Assembly (NCBI GenBank): GCA_963971425.1
Contig: OZ020517.1
Span: 14,727,297-14,791,296 of the forward strand
Source of the DNA: Bryoerythrophyllum caledonicum
Taxonomy: Eukaryota > Streptophyta > Bryopsida > Pottiales > Pottiaceae
Length of the DNA: 64,000 nt
Reading direction: 5' to 3'
Below, in pieces: positions 1 through 64,000 of this stretch. Under the pieces are notes generated by a model that saw nothing but the letters and a program-made list of their open reading frames with translations, had not been told where the DNA came from and made no database searches. Position numbers and translations under genes: made by a program. Each line of letters begins with the position of its first letter. The first letter of the stretch is position 1.

Positions 1-1260
1 TAAAACAAACTTCATTTCGTCATCAAAAATAGAGATCTTCATTCTTTTCTCATTTCACTTTTCTTTGTTCAGGAATCAACATGAAATTTGATTTTGACTG
101 TTTGGATTTTCAATTCATAGAAAATGAAATAATTAAGAATCAAATTGTGGTTTGGTGACTTTTAAAACCCTTTTCATTGCTTGGTCTTCTCCAATGCCTA
201 TAAAGTTTTGGTCTGTGAGGAACTAAGATCACGTACATTGTACTCGCATAAAATTTTAAACTTTGTAATGCAAAAATCTATTAGCAAGTGAAGTCAAAGT
301 CTGCAATCTTTGAAACGGAGGGAAGAGATAATTTTGTTTTTTTCAATTCATATTCTATAACCTTTTGATCCATGCGGTCAAAGGATATAGAGATTTGCGA
401 GCATATAGTTTTGTTAGTTCAAATGAAAATCTTATAGTCAGAGATGGAATTAATAACTTCATTTGTCATCTCCACTCTTTGCACTAAAAGGAATAGTTGT
501 GGGGTGGTTTCGGTGAAATATAGTCATGGTCCTTTAATGGTTGAACCTTAAACACCTAAATGGACCACAAGAGCCTAAAAAATCTACGAACGTGATAGAT
601 TATGCAAACGCCATCGACATAGTGGATACATTTCATCTCCACCACACTTCCCGGAAATCACTGTAGTTTGCCAATGCCTACATGGATTGAGGATCAAAAT
701 GATCAGATGGAAAGCTAATAAGCAGCTCTAAATCAGTTTAGAGACAATGGCCAAATGTGGAAAGAGTTATGTGAGCAAAAGCACCGAAATCAACCCTTCC
801 AAGGTCTTGTAAAGGTTAACTTGGAGCTCTAAGTGAGTGAATCAACGATAATGCGGCCAAAATGCAACCATTTAGGAGTGGCAGTATGGAAAGCCCCCCT
901 AAAACCGACAAGTTAAGGAATATGCGTACATGGAGAGAGGAGATAATTATACTATTATTTTTCAGTGATAACCAATAGAATTACAATTCCAACCCAAGTG
1001 ATTTCATATTTTTTCCATGAAAACTAAATTAGTTATGAATTTTCAAACTGTGCAACCATGTTTAGTGGGTGACCAACAATAGGTATCCCCCATAACCAAC
1101 GACCAAAAGTAAGGGTCTTGACTAATAGCAAACCTCCATTTGGAGCTCACGTGGTGGTAATGGTTGGATATACCCCAATTTTATAGGCGTTGGCAATGGG
1201 TTTTTGTTGGTTATGGGGAGGCTTACTTTAATAGGACATTGGTGATAATGGGTTGGGTTT
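1..1260. repeat. Diverged copy of the upstream flank of a gene unit
   Basis: No gene is seen. The stretch aligns by eye with 44535-45490, which lies just before pseudogene D: both have the run about rising temperature-like phrases of matching words such as agagatcttcattct, gaacgtgatagattatgcaaa and ggtaatgggtt in the same order. It is therefore an old paralogous flank of the tandem unit. The match is clearly diverged. It contains a small TTAA-type element near its middle. Confidence 0.6.
545..815. mobile_element. Degraded TTAA-flanked small inverted-repeat element
   Basis: The right end reads TTGTAAAGG followed by TTAA at 816-819. The left end follows a decayed TTGA at 541-544. The corresponding element at 45104-45392 has clean ends, CCCTTTAACGCC and TTGCATTAAAGGG, with TTAA on both sides. 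The two occupy the same place in the paralogous flanks, so insertion predates that duplication. Confidence 0.55.
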
Positions 1261-1378
1261 CCTGACTTGATGGGTTGACATGATGAGGTTGACCATGGAA
1301 AATGGTGTCATGGTTAATCTCATCATATCAAGCCATCATACTCTTCCTGGCTGTGGTGTCTCACAAGGAATAGGTTAA

Positions 1379-2697
1379 CCCTTTAGTGCCCAGGTCATGT
1401 TTCACCAAAACCAAGATATGTGCTGATTTTTTTCTTTGAACTACTTTGATGGAAAAAGAATACCTAATTTTAGTATCCAACCATACAAAACTGAACTCAA
1501 ATCATGACCTCAACTTTGGAGAGAATTTGCTCAACATCCAATGGTGATGGAATAAATTATAGTGTTTAAAGTCACTGTATATTAGTAATGAGAATTATTG
1601 ACTTTGGAGGGTATACTACTTTATCCATCAATAGATTCTTGGAAGAATTTTTCACTTTGAATTAAAGAGGTTGTCATTTGCACTAGGTTGATAGCTTGGC
1701 ATTGACATATCATATATGAAGAAAACATTTACACATGATTGCTAATGATTTTTTCACTTTAGTCTACTTGATTGTATACAAAAATGTTCCAAACTCATAC
1801 AAATTAAAAGGGAAGTTTTGTATGCCATGAGAGAGATCAAGAATTACAAAACAATGAAGAATCTCATAGAAACAAATTTCAATAAAAACTTCAAACCAGA
1901 ACCATTTTTCATGTGTACAAAATACAGCATAATATGTGGTATGGTATTTGTTGTATTTTAGTGTATGTGATATATTTTGTGTTGTATTCCTAGATTATCC
2001 ATGAGGTCTATAACTCCAAATCATGATCCAATTTTGGCAAAGTGTGCATGTTATGTGCCCGCAAATCAATAGATGCTCACCGGAAGCTATTGTTAACAAA
2101 ATAAATAAATACCAACCACTCTTCAATGATATCCAAGAACTTGGGTGGAAAGTAGATCCCCTCATTGTCATCACCGCGTGTGCTAGAGCCACCACCTTTA
2201 TCCCCTCAATGACAATCCTTGAAGTTACATTCAAAATCCCCATGACCACAATTAAAACCACCTTTACAAATATTAACACTATTGCTATCCAACATGCTAT
2301 GTCTATACTCCTACACAAAAGGAAACTTGAAAACAACCAACCCATACATGATACGGTTGACCCCCCTTGAGAATCTACTTTGCATCTCATCGCATTTAAG
2401 CCCCGTTGGCGGCTTTGATTCCTTGTTCCTGGTTTCCTATTATGTGGTACATAGTGTCTACCCTCGAGAGGGGGAAGTAGTTCCATACTACTAACCCATG
2501 TCCGGTGGGCATGGACTTGGTGGTGGTACGAATAGACACTTTATTCACACCAGCCTCCCTCCCTGAGATCGGAGTTCTTCTTCTTCTGACCGCAAATCTG
2601 AACCTCAAATTTTACAACCTAATTCCTCATGGATTTCATGCAAATTGAGTTTCAGCACTTCCAAAGTCCCATTTTGGGTCTCGTGGGCACTAAAGCG
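1379..2697. mobile_element. TTAA-family inverted-repeat element interrupted by a LINE fragment
   Basis: The left end is TTAA (1375-1378) plus CCCTTTAGTGCCCAGG. The right end is GGGCACTAAAGCG followed by a decayed TTAC. The internal sequence is the reverse complement of the element at 21750-22549, including words such as CTCATGGATTTCATGCAAA. The homology stops after about 2030 and resumes at about 2592, where a LINE 3' end has inserted. Confidence 0.7.
2031..2591 (+). mobile_element. 5'-truncated LINE 3' end
   Basis: The insert sits inside the TTAA element at 1379-2697 and breaks its homology on both sides. It starts with about 110 codons open on the plus strand (2023-2370, first codons belonging to the host element) that include GWKVDPLIVIT, NINTIAIQHAMSILLHKR and KLENNQPI. 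From memory this resembles the C-terminal end of plant LINE-type pol proteins, downstream of the reverse transcriptase; I could not search. After the stop comes a roughly 220-bp 3' untranslated part containing CTACCCTCGAGAGGG, then GATCGGAGTTC and a short TTC-repeat tail. The same 3' part is present in the SINE at 62242-62589 and the fragment at 22635-22784. A copy truncated at its 5' end is normal for LINE insertion. Not expected to be active. Confidence 0.6.
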
Positions 2698-2759
2698 TTA
2701 CGTGATCCCAAAAATCACTTTACGAAATTTTGCAGAAATGCTACATCCCGGAGTTTGAA

Positions 2760-3480
2760 AAGCTATTCATCTAAATGACGCACATCATAGAGCATAAACT
2801 ACATGGAGATACCTAGGTGACACCCTGGTTTATTTTGAGATACATAAGTGATACCCACATATGAAAGTGGGAAAATACTTATGATGTTGCTCAACATTCT
2901 GTCTAATTGCTAATGTGGACGTAGGATGACAAGGCTCTCCAAGTAAACAACCACTTCACAATTGGATTCCTGTAATTACTGGCTTAGTTCCTTCCCCTTT
3001 ATTTAGTTGGGTTGCATTGTGAACTAAAGCGGAGCGACCCATAACCACACCTCCACCAAAAAGGAATGTGTAGAGTATCCATGAAATGGTAAAGTATGAC
3101 AAAATTGATCTCCAAAAATTGAGAAAAGTTAGTAACTAAAAATAATCAGTAGTGGTATTGGGTCATGAAGGTGTGCAATTTAGGGTTGCTCCACCTCACT
3201 CAAGCTTGTGATTCGTGGCCTTGTCTTGAAAGTCTCAATAGGGGGGGGTGCGGTTGTGCGTCATGCATGTGTTGGTTATGCATGGCATGTATTTCTCTCT
3301 ATTATTCATTGTCACTTACTAGCATTGGGCAAAGGAGGGCACAAAATCCGACCAACCCATGGCAAGTACCACATCCTCTTATAGGCTTTGGTGGATTTTG
3401 GATCAATTTGGCATCTTTGAGATTACATTTGAAAAATTGTTCCTATAGTTTCATTCCTAATTCTTCATCTTTATACATAT
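2760..3480. repeat. Dispersed repeat stretch, no gene
   Basis: About 2760-2880 holds short GTGATAC-type repeats like those at 62870-62965. About 3165-3360 matches 61350-61545 (both contain GGGCAAAGGAGGGCACAAAAT) and, in reverse, 28975-29090 and 58680-58860. The open frame at 3165-3482 is a by-product of this repeat and is not conserved in the other copies. Confidence 0.5.
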
Positions 3481-3499
3481 GAACATCTTTCTACTCTTT

Positions 3500-4800
3500 C
3501 TACTCACGAACACGATCTCCTCATGGCAGCTGCTCACAACCTTCTGCCTCTCTTTGTCGCAGCGTTTAAGCGGCTCACACTATTCGGACGAAATTGTTAA
3601 GTTCTGAAGCTTTGGAGATTCTTGCTTCCTCGGGTGAGTGTTCTCATCAGCCGCATGTCTTCACCATTCTCACGGCCAGTTTACATTATGGTGGAGAAGT
3701 CCACCGGTCATGAATTCTAGGGGAATTCTGAAATTTGATTGGCCAAGAGTGACGCTCTTCTCCGATGGGGGTTTACACTACGGCCAAGAGTCCTCCGGTG
3801 GAGAACTTTGTGTATGGATGAAAAAATGACATGGCTGCCAATGTGGCGACACTTTTTGGAGGGGAGGTTCTCCGGAGGTCAAGTTTCTTGGGCGAGCTCA
3901 AAGCCTCGGACAAGAAACATGGCCTCTGGAGAACTCCAACTTGAATAAAATATTCATGCAATGCTTCTATTCTCATCCTACACTACCTACGCATGTACTG
4001 TCCTAAACATTCCAAGGTCATTAATGAAGGTTTAGGGCTTCTTTTTAGGCATTTTAACGTGCTCCACTGCATAGTATTGCATGGTCCCCTTATGTTACGT
4101 TTAATTTGGAAAAAAATAAATTTGGACCATTTTTTACATGGTCAGCCTACTTTGACTCTCTAAAGGATGGAATTTTCCCACTACGGACACATAATTTCTT
4201 TAAAAATCATTAAGAAAATAATGTTAGCTACTTGTTTACCTTGATTTGGATGTCTTGTAGAGGTGGAATATTTTCAAAAAACCGTGTTATGAAAGAAGTT
4301 CGAAAACATTGCCAAATATATTTTATTTTTTAATCAATACAATTTTTTTAAAATTTCAATACAATGGTCGTTTATTATCCGGTAAGGTTTCTACTATAGC
4401 CGGCTATGACCATTTTGTGAAGTACTCCGATGAAGATATCCGATACACTTCTCCTTTAGATGGTTACACTACGGCCGGTCAAGACCTCTTCATGAAGTTG
4501 TCCGGTACACTTCTCCTCTAGGTGGTTACACTATGGCCAGTCAAGACCTCATGATACATTTTTTTTATTGTCTTTTCCTCTTCTCCGGCACATCGTCCCT
4601 TGCCTCAAAGAACCATGTCTTGGGTTGAAATTCTTGACCGACCGGTGCACTTCTGTACCTTAGTGTAAACATGCCCTCAATATGATACTAGTGTTTAACC
4701 CGTTTCCTGGATGTCTGGGAAGTTTGACGAAGTGGTGGTATCTGGTGACTGTTACACAGATCTAGACTTCAGCAGGGTGCGGTGGCTTTGTCGTTGTCAC
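3500..4800 (+). repeat. Remnant of the gene leader in permuted position
   Basis: 3505-3660 matches the copy B leader at 30925-31115 (both contain GAGATTCTTGCTTCCTC). 4705-4800 matches 31150-31240 (both contain TGTTACACAGATCTAGACTT). In copy B these pieces lie downstream of the leader segment that starts at 29355. In copy A they lie upstream of the equivalent start at 4841. The simplest reading is that this is the broken 5' end of a further, mostly lost, tandem unit. The 3660-4705 filler contains a 2-unit tandem repeat and no gene. Confidence 0.5.
4434..4548. repeat. Two-unit tandem repeat of about 60 bp
   Basis: The phrases CGATACACTTCTCC, GGTTACACTACGGCC and GTCAAGACCTC occur twice in succession with a few changes. 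A related single phrase (TACACTACGGCCAAGAG) lies at about 3775. No function is seen. Confidence 0.6.
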
Positions 4801-5273
4801 TACCGTTGATTTGGTCTATCACTCACATTTCACAATGTTGACAGGCTGGACAAGCTCGAAACCCGGCCCAATCGCCAGACCCACCAGATCTCAAAGCGCG
4901 CAGTAAGCTTCAGGTTGTTGTATCTGTGTCTTATTCTTCACTTCGTATCTTACAGTAGTCCCACTGTGGTCGGCAGAGGCAGAGATCGCCTCTCCATCTC
5001 CGACTAGGGGCTGTCTCTGCCCTTTCTGATTCCAGCGGCCTTGTGCGCGGCGCGGCGACGTTCCTCGCCTGGTCTGCGTTGACTAGTTCGGAGGCCGACT
5101 CATTGAAGATTGCAGACGGGATCAGGTGCTTCAGAACTGCGCGGCCACCGAGGTAAGTGGTCATTTCTCGGTTATCCTTAGAACCCTTGGGATCGACCGA
5201 GGCTGCTTGGCTTTTATGTTAGGAAGGAGTCCCAAGTTAGTGGTCAGCCTCCTATCAGATCGCAATACTAGAT

Positions 5274-5531
5274 CTAGGAATAGTCGATATGGTCGAACTC
5301 ATCAGATAAGTAGTCGTCTTCTGTTTTCATTCGTTCTTCGAATGCTTGCGCTGTAAGTCGCTAGATGTCTTCGGCAGAAAGAGGGAGTCAGAGAGAACAG
5401 TGTCTGCACAATTGGGTACACAAACGAGCTACGTCAAGTCCGCCCCTCACTTTCCTTGCCTCCACATATGGTAGAGGTACCTTAGTCAAAGACTGTACCT
5501 TGAACCGCTGGTATGGACTGTCGCCCTCCAT
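5274..5531 (-). pseudogene. Broken minus-strand coding remnant
   Basis: On the minus strand the copy reads SPYQRFKVQSL, VPLPYVEARKVRG and, after small insertions, AFEERMKTEDDYLSDEFDHI before a stop at 5274-5276. The equivalent reading in the B block (30221-30517) is uninterrupted. Small insertions of 1-2 bases here destroy the frame. The family is unknown to me. It may be a captured host gene fragment lying opposite to the GTPase gene. Confidence 0.35.
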
Positions 5532-5536
5532 TCAAA

Positions 5537-5751
5537 CCCTTAAACGTATATACAGGCACTTATTCCACCCTGTAGAGCACAAAAATGTAGTAAAGTTTAG
5601 CAAGACTTACACGTTTGGATTGAAGATTTTTCAAGTAACATATTTCAATTGGAGGTCATTTCAATTTGTGAACCTTATCATGTTCGAATACGACACCATA
5701 CATACATGTAGAATACTGTGGCAACCAGTGGCACCTTCTGACGTTTAAGGG
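5537..5751. mobile_element. Small TTAA-type inverted-repeat element
   Basis: The ends are CCCTTAAACGT and ACGTTTAAGGG, with TTAA at 5752-5755 on the right and a decayed TCAA-like word on the left. The same element is in block B at 30490-30721, so it predates the block duplication. No coding capacity. Confidence 0.5.
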
Positions 5752-6089
5752 TTAAAGAAGAATTGTAGCTCCGCGGTACATGCGATAAGTTCTGAGTTGA
5801 AGAGATAGGAGTAGTACTGTAGAGCTACGTTTCTTCCCTGAACTGAAGGGAGAGAGTGCATGTTAGCGGTCTAAGGTACGATCTCGGTTTCAGGTACCTC
5901 AACATTGTAGCCGTTCACATGATACTGCCTCGTTGTGGAGAGTGTTTCAGTTGCACTCACGAACATGATATCCTCACATGAGCTACTCATTAGCTTGAAT
6001 TCCCAACTTCCGATACTCACAACTTCCGAGAGCTTAGTTTCTCCTTTTTTTCTGTAAGAAAGATCAAAGTTCGTTCCGTTCTAGAGCTG

Positions 6090-6641
6090 ATGACATCTGC
6101 AAGGACTATAGAATGTGCATTTTGTGTAACAGACCGGGGTGAACATGTGAGTGGCATCAATCCTTACTTCTGGATTGATTGCGAGCAAGGAGAGCATCGA
6201 AACTCGGTCCTCGTTACTGATCTGAGTAGAAGTCCAAAGAGTTTCCTGACGACATGTACTGACGATGCTTTTTGCTTTGTATGTGATTCGGTTCGTTGTC
6301 ATCCTACTTGGGATGCTTGTTCTCATTGTTTTTATCCTGAATCGCAGGTTGTTGAAGTCGATGTCGTGATTGATCCCAAGGACGTAGAGCTGTCCACAGC
6401 GAGATCTTGTGGTGCAGAAGGTGGGTTAGTGCTTGCAGTACGTCTCAGAACCAACGTTAACGTAATGAAACGTTGGGTGACTTTGCAAGTAACTATGCCA
6501 TACTCGAAATTGGCGTTGGTAGCTCTTTTATTATGGTTTGTTAAGGAATTGTTGGGGTATTTGATCATTAACAGGATAGCCGAGTTTCTGATCACCGGAC
6601 GAAAATCAACTTCGCTGGATGGTACACAAGTGGTCCCGTAG
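6090..6641 (+). CDS. Possible 183-residue upstream ORF with Cys cluster and membrane segment
   Basis: The frame opens with ATG at 6090 and stops at 6639-6641. It encodes a cysteine cluster (Cys 62, 65, 70, 77 and 80) and one strongly hydrophobic segment at about residues 141-160 (LALVALLLWFVKELLGYLII). I do not recognise a family. It lies between the leader and the GTPase exon 1 of copy A. In block B only the last third has a counterpart (31440-31640), and there the frame has a stop at the codon matching Lys 127. This argues for either loss in B or a non-coding leader in both. Treat as a weak candidate. Confidence 0.25.
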   Translation: MTSARTIECAFCVTDRGEHVSGINPYFWIDCEQGEHRNSVLVTDLSRSPKSFLTTCTDDAFCFVCDSVRCHPTWDACSHCFYPESQVVEVDVVIDPKDVELSTARSCGAEGGLVLAVRLRTNVNVMKRWVTLQVTMPYSKLALVALLLWFVKELLGYLIINRIAEFLITGRKSTSLDGTQVVP

Positions 6642-7191
6642 ACTTCCAAGTTTTCTCCTCTTTCTTTTCATGGATTTTGATTAGCATTTTCTGTGCTGTC
6701 ATGTGCAGGGTTGGATCAAAAAGAGATTCTGTAGGAGCTTGCTGCATCTATGAATCAAGCAACTGTTTGAATACATATTCTTCTTAATTTTGTTCATCCT
6801 GATGGCGTACCGGAGTGCCAGCAATCGGATGAACATTTGTTGGTAACATTTACAAGCATACGATAGCTGGCTTTCCTCGTCATCTTGGTTTTCATGTAAC
6901 CATGGCTTACTTCGAGGCAGCACTTTGAAGACGCCGGTGAGTACCTCATCAACTTAAACTCTGATCCGTGCCACATGTATCCACCTAGTGAACATCTAGT
7001 TCTTGTAATCTGCAAATTGAGTTGACTTTCTGAAATTTTTGCTTATCCTATTCACAGTTGTCCATGAATCTGGGTAAGATTGTTCAGCGAGACATGCGAA
7101 ATGTAGGTTAGATGCATGCAAACAATGTACCACACCTAAAAGTTCTAGAAAGGGTGAAGTGTAATGAGTAGTAATAAACGGTTGTCGCTGA

Positions 7192-7428
7192 ATGACTTAT
7201 GTTACTGTACAGTTGATGTGCGAGGGAAAAGCGCATGTGTGTCCCAGTGATGAAACAGGAGGATCAGAGTCGAAGTTCAGGAACATCTTGAGTTGCAAGC
7301 AAACCATGCTTGATTCTGTTCTGAAGTTTGAGGTTCGGGTTGTTACAGTGATTGCAGATCATCGACAACATCATTCTTTTGCGCCATTTGGCAATGAGCA
7401 TGTCCACGGAAGCGATGACCGCGTCTGA
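7192..7428 (+). other. Weak upstream reading frame in the leader
   Basis: A 78-codon frame, present in block B as a 132-codon frame at 32192-32590. The copies agree until a TGA here that is TGG in B. It may be an upstream ORF, an untranslated exon, or part of an alternative N terminus. No known domain is seen. Confidence 0.2.
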
Positions 7429-7537
7429 AAGCATTCCTTTGTAGACGACCAAGTATGTCAGCAGCAGCCCTGGAGGAAGTTGAGGGTTACAAGGTCTTTG
7501 AGCCAATCTGCAGTCCTTTTCGAGTTGGAGGTTTTCA

Positions 7538-9029
7538 TTGATTCTCATATACCGAGTGTGTGTTCGGTCTCCATATTCTTCACACACGAGTGACATTGAG
7601 CGCGCTTTGGACATTGAGCAAGGAGCTGAGAATGATGGTGCGGTGGCTTGCGTTCTTGTTGTGGTTATTCAGTTTTCAACTTGGAAGGCGTTCTTTGTTG
7701 GCCTGTTTTGGAAGGCCCCCTCTCTTGGCGTCGCAGATCATGGTGTTGGAGAGCCGGTGTCATCGGCCAATGATTGTGGGTTGCGATCGGATGCGGAAGT
7801 TGATGCATCTGCAGAATATCGAAGCAAACTTTCAGATTATCTGGTGATAGTGCTCTCAAACATTTCATCAAATGAGAAGGTTTACATTCACTTCGACGTT
7901 GACAAATATGGATATGGGCCATTGACATGTGATGAGGATGCACAGGTGAAAGAGATTTTGGGAGTCATCGCTACTTCCACCGTCGTCAAAAAGTTGACCT
8001 TATGGCTCATTTGGCCAATGACATGGGAGGGAGTGTCGGAAGCCTTGCTCTCCAACCGTAGTGTGAAGAAATTTTCAATTCGGGTGCTCGATTGTGGAGT
8101 AATTGAATTGGTGTCGAGAGTGTTGTTGGAGAATACATATCTGGAGAATGTTAGCTTTAGTGAAATGGACAGTGAGGGCGTGGTAGTGGTGAGCAATGTG
8201 TTGCGCCACAATCGGACTCTCAAACGCCTGGATGTAGGTTGGTGCGGATTCAATGAAGAAGAATGGAAAGTGTTCCTTGATCCACTTTCTGGAGGTGATG
8301 ATAACAATCTGGTCCTTGAGCACTTAAGTTTCAACGTCCAATCAGGAGCAGAGTCCCATGTGCACATTAGCAATATGATTTGCAGAAATACCTCCCTCCT
8401 CTCTTTGTCCATTGAGAGTTCTGGGGATGTTGTCACACTTTTAGCGTCAAGTGTTGGTGAAGCTCTTCATTTCAACAAGTACCTCTCTTGTTTGGGTATT
8501 CAGATTGGCGGCCATCCAAGTCATGGATGGAAGGAATTATTTACATCTTTGGTACCGGATGCACAAGGACAACAAGCAAATATTAGTCTTAAACATCTCA
8601 TTCTTCGTGTGCACGGTGCATGTGAGGTTGTGGAATCTGATCATGATTCCTTGTGTGACATGCTTCGGAGCAATACATCCTTGATTAAATTGAGATATGC
8701 GGTATCACCCAGTATCAAGAGTGTCCATGTGATCCAACTCTTCGAAGCTTTGAAAGGTAATAAGTGTTTGGAGATATTGGACCTATCTCATTGTGAAGGT
8801 GTCAAAGGTCGAAAAGTGTTCGGGGCAATCATGGATCTTCTTGATGAAAATCACTACTTGAAGGAAACCATCATAGATGGAACACCACTGAGGAGGGATG
8901 GTAGTGGTGAAGTTGTGAAGGCAGTTCTAGAGAAGAAGGCAAAGGATCGATTATGGGAAGTGGTGCAAGGCATGGCAACATCAACACCCACATCTGGAAG
9001 GGTTTTCTTGTGTGGCGAGCCATATGCAG
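7538..9029 (+). CDS. Copy A exon 1: leucine-rich repeats and first part of the P-loop
   Basis: The exon encodes repeated leucine-rich units of the ribonuclease-inhibitor style, such as LRHNRTLKRLDV, MLRSNTSLIKL and LKGNKCLEILDL. It closes with RVFLCGEPYA. It ends on base 1 of the glycine codon at 9029; the exon 2 bases restore GKTTLRKT. The N-terminal 100 or so codons are not conserved in frame with copy B because of a one-base difference near 7675, so residues before about 46 may not be protein. Copy B lacks residues 291-369 of this exon through a 227-bp deletion. Confidence 0.75.
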
Positions 9030-12000
9030 GCAAGCTTGTTTTCTTCACCTTTGTTTGGTTTGGAAGCCTGTCTGTATTGTTGGTACAGTTTGTAATATGA
9101 TTGATAGACTTTGAAAGAATGTTGTATTTGATATTGGCTATGAAATTTGAGTTATGAGCATGTTAGATTTTTGAATGAAATAGTTGAAACAGTAGAGAAT
9201 GAAATGTTTTCATTTGATTTTATATCCAATGTATGAATTTCGAATAGATCTAATGCATTGGTTCTAAGATTGAATAAATTTTTTACTTGGTAAAAGTAGT
9301 TTTTGAACCTCGAATCGACTTGGCTTGATAAACTATTGACATTAAGTAAAAAGTAGAAACTCAACTATATGATTGATCATAGTTACACTTAGTTAATTTA
9401 ACCATGTATGAGAGCAATAGTAAACCATGAGAACATTCATCCTAATTTGAACATGCATCCATCAAAAATCATGTAGATAATTATGTTCACATATTTATAT
9501 TGCTCTTCAATTTCTTCATTCTTCCTACTTCCTATGGTTGTACATGGCCTTATGTAATTTTCGATAACAAATTATAAAGTGTAACAATTGCTTACTTGAA
9601 TAATCACTCATTGTGTACATGTTTTGATGTCACAACACACTAATCTAATCCTCTCAGAAGCAAGAGTGAATAAATTGGATACTTACAATGACTTTAACAT
9701 AGCATCTTGTAGGTAAGACTACTCTTCGCAAGACGATCATGGATAATCATTTGAGTGCAACTCAAAAACGATCAAGGACAACAAAAATGAAAGCATTGTT
9801 TAAGAGAAAAAAGGGAGATGAGACATTTCCAAGTGGCAAAGATATTGTTGAAAAAAGAACTCGAGGAATTGAGGTACATTACTTTGCATGCGATGATGTT
9901 GCCATGACTATATGGGACATGGCTGGACAAGAAGAGTACCACGCTTTCCATGATTTGGTGGTTCCAAATCTTCCAATGAGTGGAAGTTGTTGTTCGTTTG
10001 TGCTTGTATGCAACCTTGCATACCATGATGATAAACCACATCACTTGAAGAACATGGAAGAGATCATCTCGGAGCTCCAATATTGGTTGAAGTTCATAGT
10101 CTCCAACACAAAGATTTCAAATCTATATCAACCTCATGTGACGATAGTGTTCACTCACATTGACGAGAACTGCTCATGGCATCCAAGTCGTTTGCTTCCA
10201 AGGATTAAGGAGTTGAAGGAGAAATTTGATGGGTTTGTTGAGTTTGAAGATCGTGATTTTATGATCAATGCAAAGACGTACAAAGACTCGGTTGATGGCG
10301 TGTTCAATGCCATGGAAAACCACTTGCGTGGTCTATTGGCAAGGGTGCCAAAAACTATTGCAGCTTGCGACAAACTACAAGGGGTCATAGCCAAGAGGAT
10401 CAAAGACAATCCACATGAGTTGGTTGTGGATTGGGAATTATTTTCCAAGATTTGTGACGAAGTACCAGAGTTACAAATGATGGATGCATCTGAACCAGAT
10501 TTGGTGAAGAGGAGGAAAGAATTTGCTGCGTTGGCTCTACATGATAGAGGCCATGTGATATACCATGAAGACCTCAAGATGGTCATTATGAATCCCCACT
10601 TGTTTTGTCATGACATCATTGGTGAGGTCATGAATGGGGAGAAGATGTCAAGGTATAAACCAAATGTTCAACATGGCATTACAAAGGGCGACCTTGAAAT
10701 GGTATTGGCAAGCACCCTTGTAGCTGTTGAACACAAGGTGGCCTTGGAGGATGTATTGCAAGTGATGCAGAAGATGGAACTTTGCTATGAGCAAGAGGAT
10801 GGAACTCTTATGATTCCATCGATATTATCGGATGGACATGGGAAGTTGGATTGGCCAATGAAGGAGAAGCTTAGATCCATCTATAGGTATAGTGGAAGGA
10901 GGTTGACAATCGATGATAAAGAGAAGACAATCCTAAGTCCTGGTTTTTTCCCTCGATTGCAAGTAAGTTGTCATGTTCTCCCACATGCATACGATATTTG
11001 CTTGTTAGAATTTGGTGATGTCATAAATATTTCATTCGCAAGTTGATCTTCAATATTTGTGTCTTGTTGATTATATAATGTAGTGCTTGCTGAGTTCTTG
11101 CTATTTGTGTTATGTGGTGGTTTATGTCTCATATTTCATCATAGATGTTGAAGTATCAAGCCATCAATATATGTTTGATAATATAAAATTGTAATCATAA
11201 CATGAAATACTTGTCCTTCGTAAATAGATAGTGTTATTAGAGTAGTTTTTGTCAAGTGTATCGGAATTTAGTCTTCATTTCTTTATATTTAGTCTTTATT
11301 TTATATCCAATCCTTGAACTTTATTATGCATGAGTCCAATGTTCAACTTACAATTTTCTTGTGCAGGTATATCTACGGAAGGATTTTGGAAGGGCATGTG
11401 AAATCATGAAGAACATGATTAAGTTTGTTCACAATGGGGTTGAGGTCATTATTGAGTACAATGGATCTCCTGCTTTTGATATTGATATATTGATGCGGTC
11501 AAATGGGAATGAAAAGTCCATGAATGAGCTTGATTCTCTTCAAAGGCGCCTCATCAATATCATTGTTACATTCTGTGCAAATCGTACATTGGGATGCCCA
11601 GGAGTGAAACTTGTGGAGCTCATCATGCGGCCATCATGTGTAGAAGATCTCGTTGAGCACAAATACAGGTCCAAGCAAGTTGTTATGGTAGAGTTCTTGA
11701 GACAAATGGTGTTACTCCATGGTGACCTTGCCTTGAAGTTTGATTGGCCTAGTGAGAAGCCGGTACTACAGATGGGTTGCGATGACGCAAAGACATTGTT
11801 GGGCGAGCAAATGTCTAATGACGTGTTGAATCAACTTGTGTGTGATTTGAAGACTATTGAATGTCAAATTTCGTTGGATACGGGATCAATGGATGCCATT
11901 GGAAATGCAAGGACGATGGGCATTACAAAGGTTTCAAAACCATCACATGTGACCAACGAAGACTTGATGTTCAAGTTGGAAAGGCTTGGAGTGACAATGA

Positions 12001-12758
12001 TTCAAAGATTTGATAGAATCGATGAGACATTGGATTGTAGATTCAACAGGCTTGAAGACACAATGCAAGAGATCAAGTTGCTTCAAGAGAAGTTGTTGCC
12101 AAGAGTATGTACGAGATTGGAAGAGTTGATGACATTCACGATGGAGTTTCAACAACACAAATATCCTCACCTTCCTCACTTCAGGAAGCGTGAAAACGGT
12201 CGTTCTATTGTCAGAGTGATCCCTGGGATGCAAGAGTATGTTCTCCACTTGTTGTGTGAACACAAAGATGGATTCCACATTGTTGAAGATCAAGAAGGAT
12301 GTGAATTAGTACTTGGTACGGAGTCATCACGAGCATTTCAAACTGTTCTTAGGCGTGGACTAAAGATTTTGACACTCTTGTTGAAGGTAGGGGCACATGT
12401 TGGAACGGGCATGGGTTCAATGGTCCCAGATCTTGGAAAGGGACTCCTACTTATTTTGGATACACCGGGGATCGGACTTGATGAGGTGAATGTGAGTACA
12501 ACACAAATTCTAATGGATGAAGTGAAGCCACATGTTTTACATACAGAAGAGAAGGCTGCTGAACAATGGTTGATAGATGTATTGAAAGAAAAGTGCCCAA
12601 CTAGCCTTGATATCAAAACGAAGTTTAAGCTTCAGAAGGTAAGGTACGTGGAGGAAGATGGAGGAGGTGGACGTGTGGCATGGATTTGTGACAAGCACTT
12701 TGTGGAAGGTATACATTGCAAAACCTTGGCATTGTTGCCTAGTGACTTGGCTAATTGA
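7538..12758 (+). CDS. LRR-Roc-COR GTPase, TORNADO1-like, copy A (only intact copy)
   Basis: Three exons, 7538-9029, 9713-10962 and 11367-12758, join into about 1377 codons with no internal stop. This is close to the usual length of plant TRN1 proteins as I remember it. Order: leucine-rich repeats (about residues 165-450), Roc GTPase (P-loop GEPYAGKTT at 493-501, switch II DMAGQEEYHAF from 566, G4-like THID at 645-648), COR beginning near GFFPRLQ (about 908-914), then a C-terminal region with a predicted coiled coil. TRN1 acts in plant organ patterning; that role is family knowledge, not shown here. The start is unresolved: 7538 is TTG, the frame is open from 7502, and the first in-frame ATG is codon 161 (8018). 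Either an upstream exon supplies the start (acceptor CAG at 7511-7513 is possible) or the ATG at 7632 was put out of frame by a one-base deletion. Confidence 0.8.
9030..9712 (+). other. GC-AG intron splitting the P-loop
   Basis: The exon ends CATATGCAG and the intron begins gcaagc, a typical GC donor context. It ends cttgtag before GTAAGACTAC. Only this junction restores the GTPase P-loop and keeps the frame open. The same junction fits copy B (33807-34516). In pseudogenes C and D the acceptor AG has become AA. AT-rich content, no gene inside. Confidence 0.8.
9713..10962 (+). CDS. Copy A exon 2: Roc GTPase and start of COR
   Basis: The exon completes the P-loop (GKTTLRKTIM), then carries a switch-I region with TRGIEV, switch II DMAGQEEYHAFHDL and the G4-like VFTHID, which is the form seen in Roco GTPases (LRRK2 also uses THxD). 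After this come helical segments of the COR type, including HDRGHVIYHED and PHLFCHDIIGE. It ends LSPGFFPRLQ exactly before gtaagt at 10963. This exon is the best conserved part between A and B. Confidence 0.85.
10963..11366 (+). other. Canonical GT-AG intron 2
   Basis: Donor CAA then gtaagt; acceptor ttgtgcag at 11366. Phase 0; joining gives PRLQ-VYLRKDFGRACEIM. The B equivalent is 35767-36224. No other feature is seen inside. Confidence 0.85.
11367..12758 (+). CDS. Copy A exon 3: COR and C-terminal region
   Basis: 463 codons to a TGA at 12756-12758. The first part continues COR (RACEIMKNMIKFVHNG, LGCPGVKLVELI). A heptad-rich stretch at about 11998-12135 (FDRIDETLDCRFNRLEDTM and following) predicts a coiled coil. 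The tail carries an amphipathic GAHVGTGMGSMVPDLGKG segment, an acidic region and a terminal LLPSDLAN. Plant TRN1 proteins also continue beyond COR. No kinase domain follows, unlike animal LRRK proteins. Confidence 0.8.
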   Translation, partial: VYLRKDFGRACEIMKNMIKFVHNGVEVIIEYNGSPAFDIDILMRSNGNEKSMNELDSLQRRLINIIVTFCANRTLGCPGVKLVELIMRPSCVEDLVEHKYRSKQVVMVEFLRQMVLLHGDLALKFDWPSEKPVLQMGCDDAKTLLGEQMSNDVLNQLVCDLKTIECQISLDTGSMDAIGNARTMGITKVSKPSHVTNEDLMFKLERLGVTMIQRFDRIDETLDCRFNRLEDTMQEIKLLQEKLLPRVCTRLEELMTFTMEFQQHKYPHLPHFRKRENGRSIVRVIPGMQEYVLHLLCEHKDGFHIVEDQEGCELVLGTESSRAFQTVLRRGLKILTLLLKVGAHVGTGMGSMVPDLGKGLLLILDTPGIGLDEVNVSTTQILMDEVKPHVLHTEEKAAEQWLIDVLKEKCPTSLDIKTKFKLQKVRYVEEDGGGGRVAWICDKHFVEGIHCKTLALLPSDLAN

Positions 12759-15070
12759 ATTTTACTATGTATATTTTGGATAGGTAGTCAATTTATAATG
12801 AAATATTGTAGGAATGACAATTTAGATGGGACATGGTAGAATGAAGCTATGAAGTTTGCCAAGTAGATGATGAATGAGAAAGTCAACCATGTGAAGAATC
12901 GATCACATAAAAGAATGGGTTTCCATGTGGAGACTCTGCAAAAAACCTCTATATTTTCCAATTGGTGTTTAAGTTGGAAGATAGTGATTGGTTTGTGCTT
13001 CAAGTAATGGTTTGAGTTGTTTTATTAGACTACATCAAAAGGTTCTCTTTCATGAATGATATTGGGAGCCATGAAGGATGGAATCATAGAAGTATGAAAG
13101 TTGTTTATGATGAATTCCAATTTTTGGTTCATTGTTTTGTTCTACTTTTGGTTGTTGCCTATTTTAGCAATTATAGTTAGTGGTAAAATCATTTCAATTC
13201 GACACTTGACATTCTATATTTCATTGATTGGAAGACATGTCTACGTGTATGGAAAAGTTGAAAATTACATAAGTTCCATGATTACATTTGTTCAACTTTT
13301 GCCAAAAATGTGTTCCAATTGATGAAGAATCTTCCAAACATCATATATGATGCAATCATCCTCTAAAAGGTTGGTGACAACTTATACAACTAACTTGTAC
13401 AACTTACATTTCAAAAATTCAAAATGTAAGGTGCAAATTGCAATTTGTCAAAGATAAGGATTACAATAAGTGAAGTCCATTATCATTGTTACAACATATG
13501 TAGAAATCACTTTTTTGGAAGTATACAAATTGTAAATGTCAACTAGACAATTTTATAGCCGCCAATTTGTATGGCTAATTGCTTGCAAGTGGATTACAAT
13601 GCTCATAATTACACCAAAAACGTATACATGAATATATGGTAGAGGTCACTATTCCGGTTAGTTTAAGCCTTGCTGCAACATACTTGTAATAATGATCTTC
13701 ATAGAACATATTATTACACTTAGAACTTTGAGTGCGTAGTTCATATTTATTACTTGATATGATATATGACTTTTGATGATTCTCTTATTACTTTTTGAAG
13801 TAAATCCTTGCACACCTTATTTGAGTTAATTCTTATTGAACTTCTTCATCTCACTTGTATCTGCATGGTGTGCAAAACTTTGCTCTTGTTGAAATAGATT
13901 TTATTTGTATATTGTTGGGAATTTGCTTTACAAAATGGAATAGTTTGGATGCACATAAAAAAGTTCCTACTTAAACCCAAATGTATACCTTAATGGGAAT
14001 AAAATGTGACATGTATTTTTAAGCTTGGGCACCTTGATTCTTTTAACATGTATCTACAAGTTTTGCAGAAATTTCTCTAGGTGAAAGACCTTGATAAAAC
14101 ATCGTTGGATTGAAGAATTAAGTCACAATGTCGCACTCAAAGTTCAACTTGATACACACTAGCTAGAGGTGCAAAGAGCTTGAGTGTCCTCAAGTTGTCT
14201 TTACAATATTATTTTGTACAAGTTCAACTCACACCTTTGTTAGCAATTTTTGTGTTAACGTTATCTATAATTTCACTCAAAGTTTTGATAAGACACCTAT
14301 ATTGAAGTAAAATATGTTTACTCTAAATAGTTATCAAATCAGTAGAAGAATCTAACCTCGAGTTGTTCATCAAAATTTGCTTAAGATCAACCATGATGAA
14401 TAACACCCACCCTTTCTCTCCTTGGAACTCATTTTAGATCTACTTAAATTGATATTTTTATATCCCAAACAGATAAGAAGGATATCCTATTCAAATTTCA
14501 CATGATTTTATGAACAACTCTATTGCAATTTGCTCCATCTCATTCATAATGAAATTGATTCTCTTGAACCATCATAAAAAGAACCAAGATCACAAGTCCA
14601 CTTTGGAACTCACTTTATGTCTCATTTCATACTGTACATGATTGTAGGAGCAATGGCAATAGCTAGAGTCGAGAAGAAGTTGGGTGATGGTATGTTGTGG
14701 TTAGAGGTTGAGCTTCATTGTAGTATTCCCAAAAAATTTAATCGCACATCATCCTGTAACATCCAATTGATAAATCTAGTCTAACATTTGTTGTACACCT
14801 AAAGAGTACTCGACAACAAACATATGGACACTACTTTTCCACACTACACTGCTGCCACCTTTGATACCCTCCCGAGGGCTTAATCATTGTCGATCTACCA
14901 TGAAACGTTTAGCATAAGATCACTTCTATGTTGACAACATGTGTGCCAAATTTTTAGTCCATGAGATGAATTCAACAAATGATATTCAAAATTTGCCAAT
15001 ATGTGTAGCTATGAGAAAAGTTTTACAACTGCCAACTTTGACACCCTACGAAGGATTGAATTTTTTTTTG
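12759..15070. repeat. 3' flank of copy A, duplicated after copy B
   Basis: No gene. It aligns with 37618-39860 downstream of copy B. The part 13855-14790 is also related to 21510-23240 and 51890-52690, the 3' flanks of pseudogenes C and D (shared words CATGGTGTGCAAAAC, CACTCAAAGTTCAACTTGAT). This shows that A and C arose from an older gene-plus-flank duplication. Confidence 0.7.
14797..15070. mobile_element. Left end of a foldback-type element, truncated
   Basis: It starts GAGTACTCGACAACAAACAT and ATGGACACTA and runs through one internal repeat unit. It matches the left end of the full element at 39610-40910. The homology ends near 15070, exactly where pseudogene C sequence starts, so the A-C junction lies inside the element. 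Confidence 0.6.
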
Positions 15071-15638
15071 GTATTATAGCTCTTGTGTTTGGATATTGAT
15101 ATTCTAATGGGACCAAGGATATATGTAAGGACTTATTTACATCTTTGGCACTGTATTCACAACAACAACATGGAAATACAAGTCTAAAGCAACTACATTC
15201 ACTTGCTAGAAGCGCAAGAAAGGATGTGGAATTCAAACATGGTTCCTTGTGTAACATGCTACGAAGCAATACATCCACAATTAAATGTTGGTGTTGGAGA
15301 TCGTTCCTCAACAAGAGTGTCTATATAGTTCACGTCTTGGGAGCTTTGAAAGGCAATAAGTGTTTGAAAATATTGGACCTATATGCTTGACAAGGAGTGG
15401 AAGGTCGAAGAGTGTTGGGGGCAACCACGGATTTCCTTGATGAAAATCTCTACTTGAATGAAATCATGTTAGATTATGCACCATTGGAAAATGATGGAAG
15501 TATTAAAGTGGTGAAGAAAGCACTAGAGAAGAAGGCAAAGGATCGGTCGTGGGAAGTGGTGCAAGGCATGGCAATGATAACACCCATGTATAGAAGATTT
15601 TTCTAGTGTGGCAAGCCATATTCAAGCAAGCTTGTTTT

Positions 15639-15856
15639 TTTTGTTTTTTTTTTTTGACACAAGCAAAGGAGAAACTTTACTGCGAGAAAAAGAGAGGGAC
15701 ACAGGCACCATAGCACCACGTCCGGTGAGGGAAAGCCAGAGACCTAAGAAGTGTTAGTATTAGGTAACAGAAACCTACTATTACAAAGGTTCCACTTGGG
15801 CTTATCAACCGCCCAAGTCGCCAGAACATCATTGCGGCACCACTGTTGGCAAAAGT
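15639..15856 (-). mobile_element. Poly(A)-tailed retroposon insertion
   Basis: An 11-bp target duplication AAGCTTGTTTT flanks the insert (15628-15638 and 15857-15867). Copy D has a single AAGCTTGTTTT at the empty site near 46400. The insert has a T-run at its left, so read on the minus strand it ends in poly(A). The body is 218 bp with no coding frame. It is a SINE or a short LINE 3' fragment; I do not recognise the family. Confidence 0.75.
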
Positions 15857-18493
15857 AAGCTTGTTTTCTTTTCATTTGTTTGGTGTGGAAGCCTATCATT
15901 ATCATTGGTTATGTAATATGTATATACTGTGATTGATTAACTTTGAAAGAATGTTGTAATTTTTATAGACTATGAAATTTGAGTTCCAAAACATGTTAGA
16001 ACCTTCAATGAATTAGGTGAATTAATAGAAAACGCATATTTTCCATCTAATTTCATATCTAATGTATGGATTTCAAATAGATTTGATGTATTGGTTATAA
16101 AATTGATAAAATATTTCACTTCCTAAAATATTATATTGAACTAGGAATTGACTTGGATTGGTGAACTAGATAGTGATCATTCAGATATGTGTTTGATCAA
16201 AATGACGCATTGTTAATTTAGCCATGTTTGAGAGCAATACTAAACCATGACTACAAGGTTCAATTAATTTGAACATACATCCATCCAAAATCATGTGGAC
16301 AATTATATCTATATATATTGCACTTCAATTTTTTTATTCTACCTACATCGTATGGTTGTACATGGCCTTACATAATTTTTGGTAACACAATATATGGTGT
16401 ACCATTCACTTACTTGACTAATCACTCACTACGTACATGATTTGATGTCACATCACACTAATCAAAGCCTCTCATATGCAAGAGTCAATGGAATTGGTTA
16501 TTTTCAATGACTTAACACAACATCTTACAAATAAAACTACTCTCCGCAAGACAATTATGGAAAATGATTCAAGTGCAACTCAAACATGATCAATGACAAC
16601 AAACATGAAAGCATCGATTAGGAGAAAGAAAAGAGATGAAGGATCATCAAATGCCCAAAATATTGTTGGATAACAAACTTGAGAAATTGAGGTATATAAC
16701 TTCCTTCGTGATGATGGCGGCATGACTATATCGGACATGGCTGGACAATAAGAACACCACACTTTTCATGATTTGGTGGTTCCAAATCTCCCTATGAGTG
16801 GAAGTTATTGTTCATTTGTGCTTGTATGCAATCTTCCATACCATGATGATCAACCACATCACTTGAAGAAAATGGGAGAGATCATCACGGAGCTCCAAGA
16901 ATGATTGAAGTTCATCTTTTCCAACACAAGAATTTCAAATCTATATTGACCTCATGTAATGGTTGTGTTTACTCACATTGATGAGTGCTCATGGGATACA
17001 AGCCCTTTGCTTCAAGCAACCAAGGATTTGAAGAGAAAATTTGAACACTTTCTTGAATTTGAAGATGATCATTTCATGGTCAATGTAAAGAATTACAAAG
17101 ACTTAGGTGATGGTGTGTTCAAGGCCATGGTAAACCACTTGAGAGGCCTATTATCAAGGGTGCCAAAAACTATTGAATCTCTATACTGGAGGTCATAGCC
17201 AAGAGGATTGAAGACAATCCACATGAGTTGATGGTGGATTGGGATAAATTTTCCAAGATTTGTGGTAAAGTAGAAGAAGTACAAATGATCAATGTATCAC
17301 ATCGAGATTTGGTGAAGAGGAGGAAAGAATTTGTTGATTTGTCACTACATGATAGTGGCCATGTGATATACCATGAAGAACTCAAGATAGTCATTATGAA
17401 TCCCCACTTATTTTGTCATGGCATCATAGGTGAGCTTATGAATGGGGATAAAATGTCAAGGTATAAACCAAATGTGCAACATGGGATTATGAAGGGCAAT
17501 CTTCAAATGACAATGTCAAGCACCCATGCAACTATAGAACATAAGGTGGCTTTGGAGGACGTATTGTTTTGTATTGTTTGAGTCATGCAAAAGATGGAAT
17601 GCGGGTATGAGCAAGAGGACGGAATCATTATGATTCCATTGATAGTATCAGATGGATATGGGAAATTGACTTGGCCAATGAAATCAAAAGGATCAATCTA
17701 CATGTACATTGGAAGGAGGTTGGGAATTGATGACATAGAGAAGACACTTCTTAGTCTTGGTTTTTTCCCTCGATTACAAGTTGGTCATGATGTCATTCTA
17801 CGTTAAATTATTACTTGTTTATCAAAATTTTATCATGTGATGATGTATTCGAATTAAAAAATCATTTTCTCCTATTTGGATAGGTGACATCAAGGATTTG
17901 TTGATTATATAAATGTAGCGATTGAGTACTTATTGCAAATTAAGTGGTTTGTGGAATTGTGGAATTCAAAATGGCCTAGTGTCTCATATCTCAATATAGA
18001 TTTTGAAGCAATAGAGGATCAATATTTTCTTGATATAACAACGTATTCAAGAACTGAAATACTTGTGCTTCATAAAATGAAATCTATGGTAGAAGTTAAT
18101 GGTCATATGATTATACAACTCATATGTCATTTCTTTATTTCCTATATATAATCTTAAAGTATTAGCAAGTCTATGTTTAATATACGATTTGTGTATGCAG
18201 GTTTCTCTACAAAAGAAATATAGAAGGACATGTGAAATCATGAAAGACATGATCAAGTTCTTTCATAATGGCATAGAGACCATTATTGAATACAGTGGAT
18301 CTCCTACTTTTGATATCAACATAATGATGCGGTCAAATGGGAACAAAGAGTTTGTAAATAAATTGAATTTTCTTCAAAGGGGTCTCATCAAGCACATTGT
18401 TACACTTTGTGCAGATCCTACACTGGGTTGTCCAGGAGTGAAACTTGTGGAACACATCCTGCAGCTATCGTGTGTTGAAAAGCTTGTTCCATC

Positions 18494-18598
18494 CAGAGTT
18501 AGGACTGAGCATCAAGTTGTTAGGACTGAGCATCAGAGTATGGACTGAGCATCAGAGTATGGACTGAGCATCAAAGTTAGGACTGAGCATCAAGTTGA
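18494..18598. repeat. Short tandem repeat born inside exon 3
   Basis: About six units of a 17-19-bp word containing GGACTGAGCATCA. Copy D has about four (49032-49107). The start of the array replaces coding sequence that in copy A reads GTTGAGCACAAATAC, so the repeat expanded within the dead exon. Unit number differs between C and D. Confidence 0.75.
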
Positions 18599-19474
18599 GT
18601 CCTTTGTGCAAAAGTAATATCCAAGGAGGGAAATTGGGGGACAACCCTAGGAACAAAGTTTTGTAGCATAGCTTGAGATGCATAGCAATTGGTAGTGTCA
18701 GATTGAAACTACCATTTACATTTCAACCTTGGGTGAACTTTCCTGTTTCCCAACCTCTAACCTCAACCATTGAACCATGTACAGGTTTAAAAATCCAAAC
18801 CGGTATTGTTTAGCACTCCACAAAATATACTAGACATTGGAACAACGTATGCAATATCTAATGTTAAGTAGATGTATGCTTTTGAGTATCGGAAGTAATG
18901 AAAAAATACATGTGTGGCACATTATTGATCCATGTGACTACTCAAGACTCTATTTGGAGAGTAGCGAGCGGATGATCCAAGCATTTAGGAGACACTAGCA
19001 AAGAAAGTTAACGCTTTGGAGCCCAGGAGACCGAAAATGGGACTGTGAGGTGTTAAAACTTTATTTGTATGAAATCCATGAGGAATTAGGTTGTGAAATG
19101 TGAAGTTCAGATTTGGGCACACATTTCATGAACATCCAGCAAAAACTAGGTCATGATTTGGAGTTATAGAACTCATGGGAAAGCTAGGGATATAACACCA
19201 GATACATCAAACACACGAAAATACAATGAATATCATGCCACATACTATGTTGTATTTTGTAAACATGGAGAATGATTTTGGTCTTAAATTTTGATTGAGA
19301 TTTGTCTTTAAAAGATTCCTCATTGTTTTGTGATTGTTAATCTCTAACATTGCATACAAAACTTTTGTTTAAATTTGAATAACTTTGGAACATTTTTGTA
19401 TACAACCAAATTGACAAAAGTAAAAAATTCATCAATAATCTACCTAAATAATAGGCGACAGTCTGTCTGTCCGC

Positions 19475-19680
19475 CGCTCCATAACCCTATAAACCCTAAA
19501 ACCCTAGAAAACCCTAGAAAACCCTAAAAAACCTAAAACCCCTAAAACCCCTAAAATCACTAAATCCCTAAAACCCCTAAAACCCTAAAAATCCTAGAAC
19601 CCCTAAAATCCCAAAATCCTAAAAACCCTAAAAACCCTAGAAAATCTAAAAACTCTAAAAGCCTAAACCCTAAACCTAAG
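19475..19680. repeat. Degenerate telomere-like CCCTAAA repeats
   Basis: Many variants of CCCTAAA, CCCTAGAAAA and CCCCTAAAA follow each other over about 200 bp. The block 2 version (49994-50165) differs in length and order. It is interstitial and too degenerate to be a recent telomere. It forms part of the Helitron-like insert. Confidence 0.8.
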
Positions 19681-19693
19681 ATTTTGCCGGAAC

Positions 19694-19996
19694 ATGCACG
19701 TTGTTGTTGGTAAATGTCGCGTGGATTTGGGCAACTGTACATTTCTAGAGTGGCTCTTGGCGGAGGGGGAGGACTGGCTAGAGAAGGATGACATGATCAG
19801 GTGTCCACGGGCGATGATTGTAGGCAATCACACCTTGAACGGCTTGATCAATGCCGTCTATGGAGGAATTGTTGACGTCAAAGCAAATGCGCTCGAGTAC
19901 TTTAGCAGTCGTGCCATCCTTGCCGCACAGAATGACGACGTTTCGCAGATCAACGCACGACATTCCGAGGGATGCAAATTGCAATCTAAAATATAA
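19694..19996 (+). pseudogene. Helitron Pif1-type helicase fragment
   Basis: The plus-strand frame contains NHTLNGLINAVYGGIVDV and EYFSSRAILAAQNDDVSQIN. This pattern, a Tyr-Phe run, Arg-Ala-Ile-Leu and an Asn-Asp-Val-x-x-Ile-Asn end, is that of Pif1-like helicases in Helitrons. Only about 100 codons survive, with no Walker motifs or Rep domain. Block 2 keeps the same fragment at 50281-50484, shortened by upstream frame changes. Confidence 0.75.
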
Positions 19997-20427
19997 TACG
20001 TCAAACAAATTTTATTTTGAGGAGCACTAATAAAAAACCTTCCCCGGTCGGAATGACAGGTACCAATACTAGTCATGTATAAATGTTTTCTTCATGTATG
20101 ATATGTCAATGTGTAGCTATCAACCTAGTCCACATGTGACCTCTTTTGTTCAAAGTACAAAAACTCTTGCAAGAATCTATTGATGGATACGGTAGTATAC
20201 CCTCCAAAGTCCACAATGTTCACTACCAATATACGGTGACTTTAAACATTGTAACCTATTCCATCAATCTTTGGATGTTGTGCAAATCTTCCCCAATGTT
20301 TAGGTCATGGTTTGAGTTCAATTTTGTAAGGTTGGATACTAAAATTAGGCATTTTTCCATCAAAGTTAGTTTGAATAAAAGAATCAGCACATACATTGGT
20401 TTTGGAGAAAGGGTGCCAAAGAGTTAA

Positions 20428-21745
20428 CCCCTCGAGGACCAAATCATCCGGAGGGTATATATTGCATTTTGGGCAAGTTCCTACCACATGAAAGAGTATA
20501 ATTTTTGAAATTTTCATACTAGATGTTTAAACAGAGATTATCCTTCATTGGATTGCTTTCAAACATTTATTCGATGGATTTCAATTACCACGTCCCTTGA
20601 GCCCTTTATCCTTAAATGAATCCTCAGATAATTCTAGAAAGTGGCGAAATTGCACATCAATAGAAAGGAGAAAGTTTACCTTCAAGATAGTATTGTTTGA
20701 ATACATTAAAAGAAGCTTTTTATTAAGAGCTTTTAGCAGAAATTTAATGACACATTAAGATTTTATTTCTATTTTTAGCTTGAGCACTTTGCCTAACCCA
20801 TTTGTTTTGGGTATGTGCTTCTAACATTAATTGTGTGGGCAATGCAGGGAGGTTTGCAGCAAAGTTTGGAGAATAGCACCAACTTGGGGCTGCTATTGTG
20901 GGGTTGCTATCAAGGGCAGGATGTATATGTTACATCAAACAAACAAGTGGATTGACACAAGGTCATAATCAATTTCATTTTTTTAATCATATGTGGTTCA
21001 AATTATAATTCATATTTGTGGTCCTAAGTCGGATGCGGGTAAAAGTGTATATTGTCATAGCATATTAGACCTTAAACAAATTGAACTTAGACCTAACACT
21101 GGCTACATGCCCTAACAGTAGCAAGCACCAATGTCAACAAAGTTGCACGTCAACATCTTCACGCCCAAAGGACCAAGTGTTCCTCCATGGTACAAAATTT
21201 CTTGATTTGATCCTAATTATCTTTAAATCCAAACGGTCAAAATTCACAAAGTATTTACCACATCATCTCATATAAATTTAGAAGAAGATCCTATGATTAC
21301 ATTCTCAAATAGTTCATCCAGATAGTTTTTAATCAATGGAGTAGAGATTCTTCAATATGCCTTGGTTGTTTAGGGATTAATTGTATGGAGAGAGAAAGTT
21401 TGTCCTGTAAAATGGAGTAGTTTGGACATATTGCACACAAAAATTATCCATTTATACCTGTAGATATCTAAAATACTGCATAAGGATACCTAAGTGCTAA
21501 CCTCTATTGATTTCATCTAATTTATATTTGCACGGTGTGCAAAACATGTCCCTTGTTGAATGGAGCCTTCTATATGGTTGGAAGTATGGCCTACAATAAG
21601 GAGTGGGTTGGATGGAGTGCCACATAGAAGATTCCTACTTATACTTAAAAGCGTCTAAAATATGGCATGTATTTTCAGCCTCAGCACATAGGTTTCTCTG
21701 ACATAAGTCTGCATGTTTTGCAGAAATTTCTCTTGAAGAAAGCTC
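20428..21745. other. Non-coding stretch between two TTAA elements
   Basis: No gene. Paralogous to 50916-52140. Identity is nearly perfect up to about 20690 and visibly lower beyond it. At 21330-21440 this copy has about 100 bp that block 2 lacks, replaced there by a short TTAA-element end. Confidence 0.6.
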
Positions 21746-21749
21746 TTAA

Positions 21750-22549
21750 CCCTTTAGCGCCCAGGAAGCCCAAAATGGGACTCTGGAGGTGCTCAAACTC
21801 AATTTGCATGAAATCCATGAGGAACTAGGCTTCGAGATACAAGGTTCAGATTTGTGCACTCGTTACACGAACACTCTCCATTAATCAGATCATGATTTGG
21901 ATTTATAAAACTCTTGGAAAAGCTAGGAATACAACACAAAATACACCAAATACACTCACTCAAATATAGTGAATACAGTGAATACTATGCCACATACTAT
22001 GTTGTATTTCACACACATGCACATTGATTTTGGTCTTAAATTTTGATTGAACTTCGTCTTTAAGACATTCTTCATTGTTTTGTGATTGTTGATCTCTCTC
22101 CTCACATACGAAACTTCCGTTTTGATTCGTATAAGGTTGGAACATTTTTGTATACAACCAAGTAGGAAAAAAAAAATCATCAATAATAGGGTATAAATAT
22201 TTTCTTCACATATAATATGTCAATGCAAAGCTATCAACCGAGTGCACATGTGAACCGCTCTAATTCAAAGTGAAAAAATTCTTGCAAGACTCTATTGATA
22301 GTTATAGTAGTACAACCTCAAAATTCCACAGTTTTCACTACCAATATACAGTAACTTTAAACACTATAATCTATTCCATCAACGGTTGGATGTTGTGCAA
22401 AATTTCCCCAAAGTTGAGATCATGGGTTAAGTTCAATTTTGTAAGGTTAGATATTAATATTAGTCATTGTATTTCCATCAATTCCAGTTCAAAGAAAAAA
22501 ATCAACAGAATTCTTGGTTTTTCTAGAAACATCCTTGGGCGCTAAAGGG
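21750..22549. mobile_element. 800-bp TTAA element present only in block 1
   Basis: Ends are CCCTTTAGCGCCCAGG and CCTTGGGCGCTAAAGGG, flanked by TTAA at 21746-21749 and 22550-22553. The empty site in block 2 is a single TTAA at 52141-52144 in the same flank (GAAAGCCC, TTAA, TAAAAC). No transposase is encoded. This is the cleanest member of the family and indicates non-autonomous cut-and-paste insertion at TTAA, as in piggyBac-type elements. Confidence 0.9.
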
Positions 22550-22634
22550 TTAATAAAACAACATTGGATTGGAGAATCACGTCACAATCTCACACTCAAA
22601 GTTCAACTTGATACACATTGGCTAGAGCTGCGGA

Positions 22635-22784
22635 AGAAGAAGAATCCCGGTCTCCGAAAGGGGACCGGAGTGAATAAAGTATCTGTTTGTTCCACCACTA
22701 AATCCATGTCCACTAGACATAGGTTTAGAAGTATTGAACTACTCCCCCCTCTTGAGAGTGACCAGTAACCAGTAACCAAAAGTC
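22635..22784 (-). mobile_element. 150-bp 5'-truncated LINE or SINE tail
   Basis: Flanked by GCGGA on both sides (22630-22634 and 22785-22789). Block 2 has one GCGGA at the empty site near 52225. It starts with GAA repeats, then CCCGGTCTCCG and GGACCGGAGTGAA, so on the minus strand it ends GGAGACCGGG plus a TTC tail. It matches the 3' tails of the LINE at 2031-2591 and the SINE at 62242-62589. Confidence 0.8.
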
Positions 22785-23217
22785 GCGGACAACTTGAGTG
22801 ACCTCTCAAGCTGTCTTTCCAACATTATTTTGTACACGATGCCTCTTTGAATGATAACATATTTACTCTAAATAGTTATTAGCTTAATAGAAGAGTTTGA
22901 ACTTAATTTTTTTTTTATAATAATGAAAGAATTTGCATGTGATCAACCGTGTTGAATATCACTCTCCTTTCTCTCCTTGGAGCTCAATTTAGATCTACGT
23001 AGAGTTGATTTTAATCATTCCAAACAAACTAAAATAGGATATACTATTCAAATCTATCATGACTTTACAAATAACTTTATTGTGATTTGCTCCATCTCAT
23101 GCATAGCGAGAATGATTCTCTTGAACCACCATAAAAAGAGTGATGACCACAAGTCCACTTTAGAGTTCACTTTATGTCCCATTTCCTACATGATTGTAAG
23201 AGCAATGGCAATGACTA

Positions 23218-23495
23218 GGCCATGGCAAAGTGACCCCCTCGTTGGTACTTACCCGAGGTGGGCCCCGTCTTATTTGCATGGTGTGATTTTTCTGGCCCTC
23301 TTATCTTGGGGATCCGAAGGCTTTTTTTGGAATTTTTTTGACAAATTTGGGGCCTACGGCCTTCGTTTACTCTAGAAGACCCTCCCTTGCTATAAATAGG
23401 GCCCCATCCAAAAAACAAATAGAGGCCAGGTTTGGCCCCACCACCTCATGGCCCCCTCGGGTAAGTACCAACGAGGGGTTAGTTCGCCCTGGGCC
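23218..23495. mobile_element. 278-bp inverted-repeat element with 8-bp target duplication
   Basis: AATGACTA is present at 23210-23217 and 23496-23503. Block 2 has one AATGACTA at about 52640. The ends begin GGCC and share a long imperfect inverted repeat including CCCTCGTTGGTACTTACCCG. Inside is CTATAAATAG. An 8-bp duplication fits hAT; a 9-bp reading (CAATGACTA) would fit Mutator-like elements. Related elements lie at about 27110-27420, 56120-56400 and 63130-63400. Confidence 0.8.
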
Positions 23496-23848
23496 AATGA
23501 CTAGAGTCAGAAGAAATTGGGTGGTTTTATGCTGTGGCATCCAATTTATAATTCAGGTTAATTGCTTTTTCGTATGGATGTACAGAAAAGTGTGTTCTAA
23601 TTGTCAAGATACTACACCAAACACTGCATATTCTGTGTCGAGACTATTTCGAAAGACCTACACTAATTCCACTGAACTGAAATTAAATTGGTCGATTTGA
23701 ATTCTCAATCCACATCAAATCATGTACCTCATAAAATAGTGTGAGATGTTCAAAATTGTTGACATGTTCAAAATGTGGATTGATGGAGAGGTGGCGGTGA
23801 GCGGCATGGAGTAGAAGATATCTGGTAGTGGGTGGCGGTGAGGTGGTA

Positions 23849-25275
23849 CACTAAAGATGGCATTTAGTGTAGTGGACACTAAATGCGAACCCGTACACTA
23901 CTACTCAACTTGACAATTAGTGTAGTGACAAAACTATACACTAAATGTCAACTAATACACTAAATGTCGATTCTAGTAAATAGTGGAACTTAGGTTTTTT
24001 TACATGTGGACATTTAGTGTATGAAACATAGAAACTGATTACATGCACATTTCGAGCATCAAAGTAAAGAAGGTTACGAGTGCATTGAAAAAAAAAAACA
24101 AATTTGCAGAAGAAAGATTGGAAAAAATATAACGTGGATATGGAATATAAAAGAAAATCCAAAAGTAGGAAAAAAATAGAATGTGCATATGGAAAGAATA
24201 TTTAAATATTATAAAATAATGTTATAATATTATAAAATAATATTATAATATTATAATATTTTAAAATAATATTATAATCTTAAAATAATATTAAATAATT
24301 TTAATAATTTTTAAATAATTTTTATTATTATTTTATTATTATTTTGTAATATTTAATAACATTTTAATAATATTTAATAATACTTTAATAATACTTTAAT
24401 AATATTTAATAATATTTTAATAATATTTAATAATATTTTAATAATATTTAATAATATTTTAATAATATTTAATAATATTTTAATAATATTTAATAATATT
24501 TAATAATATTTAATAATATTTTAATAATATTTTAATAATATTTAAATAATATTTAATAATATTTAATCATATTTAATAATATTTTAATAATATTTATTAT
24601 CATTTTGATTATATATTTAATAACATTTTAATAATATTTAATATTATTGTAATATTTTAATCTTATTTTAATACTTTAATATGATTTTATTATTTTAATA
24701 TTATTTTAATATTTTAATATTATTTTAATATTTTAATATTTTAATATTATTTTAATATTTTAATATTATTTTAATATTTTAATATTATTTTAATATTTTA
24801 ATATTATTTTAATATTTTAATATTATTTTAATATTTTAATATTATTTTAATATTTTAATATTATTTTAATATTTTAATATTATTTTAATATTTTAATATT
24901 ATTTTAATATTATTTTCTAATATTTTAATCTTATCTCAATATTATTATTAATTAAATACTCATTGATTGTATTCATTGTAATTTTAAAATATTCATTAAA
25001 TATTCATGCAAAATTAATTAAAATATTTAGTGAATAGTAATTTAATGTTCATTAGATATTTAGTAAACATTCATCAAATACAATTATTTGAACTAAACAT
25101 TCATGAAATATATATAAATTATTTAATATACATCAAATAGTGTACTAAGGTAGGTGGATGATTAGGGGATATTATAAATGACATGGCGGCTAACACTAAT
25201 TGTCAACTTGTTCACGAATAGTGTACTAGGGTTATTACACTATTCGTACCATTACACTAAATGCCATCTTTAGTG
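23849..25275. mobile_element. 1427-bp TA-flanked element filled with AT satellite
   Basis: Ends are CACTAAAGATGGCATTTAGT and its reverse complement, flanked by TA on both sides. Block 2 has an uninterrupted site near 54160. Both subterminal regions carry many ACACTAAATG and TTTAGTGTAGTG words in both orientations. The core (about 24190-24930) is AT-only satellite. Termini start with CACTA, but the duplicated target appears to be 2-bp TA, not the 3 bp of CACTA transposons. Confidence 0.75.
24190..24930. repeat. AT-only satellite (AATATTTAAT and TTTTAATATTA units)
   Basis: About 740 bp of almost pure A and T. The first part is dominated by AATAATATTT units; the second is a regular run of ATTTTAATATTATTTTA units of about 19 bp. 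No base other than A and T over long stretches. It lies wholly inside the TA-flanked element. Confidence 0.9.
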
Positions 25276-27109
25276 TAGTGAGCTGCGTGACACATGTTGG
25301 AATGTGTCCACATTTTTTTTGTTCCAAAACCAAAATTGATGTGATCCACATCATTTTTCACCCTCAAATTTACCAATGCATCCACATTATATTCAGTGTT
25401 TAGGGTAGTTGAGCACATGAAGTCAAGCCATATCAAATGTCAATAATTTGTGAGACGAAAGTATTCGTTGTAAAGTAAAGTATTCATAACCAATAGCTAC
25501 CCCATGCCAACATGTAGACTAACAAATGAAATGTTTTTTGAATTTTTGCTAGATTGATCAATCTTAGTTATAAGAAATGATTTTGTAAAGTAATGATGAT
25601 GCATCAACAAGCTCACATATTCATCGCTTTTGAATTATCTATATATTGTTTAGCTCTGTAAATCATCTTTCTACATGAAATCAATTCTAGAAAAAGCATA
25701 ATTCCAACTAATAGCTAATTTTAAAATTGTAGGCTGGGTGATTGTCTTTGCTATCCCTTACGTTGTATTTTTAAAATGAAAAATGGGACCACATAGAAAG
25801 GTTGATTTGGTTTGGGATAAGTGTAGGGGAATTGTTGGCCAAATCTAATTAAAGTTTGAGCTTTAAGGGGAGTTTTAGCTATGATTGGATGAGGCCCAAG
25901 AATATCAATTATCCTCTAGTATTCATGCATTTCATTGATGCACAAAAAAAGATCCTGAGGATTTTTTCATGTTCTATTTTCTTGTATTAAAGTTTTCCTT
26001 TCTTTCATTATTTTTTACCTCTTCTAGTAAGACTAATAGGATAAGTGAAATTGCCTTTAACTATCGGTATTAAACTCTTGATATTAGAATCTTCTTGAAC
26101 AAGTGCCTAGCCATTCAATATTCCAAAATATTTGGATAAACACTTTCAATAACAACTAGCGTGAAGCTCATGACTTGGTGTACCTAACAACTTACTATGT
26201 TGTTAAATACCTTTAACACGTACTTTTAGTTATTTATTATTTGTTCAATAGTGTCTATCTTCAAGAGAAGAAAGCAGTTTCGTATGGATAAACTAACTAT
26301 AGTATATACAATTGGCAACTCTATAAACCAGCATAAACACTAAATGTCAAGAAACGTCTCAATGTGGCTAAGACTAAATTTAAATCCAACAATATATGTC
26401 AACTTTAGTTGAAATACACAATTAACGTGCACATTTAGTGTAAGATTTCCCCAACCCCTAGCTCCATTTGGCATTTACTGACATTTGCCTCACATGCTAT
26501 ATTTTAACTTGTTTATATTTAGATTAATCTATATAGTGAAATAAGCTACAATAAATGTCAAACCACACGTGATACACCCATCTCTCATACAAGCTATAGC
26601 TAAGTATAAAGTTGGTGGATGAGTTTTGAAAGATTTTAGTAGAGGATCAAACTTAAGGTATACCAGCCTATGACCACCACATTATAGAATGGGACAAATT
26701 AGAAACTATGAGGTTTTTGAGAAATATTTTTCATTGGAAGAGCATAAGGTTTTGAGGAGAATGGATATTTGAATTTGGATGAATTATGAATTAGTCATGA
26801 ATTTTAGAGTGGCACTAATGTGGGATCTCTATTAGTGAGAGTAGGTAAGTCCCATGTGCACCCCCATAAAGCCACATGATTGACTCATCATTCTTTATAC
26901 CATGACTCACACTATTCTACCCTACCTTCAAAAGCAATATATTAGAATGTCCTTTTTTACTCAAATAATCAACGATAGCATAATACAATATAGATATGTT
27001 CTAGGTTTAGAAGTGCCATTCTTATGATCTCACATCACCACATGGATGGCTTGAAATGGTGGTATGACCCACCTATTTTTGCCATGCATGGCTAAACGGT
27101 CTACCATGC

Positions 27110-27420
27110 TCCTCCTCCCTTGCAAGCCGGTCTCCTGGATCTCTTTAAACCATATAGACGGATGGTACGGGAAGGAGGGTGTGGACAAAAACGGGACCCT
27201 ATTTTCCTGTTGGAGGGGGGGGCCTATTTAGACCAGGGTGGGCTTCCAAAGGGTAATTTGGGGCCACATGCTCCGAATTTGGCAAAAAAAAATCCAAAAA
27301 AGCTTCTAGACCCCTGAGATAAAAAAAAGGTAGAAAAAGAGGCCTACCCCTAGCCCACCCTCCATGACATCCGTCTACATGAAATAAAGAGATCCGGTTG
27401 TCTCCCTTCTCACTTGTGCG
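27110..27420. mobile_element. Long-inverted-repeat small element
   Basis: The ends include GGATCTCTTT, TAGACGGATG and GGAGGGTG, mirrored at the right as CACCCTCC, CATCCGTCTA and AAAGAGATCC. The inside matches, in reverse, the element at 23218-23495 (TTTGGGGCC and the TAAATAGG box). Present in both blocks (56120-56400). Exact ends are approximate. Confidence 0.55.
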
Positions 27421-27853
27421 CTGGATCTCCCTTTCCTCTATTGCACATTGGCTCTCCCTCTCCTCTCTTCATCAATCTCTGAACTTATTTAAAACTTAAC
27501 AAAGGGCTTGGTATCTTTAACCTGACCAACACCTCCATCCACGTCAGGAGAGGTTTAAGTGGCAAAGGTAATAAGTTAGCATAAGGTTTAAACTAAACAG
27601 ATTACAACTTATACAAGGTATGAGTGTACCATTGTTTGTGTACCTTACTTTCCATGAAGGATTGGATTGAATACACACTTTATTCACACTAGCCAGTTCT
27701 TGTAATTTTTCCTCTTGAACATTTCAGTGCAAGAGCATAAAAATGCACACATGGTATTCCATATTTAGAAGACCCAATCTGCAAGGACTTGGGGCCAACT
27801 TATTGTGGTCCAGTGTCAATGTGAGAAAGATCCATTGTGAAATGTGAGTGATA

Positions 27854-28271
27854 ACGTCAAAATACCTTAAACCGACACTCAACCCTGAAGCGACCCTGCA
27901 GACCTCGTCAGTACCGGATTTCTTCTTCTCTTTTTTGTCATAATTTCTGTCAGAAATATTCCAAGTCTATTCCAAGCCCACCAATGAATGCAAGGATGGA
28001 GCTGGATGGAGCTGGCGGTTTGGTGGGATAGAGGTGACGGTTTAATGTGCTTTTAAGGTTTGGTTTTGTCACTAAACCTGGTCGCTTTAGGGTTGATTGG
28101 AGGAAACCCACTTTCTTTCTTTTTTCTCACAATCTACAACGTTGTTTTCAAAAAAAAATTCTCTCACAAATCAGAACCTTATTTCTCTACCCAAGCATAT
28201 TTTTTTTGCAATTAAATCTCAACTTTTGAAACACAGAATCACTAAAGTGTCGGTTTAAGGTATTTTGACGT
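27854..28271. mobile_element. 418-bp TA-flanked element with perfect 26-bp ends
   Basis: The first 26 bases (27854-27879, starting ACGTCAAAATACC) and the last 26 (28246-28271) are exact reverse complements. TA flanks both sides (27852-27853 and 28272-28273). Block 2 has one TA at the empty site (GAGTGATAGACC near 57950). No coding frame. The structure fits a Tc1/mariner-type miniature element. Confidence 0.9.
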
Positions 28272-28575
28272 TAGACCAAATCAACCAACATTTTAACTTT
28301 TGTGAGCCACCCAAGCTTATATTAATAACTCCAGCTCCTTATCCAGCACAAGTTGTTCTTGTGGTTCACAAACTTCACATTTGGCATATTCATTCATCAC
28401 CTTAGAAGTTGTGCTGGATGTTGCCTTTGTCTGGTGCCCTCTGACTTGGTCTTTGTATTGAATGGAGGGTTTGAAGTTTGACTCTGCCACTATGCAAAAA
28501 TTGATAAATGGTTTGTGAATTCAAATGTCTCGCTCAACTCTAGCAAGGTGGAGTGACCCATAACCGTTCTATTAA

Positions 28576-28790
28576 CCCGTAAAGGAGCAAAGCATTTTTA
28601 GAGGGTTCTCTAATCCATTGATTTCAAATTGACAAGATGGACTTTTTGTGATTGTAAGCATAGGATCTTCTTCTAAACTTAGATGAGATGGTGTGGCAAA
28701 AGTTTCATGAATATAAACCATATGGATTAAAAGATAATTGCAATCAAAGTGAATTTTTTTTCCCGGCTAGTGCACTTGGTCTTTTAGAGG
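28576..28790. mobile_element. 215-bp TTAA element shared by both blocks
   Basis: Flanked by TTAA at 28572-28575 and 28791-28794; ends CCCGTAAAGGAGCAAAG and CTTGGTCTTTTAGAGG. Block 2 has it at 58258-58475, also between TTAA words. Insertion predates the block duplication. Confidence 0.7.
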
Positions 28791-28969
28791 TTAAGCAAAA
28801 TGGGGTCCAAATTCACAATATGTGTCAAAGGAAACTATGAATAAAGATGTAGAATTAGGAATGAAGTTCAACAAGCAAATTTTCAAATTTTAATCTTAAA
28901 GGTTTCAAATTGATACAAAATTCAAAAGCTCAAAATGCACTAGAGCCTTGAATTGCACATTAGAGTGTG

Positions 28970-29100
28970 TAGTATTTGTCATGTGTAGGATTGGAATTTT
29001 GCGGCTCCATCGCCCAATGCTAGAAACTGACATGGAATAAAAGAGAGGAGGCATGCCATGCATGACCCAAAACCACATCACTACGGATGGTTTTTACTTT
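28970..29100 (-). repeat. Dispersed repeat, shortened copy
   Basis: Matches 58670-58865 and, in reverse, 3165-3340 and 61350-61530 (word GGCATGCCATGCATGACCCA). About 85 bp present in block 2 (58760-58845) is missing here. Confidence 0.55.
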
Positions 29101-29234
29101 CAACTATTCAAAATATATGTTGATTGATTTGTGTTGGACTTCACCATGTCATGCATAGTCTACGAAACCTCTTTGGGTGGCCATGCAGTTATGAGTTGTT
29201 CTACCTTAGCTAAACCAAGGTACTAGTTTAAGCA

Positions 29235-29850
29235 GCACCCAAGGCCAATTCTTCAGAAAGCAGCTGCTCGCACTGCTTCGCGGCCCGCGGGCTCCCTCTC
29301 GTAGCAAGCGTAGCAGCGGAATATTGTGCTTCCCGATGCAACCATCATGCACAGAGACAGGCTGGATAAGCTCGAAACCCAGCCCAATCGCCAGACCCAC
29401 CGGATCGTCAGTCCATCCCAAGGAGAACCATCGGCCGAAATCGCCAGATCAAGAAGCCGACACCCGAGCCTCAGATCCGCGGCTGGAAGACAGGACTTCG
29501 CCTGAACCCGGTCAAGGCCACGCCCCAGCATCCCGCGCCGGGGTTGATGCCGTGCTCCTCACAGAACTTGGAACCAGTCGTCTGGCTTCCGCACTAGCCG
29601 CCCTAGATGTGGATGATCTCACTGATCGCGTCTGGCTGGAAACGAACACTCGCTCGCTGCCGCGACTAACGCGAGAGGCAAGCGGGCTGGGGGATAGACG
29701 GAGGCCGCGAGAGAGGGAAGCTGTGGGTGAGCTTTGGCGATGGAGATCAAACACCGCGCTTCGTGTACACCGAGTGCAGAGGCCTGAAGGCAGCGGAAGG
29801 AACCAGGAAAGCTTTAACGACGAATGCACACGGTAAAATCTCAAAGCGCG
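29235..29850. other. GC-rich island unique to block B
   Basis: Base composition changes sharply to GC-rich at 29235 and most of it has no counterpart in front of copy A. Plus-strand frame 29324-29836 (170 codons) and minus-strand frame 29512-29844 both stay open, as expected of GC-rich DNA. The minus frame has a Ser/Arg-rich start like a transit peptide. I cannot assign either. It could be a captured host exon or promoter DNA. Confidence 0.35.
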
Positions 29851-31010
29851 CAGAAAGCTTCAGGTTGTTGTTTCTGTGTCTTATTCTTCACTTCGTATCT
29901 TACAGTGTCTTGTTCTTCACTTCGCACTCATGTGGTCGGCAGAGGCAGAGATCGCCTCCCCGTCTCTGACTAGGGGCTGTCTGTGCCCTTTCTGATTCCA
30001 GCGGCCTTGTGCGCGGCGCGGCGACGTTCCTGGCCTGGTCTGCGTAGACTAGTTCAAAGGCCAACTCATTGAATATTGCAGACGGGATAAGGTGCTTCAG
30101 AACTGCGCGGCCACCGAGGTAAGCGGTCATCCATCGGTCATCCTTAGAATCCTTGGGATTGACCGAGGCTGCTTGGCTTTTATGTTAGGAAGGAGTCCCA
30201 AGTTAGTGGGCAGCCTCCTATCAGATCGCAATAATAGATCTAGGAATAGTCGAGTCATCAGATAAGTAGTCGTCTTCTGTTTTCATTCGCTCTTCAAATG
30301 CTTGCACTGTAAGTCGCTTAATGTCTTCTGCGAAAAGAGGGAGTCCGAGAACAGTGTCTGCCAATTGGGTGCACAAACCACCTACTTCAAGTCTGCCCCT
30401 CACTTTCCTTGCCTCCAAATATGGCAGAGGTACCTGAGACAAAGACTGTACCTTGAACCGCTGGTATGGACTGTCTCCCTCTATTTTTACCCTTAAAACG
30501 TCAGTCGGGAACTGCATACAGGCACTTATTTCACCCTGTAGAGCACAAAAATGTAGTAAAGTTTAGCAAGACTTACACGTTTGGATTGAAGATTTTTTTG
30601 TAGAGTAACATCTTTCGTTTGGAGGTCATTTCAATATGTGAACCTTATCATGTTCGAATACGACACCATACGTACATGTAGAAAACTGTGGCAACCAGTG
30701 GGGCCTTATGACGTTTAAAGGTTAAAGAAGAATTGTAGCTCCGCGGTACATGCGATAAGTTCTGAGTTGAAGAGATAGGAGTAGTACTGTAGAGCTACGT
30801 TTCTTCCCTGAACTGAGGGAGCGAGTGCATGTTAGCGGTCTAAGGTACGATCTCGGTTACCGGTACCTCAACATTGTAGCCGTTCACATGATACAGCCTT
30901 GTCGTCGAGAGTATTTGAGTTGCACTCACGAACATGATATCCTCACATGAGCTACTCATTAGCTGGAATTTCCAACTTCCGATACTCACAACCTTCTGGA
31001 TCTATTTGCC
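29355..31010 (+). other. Conserved 5' leader of copy B
   Basis: Counterpart of 4841-6040. The donor-like CACCGAG then gtaagc is kept at 30118. It contains a small TTAA-type element at 30490-30721. It could be the promoter and an untranslated exon of copy B; no direct evidence. Confidence 0.4.
30221..30517 (-). CDS. Unrecognised minus-strand ORF, 98 codons
   Basis: An open frame with ordinary protein-like composition, including SPYQRFKVQSLSQVPLPYLE, LCTQLADTVLGLPLFAEDI and AFEERMKTEDDYLSDD. The first codons fall in a small TTAA-type element. The block 1 counterpart (5274-5531) has frameshifts but preserves a plausible ancestral end, DDYLSDEFDHIDYS and stop, whereas this copy has a deletion that changes the last residues. 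I do not know the family. Probably the surviving last exon of a captured or broken gene. Confidence 0.35.
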   Translation of the reverse strand: MQFPTDVLRVKIEGDSPYQRFKVQSLSQVPLPYLEARKVRGRLEVGGLCTQLADTVLGLPLFAEDIKRLTVQAFEERMKTEDDYLSDDSTIPRSIIAI

Positions 31011-31240
31011 TCAGCGCTCAAGCGGCTTACACTAGTTGGACGAGATTGTTTGGTTCTCAAGCTCAAGAGATTCTTGCTTCCTCTGGTAAGTGTTCTCTTT
31101 AGCGGCATGTTTTCGCGCTTCTCAAGTTACATCTGTTTGTTCCGTTTCCATGTCTGGAGGCTTTGACGAATTGGTGGTATATAGTCACTGTTACACAGAT
31201 CTAGACTTCAGAAGGCGGCGGTTGCTTTGTCGTAATCAGT
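31000..31240 (+). other. Second conserved leader piece of copy B
   Basis: Includes GAGATTCTTGCTTCCTC and a donor-like CTGGTAAGTG near 31085. Its counterparts on the A side (3530-3660 and 4705-4800) are split and lie upstream of the leader. Possibly an untranslated exon. Confidence 0.35.
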
Positions 31241-33806
31241 ACCGTTGTGCTAGAAAATTTGGAGGTCGCCCTTAATATGAGCAGGTGAGATTTGTCAGAA
31301 AATAGACAGCAGTAGTATCGTTATATCTATCGATCTTAGTGTCTGCTTTATTTTCACGGTTGATCTGATGAAGACACTCTCACAAATGGCTAGGACTACT
31401 TTGTGTTGTGGTTAGAGACCTCCAAGCTCTTCAATTGATACCAGAACCAACGTTAACGTAATGTAACGTTGGATGACTTTGCAAGTAACTATGCCATACT
31501 CGAAATTTGCGTTGGTAGCTTTTTTTTTTCATGGTTTGTTAAGGAATGATTGGGGTATATGATCATATACAGGATAGCCGAGTTTCTGATCACCGAACGA
31601 AAATCAACTTCCCTGGATGGCACACAAGTGGTCCCGTAGACTTCTAAGTTTTCTCCTCTTACTTCTCATGGATTTTGATTAGCATTTTCTGTGCTGTCAT
31701 GTGCAGGGTCGGAACAAAAAGAGATTCTGTAGGAGCTTGCTGCATCTATGAATCAAGCAACTCTTTGAATACATATTCTTTATAATTTTGTTCATCCTGA
31801 TGGCGTCCCGGAGTGCCAGCAATCGGATGAACATTTGTTGGTAACATTTACAAGCATATGATAGCTGGCTTTCCTCATCATCTTGGTTTTCATGTAACCA
31901 TGGCTGACTTTGAGGCAGCACTTCGAAGACGCCGGTGAGTACCTCAGCAACTTAAACTCTGATCCGTGCCACATGTATCCTTCTAGTGAACATCTAGTTT
32001 TCTTGTAATCTGCAAATTGAGTTGACTGTCTGAAATTTTTGCTTATCCTATTCACAGTTGTCCTTAAATCTGGGTAAGATTGTTCAGCGTGACATGCGAA
32101 ATGTAGGTTAGATGCATGCAAACAATGTACCTCACCTAAAAGTTCTGGAAAGGGTGTAGTGTAATGAGTAATAAAAAATGGTTGTCGCTCAGTGGCTTAT
32201 CTTACTGTACAGTTGATGTGCGAGGGAAAAGGGCATGTGTGTTCCAGTGGTGAAACAGGAGGATCAGAGTCGAAGTTCAGGAACATCTTGAGTTGCAAGC
32301 AAACCATGCTTGATTCTGTTCTGAAGTTTGAGGTTGGGGTTGTTACGGTGATTGCAGATCATCGACAACATCATTCTTTTGCGCCATTTGGCAATGAGCA
32401 TGTCCACGGAAGCGATGACCGCGTCTGGAAGCATTCCTTAGTAGACGACCAAGTATGTCAGCAGCAGCCCCGGAGGAAGTTGAGGACTGTAAGGTCCTTG
32501 AGCCAATCTGCAGTCCTTTCCGAGTTGCAGGTTTTCATTGATTCTCATGTATCGAGTGTGTGTTCGGTCTCCATGTTATTCACACACTAGCGACATTGAG
32601 CGCGCTTTGGACGTTGAGCAAGGAGCTGAGAATGATGGTCCGGTGGATTGCGTTCTTGTTGTGGTTATTCAGTTTTTCGACTTGGAAGGCGTTTTTTGTT
32701 GGCCTATTTTGGAAGGCCCCCTCTCTTGGCGTCGCAGATCCTGGTGTTGGGGAGCGGGTGTCGTCGGACAACGATTGTGGGTTGCGATCGGATGCGGAAG
32801 TTTATGCATCTTCAGAACATCGAAGCAAACTTTCAGATTATCTGGCGAAAGTGCTCTCAAACATTTCATCAAATAAGGTGTACATTTACTTTGATGTTCG
32901 CGTATATGGATATGGGCCATTGACATGCGAGGAGGATGCACAGGTGAAGGAGATCTTGGGAGCCATTGCTACTTCCACCGTTGTCAAAGAGTTGGATGTA
33001 TCCAGCATTTGGCCAATGACATGGGAGGGAGTGTTAGAAGCCTTGCTCTCCAACCGAAGTGTGAAGAAATTATCAATTTTGGTGCACGATTGTGGGGTAA
33101 TTGAATGGGTGTCGAGAGTGTTGTTGGAGAATACGTATCTGGAGGATGTTCAATTTTATGAGATGGACAATGAAGGCGCAGTGTTGGTGAGCAATCTGTT
33201 GCGCCACAATCGGACTCTCAAGCGCCTTGATGTAGGTTGGTGTAGGATGGATGAAGAAGGATGGAAAGTGTTCCTTGATCCACTTTCAGGAGGCGTTGAT
33301 AGTAACTTTACTCTTGAGCACTTAGGTTTTTGCGTTCCATCAATAGCAAAGTCCCACTTTGTTGTGCACATTGGCAATATAGTTCGCAGAAATACCACCC
33401 TCCTCTCTTTGGACTTGTCATGATACCTTGTGTGACATGCTCCGGAGCAACACATCCTTGATTGAATTTATGTGTTCCCGAGCGCTCCTTTATAAGAGTG
33501 TCCATGTGATCCAACTCTTGGAAGCTTTGAAAGGCAATAAGTGTTTGGAGATATTGGACCTAACTCATTGTGAAGGCGTGAAAGGTCGGAAAGTGTTGGG
33601 GGCAATTATGGATCTTCTTGATGAAAATCACTCCTTGAAGGAAATCAATATAGATCGAACACCATTGGGGAAAGATGGAAGTGGTGAAGTTGTGAAAGCA
33701 GTTCTAGAGGAGAAGGCAAAGGATCGATCATGGGAAGTGGTGCAAGGCATGGCAACATCAACACCTACGTCTGGAAGGGTTTTCTTGTGTGGCGAGCCAT
33801 ATGCAG

Positions 33807-34516
33807 GCAAGCTCTGTTCTTCACATTTGTTTGGTTTGGAAGCCTATCTATATTGTTGGTAAAGTTTGTACTATGATTGATAGACTTTGAAAGAATGTTG
33901 TATCTTTAATTCGCTATGAAGTTTGAGTTATAAGCATGGTAGAATTTTAAATGTGATTGTTGAAATAGTAGAGAATGACTTGTTTCCAATTTATATATCC
34001 AATGCATGAATTTCGAATAGATCTAATGCATTTGTTCTAAGATTGAATAAACTTTTTACTTGGTAAAAGTAGTTTTTGAACTTGGAATTGACTTGGTTTG
34101 ATACACTACTGAAATTTAGTAAAGAGTGATAATTCAACTATATGCTTGATCATAGTTACACTTTGTGAATTTAACCATGTACGAGAGCAATACTAAACCA
34201 TGTATTTTGAACATTTTGAACATCCTATTTTGAACATGTTCATCCTATTTTGAACATGCCTCCATCAAACATCATGTAGACAATTATGTTCATATTTTTA
34301 TGTTGCTCTTCAATTTCTTCATTCTACCTACTTCCTAAGGTTGTACATGGCCTTAGGTAATTTTTGATAACAAATTTTAAAGTGTAACAATTGCTTACTT
34401 GAATAATCACTCATTGTGCACATGTTTTGATGTCATAATACACTAATCTAATCCTCTCAGATGCAAGAGTGAATTATAGTGGATATTTTCAATGACTTGA
34501 ACACAGCATCTTACAG
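33807..34516 (+). other. GC-AG intron of copy B
   Basis: Same position as in copy A: CATATGCAG then gcaagc; acceptor cttacag before GTAAAACTAC. Joining gives GEPYAGKTTLR. Contains a short local repeat of a CATCCTATTTTGAACATG word near 34210-34260 not seen in A. Confidence 0.75.
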
Positions 34517-35766
34517 GTAAAACTACTCTTCGCAAGACGATCATGGAAAATCATTTGAGTGCAACTCAAAAACGATCAAAGACAACAAAAATGAAAGCGT
34601 TGTTTAAGAGAAGAAAGGGAGATGAGACACTTCCAAGCAGCAAAGATATTGTTGAAAAAAGAACTCGAGGAATTGAGGTACATTACTTAGCATGCGATGA
34701 TGTCGCCATGACTATATGGGACATGGCTGGACAAGAAGAATACCATGCTTTCCATGATTTGGTGGTTCCAAATCTCCCAATGAGTGGAAGTTGTTGTTCA
34801 TTTGTGCTTGTGTGCAACCTTGCATACCATGATGATAAACCACATCACTTGAAGAACATGGAAGAGATCATCTCAGAGATCCAATATTGGTTGAAGTTCA
34901 TTGTTTCCAACACAAGAATTTCAAATCTATATCAACCGCATGTGATGATAGTGTTCACTCACATTGACGAGAACTGCTCATGGGATCTCAGTCGTTTGCT
35001 TCCAAGGATTAAGGAGTTGAAGGAGAAATTTGATGAGTTCGTTGAGTTCGAAGATCATGATTTTATGATCAATGCAAAGACATTCAAAGACTCGGTTGAT
35101 GGCGTGTTCAATGCCATGGAAAACCACTTGCGAGGTCTATTGACAAGGGTGCCAAAAACTATTGCTGCTTGCGACAAACTACAAGGTGTCATAGCCAAGA
35201 GGATCACAGACAATCCACATGAGTTGGTTGTGGATTGGGAATTATTTTCCAAGATTTGTGACGAAGTACCAGAGTTACAATTGATGGATGCATCTGAACC
35301 AGATTTGGTGAAGAGGAGGAAAGAATTTGCTGCGTTGGCTCTACATGATAGAGGCCATGTGATATTCTATGAAGACGTGAAGATGGTGATTATGAATCCC
35401 CACTTGTTTTGTCATGACATCATTGGTGAGCTCATGAATGGGGATAAGATGTCAAGGTACAAACCAAATGTGCAACATGGCATTACAAAGGGCGACCTTG
35501 AAATGGTATTGGCAAGCACCCTTGTAGCTATTGAACACAAGGTGGCCTTGGAGGATGTATTGCAAGTGATGCAGAAGATGGAACTTTGCTATGAGCAAGA
35601 GGATGGAACTCTTATGATTCCATCGATATTATCAAATGGACATGGGAAGTTGGATTGGCCAATGAAGGAGAAGCTTCGATCCATCTATAAGTATACTGGA
35701 AGGAGGTTGACAATCGATGATAAAGAGAAGACAATCCTAAGTCCTGGTTTTTTCCCTCGATTGCAA
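34517..35766 (+). CDS. Copy B exon 2, intact Roc-COR reading frame
   Basis: 1250 bp, the same length as in copy A, fully open. It keeps the GKTTL half of the P-loop, TRGIEV, DMAGQEEYHAFHDL, VFTHID and the LSPGFFPRLQ end before gtaagt. By eye the differences from A are few and mostly conservative. If expressed alone it would lack the LRRs. Confidence 0.65.
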
Positions 35767-37617
35767 GTAAGTTGTCATGATCTCCCACATGCATACGTTA
35801 CTTGCTTATAAGAATCAAGGTATGTCATAAAATATTTTATTCGTGGGTTGATCTCAAATAGTTGTGTAGGTTCTACTTAATATAATCTTACGGACCGAAT
35901 TTCGTCGTTGTTGATTATAAAATGTAGTGCTTGATGACTTGTTGCAAACTTGCTTGTCTGAGGAATTCTATAATATGTGTTTTATGTCTCATATTTCATC
36001 ACAGATGTTGAAGTATCAAGCGATCAATATATGTTTGATAATACAATTGTAATCAAAAATTGATATACTTGTCCTTTGTACATAGATAGCGTTATTGGAG
36101 AAGTTTTTTGTTGCGTGTATGACAATTTAGTCTTTATTCTTTATTTTTAGTGTATTTTTCATTTCTATTCCTTGAACTTTACTATGCATTTGTCCAGTGT
36201 TCAAACTTCAATTTGCTTGTATAGGTTTTTCTACGGAAGGATTTTGGAAGGGCATGTGAAATCATGAAGAACATGATTAAGTTTGTTCACAATGGGATTG
36301 AGGTCATTATTGAGTACAATGGATCTCCTGCTTTTGATATTGATTATAGTGATGCGGTCAAATGGGAACGAAAAGTCCATGAATGAGCTTGATTCTCTTC
36401 AAAGGCGCCTCATCAATATCATTGTTACATTCTATGCAAATCGTACATTGGGATGCCCAGGAGTGAAACTTGTGGAGCTCATCATGCGGCCATCATGTGT
36501 AGAAGATCTTGTTGAGCACAAATACCGGTCCAAGCAAGTTGTTGCGGTAGGGTTCTTGAGACAAATGGTGATGCTCCATGGTGACCTTGCCTTGAAGTTT
36601 GATTGGCCTAGTGAGAAGCCGGTACTACATATGGGTTGTGATGACGCAAAGACATTGTTGGGTGAGCAAATGTCGAATGACGTGTTGAATGAACTTATGT
36701 GTGATTTGAAGACCATTGAATGTCAATTTTCGTTGCATAAGGAATCAATGGATACCATTGGGAATGCAAGGACGATGGGCATCTCAAAGGTTTCAAAACC
36801 ATCACATGTGACCAACGAAGACTTGTCGTTCAAGTTGGAAAGGCTTGGAGTGACAATGATTCAAAGATTTGATAGAATCGATGAGACATTGGATTGTAGA
36901 TTCAACAAGCTTGAAGACACAATGCAAGAGATCAAGTTGCTTCAAGAGAAGTTGTTGCCAAGAGTATGTAGGAGATTGGAAGAGTTGATGACATTCACGA
37001 TGGAGTTTCAACAACACAAATATCCTCACCTTCCTCACTTCAGGAAGCGTGAAAACGGTCGTCTTGTAGTCAAAGTGATCCCTGGGATGCAAGAGTATGT
37101 TCTCCACTTTTTGTGTGAACATAAAGATGGATTCCACATTGTTGAAGATCAAGAAGGATGTGAACTATCAATTGGCACAGAGTCCACTCGAGCATTTCAA
37201 AGCGTTTTAAGGCGAGGACTAAAGATTTTGACGCTCTTGTTGAAGGTAGGGGCACATGTTGGAGCGGGCATGGGTTCAATGGTTCCAGACCTTGGAAAGG
37301 AACTCCTACTTGTTTTGGATACACCGGGGATCGGACTTGATGAGGTGAATGTGAGTACAACACAAATTCTAATGGATGAAGTGAAGCCACATGTTTTACA
37401 TACGGAAGAGAAGGCTGCCGAGCAATGGTTGATAGATGTATTGAAAGAGAAGTGCCCAACTAGCCTTGATATCAAAACCAAGTTCAAGCTTCAGAAGGTA
37501 AGGTACGTGGAGGAAGATGGTGGAGCTGGATGTGTGGCATGGATTTGTGACAAGCACTTTGTGGAAGGTATACATAGCAAAACCTTGACATTGTTGCCTA
37601 GTGACTTGGCTAATTGA

Positions 37618-39610
37618 ATTTTACTATGTAGTTACAGGATAGGTAGTGAATACATGATGAAATATTGTAGGAATGACAATGTAGTTGGGACATGGTAGAA
37701 TGAAGGTGTGAAGTTTGTTAAGTAGATGATGAATGAGAAAGTGAACCATGTGAAGAATCCATCATATAAAAGAATGGGTTTCCGTGTGGAGTCTCTGCAA
37801 AGAACCTCTATATTTTCCAATTGGTGTTTAAGTTGGACGATAGTGATTGGTTTGTGCTTGAAGTAATGGTTTGAGTTGTTTTATTAGATTGTATCATAAG
37901 GTTCTCTTTCATCAATGATATTGGAAGCCATGAAGGATGGAATCATAGAAGTATGAAAGTTGTTTATGATGAACTCCAATTTTTGGGTCATTGTTTTGAT
38001 TTACTTTTGGTTGTTGCCTAATTAGCAAATATAGTTTGTGGTAAAATCATTTCAATTCGACACTTGACTTTCTTTATTACATTGATTGGAAGACATGTCT
38101 ACATGTATGGAAAGGTTGAAAATGACATAAGTTCCATGATTCCATTTGTTCAACTTAAGCCAAAAATGTGTTCCAATAGAAGAAGAATCTTCCAAACATC
38201 TTGTATGATGCAATCATCCTCTAAAAGGTTGGTGACAACTTTTACAACTAACTTGTACAACTTACTTCTTAACAATTCAAAATGTAAGGTGCAAATTGCA
38301 ATTCTTCAAAGAATAGGATTACAATAAGTGAAGTCAATTGTCTTTGTTACACATATGTAGAAATCACTTCTTTGGAAGTAAACGAATTGTATATGTCAAC
38401 TAGGCAATTTCATAGCCGCCAATTTCATGGCTTATCATTTGCAAGTGGATTACAATGCTCATAATTACACCAAAAACATATACATGAATATATGGTAGAG
38501 GTCACTATTTTGGTTAGTTTAAGCCATGGTGCAACATACTTGTAATAATGATCTTCATAGAACAAAATATTACACTTAGAACTTTGAGTGAGTAGTTCAT
38601 ATTCATTTCTTAATATGATAAATGACTTTTCATGATTTTCTTATTAATTGTTGAAGTAAATCCTTGCATACCTTATTTGAGATAATTCTTATTGAACTTC
38701 TTCATCTAACTTGTATCTGCATGGTGTGCAAAACTTTGCTCTTGTTGAAATAGAACTTATTTGCACATAAAAAAATTCCTACTTAAACCTAAATGTATAG
38801 CTTAATGCGAATAAAATGTAACATGAATTTTTAGCTTGGGCACCTTGATTCTTTTGCCATGTATCTAGAAGTTTTGGAGAAATTTCTCTAGCTGAAAGAC
38901 CTTGATAAAACAACGTTGGATTGAAGAGTCAAGTCACAATGTTGCACTCAAAGTTCAACTTGATACACACTAGCTAGAGGTGCAAAGAGCTTGAGTGACC
39001 TCAAGCTATCTTTACAATATTATTTTGTACAAGTTCAGCTGACACCTTTCTTAGCGATTATTGTGCTAAAGTAATCTATAAAGTCACTCATAGTTTAGAA
39101 AGACACCTCTATTGAAGAAAAATATGTTTACTCTAAGTAGTTATCAAATCAGTAGAAGAATCTAACCTCAAGTTGTTCATCAGAATTTGATTGAGATCAA
39201 CCATGATGAAAAATACCCACCCTTTTTTTCCTTAGAGCTCAATTTAGATCTACTTAAATTGATATTTTTATATTCCAAACAAACAAGAAGGATATCCTAT
39301 TCAAATTTCACATGATTTTACAAACAACTCTTTTGCAATTTGCTTCATCTCATTAATAATGAGCATGATTCTCTTGAACCATCATAAAAAGAACCAAGAT
39401 CACAAGTCCACTTTGGAGTTAACTTTATGTCTCATTTCATATTGTACATGATTGTAAGAGCAATGGCAATAGCTAGAGTCGAGAAGAAGTTGGATGATGG
39501 TATGCTATAGTTAGGGGTTGTGCTTCATTGTAGTATTCCCAAAATATTTAATTGCACATCATCCTGTAACATCCAATTGATAAATCTAGTCTAATATATG
39601 TTGTACGCCT
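37618..39610. repeat. 3' flank of copy B
   Basis: No gene. Matches 12759-14797 after copy A, with a small deletion near 38755 relative to 13895-13950. Confidence 0.7.
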
Positions 39611-40910
39611 ATAGAGTACTCGACAACAAACATATGGACACTACTTTTCCACTCTACACTGCTGCCACTTTTTACACCTACCCAGGGCTGGATCTATGAT
39701 GAAATTTCTAGAACAAGATCACTTCTATGTTGACAACATGCATGCCAAATTTCAAGTTGAGAAGATGAATTCAAATAAAGATATTCAAGATTTGCCAACA
39801 TGTGTAGCTATGAGAAAAGTTTTACAGCTGCCAACTTTGACACCCTCCCAAGGGTTGATAGAATTTTTTTCCAATGGAATTTTTAGCATGAGACCATCTC
39901 TATATTTAATACATGTGCGTAAAATTGCAAGTCCACAAGAAACACACAAATAAATATAATTCAAAATCTAGCAACATGTGTAGTTGTGAGAAACATTTCA
40001 CTCCTAGCCAACCTTGACACACTCCCAAGAATTGAATCTTTTGTTTTTGCCCATTAAATTTTTGACATGAGACTACCTCTATGTTGATCACATGTGTGCC
40101 AAATTTGAAGGCCAAAATATCAACATATCAAAAGATTTTTGAAATCTACCAACATGTATAGCTAGTTGTCAGAAATATTTCACTGCTGCCTAATTGGACA
40201 CCCTCCCAAGGATTGAAATTTTTATTTATCCCATGAGATTTTGGTCATGAGACCATCTCTATGTTGATTATACATGTGCTTAATTTCAAGTCCAAAAGAT
40301 CCACAACAAAAAATGGAAACAAATCTAAATCTACCAACATGTGTAGTTGTGAGAAACAATAAGGGAAACCATTTCACTATTGCCAACTTTGGCACCTTTC
40401 TCAAGTCTGAAAATTTGTTAATTGACCATGAAATTTTTGGCACAAGATCATCTTCATGTTGATAACATGTGTGCCAAGATTCAAGGCCAGAAGATGAATA
40501 CATAAAACCATCTTCTAAATCCACCAACATATGTAGCTATGAATAACAATTTTGAATATCTTGTTTTGTATTCATCATGTGGCCTTGGAATTTAGCACAC
40601 TTGTTATAAACATAGAGATGATCTTGTGCCAAACATTTCACAGTAAATTAAAAAAAATCAGCCCTAGGGAGGGTGTCAAAGTTGGTAGCTGTGAATGGAT
40701 CACAACTACACATCTTGGTAGATTTTGAGTATCATTTTTAGTATTCATCTTCAAGACTTGAAATTTGGCACACATGTTTCCAACATAAAAATGTTCTCGT
40801 GCAATAAATTTTATGGCAGATCGACAAATTTTCAACCCTTGGGAGGGTGTTATAGTTGGCAGCAGTGTAGTGTAGAAACCTTGTGTCCATATCTTTGTTG
40901 CCGGGTACTA
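39610..40910. mobile_element. Foldback-type element with internal tandem repeats
   Basis: The outer ends are inverted copies of about 55 bp: GAGTACTCGACAACAAACAT and CACTCTACACTGCTGCC at the left, GGCAGCAGTGTAGTGTAG and TTTGTTGCCGGGTACTATA at the right. Inside are about five direct units of roughly 170-190 bp (each with an ACATGTGTAGC-like word, CACCCTCCCAAGG and GACCATCTCTATGTTGA), then about two inverted units (40620-40870). No protein frame is convincing. Copy A's flank has only the left end. Confidence 0.65.
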
Positions 40911-40919
40911 TAAAGAAAA

Positions 40920-41800
40920 GTTCACTCCAAATGTTTGCTGCATAAAGATACTAGTTGTGGACATAAAGTCAAGCCACATCAAATGTCAATAATTTGTAAC
41001 GTAGAAGTACCCATTGTAACGTAGAGATATTCATAGCCTATAACCACCCCATGCCCAACATGTAGACTAACGATTGAAATTATAAATTTGTTTGGATAAA
41101 TCAATTCACTTTTTATATTCTTACCTATATTAGTTGAGTTTATTAAATAATAAGCATGCATTAATAAGCTCACATAGCCTTTGTGTTTAGATAATCTAGA
41201 TATTACCGGTACTTACTTTTCAAAATGAGCTTTTCTACATAAATTTCATTTCAAGTGGATATTCCTAACTAGTAGCCAATCTTTAACTAGTAAATACCAA
41301 CTAGTAGCTAATCTTCAAGATTACATGCTTCTTAAAACTTAATTCTCTATGCATGAGAATGCTTTCATGTCTATAATACAAGTTCTACAATGAAACTAGA
41401 GCTATCTTGAAAGTAGGATGGATGGCATGTATTGTCATTCTTTACTTTGTATTTATACATGGAAAATGGGATCACATGAGAAAGGTGGTTTGGTTTGGGA
41501 CACTGGAGGGGAATTGTTGGCCAACTCTCATATAAGTTGGAGTTATATGGGGGGAATATTAGCTGGCATTGAGTTGGACTCAAAAACATTCATTGCTAGT
41601 CGTATTCAAGCATTTCATTGGTGCACAAAAAGAGAGCATGATATTTGTCCAAGTTTTTCTTTTCTTCTTGTATTTAAATTTTTCCTTGTCCACTACCTTT
41701 TCTTTCCTCTTCTAGTAAGACTTTTAAAATAACTCAAATTACCTTCAACTATCAAATATTAAGTTCCTCTTAAATAAGTGCCAAGCCAATACTCAATGTT
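40920..41800. repeat. Diverged copy of the 25.4 kb and 54.3 kb region
   Basis: Matches 25400-26110 and 54290-55030 (words AAGTCAAGCCA, ATCAAATGTCAATAATTTGT, CCAACATGTAGACTAAC). No gene. Confidence 0.6.
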
Positions 41801-41809
41801 GACGATGTG

Positions 41810-42172
41810 TTGATTTGTTCAATGGAGTTTTTTTTTGTGACATATGTAGATATTGTTATTGATAGTGATGGATACCATCACTTGTTTTGACACTGAATGT
41901 TATATGACACTTATTATAATTTTCAGTGTACTAATATGAAATATGTACTAGAAAATGCAAACTAGGAGGATTGCCAAGAAAAAATACAATTCAAAGGTAA
42001 CATGATAAGAATATTCATGTCATTGATTGATTTTCTATTTTCTAAAAGACTTCTCAAAAAATAAAGGAGGAGAAAGAAAGCCAATCAAGTTTGATTTTAC
42101 TCCCACGATTGAGAAATATGTCTATATGTAGTGCAATTTTTGAGAAGGATCACATAATCTTTTATATATATA

Positions 42173-42240
<68 letters not shown>

Positions 42241-42740
42241 TGACTCAATAGTCATAATCAGTCTTGTAAGAAAAAACATTTCCGACTATTGTTCTATTGG
42301 TTTGTTTAAAATCGTATAGTTGAAATAGATCCAAAAGTTTTCAATCACACAATTGTTATACGTATTGATACCATAAGAATTTTTAACTAGTGTTTGGCAG
42401 TCTTCCGTTTATAAACTCTTGAACGAGATGGTTTAAAAGTGAGATTCTTAAACCAAGTAAATCTTCTCATTGAAACCAAGTAAATCTTCTCATTGACCAT
42501 TTGGAACCTCATTGTAAAACATATTAAGTTCACCAAAAAAATTTGTTTAAGCAAATTTTGATCATTCAAGTTCTTTTGCAAATGTATATATCTCATTTTG
42601 TTCTTTCTACCTTTTTTAGGATATATTGCACCCATTCTTTACCTCTAAAACTTTGTGCAAGGAACTAATAATATCATGTTCAACAAAATAGTCTCTCTAC
42701 TACTCTATCTTGCTAAACCTGTACTAAACTTGCTTTTCTA
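41810..42740. repeat. Diverged copy of the region after block 2
   Basis: Matches 59050-59480 and 60840-61080 (words TACTAATATGAAATATGTA, AAATCTTCTCATTG, TAAAACATATTAAGTTCAC). The 59-61 kb version has a TTAA element that this one lacks. No gene. Confidence 0.55.
42163..42236. repeat. TA dinucleotide microsatellite
   Basis: An almost uninterrupted TA run with a few TG and CA variants. Confidence 0.95.
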
Positions 42741-44530
42741 AAAATTAATGTCAATTTTGACTTTTTAAAACTCCACAAGATAGTAAAGTTCTTCATAAGT
42801 TCACCCAAAGTTTTGATAAGGTACTTCTATTTTGGACATTGTGTACTATCTTCTTCCACTCCAATGATCATTCAATCAATAGTGGAATTTTGTGGTCTTT
42901 CAACTAGAATCCTTTAAGAAAGTATAAAAGAATTTACTACTCTTTAAACACTAGTCAAAGTAGTTTAGCAATCATTGATAACAAAGAAAAGACACTTTAC
43001 AACCTTTATGAATATTAACATTCTTTTCCTTAATTGAGTTATTGAAAGCCATTTGAATGGTATTTAAGCACCTCTACTCCTTGCGTCAGCCCGGCTATGG
43101 CGGGCTCGGGACAGCGGGAAAGTGCTCGGCCCTCGGCCTAAGCTCCAAAGCTCAACTCTCACCTTGCACACAACCTTGCCCCGCTCACAGCAAAAGGGTA
43201 CAACTTCCACAACAAAAGCCCTACAACTCAAGAAAATGCACCTACAACCAAAAAGTGGAAACTGGACATGAAGTGAATTTTGTTTTTGACACGTGTCTTA
43301 TGGTCAATGGTTGGGCCAAGCTGCCATCCCCTAGCCCAACCACAACAAACTTGGTTGATATGGTCCGATAGTCGAGCCATGACAAATTTGGTTTGACGCC
43401 CACGGTCTTACTTGGGCGTCAAACCCGTCCGGCACGGTGGGCCGCCTCCACCTGGTAGCTCGGGCAGAAATGCAAAGGCGCCACGCCTGATAGTGATGGC
43501 CTTATGTCAATTCAAAGTTCGAAAGAGGAATATTTTCCTTAAAGATTTGGTGAGTTCATTTACATTAGCTACTCTAATTCACTCATTTGTTAATTTTTTT
43601 CCTTTGAAATGTTTTTGATTTACTACCCTAATCCAATATCTCCTCTTAATGTAATCTACACTAAGGATTTACTCAAGTGCATGACTTTTTATAGAAGATA
43701 GTTTTTCATACAAGGAGTGAAAATGTTGACACTTTTCATGTTGGAGAAGTTTTACATGCGTAAGAATCCTTTGTAAAGCCAAGCAAAGACATCACAAATT
43801 TTGTCCTCTTTCTATTTTTTAACATAAAATTTAGCTCTAAATAGCTCTAAATATTTGTAATGAAGTCAAAGAAGAAAAATGCGGCTAAGAATCATGGCAC
43901 AACATGGTTTCTCCTTCCTTTCCAAAGGGTGCAAAAACTATCTCTATATTCAATTTTGTAACCACTTTGTCCTTCCATGTTTTACAAGGATTTTTGTTGA
44001 GGCACCACCAAGCACTTACATTGATTTAATAACCATTAGGAACAAACAAAGAGTAATATCATAAACCAAATGACCAATATCTTACAAATAACTTTATAGT
44101 ATGTGATATTCATGGATAAAAACTTAATACATTTTCTATAACATTAGAGTTATTTGAAACGCCTTCAACACATCAAAAGTGCCAAGTTGGGCTTTAAATT
44201 TGCAAATCTGAGGCATGTTCCCATGATTGCAATTTGTATTTCCAATACTTGAAATTTTGTGCAATGATGCAAGAAGATAAGAGCTACATGCAAATATTTT
44301 TTTATTCTCATCATGCTTCTAGAAAAAAGTTATGCCATCGTTTAAGAAAGTTACCAAACATGAGCACTTTGGGCATCTTCAAAAGCTTTTGCTACCACCT
44401 TCTATCAAATATGCGATTCTATGACATGTAAGTGACATTATTTATTTGACATTCTAAAAGGAAAACCTTCCGGAGTGTGAAACTTTCACTCAAAGACAAG
44501 TCCAAGTATTCTCACCATTTTTGGACAAGG
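42741..44530. other. Non-coding stretch with a GC-rich island
   Basis: No supported gene. 43075-43495 is GC-rich compared with its surroundings and reads like a separate insertion in AT-rich DNA, but no target duplication could be fixed. It includes the hairpin listed below. The remainder is AT-rich with no strong feature. Confidence 0.5.
43391..43424. repeat. Perfect 12-bp hairpin
   Basis: GTTTGACGCCCA, a 10-base loop, then TGGGCGTCAAAC. It stands within the GC-rich island. It might be a Helitron-like 3' hairpin or chance; not assigned. Confidence 0.5.
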
Positions 44531-44534
44531 TGAA

Positions 44535-45490
44535 CAGAACAAACTTTATTTCCTCTAAAAGTTAAAGATCTTCATTTTCTTTCTCATTTCATTTTTTCTT
44601 CTTCAAGAATAAGCATGAACCTTAGTTTGACTGTTTCATTCTTTTGTAAGGTGAAACTATAAATAATCAAATTCAAAATGTGGCTTGGTGATTTGTAAAA
44701 CCCCTTTTATTGCTTAGTTTTATCCACAAAAAATGTTTCACTTCTCCTATACGTGTATAGATTTGGTGTTTGAGGAACTTACATCACATACATTGTACTC
44801 GCATAAAATTTAGAACTTTTATAATGCAAAAATTTGACACCAAGTGAAGTCAAAGTCTGCCAATCTTTGAAACATAGGGAAGACGAAAAAAAAAATTCTC
44901 TTCAATTCATACTCTATAACCTTTTAATCCATATGGTCAAAGAGTGTGAAAATTTGTGAACAAATAGTTTTATTAGTATGAATGAAAATCTTACCATTAG
45001 ATATGGAATTAAGATTTATATTTGTCATTTCTACTCTTTGCACTAGAATGAATGGTTGTGGGATGGTTTTGATGAGACATAGTCATGGTCCTTTAATGGT
45101 TAACCCTTTAACGCCTAAGTGGACCATGACAGCCTAAGAAAATCTACGAACGTGATAGATTATGCAAACGTCATGGACACAGTGGATACATTTCATCTCC
45201 ACCCCATTTCTCAGAAATCATTGTAATTTACCAATGCTTGCATGGATTGGAGATAAGAGAGATCCGTTGGAAAGCTAACATGTAGCTCTTATCCATTCAG
45301 AAGACGTGAGAGACAATGGCCAATTGTGGAAAGAATTATATGACCATAAACACCAAAACTGACCCTGCGACGGCCTTCGTTGCATTAAAGGGTTAACTTG
45401 GAGTTGCTAATGCATGAATTGGTGATAATGATGCGGAAATGGGACCATTTAAGAATGGCACTAATAGGACATGGGTGGTAATGGGTTCAG
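44535..45490. repeat. Upstream flank of pseudogene D
   Basis: Paralogue of 1-1260. No gene. Contains the TTAA element at 45104-45392. Confidence 0.6.
45104..45392. mobile_element. 289-bp TTAA element
   Basis: TTAA at 45100-45103 and 45393-45396; ends CCCTTTAACGCC and TTGCATTAAAGGG. Counterpart at 545-815 in the paralogous flank. Confidence 0.7.
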
Positions 45491-45871
45491 AGGAGCCAGA
45501 AGTTGGCTTTTTGGATGACATTTCAAGGATGATAATCACAGTGAATGATCTTTTTTCATCCAATATTTTTTTGGAGAGTTCATTGAATGTGTAAGTAATA
45601 GATGATGATGAAGCTTGCCTCGTTGAGGTAGTCATGTTTTATCTAGACAAGAAAATCTTTGTGACATGGATCTCAATGTAGTGTATTTTAGAAACTTCTT
45701 GCTTTATCTCAAAACTTGAATTCGAGTCATTCAAATGATATTTTTCAAATTTGAGTCCAACTAATGAAACAAAGCTTATGAAGTCTAGTCTCCAGTCCAC
45801 GTTAAAACTTATAGAAATATATAAAATGAAATAAGATTTTGTAGTTTGAATTTTGGGCCTATAACCGTGGG

Positions 45872-48800
45872 TTGTTACAGTGAGGATTACAAGGTCTTTG
45901 AGCCAGTCTGCAGTCCTTTCCGAGTTGTAGGTTTTCATTGATTCTCATATACCGAGACTAAAGCAACTACTTTCACATACTTGTAGTGCAAGAAAGGATG
46001 TGGAATTCAAACATGGTTCCTTGTGTGACATGCTACGAAGCAATACATCTACGATTAAATTTCGGTCTTTGGGATTGTTCCCCAACAAGAGTGTCACATA
46101 GTGCAGGTCTTGGGAGCTTTGAAAGGCAATAAGTGTTTGAAAATATTGGACCTATATTCTTGTCAAGGAGTGGAAGGTCAAAGAGTGTTGGGGCAATTAT
46201 GGATCTCCTTGATGAAAATTTCTACTTGAAGGAAATCATGTTAGGTTATACACCATTGGAAAAGGATGGAATTGTTAAAGTGGTGAAGGGAGCACTAGAC
46301 AAGAAGGCAAAGGATCAATTGTGGGAAGTGGTGCAAGGCATGGCAACAACAACACCCACGTCTGGAAGAGTTTTATAGTGTGGCGAACCATATTCATGCA
46401 AGCTTGTTTTCTTTACATTTGTTTGGTTTGGAACCCTATCTTTATCATTGGTTATGTATATACTATGATTGATTAACTTTGAAAGAATGTTGTAATTTTT
46501 ATAGACTATGAAATTTGAGTTCCAAAACATGTTAGAACCTTCAATGAATTAGGTGAATTAATAGAAAACGCATATTTTCCATCTAATTTCATATCTAATG
46601 TATGGATTTCAAATAGATTTGATGTATTGGTTATAAAATTGATAAAATATTTCACTTCCTAAAATATTATATTGAACTAGGAATTGACTTGGATTGGTGA
46701 ACTAGATAGTGATCATTCAGATATGTGTTTGATCAAAATGACGCATTGTTAATTTAGCCATGTTTGAGAGCAATACTAAACCATGACTACAAGGTTCAAT
46801 TAATTTGAACATACATCCATCCAAAATCATGTGGACAATTATATCTATATATATTGCACTTCAATTTTTTTATTCTACCTACATCGTATGGTTGTACATG
46901 GCCTTACATAATTTTTGGTAACACAATATATGGTGTACCATTCACTTACTTGACTAATCACTCACTACGTACATGATTTGATGTCACATTTCACTAATCA
47001 AAGCCTCTCGTATGCAAGAGTCAATGGAATTGGTTATTTACAATGACTTAACTCAACATCATACAAATAAAACTACTCTCCGCAAGACAATTATGGAAAA
47101 TGATTCAAGTGCAACTCAAACATGATCAATGACAACAAAAATGAAAGCATTGATTAGGAGAAAGAAAAGAGATGAAGGATCATTAAATGCCCAAAATATT
47201 GTTGGATAACAAACTTGAGAAATTGAGGTACATAACTTCCTTCGTGATGATGGCGGCATGACTATATCGGACATGGCTGGATAATAAGAACACCACACTT
47301 TTCATGATTTGGTGGTTCCAAATCTCCCAATGAGTGGAAGTTGTTCATTTGTGCTTGTATGCAATCTTCCATACCATGATGATCAACCACATCACTTGAA
47401 GAAAATGGGAGAGATCATCACGGAGCTCCAAGAATGATTGAAGTTCATCTTTTCCAACACAAGAATTTCAAATCTATATTGACCTCATGTAATGGTTGTG
47501 TTTACTCACATTGATGAGTGCTCATGGGATACAAGCCCTTTGCTTCAAGCAACCAAGGATTTGAAGAGAAAATTTGAACACTTTCTTGAATTTGAAGATG
47601 ATCATTTCATGGTCAATGTAAAGAATTACAAAGACTTAGGTGATGGTGTGTTCAAGGCCATGGTAAACCACTTGAGAGGCCTATTATCAAGGGTGCCAAA
47701 AACTATTGAATCTCTATACTGGAGGTCATAGCCAAGAGGATTGAAGACAATCCACATGAGTTGATGGTGGATTGGGATAAATTTTCCAGTATTTGTTGTG
47801 AAGTAGTAGAGGTACAAATGATCGATGTATCACATCGAGATTTGGTGAAGAGGAGGAAAGAATTTGTTGATTTGTCACTACATGATAGTGGCCATGTGAT
47901 ATACCATGAAGAACTCAAGATAGTCATTATGAATCCCCACTTATTTTGTCATGGCATCATAGGTGAGCTTATGAATGGAGATAAAATGTCAAGGTATAAA
48001 CCAAATGTGCAACATAGGATTATGAAGGGCAATCTTCAAATGGCATTGGCAAGCACCCATGCAACTATAGAACACAAGGTGGCTTTGGAGGACGTATTGT
48101 TTTGTATTGTTTGAGTCATGCAAAAGATGGAATGCGGGTATGAGCAAGAGGACGGAATCATTATGATTCCATTGATAGTAGCAGATGGATATGGGAAATT
48201 GACTTGGCCAATGAAATCAAAAGGATCAATCCACATGTACATTGGAAGGAGGTTGGGAATTGATGACATAGAGAAGACACTTCTTAGTCTTGGTTTTTTC
48301 CCTCGATTACAAGTTGGTCATGATGTCATTCTACGTTAAATTATTACTTGTTTATCAAAATTTTATCATGTGATGATGTATTCAAATTAAAAAATCATTT
48401 TCTCCTATTTGGATAGGTGACATCAAGGATTTGTTGATTATATAAATGTAGCGATTGAGTACTTATTGCAAATTAAGTGGTTTGTGGAATTGTGGAATTC
48501 AAAATGGCCTAGTGTCTCATATCTCAATATAGATTTTGAAGCAATAGAGGATCAATATTTTCTTGATATAACAACGTATTCAAGAACTAAAATACTTGTG
48601 CTTCATAAAATGAAATCTATGGTGGAAGTTAATGGTCATATGATTAGACAACTCATATGTCATTTCTTTATTTCCTATATATAATCTTAAAGTATTAGCA
48701 AGTCTATGTTTAATATACGATTTGTGTATGCAGGTTTCTCTACAAAAGAAATATAGAAGGACATGTGAAATCATGAAAAGAATGATAAAGTTCATTCATA

Positions 48801-49120
48801 ATGGGATGGAGACCATTATTGAATATAGTGGATCTCCTGCTTTTGATATCAACATAATGATGCGGTCAAATGGGAACAAAGAGTTTGTGAATAAATTGAA
48901 TTTCTTCAAAGGGGTCTCATCAAGCACATTGTTACACTTTGTGCAGATCCTACATTGGGTTGTCCAGGAGTGAAACTTGTGGAACACATCCTGCAGCTAT
49001 CGTGTGTTGAAAAGCTTGTTCCATCCAGAGTTAGGACTGAGCATCAAGTTGTTAGGACTGAGCATCAGAGTAAGGACTGAGCATCAGAGTTAGGACTGAG
49101 CATCAAGTTGAGTCCTTTGT
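45872..49120 (+). pseudogene. LRR-Roc-COR GTPase pseudogene, copy D
   Basis: 45872-45957 keeps a scrap of the leader seen at about 7340 and 7490-7555, joined directly to the last LRRs at 45958. Exon 1 equivalent to 46400 (ends KDQLWEVVQGMATTTPTSGR, then a stop before CGEPYS). Exon 2 equivalent 47067-48312 has the same stops as copy C in the Roc part and the same lost acceptor. Exon 3 equivalent starts 48734 and ends in the GGACTGAGCATCA repeat. The C retroposon at 15639 is absent. Confidence 0.85.
49032..49107. repeat. Short tandem repeat in pseudogene D
   Basis: About four units with GGACTGAGCATCA; the counterpart in C has about six. Confidence 0.75.
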
Positions 49121-49525
49121 GCAAAAGTAGTATTCAAGTAGGGAAACTGGGGGACAACCCTAGGAACAAAGTTTTGTAGCATAGCTTGAGATACATAGCG
49201 ATTTTTAGCGTCAGATTGAGACTACCATTTACATTTCAACCTTGGATGAACTTTCCTATTTCTCAACCTCTAACCTCAACCATTGAACCATGTACAGGTT
49301 TAAAAATCCAAACCGGTATTGTTTAGCACTCCACAAAATATACCAAGACATTGGAACAACGTATGCAATATCTAATGTTAAGTAGATGTATGCTTTTGAG
49401 TATCGGAAGTAATGAAAAAATACATGTGTGGCACATTATTGATCCATGTGACTACTCAAGACTCTATTTGGAGAGTAGCGAGCGGATGATCCAAGCATTT
49501 AGGAGACACTAGCAAAGAAAGTTAA

Positions 49526-50911
49526 CGCTTTGGAGCCCAGGAGACCGAAAATGGGACTGTGAGGTGTTAAAACTTTATTTGTATGAAATCCATGAGGAAT
49601 TAGGTTGTGAAATGTGAAGTTCAGATTTGGGCACACATTTCATGAACATCCAGCAAAAACTAGGTCATGATTTGGAGTTATAGAACTCATGGGAAAGCTA
49701 GGGATATAACACCAGATACATCAAACACACGAAAATACAATGAATATCATGCCACATACTATGTTGTATTTTGTAAACATGGAGAATGATTTTGGTCTTA
49801 AATTTTGATTGAGATTTGTCTTTAAAAGATTCCTCATTGTTTTGTGATTGTTAATCTCTAACATTGCATACAAAACTTTTGTTTAAATTTGAATAACTTT
49901 GGAACATTTTTGTATACAACCAAATTGACAAAAGTAAAAAATTCATCAATAATCTACCTAAATAATAGGCGACAGTCTGTCTATCCGCAGCTTCTTAACC
50001 CTAAAACCCTAAAAATCCTAAAAACCCTGAAACCCCTAAAACCCTAGAACACTCTAGAAAACCCTTAAAACCCTAAAACCCTTAAAACCCCCTAAAACCC
50101 CTAAAACCCCTAGAACCCCTAGAACCCTAAAAACTCTAAAAACTCTAAAAGCCTAAACCCTAAACCTAAGATTTTGCCGGAACATGCACGCTGTTGTTGG
50201 TGAACACCGTGTGGATTTGGAACTGTACATTTCTAGAGTGGCTCTAGGCGATAGGGGAGGACAGGCTAGAGAAGGATGACATGATCAGATGTCCACAGGC
50301 GATGATTGTAGGCAATCACACCTTGAACGGCTTGATCAATGCCGTCTATGGAGGAATTGTTGACGTCAAAGCAAATGCGCTCGAGTACTTTAGCAGTCGT
50401 GCCATCCTTGCCGCACAGAATGACGACGTTTCGCAGATCAACGCACGACATTCCGAGGGATGCAAATTGCAATCTAAAATATAATACGTCAAACAAATTT
50501 TATTTTGAGGAGCACTAATAAAAAACCTTCCCCGGTCGGAATGACAGGTACCAATACTAGTCATGTATAAATGTTTTCTTCATGTATGATATGTCAATGT
50601 GTAGCTATCAACCTAGTCCACATGTGACCTCTTTTGTTCAAAGTACAAAAACTCTTGCAAGAATCTATTGATGGATACGGTAGTATACCCTCCAAAGTCC
50701 ACAATGTTCACTACCAATATACGGTGACTTTAAACATTGTAACCTATTCCATCAATCTTTGGATGTTGTGCAAATCTTCCCCAATGTTTAGGTCATGGTT
50801 TGAGTTCAATTTTGTAAGGTTGGATACTAAAATTAGGCATTTTTCCATCAAAGTTAGTTTGAATAAAAGAATCAGCACATACATTGGTTTTGGAGAAAGG
50901 GTGCCAAAGAG
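49526..50911. mobile_element. TTAA-family element with nested Helitron-like fragment (block 2)
   Basis: Counterpart of 19012-20423, with TTAA at 49522-49525 and 50912-50915. The telomere-like tract is at about 49994-50165. The helicase fragment (EYFSSRAILAAQNDDVSQIN) is at 50281-50484. Confidence 0.75.
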
Positions 50912-51822
50912 TTAACCCCTCGAGGACCAAATCATCCGGAGGGTATATATTGCATTTTGGGCAAGTTCCTACCACATGAAAGAGTATAATTTTTGAAATT
51001 TTCATACTAGATGTTTAAACAGAGATTATCCTTCATTGGATTGCTTTCAAACATTTATTCGATGGATTTCAATTACCACGTCCCTTGAGCCCTTTATCCT
51101 TAAATGAATCCTCAGATAATTCTAGAAAGTGGCGAAATTGCACATCAATAGAAAGGAGAAAGTTTACCTTCAAGATAGGGTTGTTTGAATACATTAAAAG
51201 AAGATTTTTAAATTAGAAGCTTTCAGCAGAAATTTAATGACACATTAAGATTTTATTTCTATTTTTAGCTTGGACACTTCGCCTAACCCATTTGTTTTGG
51301 GTATGTGCTTCTAACATTAATTGTGTGGGCAATGCATGGAGGTTTGCAGCAAAGTTTGGAGAATAGTACCAACTCGGGGCTGCTATTGTGGGGTTGCTAT
51401 CAAGGGCAGGATGTATATGTTACATCAAACAAACACGTGGATTGACACAAGGTCATAATCAAATGCTTTTTTGTTAATCATATGTGGTTCAGATTATAAT
51501 TCATATTTGTGGTCCTAAGTCCCATGGGGTAAAAGTGTATATTGTCATAGCACATTAGACCTTAAACAAATTGAACTTAGAGCTAACACTGGCTACTTGC
51601 CATGACAGTAGCAAGCGCCAATGTCAACAAAGTTGCACGTCAACGTCTTCACCCCTAAAGGACCAAGTGCTCCTCCATGGTACAAAATTTCTCAATTTGA
51701 CCATAATTATCTTTAAATCCGTACAGTCAAAATTTACAAAATATTTACCACATCATCTCATATAAGTTTAGAAGAAGATCCTACGATTACATTCTCAAAA
51801 AGCTCATCGTGATAGTTTTTAA

Positions 51823-51844
51823 CCTCTAAAGGACCAGAGTCTCC
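51823..51844. mobile_element. Isolated TTAA-element end
   Basis: TTAA at 51819-51822 followed by CCTCTAAAGGACCAGAGTCT, then unrelated flank. This matches the left terminus of the element at 52918 and nothing else of it. About 100 bp of host DNA found in block 1 is missing here, so an insertion was probably followed by a deletion. Confidence 0.55.
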
Positions 51845-51889
51845 TTTTATACCTGTAGATATCTAAAATATTGCATAAGGATACCTAAG

Positions 51890-52750
51890 TGCTAACCTCT
51901 ATTGATTTCATCTAATTTATATCTGCATGGTGTGCAAAACATGTCCCTTGTTGAATGGAGCCTTGTATACTGTTGGAAGTTTGGTCTACAATAAGGAGTG
52001 GGTTGGATGCAGTGCCACATAGAAAATTCCTACTTATACTTAAAAGCGTCTAAAATGTGACATGTACTTTCAGCCTCGGCACCTTGATTTCTCTAACATG
52101 AGTCTGCATGTTTTGCAGAAATTTCTCTTGATGAAAGCCCTTAATAAAACCTCATTGGACTGGAGAGTCCGGTCACAATCTCACACTCAAAGTTCAATTT
52201 GATACACATTGGCTAGAGCTGCGGACAACTTGAGGGAGCTGTCTCTACAACATTATTTTGTACATGATACCTCTTTTGAATGATAACATGTTTACTCTAA
52301 ATAGTTACTAGCTCAGTAGACGAGTTTGAACTTAAGATAATTTTTTTATAATATTGAAAGAATTTGCATGTGATCAACCGTGTTGAATACCACTCTCCTT
52401 TCTCTCCTTAGAGCTCATTCTAGATTTACGTAGAGTTGATTTGATTTATTCCAAACAAACTAAAATAGGATATACTATTCAAATTTAACATGACTTTACA
52501 AATAACTCTATTGTGATTTGCTCCATCTCATGCATAGCAAGAATGATTCTCTTGAACCACCGTAAAAAGAGTGATGACCACAACTCCACTTTAGAGTTCA
52601 CTTTATGTCTCATTTCCTACATGATTGTAAGAGCCATGGCAATGACTAGAGTCCAGAAGAAATTGGGTGGTTTTATGCTGTGGCATCCAATTTATAATTC
52701 AAGTTAATTGCTTTTTTGTATGCATGTACAGAACAGTGTGTTCTAATTGT
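51890..52750. repeat. 3' flank of pseudogene D
   Basis: Paralogue of 21510-23600 without the four insertions that block 1 has there. No gene. Confidence 0.65.
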
Positions 52751-52917
52751 CAAGATACTACACCAAACACTGCATATACTGTATTGAGACTATTTCGAAA
52801 TACCTACACTAATTCCACTGAACTGAAATTAAATTGGTGGATTTGAATTCTCAATCCACATCAAATCATGTACCCCATAAAATAGTGTGAGATGTTCAAA
52901 ATTGTTGACATGTTTAA

Positions 52918-54082
52918 CCCCTAAAGAACCAGAGTCTCCTTTGGGGGGATTTCAGGTTTTGGGCAGGTTCCTAAAATTTGAAAAAAAAATCCCTTTTTTT
53001 TTAAACTTTTATTGTAGATCAGCCCTGATAAGAGCTTCCCGGAGGTATTTTTAAATTTTTTTTGGATTTACGGTGTGAAAGTTAGTACCACCTATTGTCA
53101 AAAATCGGGAGGCTGGGCAGCGTGGGCACCTCTGGGAACCAATGAAATGCAAGTATGAAAGAGGGGCAGTAATTAGGGGCATAAAGGGTGGAGAAAGGGT
53201 GGGGCAGCCCAAATCAAGGGGAGGAATAGTGGAAGGGAAGACCCCACAAATTCCAAGAAAAGGGATAAATAGAAAATTTAAAAAATAGCAAAAAGTGGTG
53301 CATGGCAGGGGCTGTGGGTACTTAAAGAGATGGCACGTGTGAGAGAAGGAGAAAAAAAAACAAAAAAAAAACAAAAAAAAAACGCCGCCTTGCAGTGGCG
53401 GGCCACCCCCGAGGGAGCTGCGCGGGTCCCGCACAGGGGAGTGGGTGAATGAGGTGGCCCTTCATTTCTTGAAGGGTCCCCATTTTGAAGCCCTGCCCTC
53501 ACCTATAATATTTGAATAATTCAATAAACTCATTACAATTAGAGATTTAACCCGTTTTAGAAAAAAAAAATCTCTAAAATAAGTAAAAAATTAAATTCCA
53601 CATTTGAACCGTACAGATTTCTAAATTTGTAAATTCATATTTAGCAAATAATTTCTCACTTCATTTGTAGTCATTTGCATTGTTTTATACCCCCTTTCAC
53701 TAAAGTATTTATTTGAGCATGATGTACCACTCGAAATGACCTCAAATTTTGCACACACTTAGCTAACATCATATTCTTTGTACTGGTTATGATTTCCAAC
53801 ACAATGTACTCTAAAAACTAGGAGATATGCTTAGTCAAAGTGAGCTGACTTTGTCGGGCAAGAGGGAAAAAAAACTACTTTGTGCACTTCAAACACTATA
53901 ATCTTCACATCCGTGCGGTGGATTGCAACTAAAATTTTAGAGGATTATCATACATGAGTCTAGTTTTAGATCTTACGGTTAAAAGTTGAAAATTCTTCTA
54001 AAAATTGTGATTATTGCGGCCATGTTTGACTATGGCAGTTTTGGACTAGTTTTGGACAGAAAATGTCAAGGAACTTTAGGGG
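52918..54082. mobile_element. 1165-bp TTAA element present only in block 2
   Basis: TTAA at 52914-52917 and 54083-54086; ends CCCCTAAAGAACCAGAG and AACTTTAGGGG. The empty site in block 1 is TCAA at 23768-23771 in identical flank (one base changed). The core includes a GC-rich part with A-runs (53090-53520). Internal sequence is shared, inverted, with the element at 56568 and partly with that at 59940. No transposase is seen. Confidence 0.9.
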
Positions 54083-56119
54083 TTAAAATGTGGATTGATG
54101 GAGAGGTGGCGGTGAGCGACATGGAGTGGAAGATATTTGGTAGTGGGTTGGGGTGAGGTAATAGTGAGCTGCGTGACTCATGTTGAAATGTGTCCTCATT
54201 AATTTTGTTCCAAAACCAAAATTGATGTGGTCCACATCATTTTTCACTCACATTACCCATGCATCCAAACTATATTAAGTGTTTAGGGTAGTTGAACACA
54301 TAAAGTCAAGCCATATCAAATGTCAGTAATCTGTGAGATAGAAGTATCCGTTGTGAAGTAAAGTATTCATAACCAATAGCTACCCCATGCCAACATGTAG
54401 ACTAACAAATGAAATGTTTTTTGAATTTTTGCTAGATTGATCAATCTTAGTTATAAGAAATGATTTTGTAAAGTAATGATGATGCATCAACAAGCTCACA
54501 TATTCATCGCTTTTGAATTATCTATATATTGTTTAGCTCTGTAAATCATCTTTCTACATTAAATGTATTCTAGAAGACGCATAATTCCAACTAATAGCTA
54601 ATTTTCAAAATTACATGCTCCTTACAACTTATTTTTCAATGCATGATAATGTTTTCATGTCTATAATACAAGTTTTACTATGAAAATAGGAATTGTCTTG
54701 AAAGTAGGCAGGGTGATTGTCTTTGTTATCCCTTACGTTGTATTTTAAAAATGAAAAATGGGACCACATAGAAAGGTTGATTTTGTTTGGAATAAGTGTA
54801 GGGGAATTGTTGGCCAAGTCTAATTAAAGTTTGAGTCTTAAAGGGAGTTTTAGCTATGATTGGATGAGGCCCAAGAATATCAACTCCCCTCTAGTATTCA
54901 TGCATTTCATTGATGCGCAAAAAGAGAGCATGAGATTTTTTCATATTCCTTTTTCTTGTATTAAGAATTTATTTTCTTTCATTATTTCTTACCTCTTCTG
55001 GTAAGACTATTAGGATAAGTGAAATTACCTTTTACTATTATTATAAAACTCTTGGTATTAGAATCCTCTTGAACAAGTGCCTAGCCATTCAATATTCCAA
55101 AATATTTAGATAAACACTTCCAATAACAACTAGCATGAAGCTCATGACTTGGTGTACCTAACAACTTACTAATGTTGTTAAATACCTTTAACATGTACGT
55201 TTAGTTATTTGTAATTTGTTCAATAGTATCTATCTTCAAGAGAAGAAAGCAGTTTGGTATGGATAAACTAACTATAGTATATACAATTGGCAACTCTATA
55301 TACCAACATAAACAATAAATGTCAAGAAAGGTCTCAACGTGACTAACACTAAATTTAAATCCAACAATATATGTCAACTTTAGTTGAAATACACATTTAA
55401 CGTGCACATTTAGTATAAGATTTCCCCAATCCCTAGCTCCGTTTGACATTTACTGACATTTGCCTCACACGCTGTATTTTAGCTTATATATTTAGATTAA
55501 TCTATATAGCGGAATAAGCTACAATAAATGTCAAACCACACGTGATACACCCATCTCTCATACAAGTTATAGCTAAGCAAAAAAGTTGGTGGATGAGTTT
55601 TGTAAGAGTTTAGAAGAGGATCAAACTTAAGATATACCAGCCTATGACCGCCACATTATAGAGTGGGGTAGATCAGAAACTATGAGGTTTTTGAGAAAAA
55701 AAATTCATTGAAAGAGCATAAGGTTTTGAGGAGAATGGATATTTGAATTTGGATGAATTATGAATTAGTCATGAATTTTAGAGTGGCACTAATGTGAGAT
55801 CTCTATTAGTAAGAGAAGGTAAGTCCCATGTGCACCCCCATAAAGCCACATGATTGATTGGTCATTCTTTATACCATGACTCACACTATTCTACCCTAGG
55901 ACCTTCAAAAACAATATATTAGAACGTCCTTTTCTACTCAAATTATCAACTATAGCATAATACAATACATGTGTTCAAGGTTTAGAAGTGCCATACTTAT
56001 GATCTCACACTACCACATGGGTGGCTTGAAATGGTGGTATGGCCCGCCTATTTTTGCCATGCATGGCTAAACGATCTACCATGCTCCTCCTCCCTTGCGA
56101 GCCGACTCTCCTGGATCTC

Positions 56120-56400
56120 TTTAAACCATATAGACGGATGGTACGGGAAGAAAGGTGTGGACAAAACTCGACCCCTATTTTTATGTTGGAGGAGGCCCCT
56201 ATTTAAACAATGTTGGGCTATCGAAGGGTAATTTGGGGCCACATGCTCCAAATTTGGCAAAAAGATTTCCATAAAAAGCTTCTAGACCACTGAAATTAAA
56301 AAAGACAGAAAAATAGGCCTACCTCTGGCTCACCCTCCGTGATATTCGTCTACATGAAATAAAGTGATCCGGCTCTCCTCCATCTCACTTGTGCGCTGGA
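56120..56400. mobile_element. Long-inverted-repeat small element (block 2)
   Basis: Counterpart of 27110-27420, with TAGACGGATGG at the left and ATTCGTCTACATG at the right. Approximate ends. Confidence 0.5.
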
Positions 56401-56567
56401 TCTCCCTTTCCTCTACTGTGCATTGGCTCTCCCTCTCCTCTCTTCTTCAATCTCTGAACTTATTAAAAACTTAACAAAGGGCTTGGTATCTTTAACCTGA
56501 CCAACACCTCCATCCACGTCAGGGGAGGTTTAAGTTAGCAAAGGTAATAAGTTAGCACAAGTTTTAA

Positions 56568-57679
56568 CCCCTAAAAGCCCTAGGCATTTTCCCTCATGAA
56601 ACACTCCAAAACTGCCATCATCAACAAGTGGCAACGAAATCTAACATTAAAGTCTAATTTTAGACTCCTTACCGTACAATCTTGAAATAGACATGTATAT
56701 GAACTTACAATTCAAATGTGGTTGCAATTCACCGCACGGATGTGAAGATTATAACGTTTGAAGTGCAAAGAATAGTATGTTTCCCGCCTTGCCCAGCAAG
56801 GTCAGCCTACTTTGACTAGGCATATCTTCTAGTATTTACATTGAAATGTGATCAAATCTTTTACCAATATGACTTATATGTTGTTAGCTATTTGTGTGCA
56901 AAATTTGAGGTCAATTCGAGGGGTAATAGATGTAGAAATATATACTTTAGTGAAAGGGGTTACAAAATGATGACAATTACTACATAAGTGATATGAAATT
57001 GTTTGTTTCATGCAAGTTGTTGCATTTGAGAATCCCAATGGTGGAAATTTTCAATATATTTTTTCACTAATTTTAGAAAAAAAACGTCTAAAATTGGTAA
57101 AATCCATAATTTTCATGATTATATGGAATAAACAAAGCATTATGAGAAAGGGCAGTGCTTGAAATTGGGTGGCCAATTCGCCTCGCTGATGACAGCCCTC
57201 GCAACTGGACAGAAAAAAAACAAAATTAAAAAAAACTTTAAAAAATTATAAATCTTGGCGGGCCCGCTTCGGGCACGGAACGCTGGCAGGCCAGCTGATG
57301 GCTGGTTGTTGGCAATTTTTTCAAAATTATTTTAACAACTCTTTTACAAATTTTAAAGCTTTTTCCACTTGGACTTCGTGCATAGAAGTTTGGACTCCTT
57401 TCCTCGCCAGTTCTGTCCCAAAATTCTGCGCCATTTTACTCCTCAAATTGCATTGGTTGACATGGATGCCCCAATAGTCCAAACTCTCCATTTTGACCTT
57501 CGAATGCTAATAACTTTTGAACCAAAAGTTCAAAATCACATTTGAAAAATTCCCCATATAGATTTCATCAAGGACAATGCGGTGTAAAGTCTTAATAGGA
57601 ATTGGAGTATTTTTTCCACTCAAAGGTACATGCCCAAAATCCAAAACGTACGCCCCACGTACACTTGGGCTCTTAGGGG
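56568..57679. mobile_element. 1112-bp TTAA element present only in block 2
   Basis: TTAA at 56564-56567 and 57680-57683; ends CCCCTAAAAGCCCTAGG and CTTGGGCTCTTAGGGG. The empty site in block 1 is a single TTAA at 27588-27591. The interior is the reverse orientation of the element at 52918 (shared words CATCCGTGCGGTG and its complement). No transposase frame. Confidence 0.9.
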
Positions 57680-58257
57680 TTAAACTAAACAGATTACAAC
57701 TTATTCAAGGGATGAGTGTACCATCGTTTGTGTACCTCACTTTCCATGAACATAGGCTTAGGATTGGATCAAATACACACTTTATTCACACTAGCCAGTT
57801 CTTATCATTTTTCCTCTTGAACATTTCAGTGTAAGAGCATAAAAATGCACACATGGTATTCCATACTTAGAAGACCCAACCTGCAAGGACTTGGGGCCAA
57901 CTTATTGTGGTCCAGTGTCAATGTGAGAAAGATCCATTGTGAAATGTGAGTGATAGACCAAATCAACCAACATTTTAACTTTTGTGAGCCATCAAGCTTA
58001 CAATAATAACTCCAGCACCTTTTCCTGCACAAGTTGTCCTCGTGGTTCACAAACTTCACATTTGGCTTATTCATTCATCACCTTAGAAATTGTGCTGGAT
58101 GTTGCCTTTGTCTGGTGCCCTCTGACTTGGTCTTTCTTTTGAATGGAGGGTTTGAAGTTTGACTCTGCCACTATGCAAAAATTGATAAATGGTTTGTGAA
58201 TTCAAATCGTCTCGCTGAACTCTAGCAAGGTGGAGTGACCCATAACCGTTCTATTAA

Positions 58258-58475
58258 TCCCTAAAGGAGCAAAGCAATTTTGAGAGGATTCTCTAATCCA
58301 TTGATTTCAAACTGACAAGATGGACTTTTTGTGATTGTAACCGTAGGATCTTCTTCAAAACTTAGATGAGGTGGTGTGGTAAAAGTTTTGTGAATTTAAA
58401 CCGTATGGATTAAAAGATAATTGCAATCAAAGTGAAATTTTTTTACCCGGCAAGTACACTTGGTCTTTTAATGGT
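58258..58475. mobile_element. TTAA element shared by both blocks (block 2 copy)
   Basis: Counterpart of 28576-28790; TTAA at 58254-58257 and 58476-58479. Confidence 0.65.
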
Positions 58476-59049
58476 TTAACAAAATGAGGTCCAAAATCAC
58501 AATATATGTCAAAGGAAACTATGAATAAAGATGTAGAATTAGGAATGAAGTTCATCAAGTAAATTTTCAAAATTTAATCTCAAAGGTTTCAAACTGATAC
58601 AAAATTCAAGAGCTCGAAATGCACTAGAGCCATGAATTGCACATTAGAGTGTGTAGTATTTGTCATGTGTAGGATTGGAATTTTGCGGCTCCATTGCCCA
58701 ATGCTAGAAACTGACATGGATTATAAGAGAGAAGGCATGCCATGCATGACCCAAAACCACACCAACCTCTTGAGACTTTAGAGCAAAGCCACCAATGACG
58801 AGCTCGAGTAAAAAAGGTAAAGCAATCCAAAATACACACCTTCATGATCCCACTATGGATGGTTTTTACTTTCACCTATTCAAAATATATGTTGATTGAT
58901 TTGTGTTGGACTTCACCATGTCAAACATAGTCTACGAAACCTCATTGGGTGGCCATGCAGTTATGGGTTGTTCTACCATAGCTAAACCAAGGTACTAGTT
59001 TAAGCAACACCCAATATTAATATTGTACTAATTGGTTCGATGAGGTACT

Positions 59050-61080
59050 TTATATGATATATACTTCTGTTGTCACTGATTTAAATGAAAACGGTCATTC
59101 ATTGTTACACTAAATGCTACATGATACTTATTATCATTATTAGTGTACTAATGTGAAATATGTATTTGGTAATACAAATTAGGTGGATTCCCAAAAAAAT
59201 TACTACTCAAATGTTATATCATAAGAATACTCATAATTGATTAGTTCTTCCCCTAAAAGTCTTTATAGAAGATGAAAGAAGAGAAAGAGAGGCTCAGAAA
59301 TTTCGATTTTGCTCCTATGAATGAATAGTAAGTGTCTGTACAATGCAAATCATAAGGAGGATCACCAAAAAGAATCTAAAAATTAATATATGACTAAGTG
59401 TCATGTGGTAAGAATATACAAGACCAATCTTGTAAGTGAAAGCATTCCTCAAAGGTTCAGTTGTAATAGACTTTTCGTGAAAGTGCTTCCCGAATGGGCA
59501 AGTGAGGAGGAATATGGTGCCAGAGGGTATGAGATGTATAAACGGAAAAAAAGAGCATGAGGAAATTTCGTATTGCCTTTTCCTGCACCAATGAAATGCT
59601 TTGCAATCAATGTTCTTGGGCCCTACCCCATGCAAGCTAAAGCTCCCCCATAGTACCCTAAGTTCTCACAAGGTTGACCAATAGTTCCTCCAAACCTTTT
59701 CCAAGGCAAGACACCATGTGCATGTGGTCCCGGTTACTATCATAAGACCCTAAGATTTGGGGTACCTATCCAGGGTAATCTGGTGACTTTCAGGATAACT
59801 CAAATAGATCCAAAAGTTTCTAATCACAGGGTCATATACAGGTACTGGTACCATAAAATTTGAGAACCAATGTTGGAGCAATATTCCATTTATGAACTGT
59901 TAATGGAAATGGTATCTTATCTCCTATTGGCCCATTTAACCCTCTGGGACGATTTTCATTTTGGGCATGTTCCTAAAATTTGAAAAAAAATCTTTTTATT
60001 TTCCAAATTTTATAGTAGATTGTCCCTAATAAGAGCTTTGTGGATATATATATATATATTGGATTCAAAGTATAAAAGTTTTTTCCTATCAAGCCAAATT
60101 GGGGACTTCGAGCAGCTCCAAAATTCTTGTGAGAAGATTCTATTGACATTGAGATTTTCATAGATATAGAGAATATTACCATCTTTGAAGATGTGAATAT
60201 TTTTTTGGCTTTAGTGCAAAATAACATTTTAACCCAAGTCAAACAATTTCACACATTGTCAAGCATGGTGCCAAATTTTTTTACTCTTTTATGCATAAAA
60301 CCTAGAGATCTTCATATTTTTTACTTTTAATTTTTTCCACATCAATATGTGGTGAAAACCATCTTTTCGACCGTTTAAATGATCGTTTTTAACATACCGT
60401 TATGAAATAAAACGTGAATTGGGAATTTTTGAACTTCCACTCCTTGCACACTTGTTTTGAATATGCTACACCCCTTCTCTACCTATAAAAATTGGTGACT
60501 AAAGAACTAACATCATAATTAACTCAACAGAAAAGGATTTAGACCTTGTGAAGTGCAAAAGTTTCACACCAAGTGAAGTCAAAGTCTGCTGATTTGTTCA
60601 TTGCAAGGAAGAAAGTATACCATTTTCTTGACTTCAAACGCAATAATCCTCATATCCATGATGTGAATTGCAGCCAAAAAAGATATGGTAAGTTCATATA
60701 GAAGTCTGTTTTAAGATCTTATAGTCAAAACTCCAAAGTTTTACTTCAAAATTATATTTTCTTGCGTTACTTTACGTTTTTTTGATAGTGGCAGTCTTGA
60801 AAAGTTTCTTATGGGAAAAATGCCTTGGGCCTCTAGGAGTTGATTGAGAATTTTAATCCAAGCAAATCCTCTCATGGATTATTTGAATCCTCACTCTAAA
60901 GCATGTTAAGTTCACAAAAAAATTAAATGTATGTTGGCAAATTTTGAACCTCTACTCCTTACACAATGATTTTAGATATGCTATACCCCTTTTCTACCTC
61001 TAAAACTTGGTGTAGAAGGAACTAATTAGATATTCAACATGATGAATTGTCTACTAGTCTATCTTCTAATCCCAGACTGA
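59050..61080. repeat. Region after block 2, related to 41.8-42.7 kb
   Basis: Matches 41810-42740 in two parts separated by a TTAA element. No gene is seen. Dispersed words such as ACACTAAATG and GGCATGTTCC occur. Confidence 0.5.
59940..60839. mobile_element. 900-bp TTAA-family element
   Basis: TTAA at 59936-59939 then CCCTCTGGGACG; right end CCTTGGGCCTCTAGGAG followed by decayed TTGA at 60840-60843. It shares AAATTTGAAAAAAAAT and TAAGAGCTT words with the element at 52918. No coding frame. Confidence 0.65.
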
Positions 61081-61149
61081 TTTTATTATTTAAAAGAAAT
61101 TCAATGTTGACTCATTAGAGTTTTTAATAAGGCATTCTAAGATAGGAAA

Positions 61150-61770
61150 GAGAATAAGAACTCCGGTCTTTGAAGGAGAGCGGTGTGAATATGAGGTAGA
61201 GGCACCCAATTCTGATCGGCCACCCAATTTTGATGAGTAGACTATGCATGGCATGGTGCATGAAAATGACTAATGCATGAAATGGTGCATGAAGCAACCC
61301 AAAACTGATAACTCAAAATTTTGAAAACCCCAATCATTATCGGCATTGGGTCATGAAGTGTGCAATTTTGAGTTGCTCCACCTCAATTGAGCTCTCATTG
61401 ATGGCATTGCCTCGAGAGTCGAACAAGGCCGATCGGCATTGGGTACCCTCCATGAGTTGGGTATCTATGGCATGTCTTCTCTCTTTTACTCAATCTCACT
61501 TGTTGGCATTGGGCAAAGGAGGGCACAAAATCTCACCTGCTCCACAATTTGATTATGGGCTCCGGTGGTTTCTAGGCTTTTAAATTCAATATCAATTCCA
61601 AATCTTTGTGATTAAATTTCAAAAAAATATTTGTTGATTTTCATTTCTGATTCGGCATCTTTCTACATAAATGTTTTTGTCATACAATGTCATTTGAGTT
61701 GCGAACTAGCTTAAGTGATCGGAATTGGGCGCCTCTACCTTAGTGTTTGTTCATTCTCTTCACTAAGCAT
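61150..61770. repeat. Dispersed repeat fragments
   Basis: 61156-61185 resembles the LINE/SINE 3' tail (GAACTCCGGTCTTTGAAGGA). 61350-61570 is the repeat also at 3165 and, reversed, at 28975 and 58680. No gene is supported. Confidence 0.5.
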
Positions 61771-62241
61771 ATGGTAGGAAAGAGAAGAGAAAAGGAGACA
61801 CATGTTTACGTATAGAAAGAAATATAACATGAGAGAGTTTGTATTCCTCTTTTCGCACCAATGAAATGCAAGAGTAGTATCCTACTCGTTGGTCAATTTT
61901 GTACATAATCATTTTGCAACATTTGGAGAATGTCCAATTTTTTTGGAAAACTTAAAAGATTTGTCTAGGTGATACCCATATGATGCCAAGGTGATAATTG
62001 TGTAATGCCTACGTGATACATTTGTAATATCTATGTATCCAAACCATCGTAATTTGGAAAAATAAATAATTTGGCAGGGAGGTGCCGAAATGGATGGATG
62101 CTTACAATAATGCTCATCAATATTCTTGAGTCCTTCCTAATGCAAGCTAAAGCTCCTCAATAGTACCCAAAGTTTGCAAGAATTTACCAATAGTTCCCCC
62201 ACACTTTCCAAAACCAAGTCACCTTTTTCAAGTGGTCCCGA

Positions 62242-62589
62242 CAAAGAACTCCGGTCTCCGAAGGAGACCAACGTGAAAATAGTGTTTGTTCATTTTCTTC
62301 ACTAAGCAAATGGCCACGGGACATAGGCTAGTGTAATAGAACTACTCCGCCCTCTCGAGGGTAAACACTTTTCTACACTAAGTGCTTCCCTACACTAGTT
62401 GCCTTAGAGACAACCGACATGTCATCTCCCCCAAGGGCTTTGTGGGTCCCCATCCAACGAGGCCTTGGAACCCCATACCATAATTGGGTGGACTATAGTG
62501 GTAGGCACCACGCCGGCAATAGGACTTGAACTCACAACCACCTCACCGGTGTGCCATGATCCAAACCACTACACCAAGGCTGTGGTGCC
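62242..62589 (-). mobile_element. tRNA-derived SINE
   Basis: A 15-bp target duplication, TTCAAGTGGTCCCGA, flanks it (62227-62241 and 62590-62604). On the minus strand the head has a box A (TGGTGTAGTGG, 62566-62576) and box B (GAGTTCAAGTCC, 62522-62533) of an RNA polymerase III promoter at normal spacing. The 3' half matches the LINE 3' end at 2031-2591 (CTACCCTCGAGAGGG-like word, then GGAGACCGGAGTTCTT). 348 bp. It looks complete and fairly young. Confidence 0.85.
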
Positions 62590-62869
62590 TTCAAGTGGTC
62601 CCGATTGCTAACATAAGGCCACAAATCACAGGATAATATACAAGGTCACCCCTTCTCACTTTTAAAAAAACTATGATGCGTAAAGAAATCTAAAAATTTA
62701 GTACATTCTTTCAATGATTCAATGATGGTAACACAAACTGGAGAGAATTGTGCAACTTTTAATCGTGGATTACTTTTAGTGCTTTGATTACCTTATGCAG
62801 TGGTCACGTTTTGTACATATTTAATTCAAAATGGAGAGTGTCTAATTTTTTTCGTAAATTCAAGAATTT

Positions 62870-62965
62870 TGTCTGCGTGATACCTATGTAATACCATGGT
62901 GCTACCCATATAATGTCTAGGTGATATCCATAAAGTGTCTAGGTGATACCTAAGTGATACTAATT
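62870..62965. repeat. Short GTGATACC-type repeats
   Basis: Several imperfect units of about 20 bp with GTGATACC and GTCTAGGTGATA. Similar words occur at 61965-62035 and 2805-2860. They belong to a dispersed repeat. Confidence 0.5.
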
Positions 62966-63129
62966 GTGTATGAACCGCTGCATCCAAGAAAAATAGTTCG
63001 TTTGGCAAGAAGGTGCAAAAAGTGGCCACTACGTACGGAACTTTCTATGGGCAACTATCCATGCCTTACAAGCCCAAATTTAGATTGTACAAGGCAAGTG
63101 AGGGCTCTCCACTCATAACTAGACCTGGA

Positions 63130-63400
63130 TCTTTACAATTTTGAGCCACGAGCGTCTTCCGGGAGGTAGGCCCTTGTCTTGATGGCACCCTCTTATTCTT
63201 TGGCCCTCTCATTCAAGGAGGTCCAGAGGCTTTCGTTAGAATTTGTTGTGGAAAATTTAGGGCTTGTGGCTCCAAATTATCCTTGGAGGCCCTTTTTGCT
63301 TTAAATAGGTCCCCCATCCAAAAACATAATAGGGGCTAGGTTTTACCCCAACCCCCTCCTCCGAACACTTGTAGCCCCAAATTTGAGAAATCCGCTAGAC
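63130..63400. mobile_element. Diverged relative of the 23.2 kb element
   Basis: Contains GGCCCTCTCATTC, TTTAAATAGG and CCCCATCCAAAAACATAATAG in the same order as 23218-23495. Ends are not resolved. Confidence 0.5.
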
Positions 63401-63609
63401 CTCAAGACACCTTTACAATGTGAGTGGACTCAAGAGTTTTGACCAAAAAGAAAAAGGGTGACCGCAAGGACACTACACCGTTCACTGAATATAGTGTAGA
63501 CTAGACTATTTGAAATTTCCTACACTAATTTCATTAAACGCAAATTAAAGTGGTCCACTTCAATTTTCCATCCACATCAAATCATGTCCATTAGAAATAG
63601 TGTGGCTTG

Positions 63610-64000
63610 TTTCAAAATAAAACACACGGGAATTGATGTGGATAAGTTTTTACAAGTTGTACTCAAAACCAAAATTATAATACAATAACATAATAAAATA
63701 ATAACATAATCTCTTATTATAAAAGAATTCAGGATGAAGAACACGTCGGATGTAAAACACGTCGGATGGATGAACGCGCCGATGAAAAGTCGCAGTTAGG
63801 GTTTTATCAGTTATGAGTTTCGGTGCCTCCTGCTCAGGTGCGGGGATTGAAACGGTGACCACCTACGATCCTTCATCCGAGGAGTTCGTCATCAACACTC
63901 CGTGTGAATCAACACTCCGTATGAATCTGCTCAGAAGTATTGGATTGGAGGCGCTGCACAGGTCTGTGATGATGTTCCCTCAAAATTAGGGTTTGGAGCA
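63610..64000. other. Unassigned right edge
   Basis: A change to more GC-rich DNA at about 63730 with two direct pairs: ACACGTCGGATG twice and CAACACTCCGT twice. The minus strand has a TTTCAATCCCCGC word that recalls a pol III box B, so a SINE is possible; equally it may be the edge of a gene outside the window. Confidence 0.25.

Follow-up and report, generated by a model that had tools for sequence, protein, structure and literature searches.

The window, that is, the whole stretch of DNA analysed here (64,000 nt), comes from Bryoerythrophyllum caledonicum (contig OZ020517.1 of assembly GCA_963971425.1, positions 14,727,297-14,791,296 of the forward strand). Three inverted-repeat elements, E1, E2 and E3, are each present in the window together with an empty counterpart site in a sister block:

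21750-22549, + strand: E1, an 800-bp non-coding piggyBac-type MITE
21750-21763 and 22536-22549: E1 terminal inverted repeat (TIR) CCCTTTAGCGCCCA, a perfect 14-bp inverted repeat (18 bp including TTAA)
21746-21749: left TTAA target copy of E1
22550-22553: right TTAA target copy of E1
52141-52144: empty site of E1 in the sister block, TTAA
52918-54082, + strand: E2, a 1165-bp non-coding MITE with ends CCCCTAAAG
52914-52917: left TTAA target copy of E2
54083-54086: right TTAA target copy of E2
23768-23771: empty site of E2 in the sister block, TCAA (one substitution)
56568-57679, - strand: E3, a 1112-bp non-coding MITE with ends CCCCTAARAGCCC
56564-56567: left TTAA target copy of E3
57680-57683: right TTAA target copy of E3
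27588-27591: empty site of E3 in the sister block, TTAA

The filled and empty site pairs described in the original prediction are real. Each element has TTAA on either side and CCC-type inverted ends, and alignments place one target copy at each empty sister site, TTAA for E1 and E3 and TCAA for E2, with no base gained or lost at the site itself beyond one TTAA. The elements were also correctly described as lacking a transposase: the longest ATG frames in E1, E2 and E3 comprise 74, 53 and 59 codons, respectively. All three qualify as MITEs, being short, non-coding and present in numerous copies of similar length. Two further paralogs of the E1 site, near 14.1 kb and 38.9 kb, are also empty and read TTGA; because these two additional paralogous blocks also lack E1, its presence is a gain in its block.

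At least seven further members or remnants had been predicted in the window, a count that holds if weak ones are included (profile search and TTAA end-pair scan):

1375-2068 and 2591-2700, - strand: older E1-family member, interrupted at 2069-2590 (profile E 8.5e-200 and 6e-25)
19008-19440 and 20062-20427, + strand: older E1-family member, interrupted at 19441-20061 (profile search)
49522-49954 and 50550-50915, + strand: sister-block copy of the 19008-20427 element (profile search)
20425 and 50913: E2-like ends, about 100 bp each (profile E 2e-6 each)
59920-60841, + strand: diverged E2/E3-type member (profile E 8.7e-23 and 1e-18)
45100-45396: TTAA-bounded inverted-repeat element of 297 bp, with 10 of 14 TIR bases matching (end-pair scan)
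28572-28794: short TTAA-bounded pair (end-pair scan)

The member at 19008-20427 shares its right-hand TTAA with the E2-like end that starts there. Since this element occurs in both blocks (19008-20427 and 49522-50915), it is probably older than the block duplication. The window was scanned for TTAA-CC(C/T) end pairs that agree at 9 or more of 14 bases and are separated by 150-2500 bp; it yielded six, one of which (51819-54086) is a cross-pairing. By chance, 30 first-order Markov sequences gave 0.17 such pairs on average and never more than one.

Copies and target sites across the genome

Copies of E1, E2 and E3 are spread over many contigs. E1 is present at full or nearly full length in at least 40 places in the genome, including the window copy, to which the others are 94-96% identical. 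Genome-wide, 301 exact ends were counted for E1, of which 266 follow TTAA, and 333 for E3, of which 288 do, the remaining 35 and 45, respectively, being without an exact TTAA; reversed-pattern controls for these end searches gave 0 in all four. All eight fetched E1 copies have TTAA on both sides. Among the E2 copies, TTAA occurs on both sides in 25 of 30 and TTAT on both sides in one (L065); four (L044, L048, L063 and L068) have neither a double TTAA nor another duplication, with the match edge shifted or mutated in the last three and CCAA and CTCA at L044. The presence of TTAA or TTAT on both sides of E2 copies identifies these four bases as the duplicated target, and the bases outside TTAA differ among the fetched copies. 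The original prediction had been staked in advance on target length, and genome-wide the target came out as TTAA, both in the exact-end counts and in the E2 copies. Its other stake, a match of the ends to a different superfamily, was checked in part, against PF13843-bearing elements.

The three elements had been treated as one family, which does not stand as stated: E2 and E3 are related to each other, whereas E1 is separate by sequence, so that there are at least two families. According to the accessible text of PMC2872659, piggyBac TIRs are generally 12-19 bp long with a CC(C/T)T terminus. The 14-bp TIR of E1, starting with CCCT, fits this rule to the letter. The perfect repeats of E2 and E3 are shorter than those of E1 and start with CCCC, not CC(C/T)T, as do the ends of the transposase-bearing element T30 described below.

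piggyBac transposases and transposase-bearing elements

The transposase search of the genome covered PF13843, the piggyBac transposase domain, and returned 120 match rows in 437 Mb (best E 6e-81), compared with none in any of 14 control genomes (identities not given). A PDB search with one of the proteins (L016) retrieved 6x67 (E 5e-30), which carries the entry label 'Transposase' and which we take to be Trichoplusia ni piggyBac, and piggyBat 9c0f (E 3e-25). A text-pattern search detected all three catalytic motifs in 25 of the 30 fetched transposase loci, with an incomplete set in the other five; the 30 best loci form 16 groups at 90% identity. Some of the frames are long, with long N-terminal parts, and closed frames reach 955 codons. 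Inspected by eye, the translated C-termini are rich in cysteine, and Pfam reported no family in this region in seven of seven proteins. Copies differ from the family majority by 0.5-5% in raw divergence. The loci L011-L015 are near-identical and, given that their ends were not reached, may be segmental duplicates.

Several of the PF13843 sequences lie inside TTAA-bounded elements, which supports piggyBac-type transposition as proposed. In T17 (4.9 kb) and T35 (4.0 kb), TTAA and CCCTTAAACG ends flank the transposase gene on both sides. The 3' ends within the pairs T17/T22 and T33/T35 are alike as far as TTAA and unalike directly beyond it. T30, an 8.6-kb TTAA-bounded element, carries a PF13843 gene with a run of N within the reading frame. 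For T36, no element boundary is claimed, as its two candidate ends are unlike each other, and at T10 an E2-like MITE downstream of the gene obscures where the transposase-bearing unit stops on its 3' side. A 782-bp E1-like element (78%) adjoining the T10 gene appears to be a MITE in its own right.

E2 and E3 each match T30 at both ends. Counted with TTAA, the left 329 bp of E2 resemble the 5' end of T30 and the right 649 bp its 3' end, each from TTAA onward (the two matches, in no stated order, have E 7e-97 and 2e-29); with an identity of just 65-70%, T30 is a relative of E2, not its direct parent. With respect to T30, E3 runs in the reverse direction to E2: its left 606 bp, again counted with TTAA, correspond to the T30 3' end and its right 284 bp to the 5' end (81% over 610 bp and 69% over 284 bp, E 2e-152 and 5e-38, each from TTAA). 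A second transposase match, which contains two stops, is preceded at a distance of 2.5 kb by an E3 end that is exact over 24 bases. Over 284 bp, this end shares 81% identity with E3 (E 2e-70), and, within the 532 bases read upstream, its likeness to T30 continues for 443 bp, beyond the point where E3 stops.

E1 is provisionally tied to piggyBac by its target and terminal repeats only. Its ends CCCTTTAGCGCCCAGG are similar to those of the piggyBac element T17, CCCTTAAACGCCCAGG, a likeness limited to the first 26 bp (blastn E 0.004; profile E 0.91, not significant), and the E1 profile had no significant match among 34 transposase-region loci (L073-L075 left out; best E 0.47). On contig C2, an exact E1 end lies 5.4 kb away from a transposase match; over the 91 bases checked, it belongs to an ordinary E1 MITE. 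The predicted transposase source elsewhere in the genome is thus borne out for E2 and E3, through T30, and not for E1, for which no transposase-bearing partner was identified.

Origin of the MITEs and comparison with known systems

We consider it highly probable that all three elements are MITEs, non-autonomous transposons of the piggyBac type, mobilised by a transposase from elsewhere in the genome. Since both ends are common to E2, E3 and the PF13843-bearing T30, E2 and E3 appear to derive by internal deletion from native piggyBac elements. T30-type elements would have lost their interior, with roughly 300 bp left at the 5' end and some 600 bp at the 3' end, and the resulting E2 and E3 would then have been copied to many sites and, in the window, have inserted into one member of a tandem pair of duplicated blocks. 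The transposase would come from full-length elements at other places in the genome and would bind the MITE terminal repeats, cut the element out and insert it at TTAA; filling of the 4-base staggered cut would leave TTAA on both sides of the insert. E1 presumably uses a related transposase.

Because piggyBac is best known from animals, the transposases might be suspected of stemming from animal or fungal contamination of the assembly. This is extremely improbable: 13 of the contigs C1-C15 (all except C5 and C13) carry transposase matches, the window contig C4 among them, related MITEs are found within the window itself, and a land-plant host is supported by a match to RALF on C4 and matches to LEAFY on C2, C7, C11, C12 and C15. 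If TTAA were part of the element and block duplication plus deletion, not transposition, had made the pattern, TTAA would be expected at every copy; TTAT flanks one E2 copy on both sides, the outer bases vary between copies, one TTAA is kept at empty sites and the copies lie on many contigs, so we give this explanation practically no credence.

Kolobok and Sola3 also duplicate TTAA. A transposase of one of these superfamilies could be imagined to move the elements, E1 especially, which is without a transposase-bearing partner among the loci examined in a search that covered PF13843 transposases. Such an origin is nevertheless very unlikely, given that both ends of E2 and E3 are common to the PF13843-bearing T30 and that the E1 ends are like those of T17 and follow the CC(C/T)T rule in the accessible text of PMC2872659. 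The same text states that piggyBac excision usually leaves TTAA restored with no footprint, so that the direction cannot be read from an empty site by itself, and the elements could be ancestral, with the 'empty' blocks made by precise excision. We regard this as unlikely: E1 is missing from three of four paralogous blocks, and the two more distant ones read TTGA there. For E2 and E3, one sister block covering each site was found, which limits the gain-versus-loss argument to E1.

Beyond piggyBac mobilisation of the three MITEs, there is about an even chance that the genome harbours a diverse piggyBac population of its own, recently mobile and in part still capable of transposition, whose MITEs form a major class of its small DNA transposons left unclassified by plant MITE surveys. 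To our knowledge, piggyBac has rarely been described in land plants, and the searchable literature says little about its natural history in plants. With its transposase-bearing elements, the deletion derivatives of these and clean empty sites, this land-plant genome is a natural system for studying plant piggyBac. In animal cells piggyBac is routinely used as a tool, and this genome offers candidate plant-adapted transposases and ends.

In PMC12550479, the MITEs of 207 plant genomes, which like E1-E3 are small, high-copy and non-coding with terminal inverted repeats, are sorted into five groups and one special group, and the words piggyBac and TTAA are absent from the accessible main text. The present genome suggests that MITE classifications restricted to five superfamilies may overlook families of high copy number in certain plants. 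In a moss genome paper (PMC10619864), the 'piggybac' matches in the accessible text are the word 'piggybacking'. The coral CMITEs, as described in the available part of PMC2872659, are similarly non-coding, have TTAA on both sides and ends as in resident piggyBac transposons, and occur as alleles with and without the element, comparable to our filled and empty sites. They are about 100 bp long, compared with 800 to 1165 bp for E1-E3, and, unlike them, E2 and E3 have long subterminal likeness to a transposase-bearing element. With piggyBac and piggyBat (6x67, 9c0f), the present elements share the TTAA target and its duplication, CCC-type terminal repeats, and a PF13843 DDD transposase with matching catalytic motifs. 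They differ in the land-plant host, the element size of about 4.0 to 8.6 kb, the long transposase N-terminal parts and the CCCC start of the E2, E3 and T30 ends. The mechanism is already known; the host is unusual.

TTAA insertion sites in the window and across the genome

The non-coding inserts E1 (21750-22549), E2 (52918-54082) and E3 (56568-57679) had been described as filled sites, each paired with an empty counterpart in the sister block, and the alignments bore this out. In the window self-comparison, identity to the sister block near the three inserts was about 91-96%, and alignment of the joined flanks with that block showed an insert-specific gain of the element and one TTAA only at each site; the empty site of E2 reads TCAA, a single substitution from TTAA. 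Paralogous sequence near 14.1 kb and near 38.9 kb also covers the E1 site; both of these stretches are empty and carry TTGA. Because the sister block and these two further stretches all lack E1, this insert was gained by one block out of four. By direct reading and measurement, the terminal inverted repeat of E1, inside the TTAA copies, is perfect over 14 bp, and those of E2 and E3 are imperfect (11/14 and 12/14 bases matching, respectively).

The TTAA target also prevailed when tabulated across the 437-Mb assembly. It directly precedes 266 of 301 exact E1 ends and 288 of 333 exact E3 ends in the genome-wide pattern search, where the reversed-pattern control yielded 0 each time. Genome copies were scored for the best 40 of 3264 (E1), 3587 (E2) and 2607 (E3) first-look candidates. 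The two-sided flank check of retrieved copies, covering E1 and E2, found TTAA at both sides in 8/8 and 25/30 copies, respectively. An E2 copy in locus L065 (around 1497-2679) has TTAT at both sides, so that the four flanking bases represent a duplicated, non-canonical target; the edge is shifted or mutated in L048, L063 and L068, and L044 is without duplication.

Several other features were observed. The insertion at 23769-25275, absent from the sister block, has inverted CACTAAAGATGGCATTTAGTG ends and an AT-rich tandem array inside (about 24187-25071), and looks like a different non-autonomous element. At 20424-20427 and 50912-50915, a single TTAA is common to an E1-type and an E2-type element; one of the pair therefore seems to have used a target copy of its neighbour as its insertion site. 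On contig C1 (6093811-6161991), exact E1-type ends form runs of two or three at 840-bp intervals, and this regular spacing suggests an E1-like MITE (short, non-coding, many-copy element) turned tandem array. Window self-comparison also yielded four similar stretches:

8616-11062, the stretch covered by the protein domain scan: its proteins match a leucine-rich repeat and, weakly and below curated cut-offs, Roc and COR-A (Roco GTPase)
15857-17781, similar stretch
33410-35867, similar stretch
45986-48314, similar stretch

Transposase genes and the elements that carry them

A transposase source had been predicted elsewhere in the genome, and sequences matching the piggyBac transposase domain PF13843 were indeed identified there by profile search (120 match rows; 116 scored candidates, all above the curated cut-off); PF13843 had no match in 14 control genomes. 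The 30 retrieved transposase loci form 16 groups (90% DNA identity over at least 1000 bp). All three catalytic motifs were detected by text pattern in 25 of them, and a closed frame of at least 800 codons in seven (L011, L012, L014, L015, L016, L024 and L035); many other PF13843 matches contain stops. The seven transposase proteins subjected to a Pfam scan all matched PF13843 alone at E up to 0.001, and the one compared with PDB matched piggyBac and piggyBat.

Among the transposase-bearing elements, T17 (4.9 kb) and T35 (4.0 kb) carry TTAA with CCCTTAAACG termini on either side. The 3' ends of T33/T35 and of T17/T22 are similar through TTAA inclusive and dissimilar beyond, as expected for mobile units. 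T30 spans 8.6 kb (positions 228-8808 of joined loci L030, L070 and L073), with a frame of 770 codons that includes a run of N; related unfilled sequence, only a diverged relative with TTGA at the site, aligns straight across its insertion point. The L010 and L027 transposase loci are 95% alike, and in both the transposase gene is followed downstream by an E2-like end; the full extent of this element, 953 bp, was read in T10 beside L010 only.

Matches to two protein families support a land-plant host. The LEAFY SAM-domain family gave seven, of which one is strong (E 1e-27) and the other six are weaker (E 5e-8 to 4e-4), and RALF gave five (best E 9e-17). Both families are largely plant-restricted, and a low RALF number fits a bryophyte.

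Relationship of the inserts to transposase-bearing elements

The search for transposase-bearing elements with the same ends succeeded for E2 and E3, which match T30, but not for E1. Counting positions with their TTAA, E3 1120-837 and 1-606 are 69% and 81% identical to the T30 5' and 3' ends, and E2 1-329 and 525-1173 are 65% and 70% identical to them, respectively. All four matches start at TTAA, and the central part lacks a T30 counterpart over ~195 bp in E2 and ~230 bp in E3. Furthermore, an exact 24-base E3 end lies 2.5 kb upstream of a transposase match with two stops at 24421546 on C4, the contig of the window. The likeness of this end to E3 (81% identity) covers 284 bp and stops at E3 position 837, just where the match between E3 and T30 stops; its likeness to T30 is longer, 443 bp in all. 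The 81 bases read at the expected MITE-end distance contain a 27-codon open frame that, by eye, is similar to the transposase N-terminal region. Because both ends of E2 and E3 match T30 ends and an E3 end lies upstream of this gene, the two inserts are most likely internal-deletion derivatives of T30-type elements.

E1 is distinct in sequence from E2 and E3, and no transposase-bearing partner was found for it among the transposase regions compared. Its terminal repeats resemble those of T17, and its probable assignment to piggyBac rests on the target, the empty sites and the terminal repeats.

Comparison with other land plants

A 2015 compilation places PiggyBac among the superfamilies present in all groups studied, including land plants (PMC4438587), and repeat tables list small amounts in a fern and Stellaria (PMC6890710, PMC13180808). 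In PMC12550479, MITEs of 207 plant genomes are assigned to five superfamilies plus a special group. In the top-ranked open-licence literature, we found no report of land-plant piggyBac MITEs with transposase-bearing partners, although such a report may exist elsewhere. The mechanism is already known; there appears to be little description of the host setting or of the plant MITE families.
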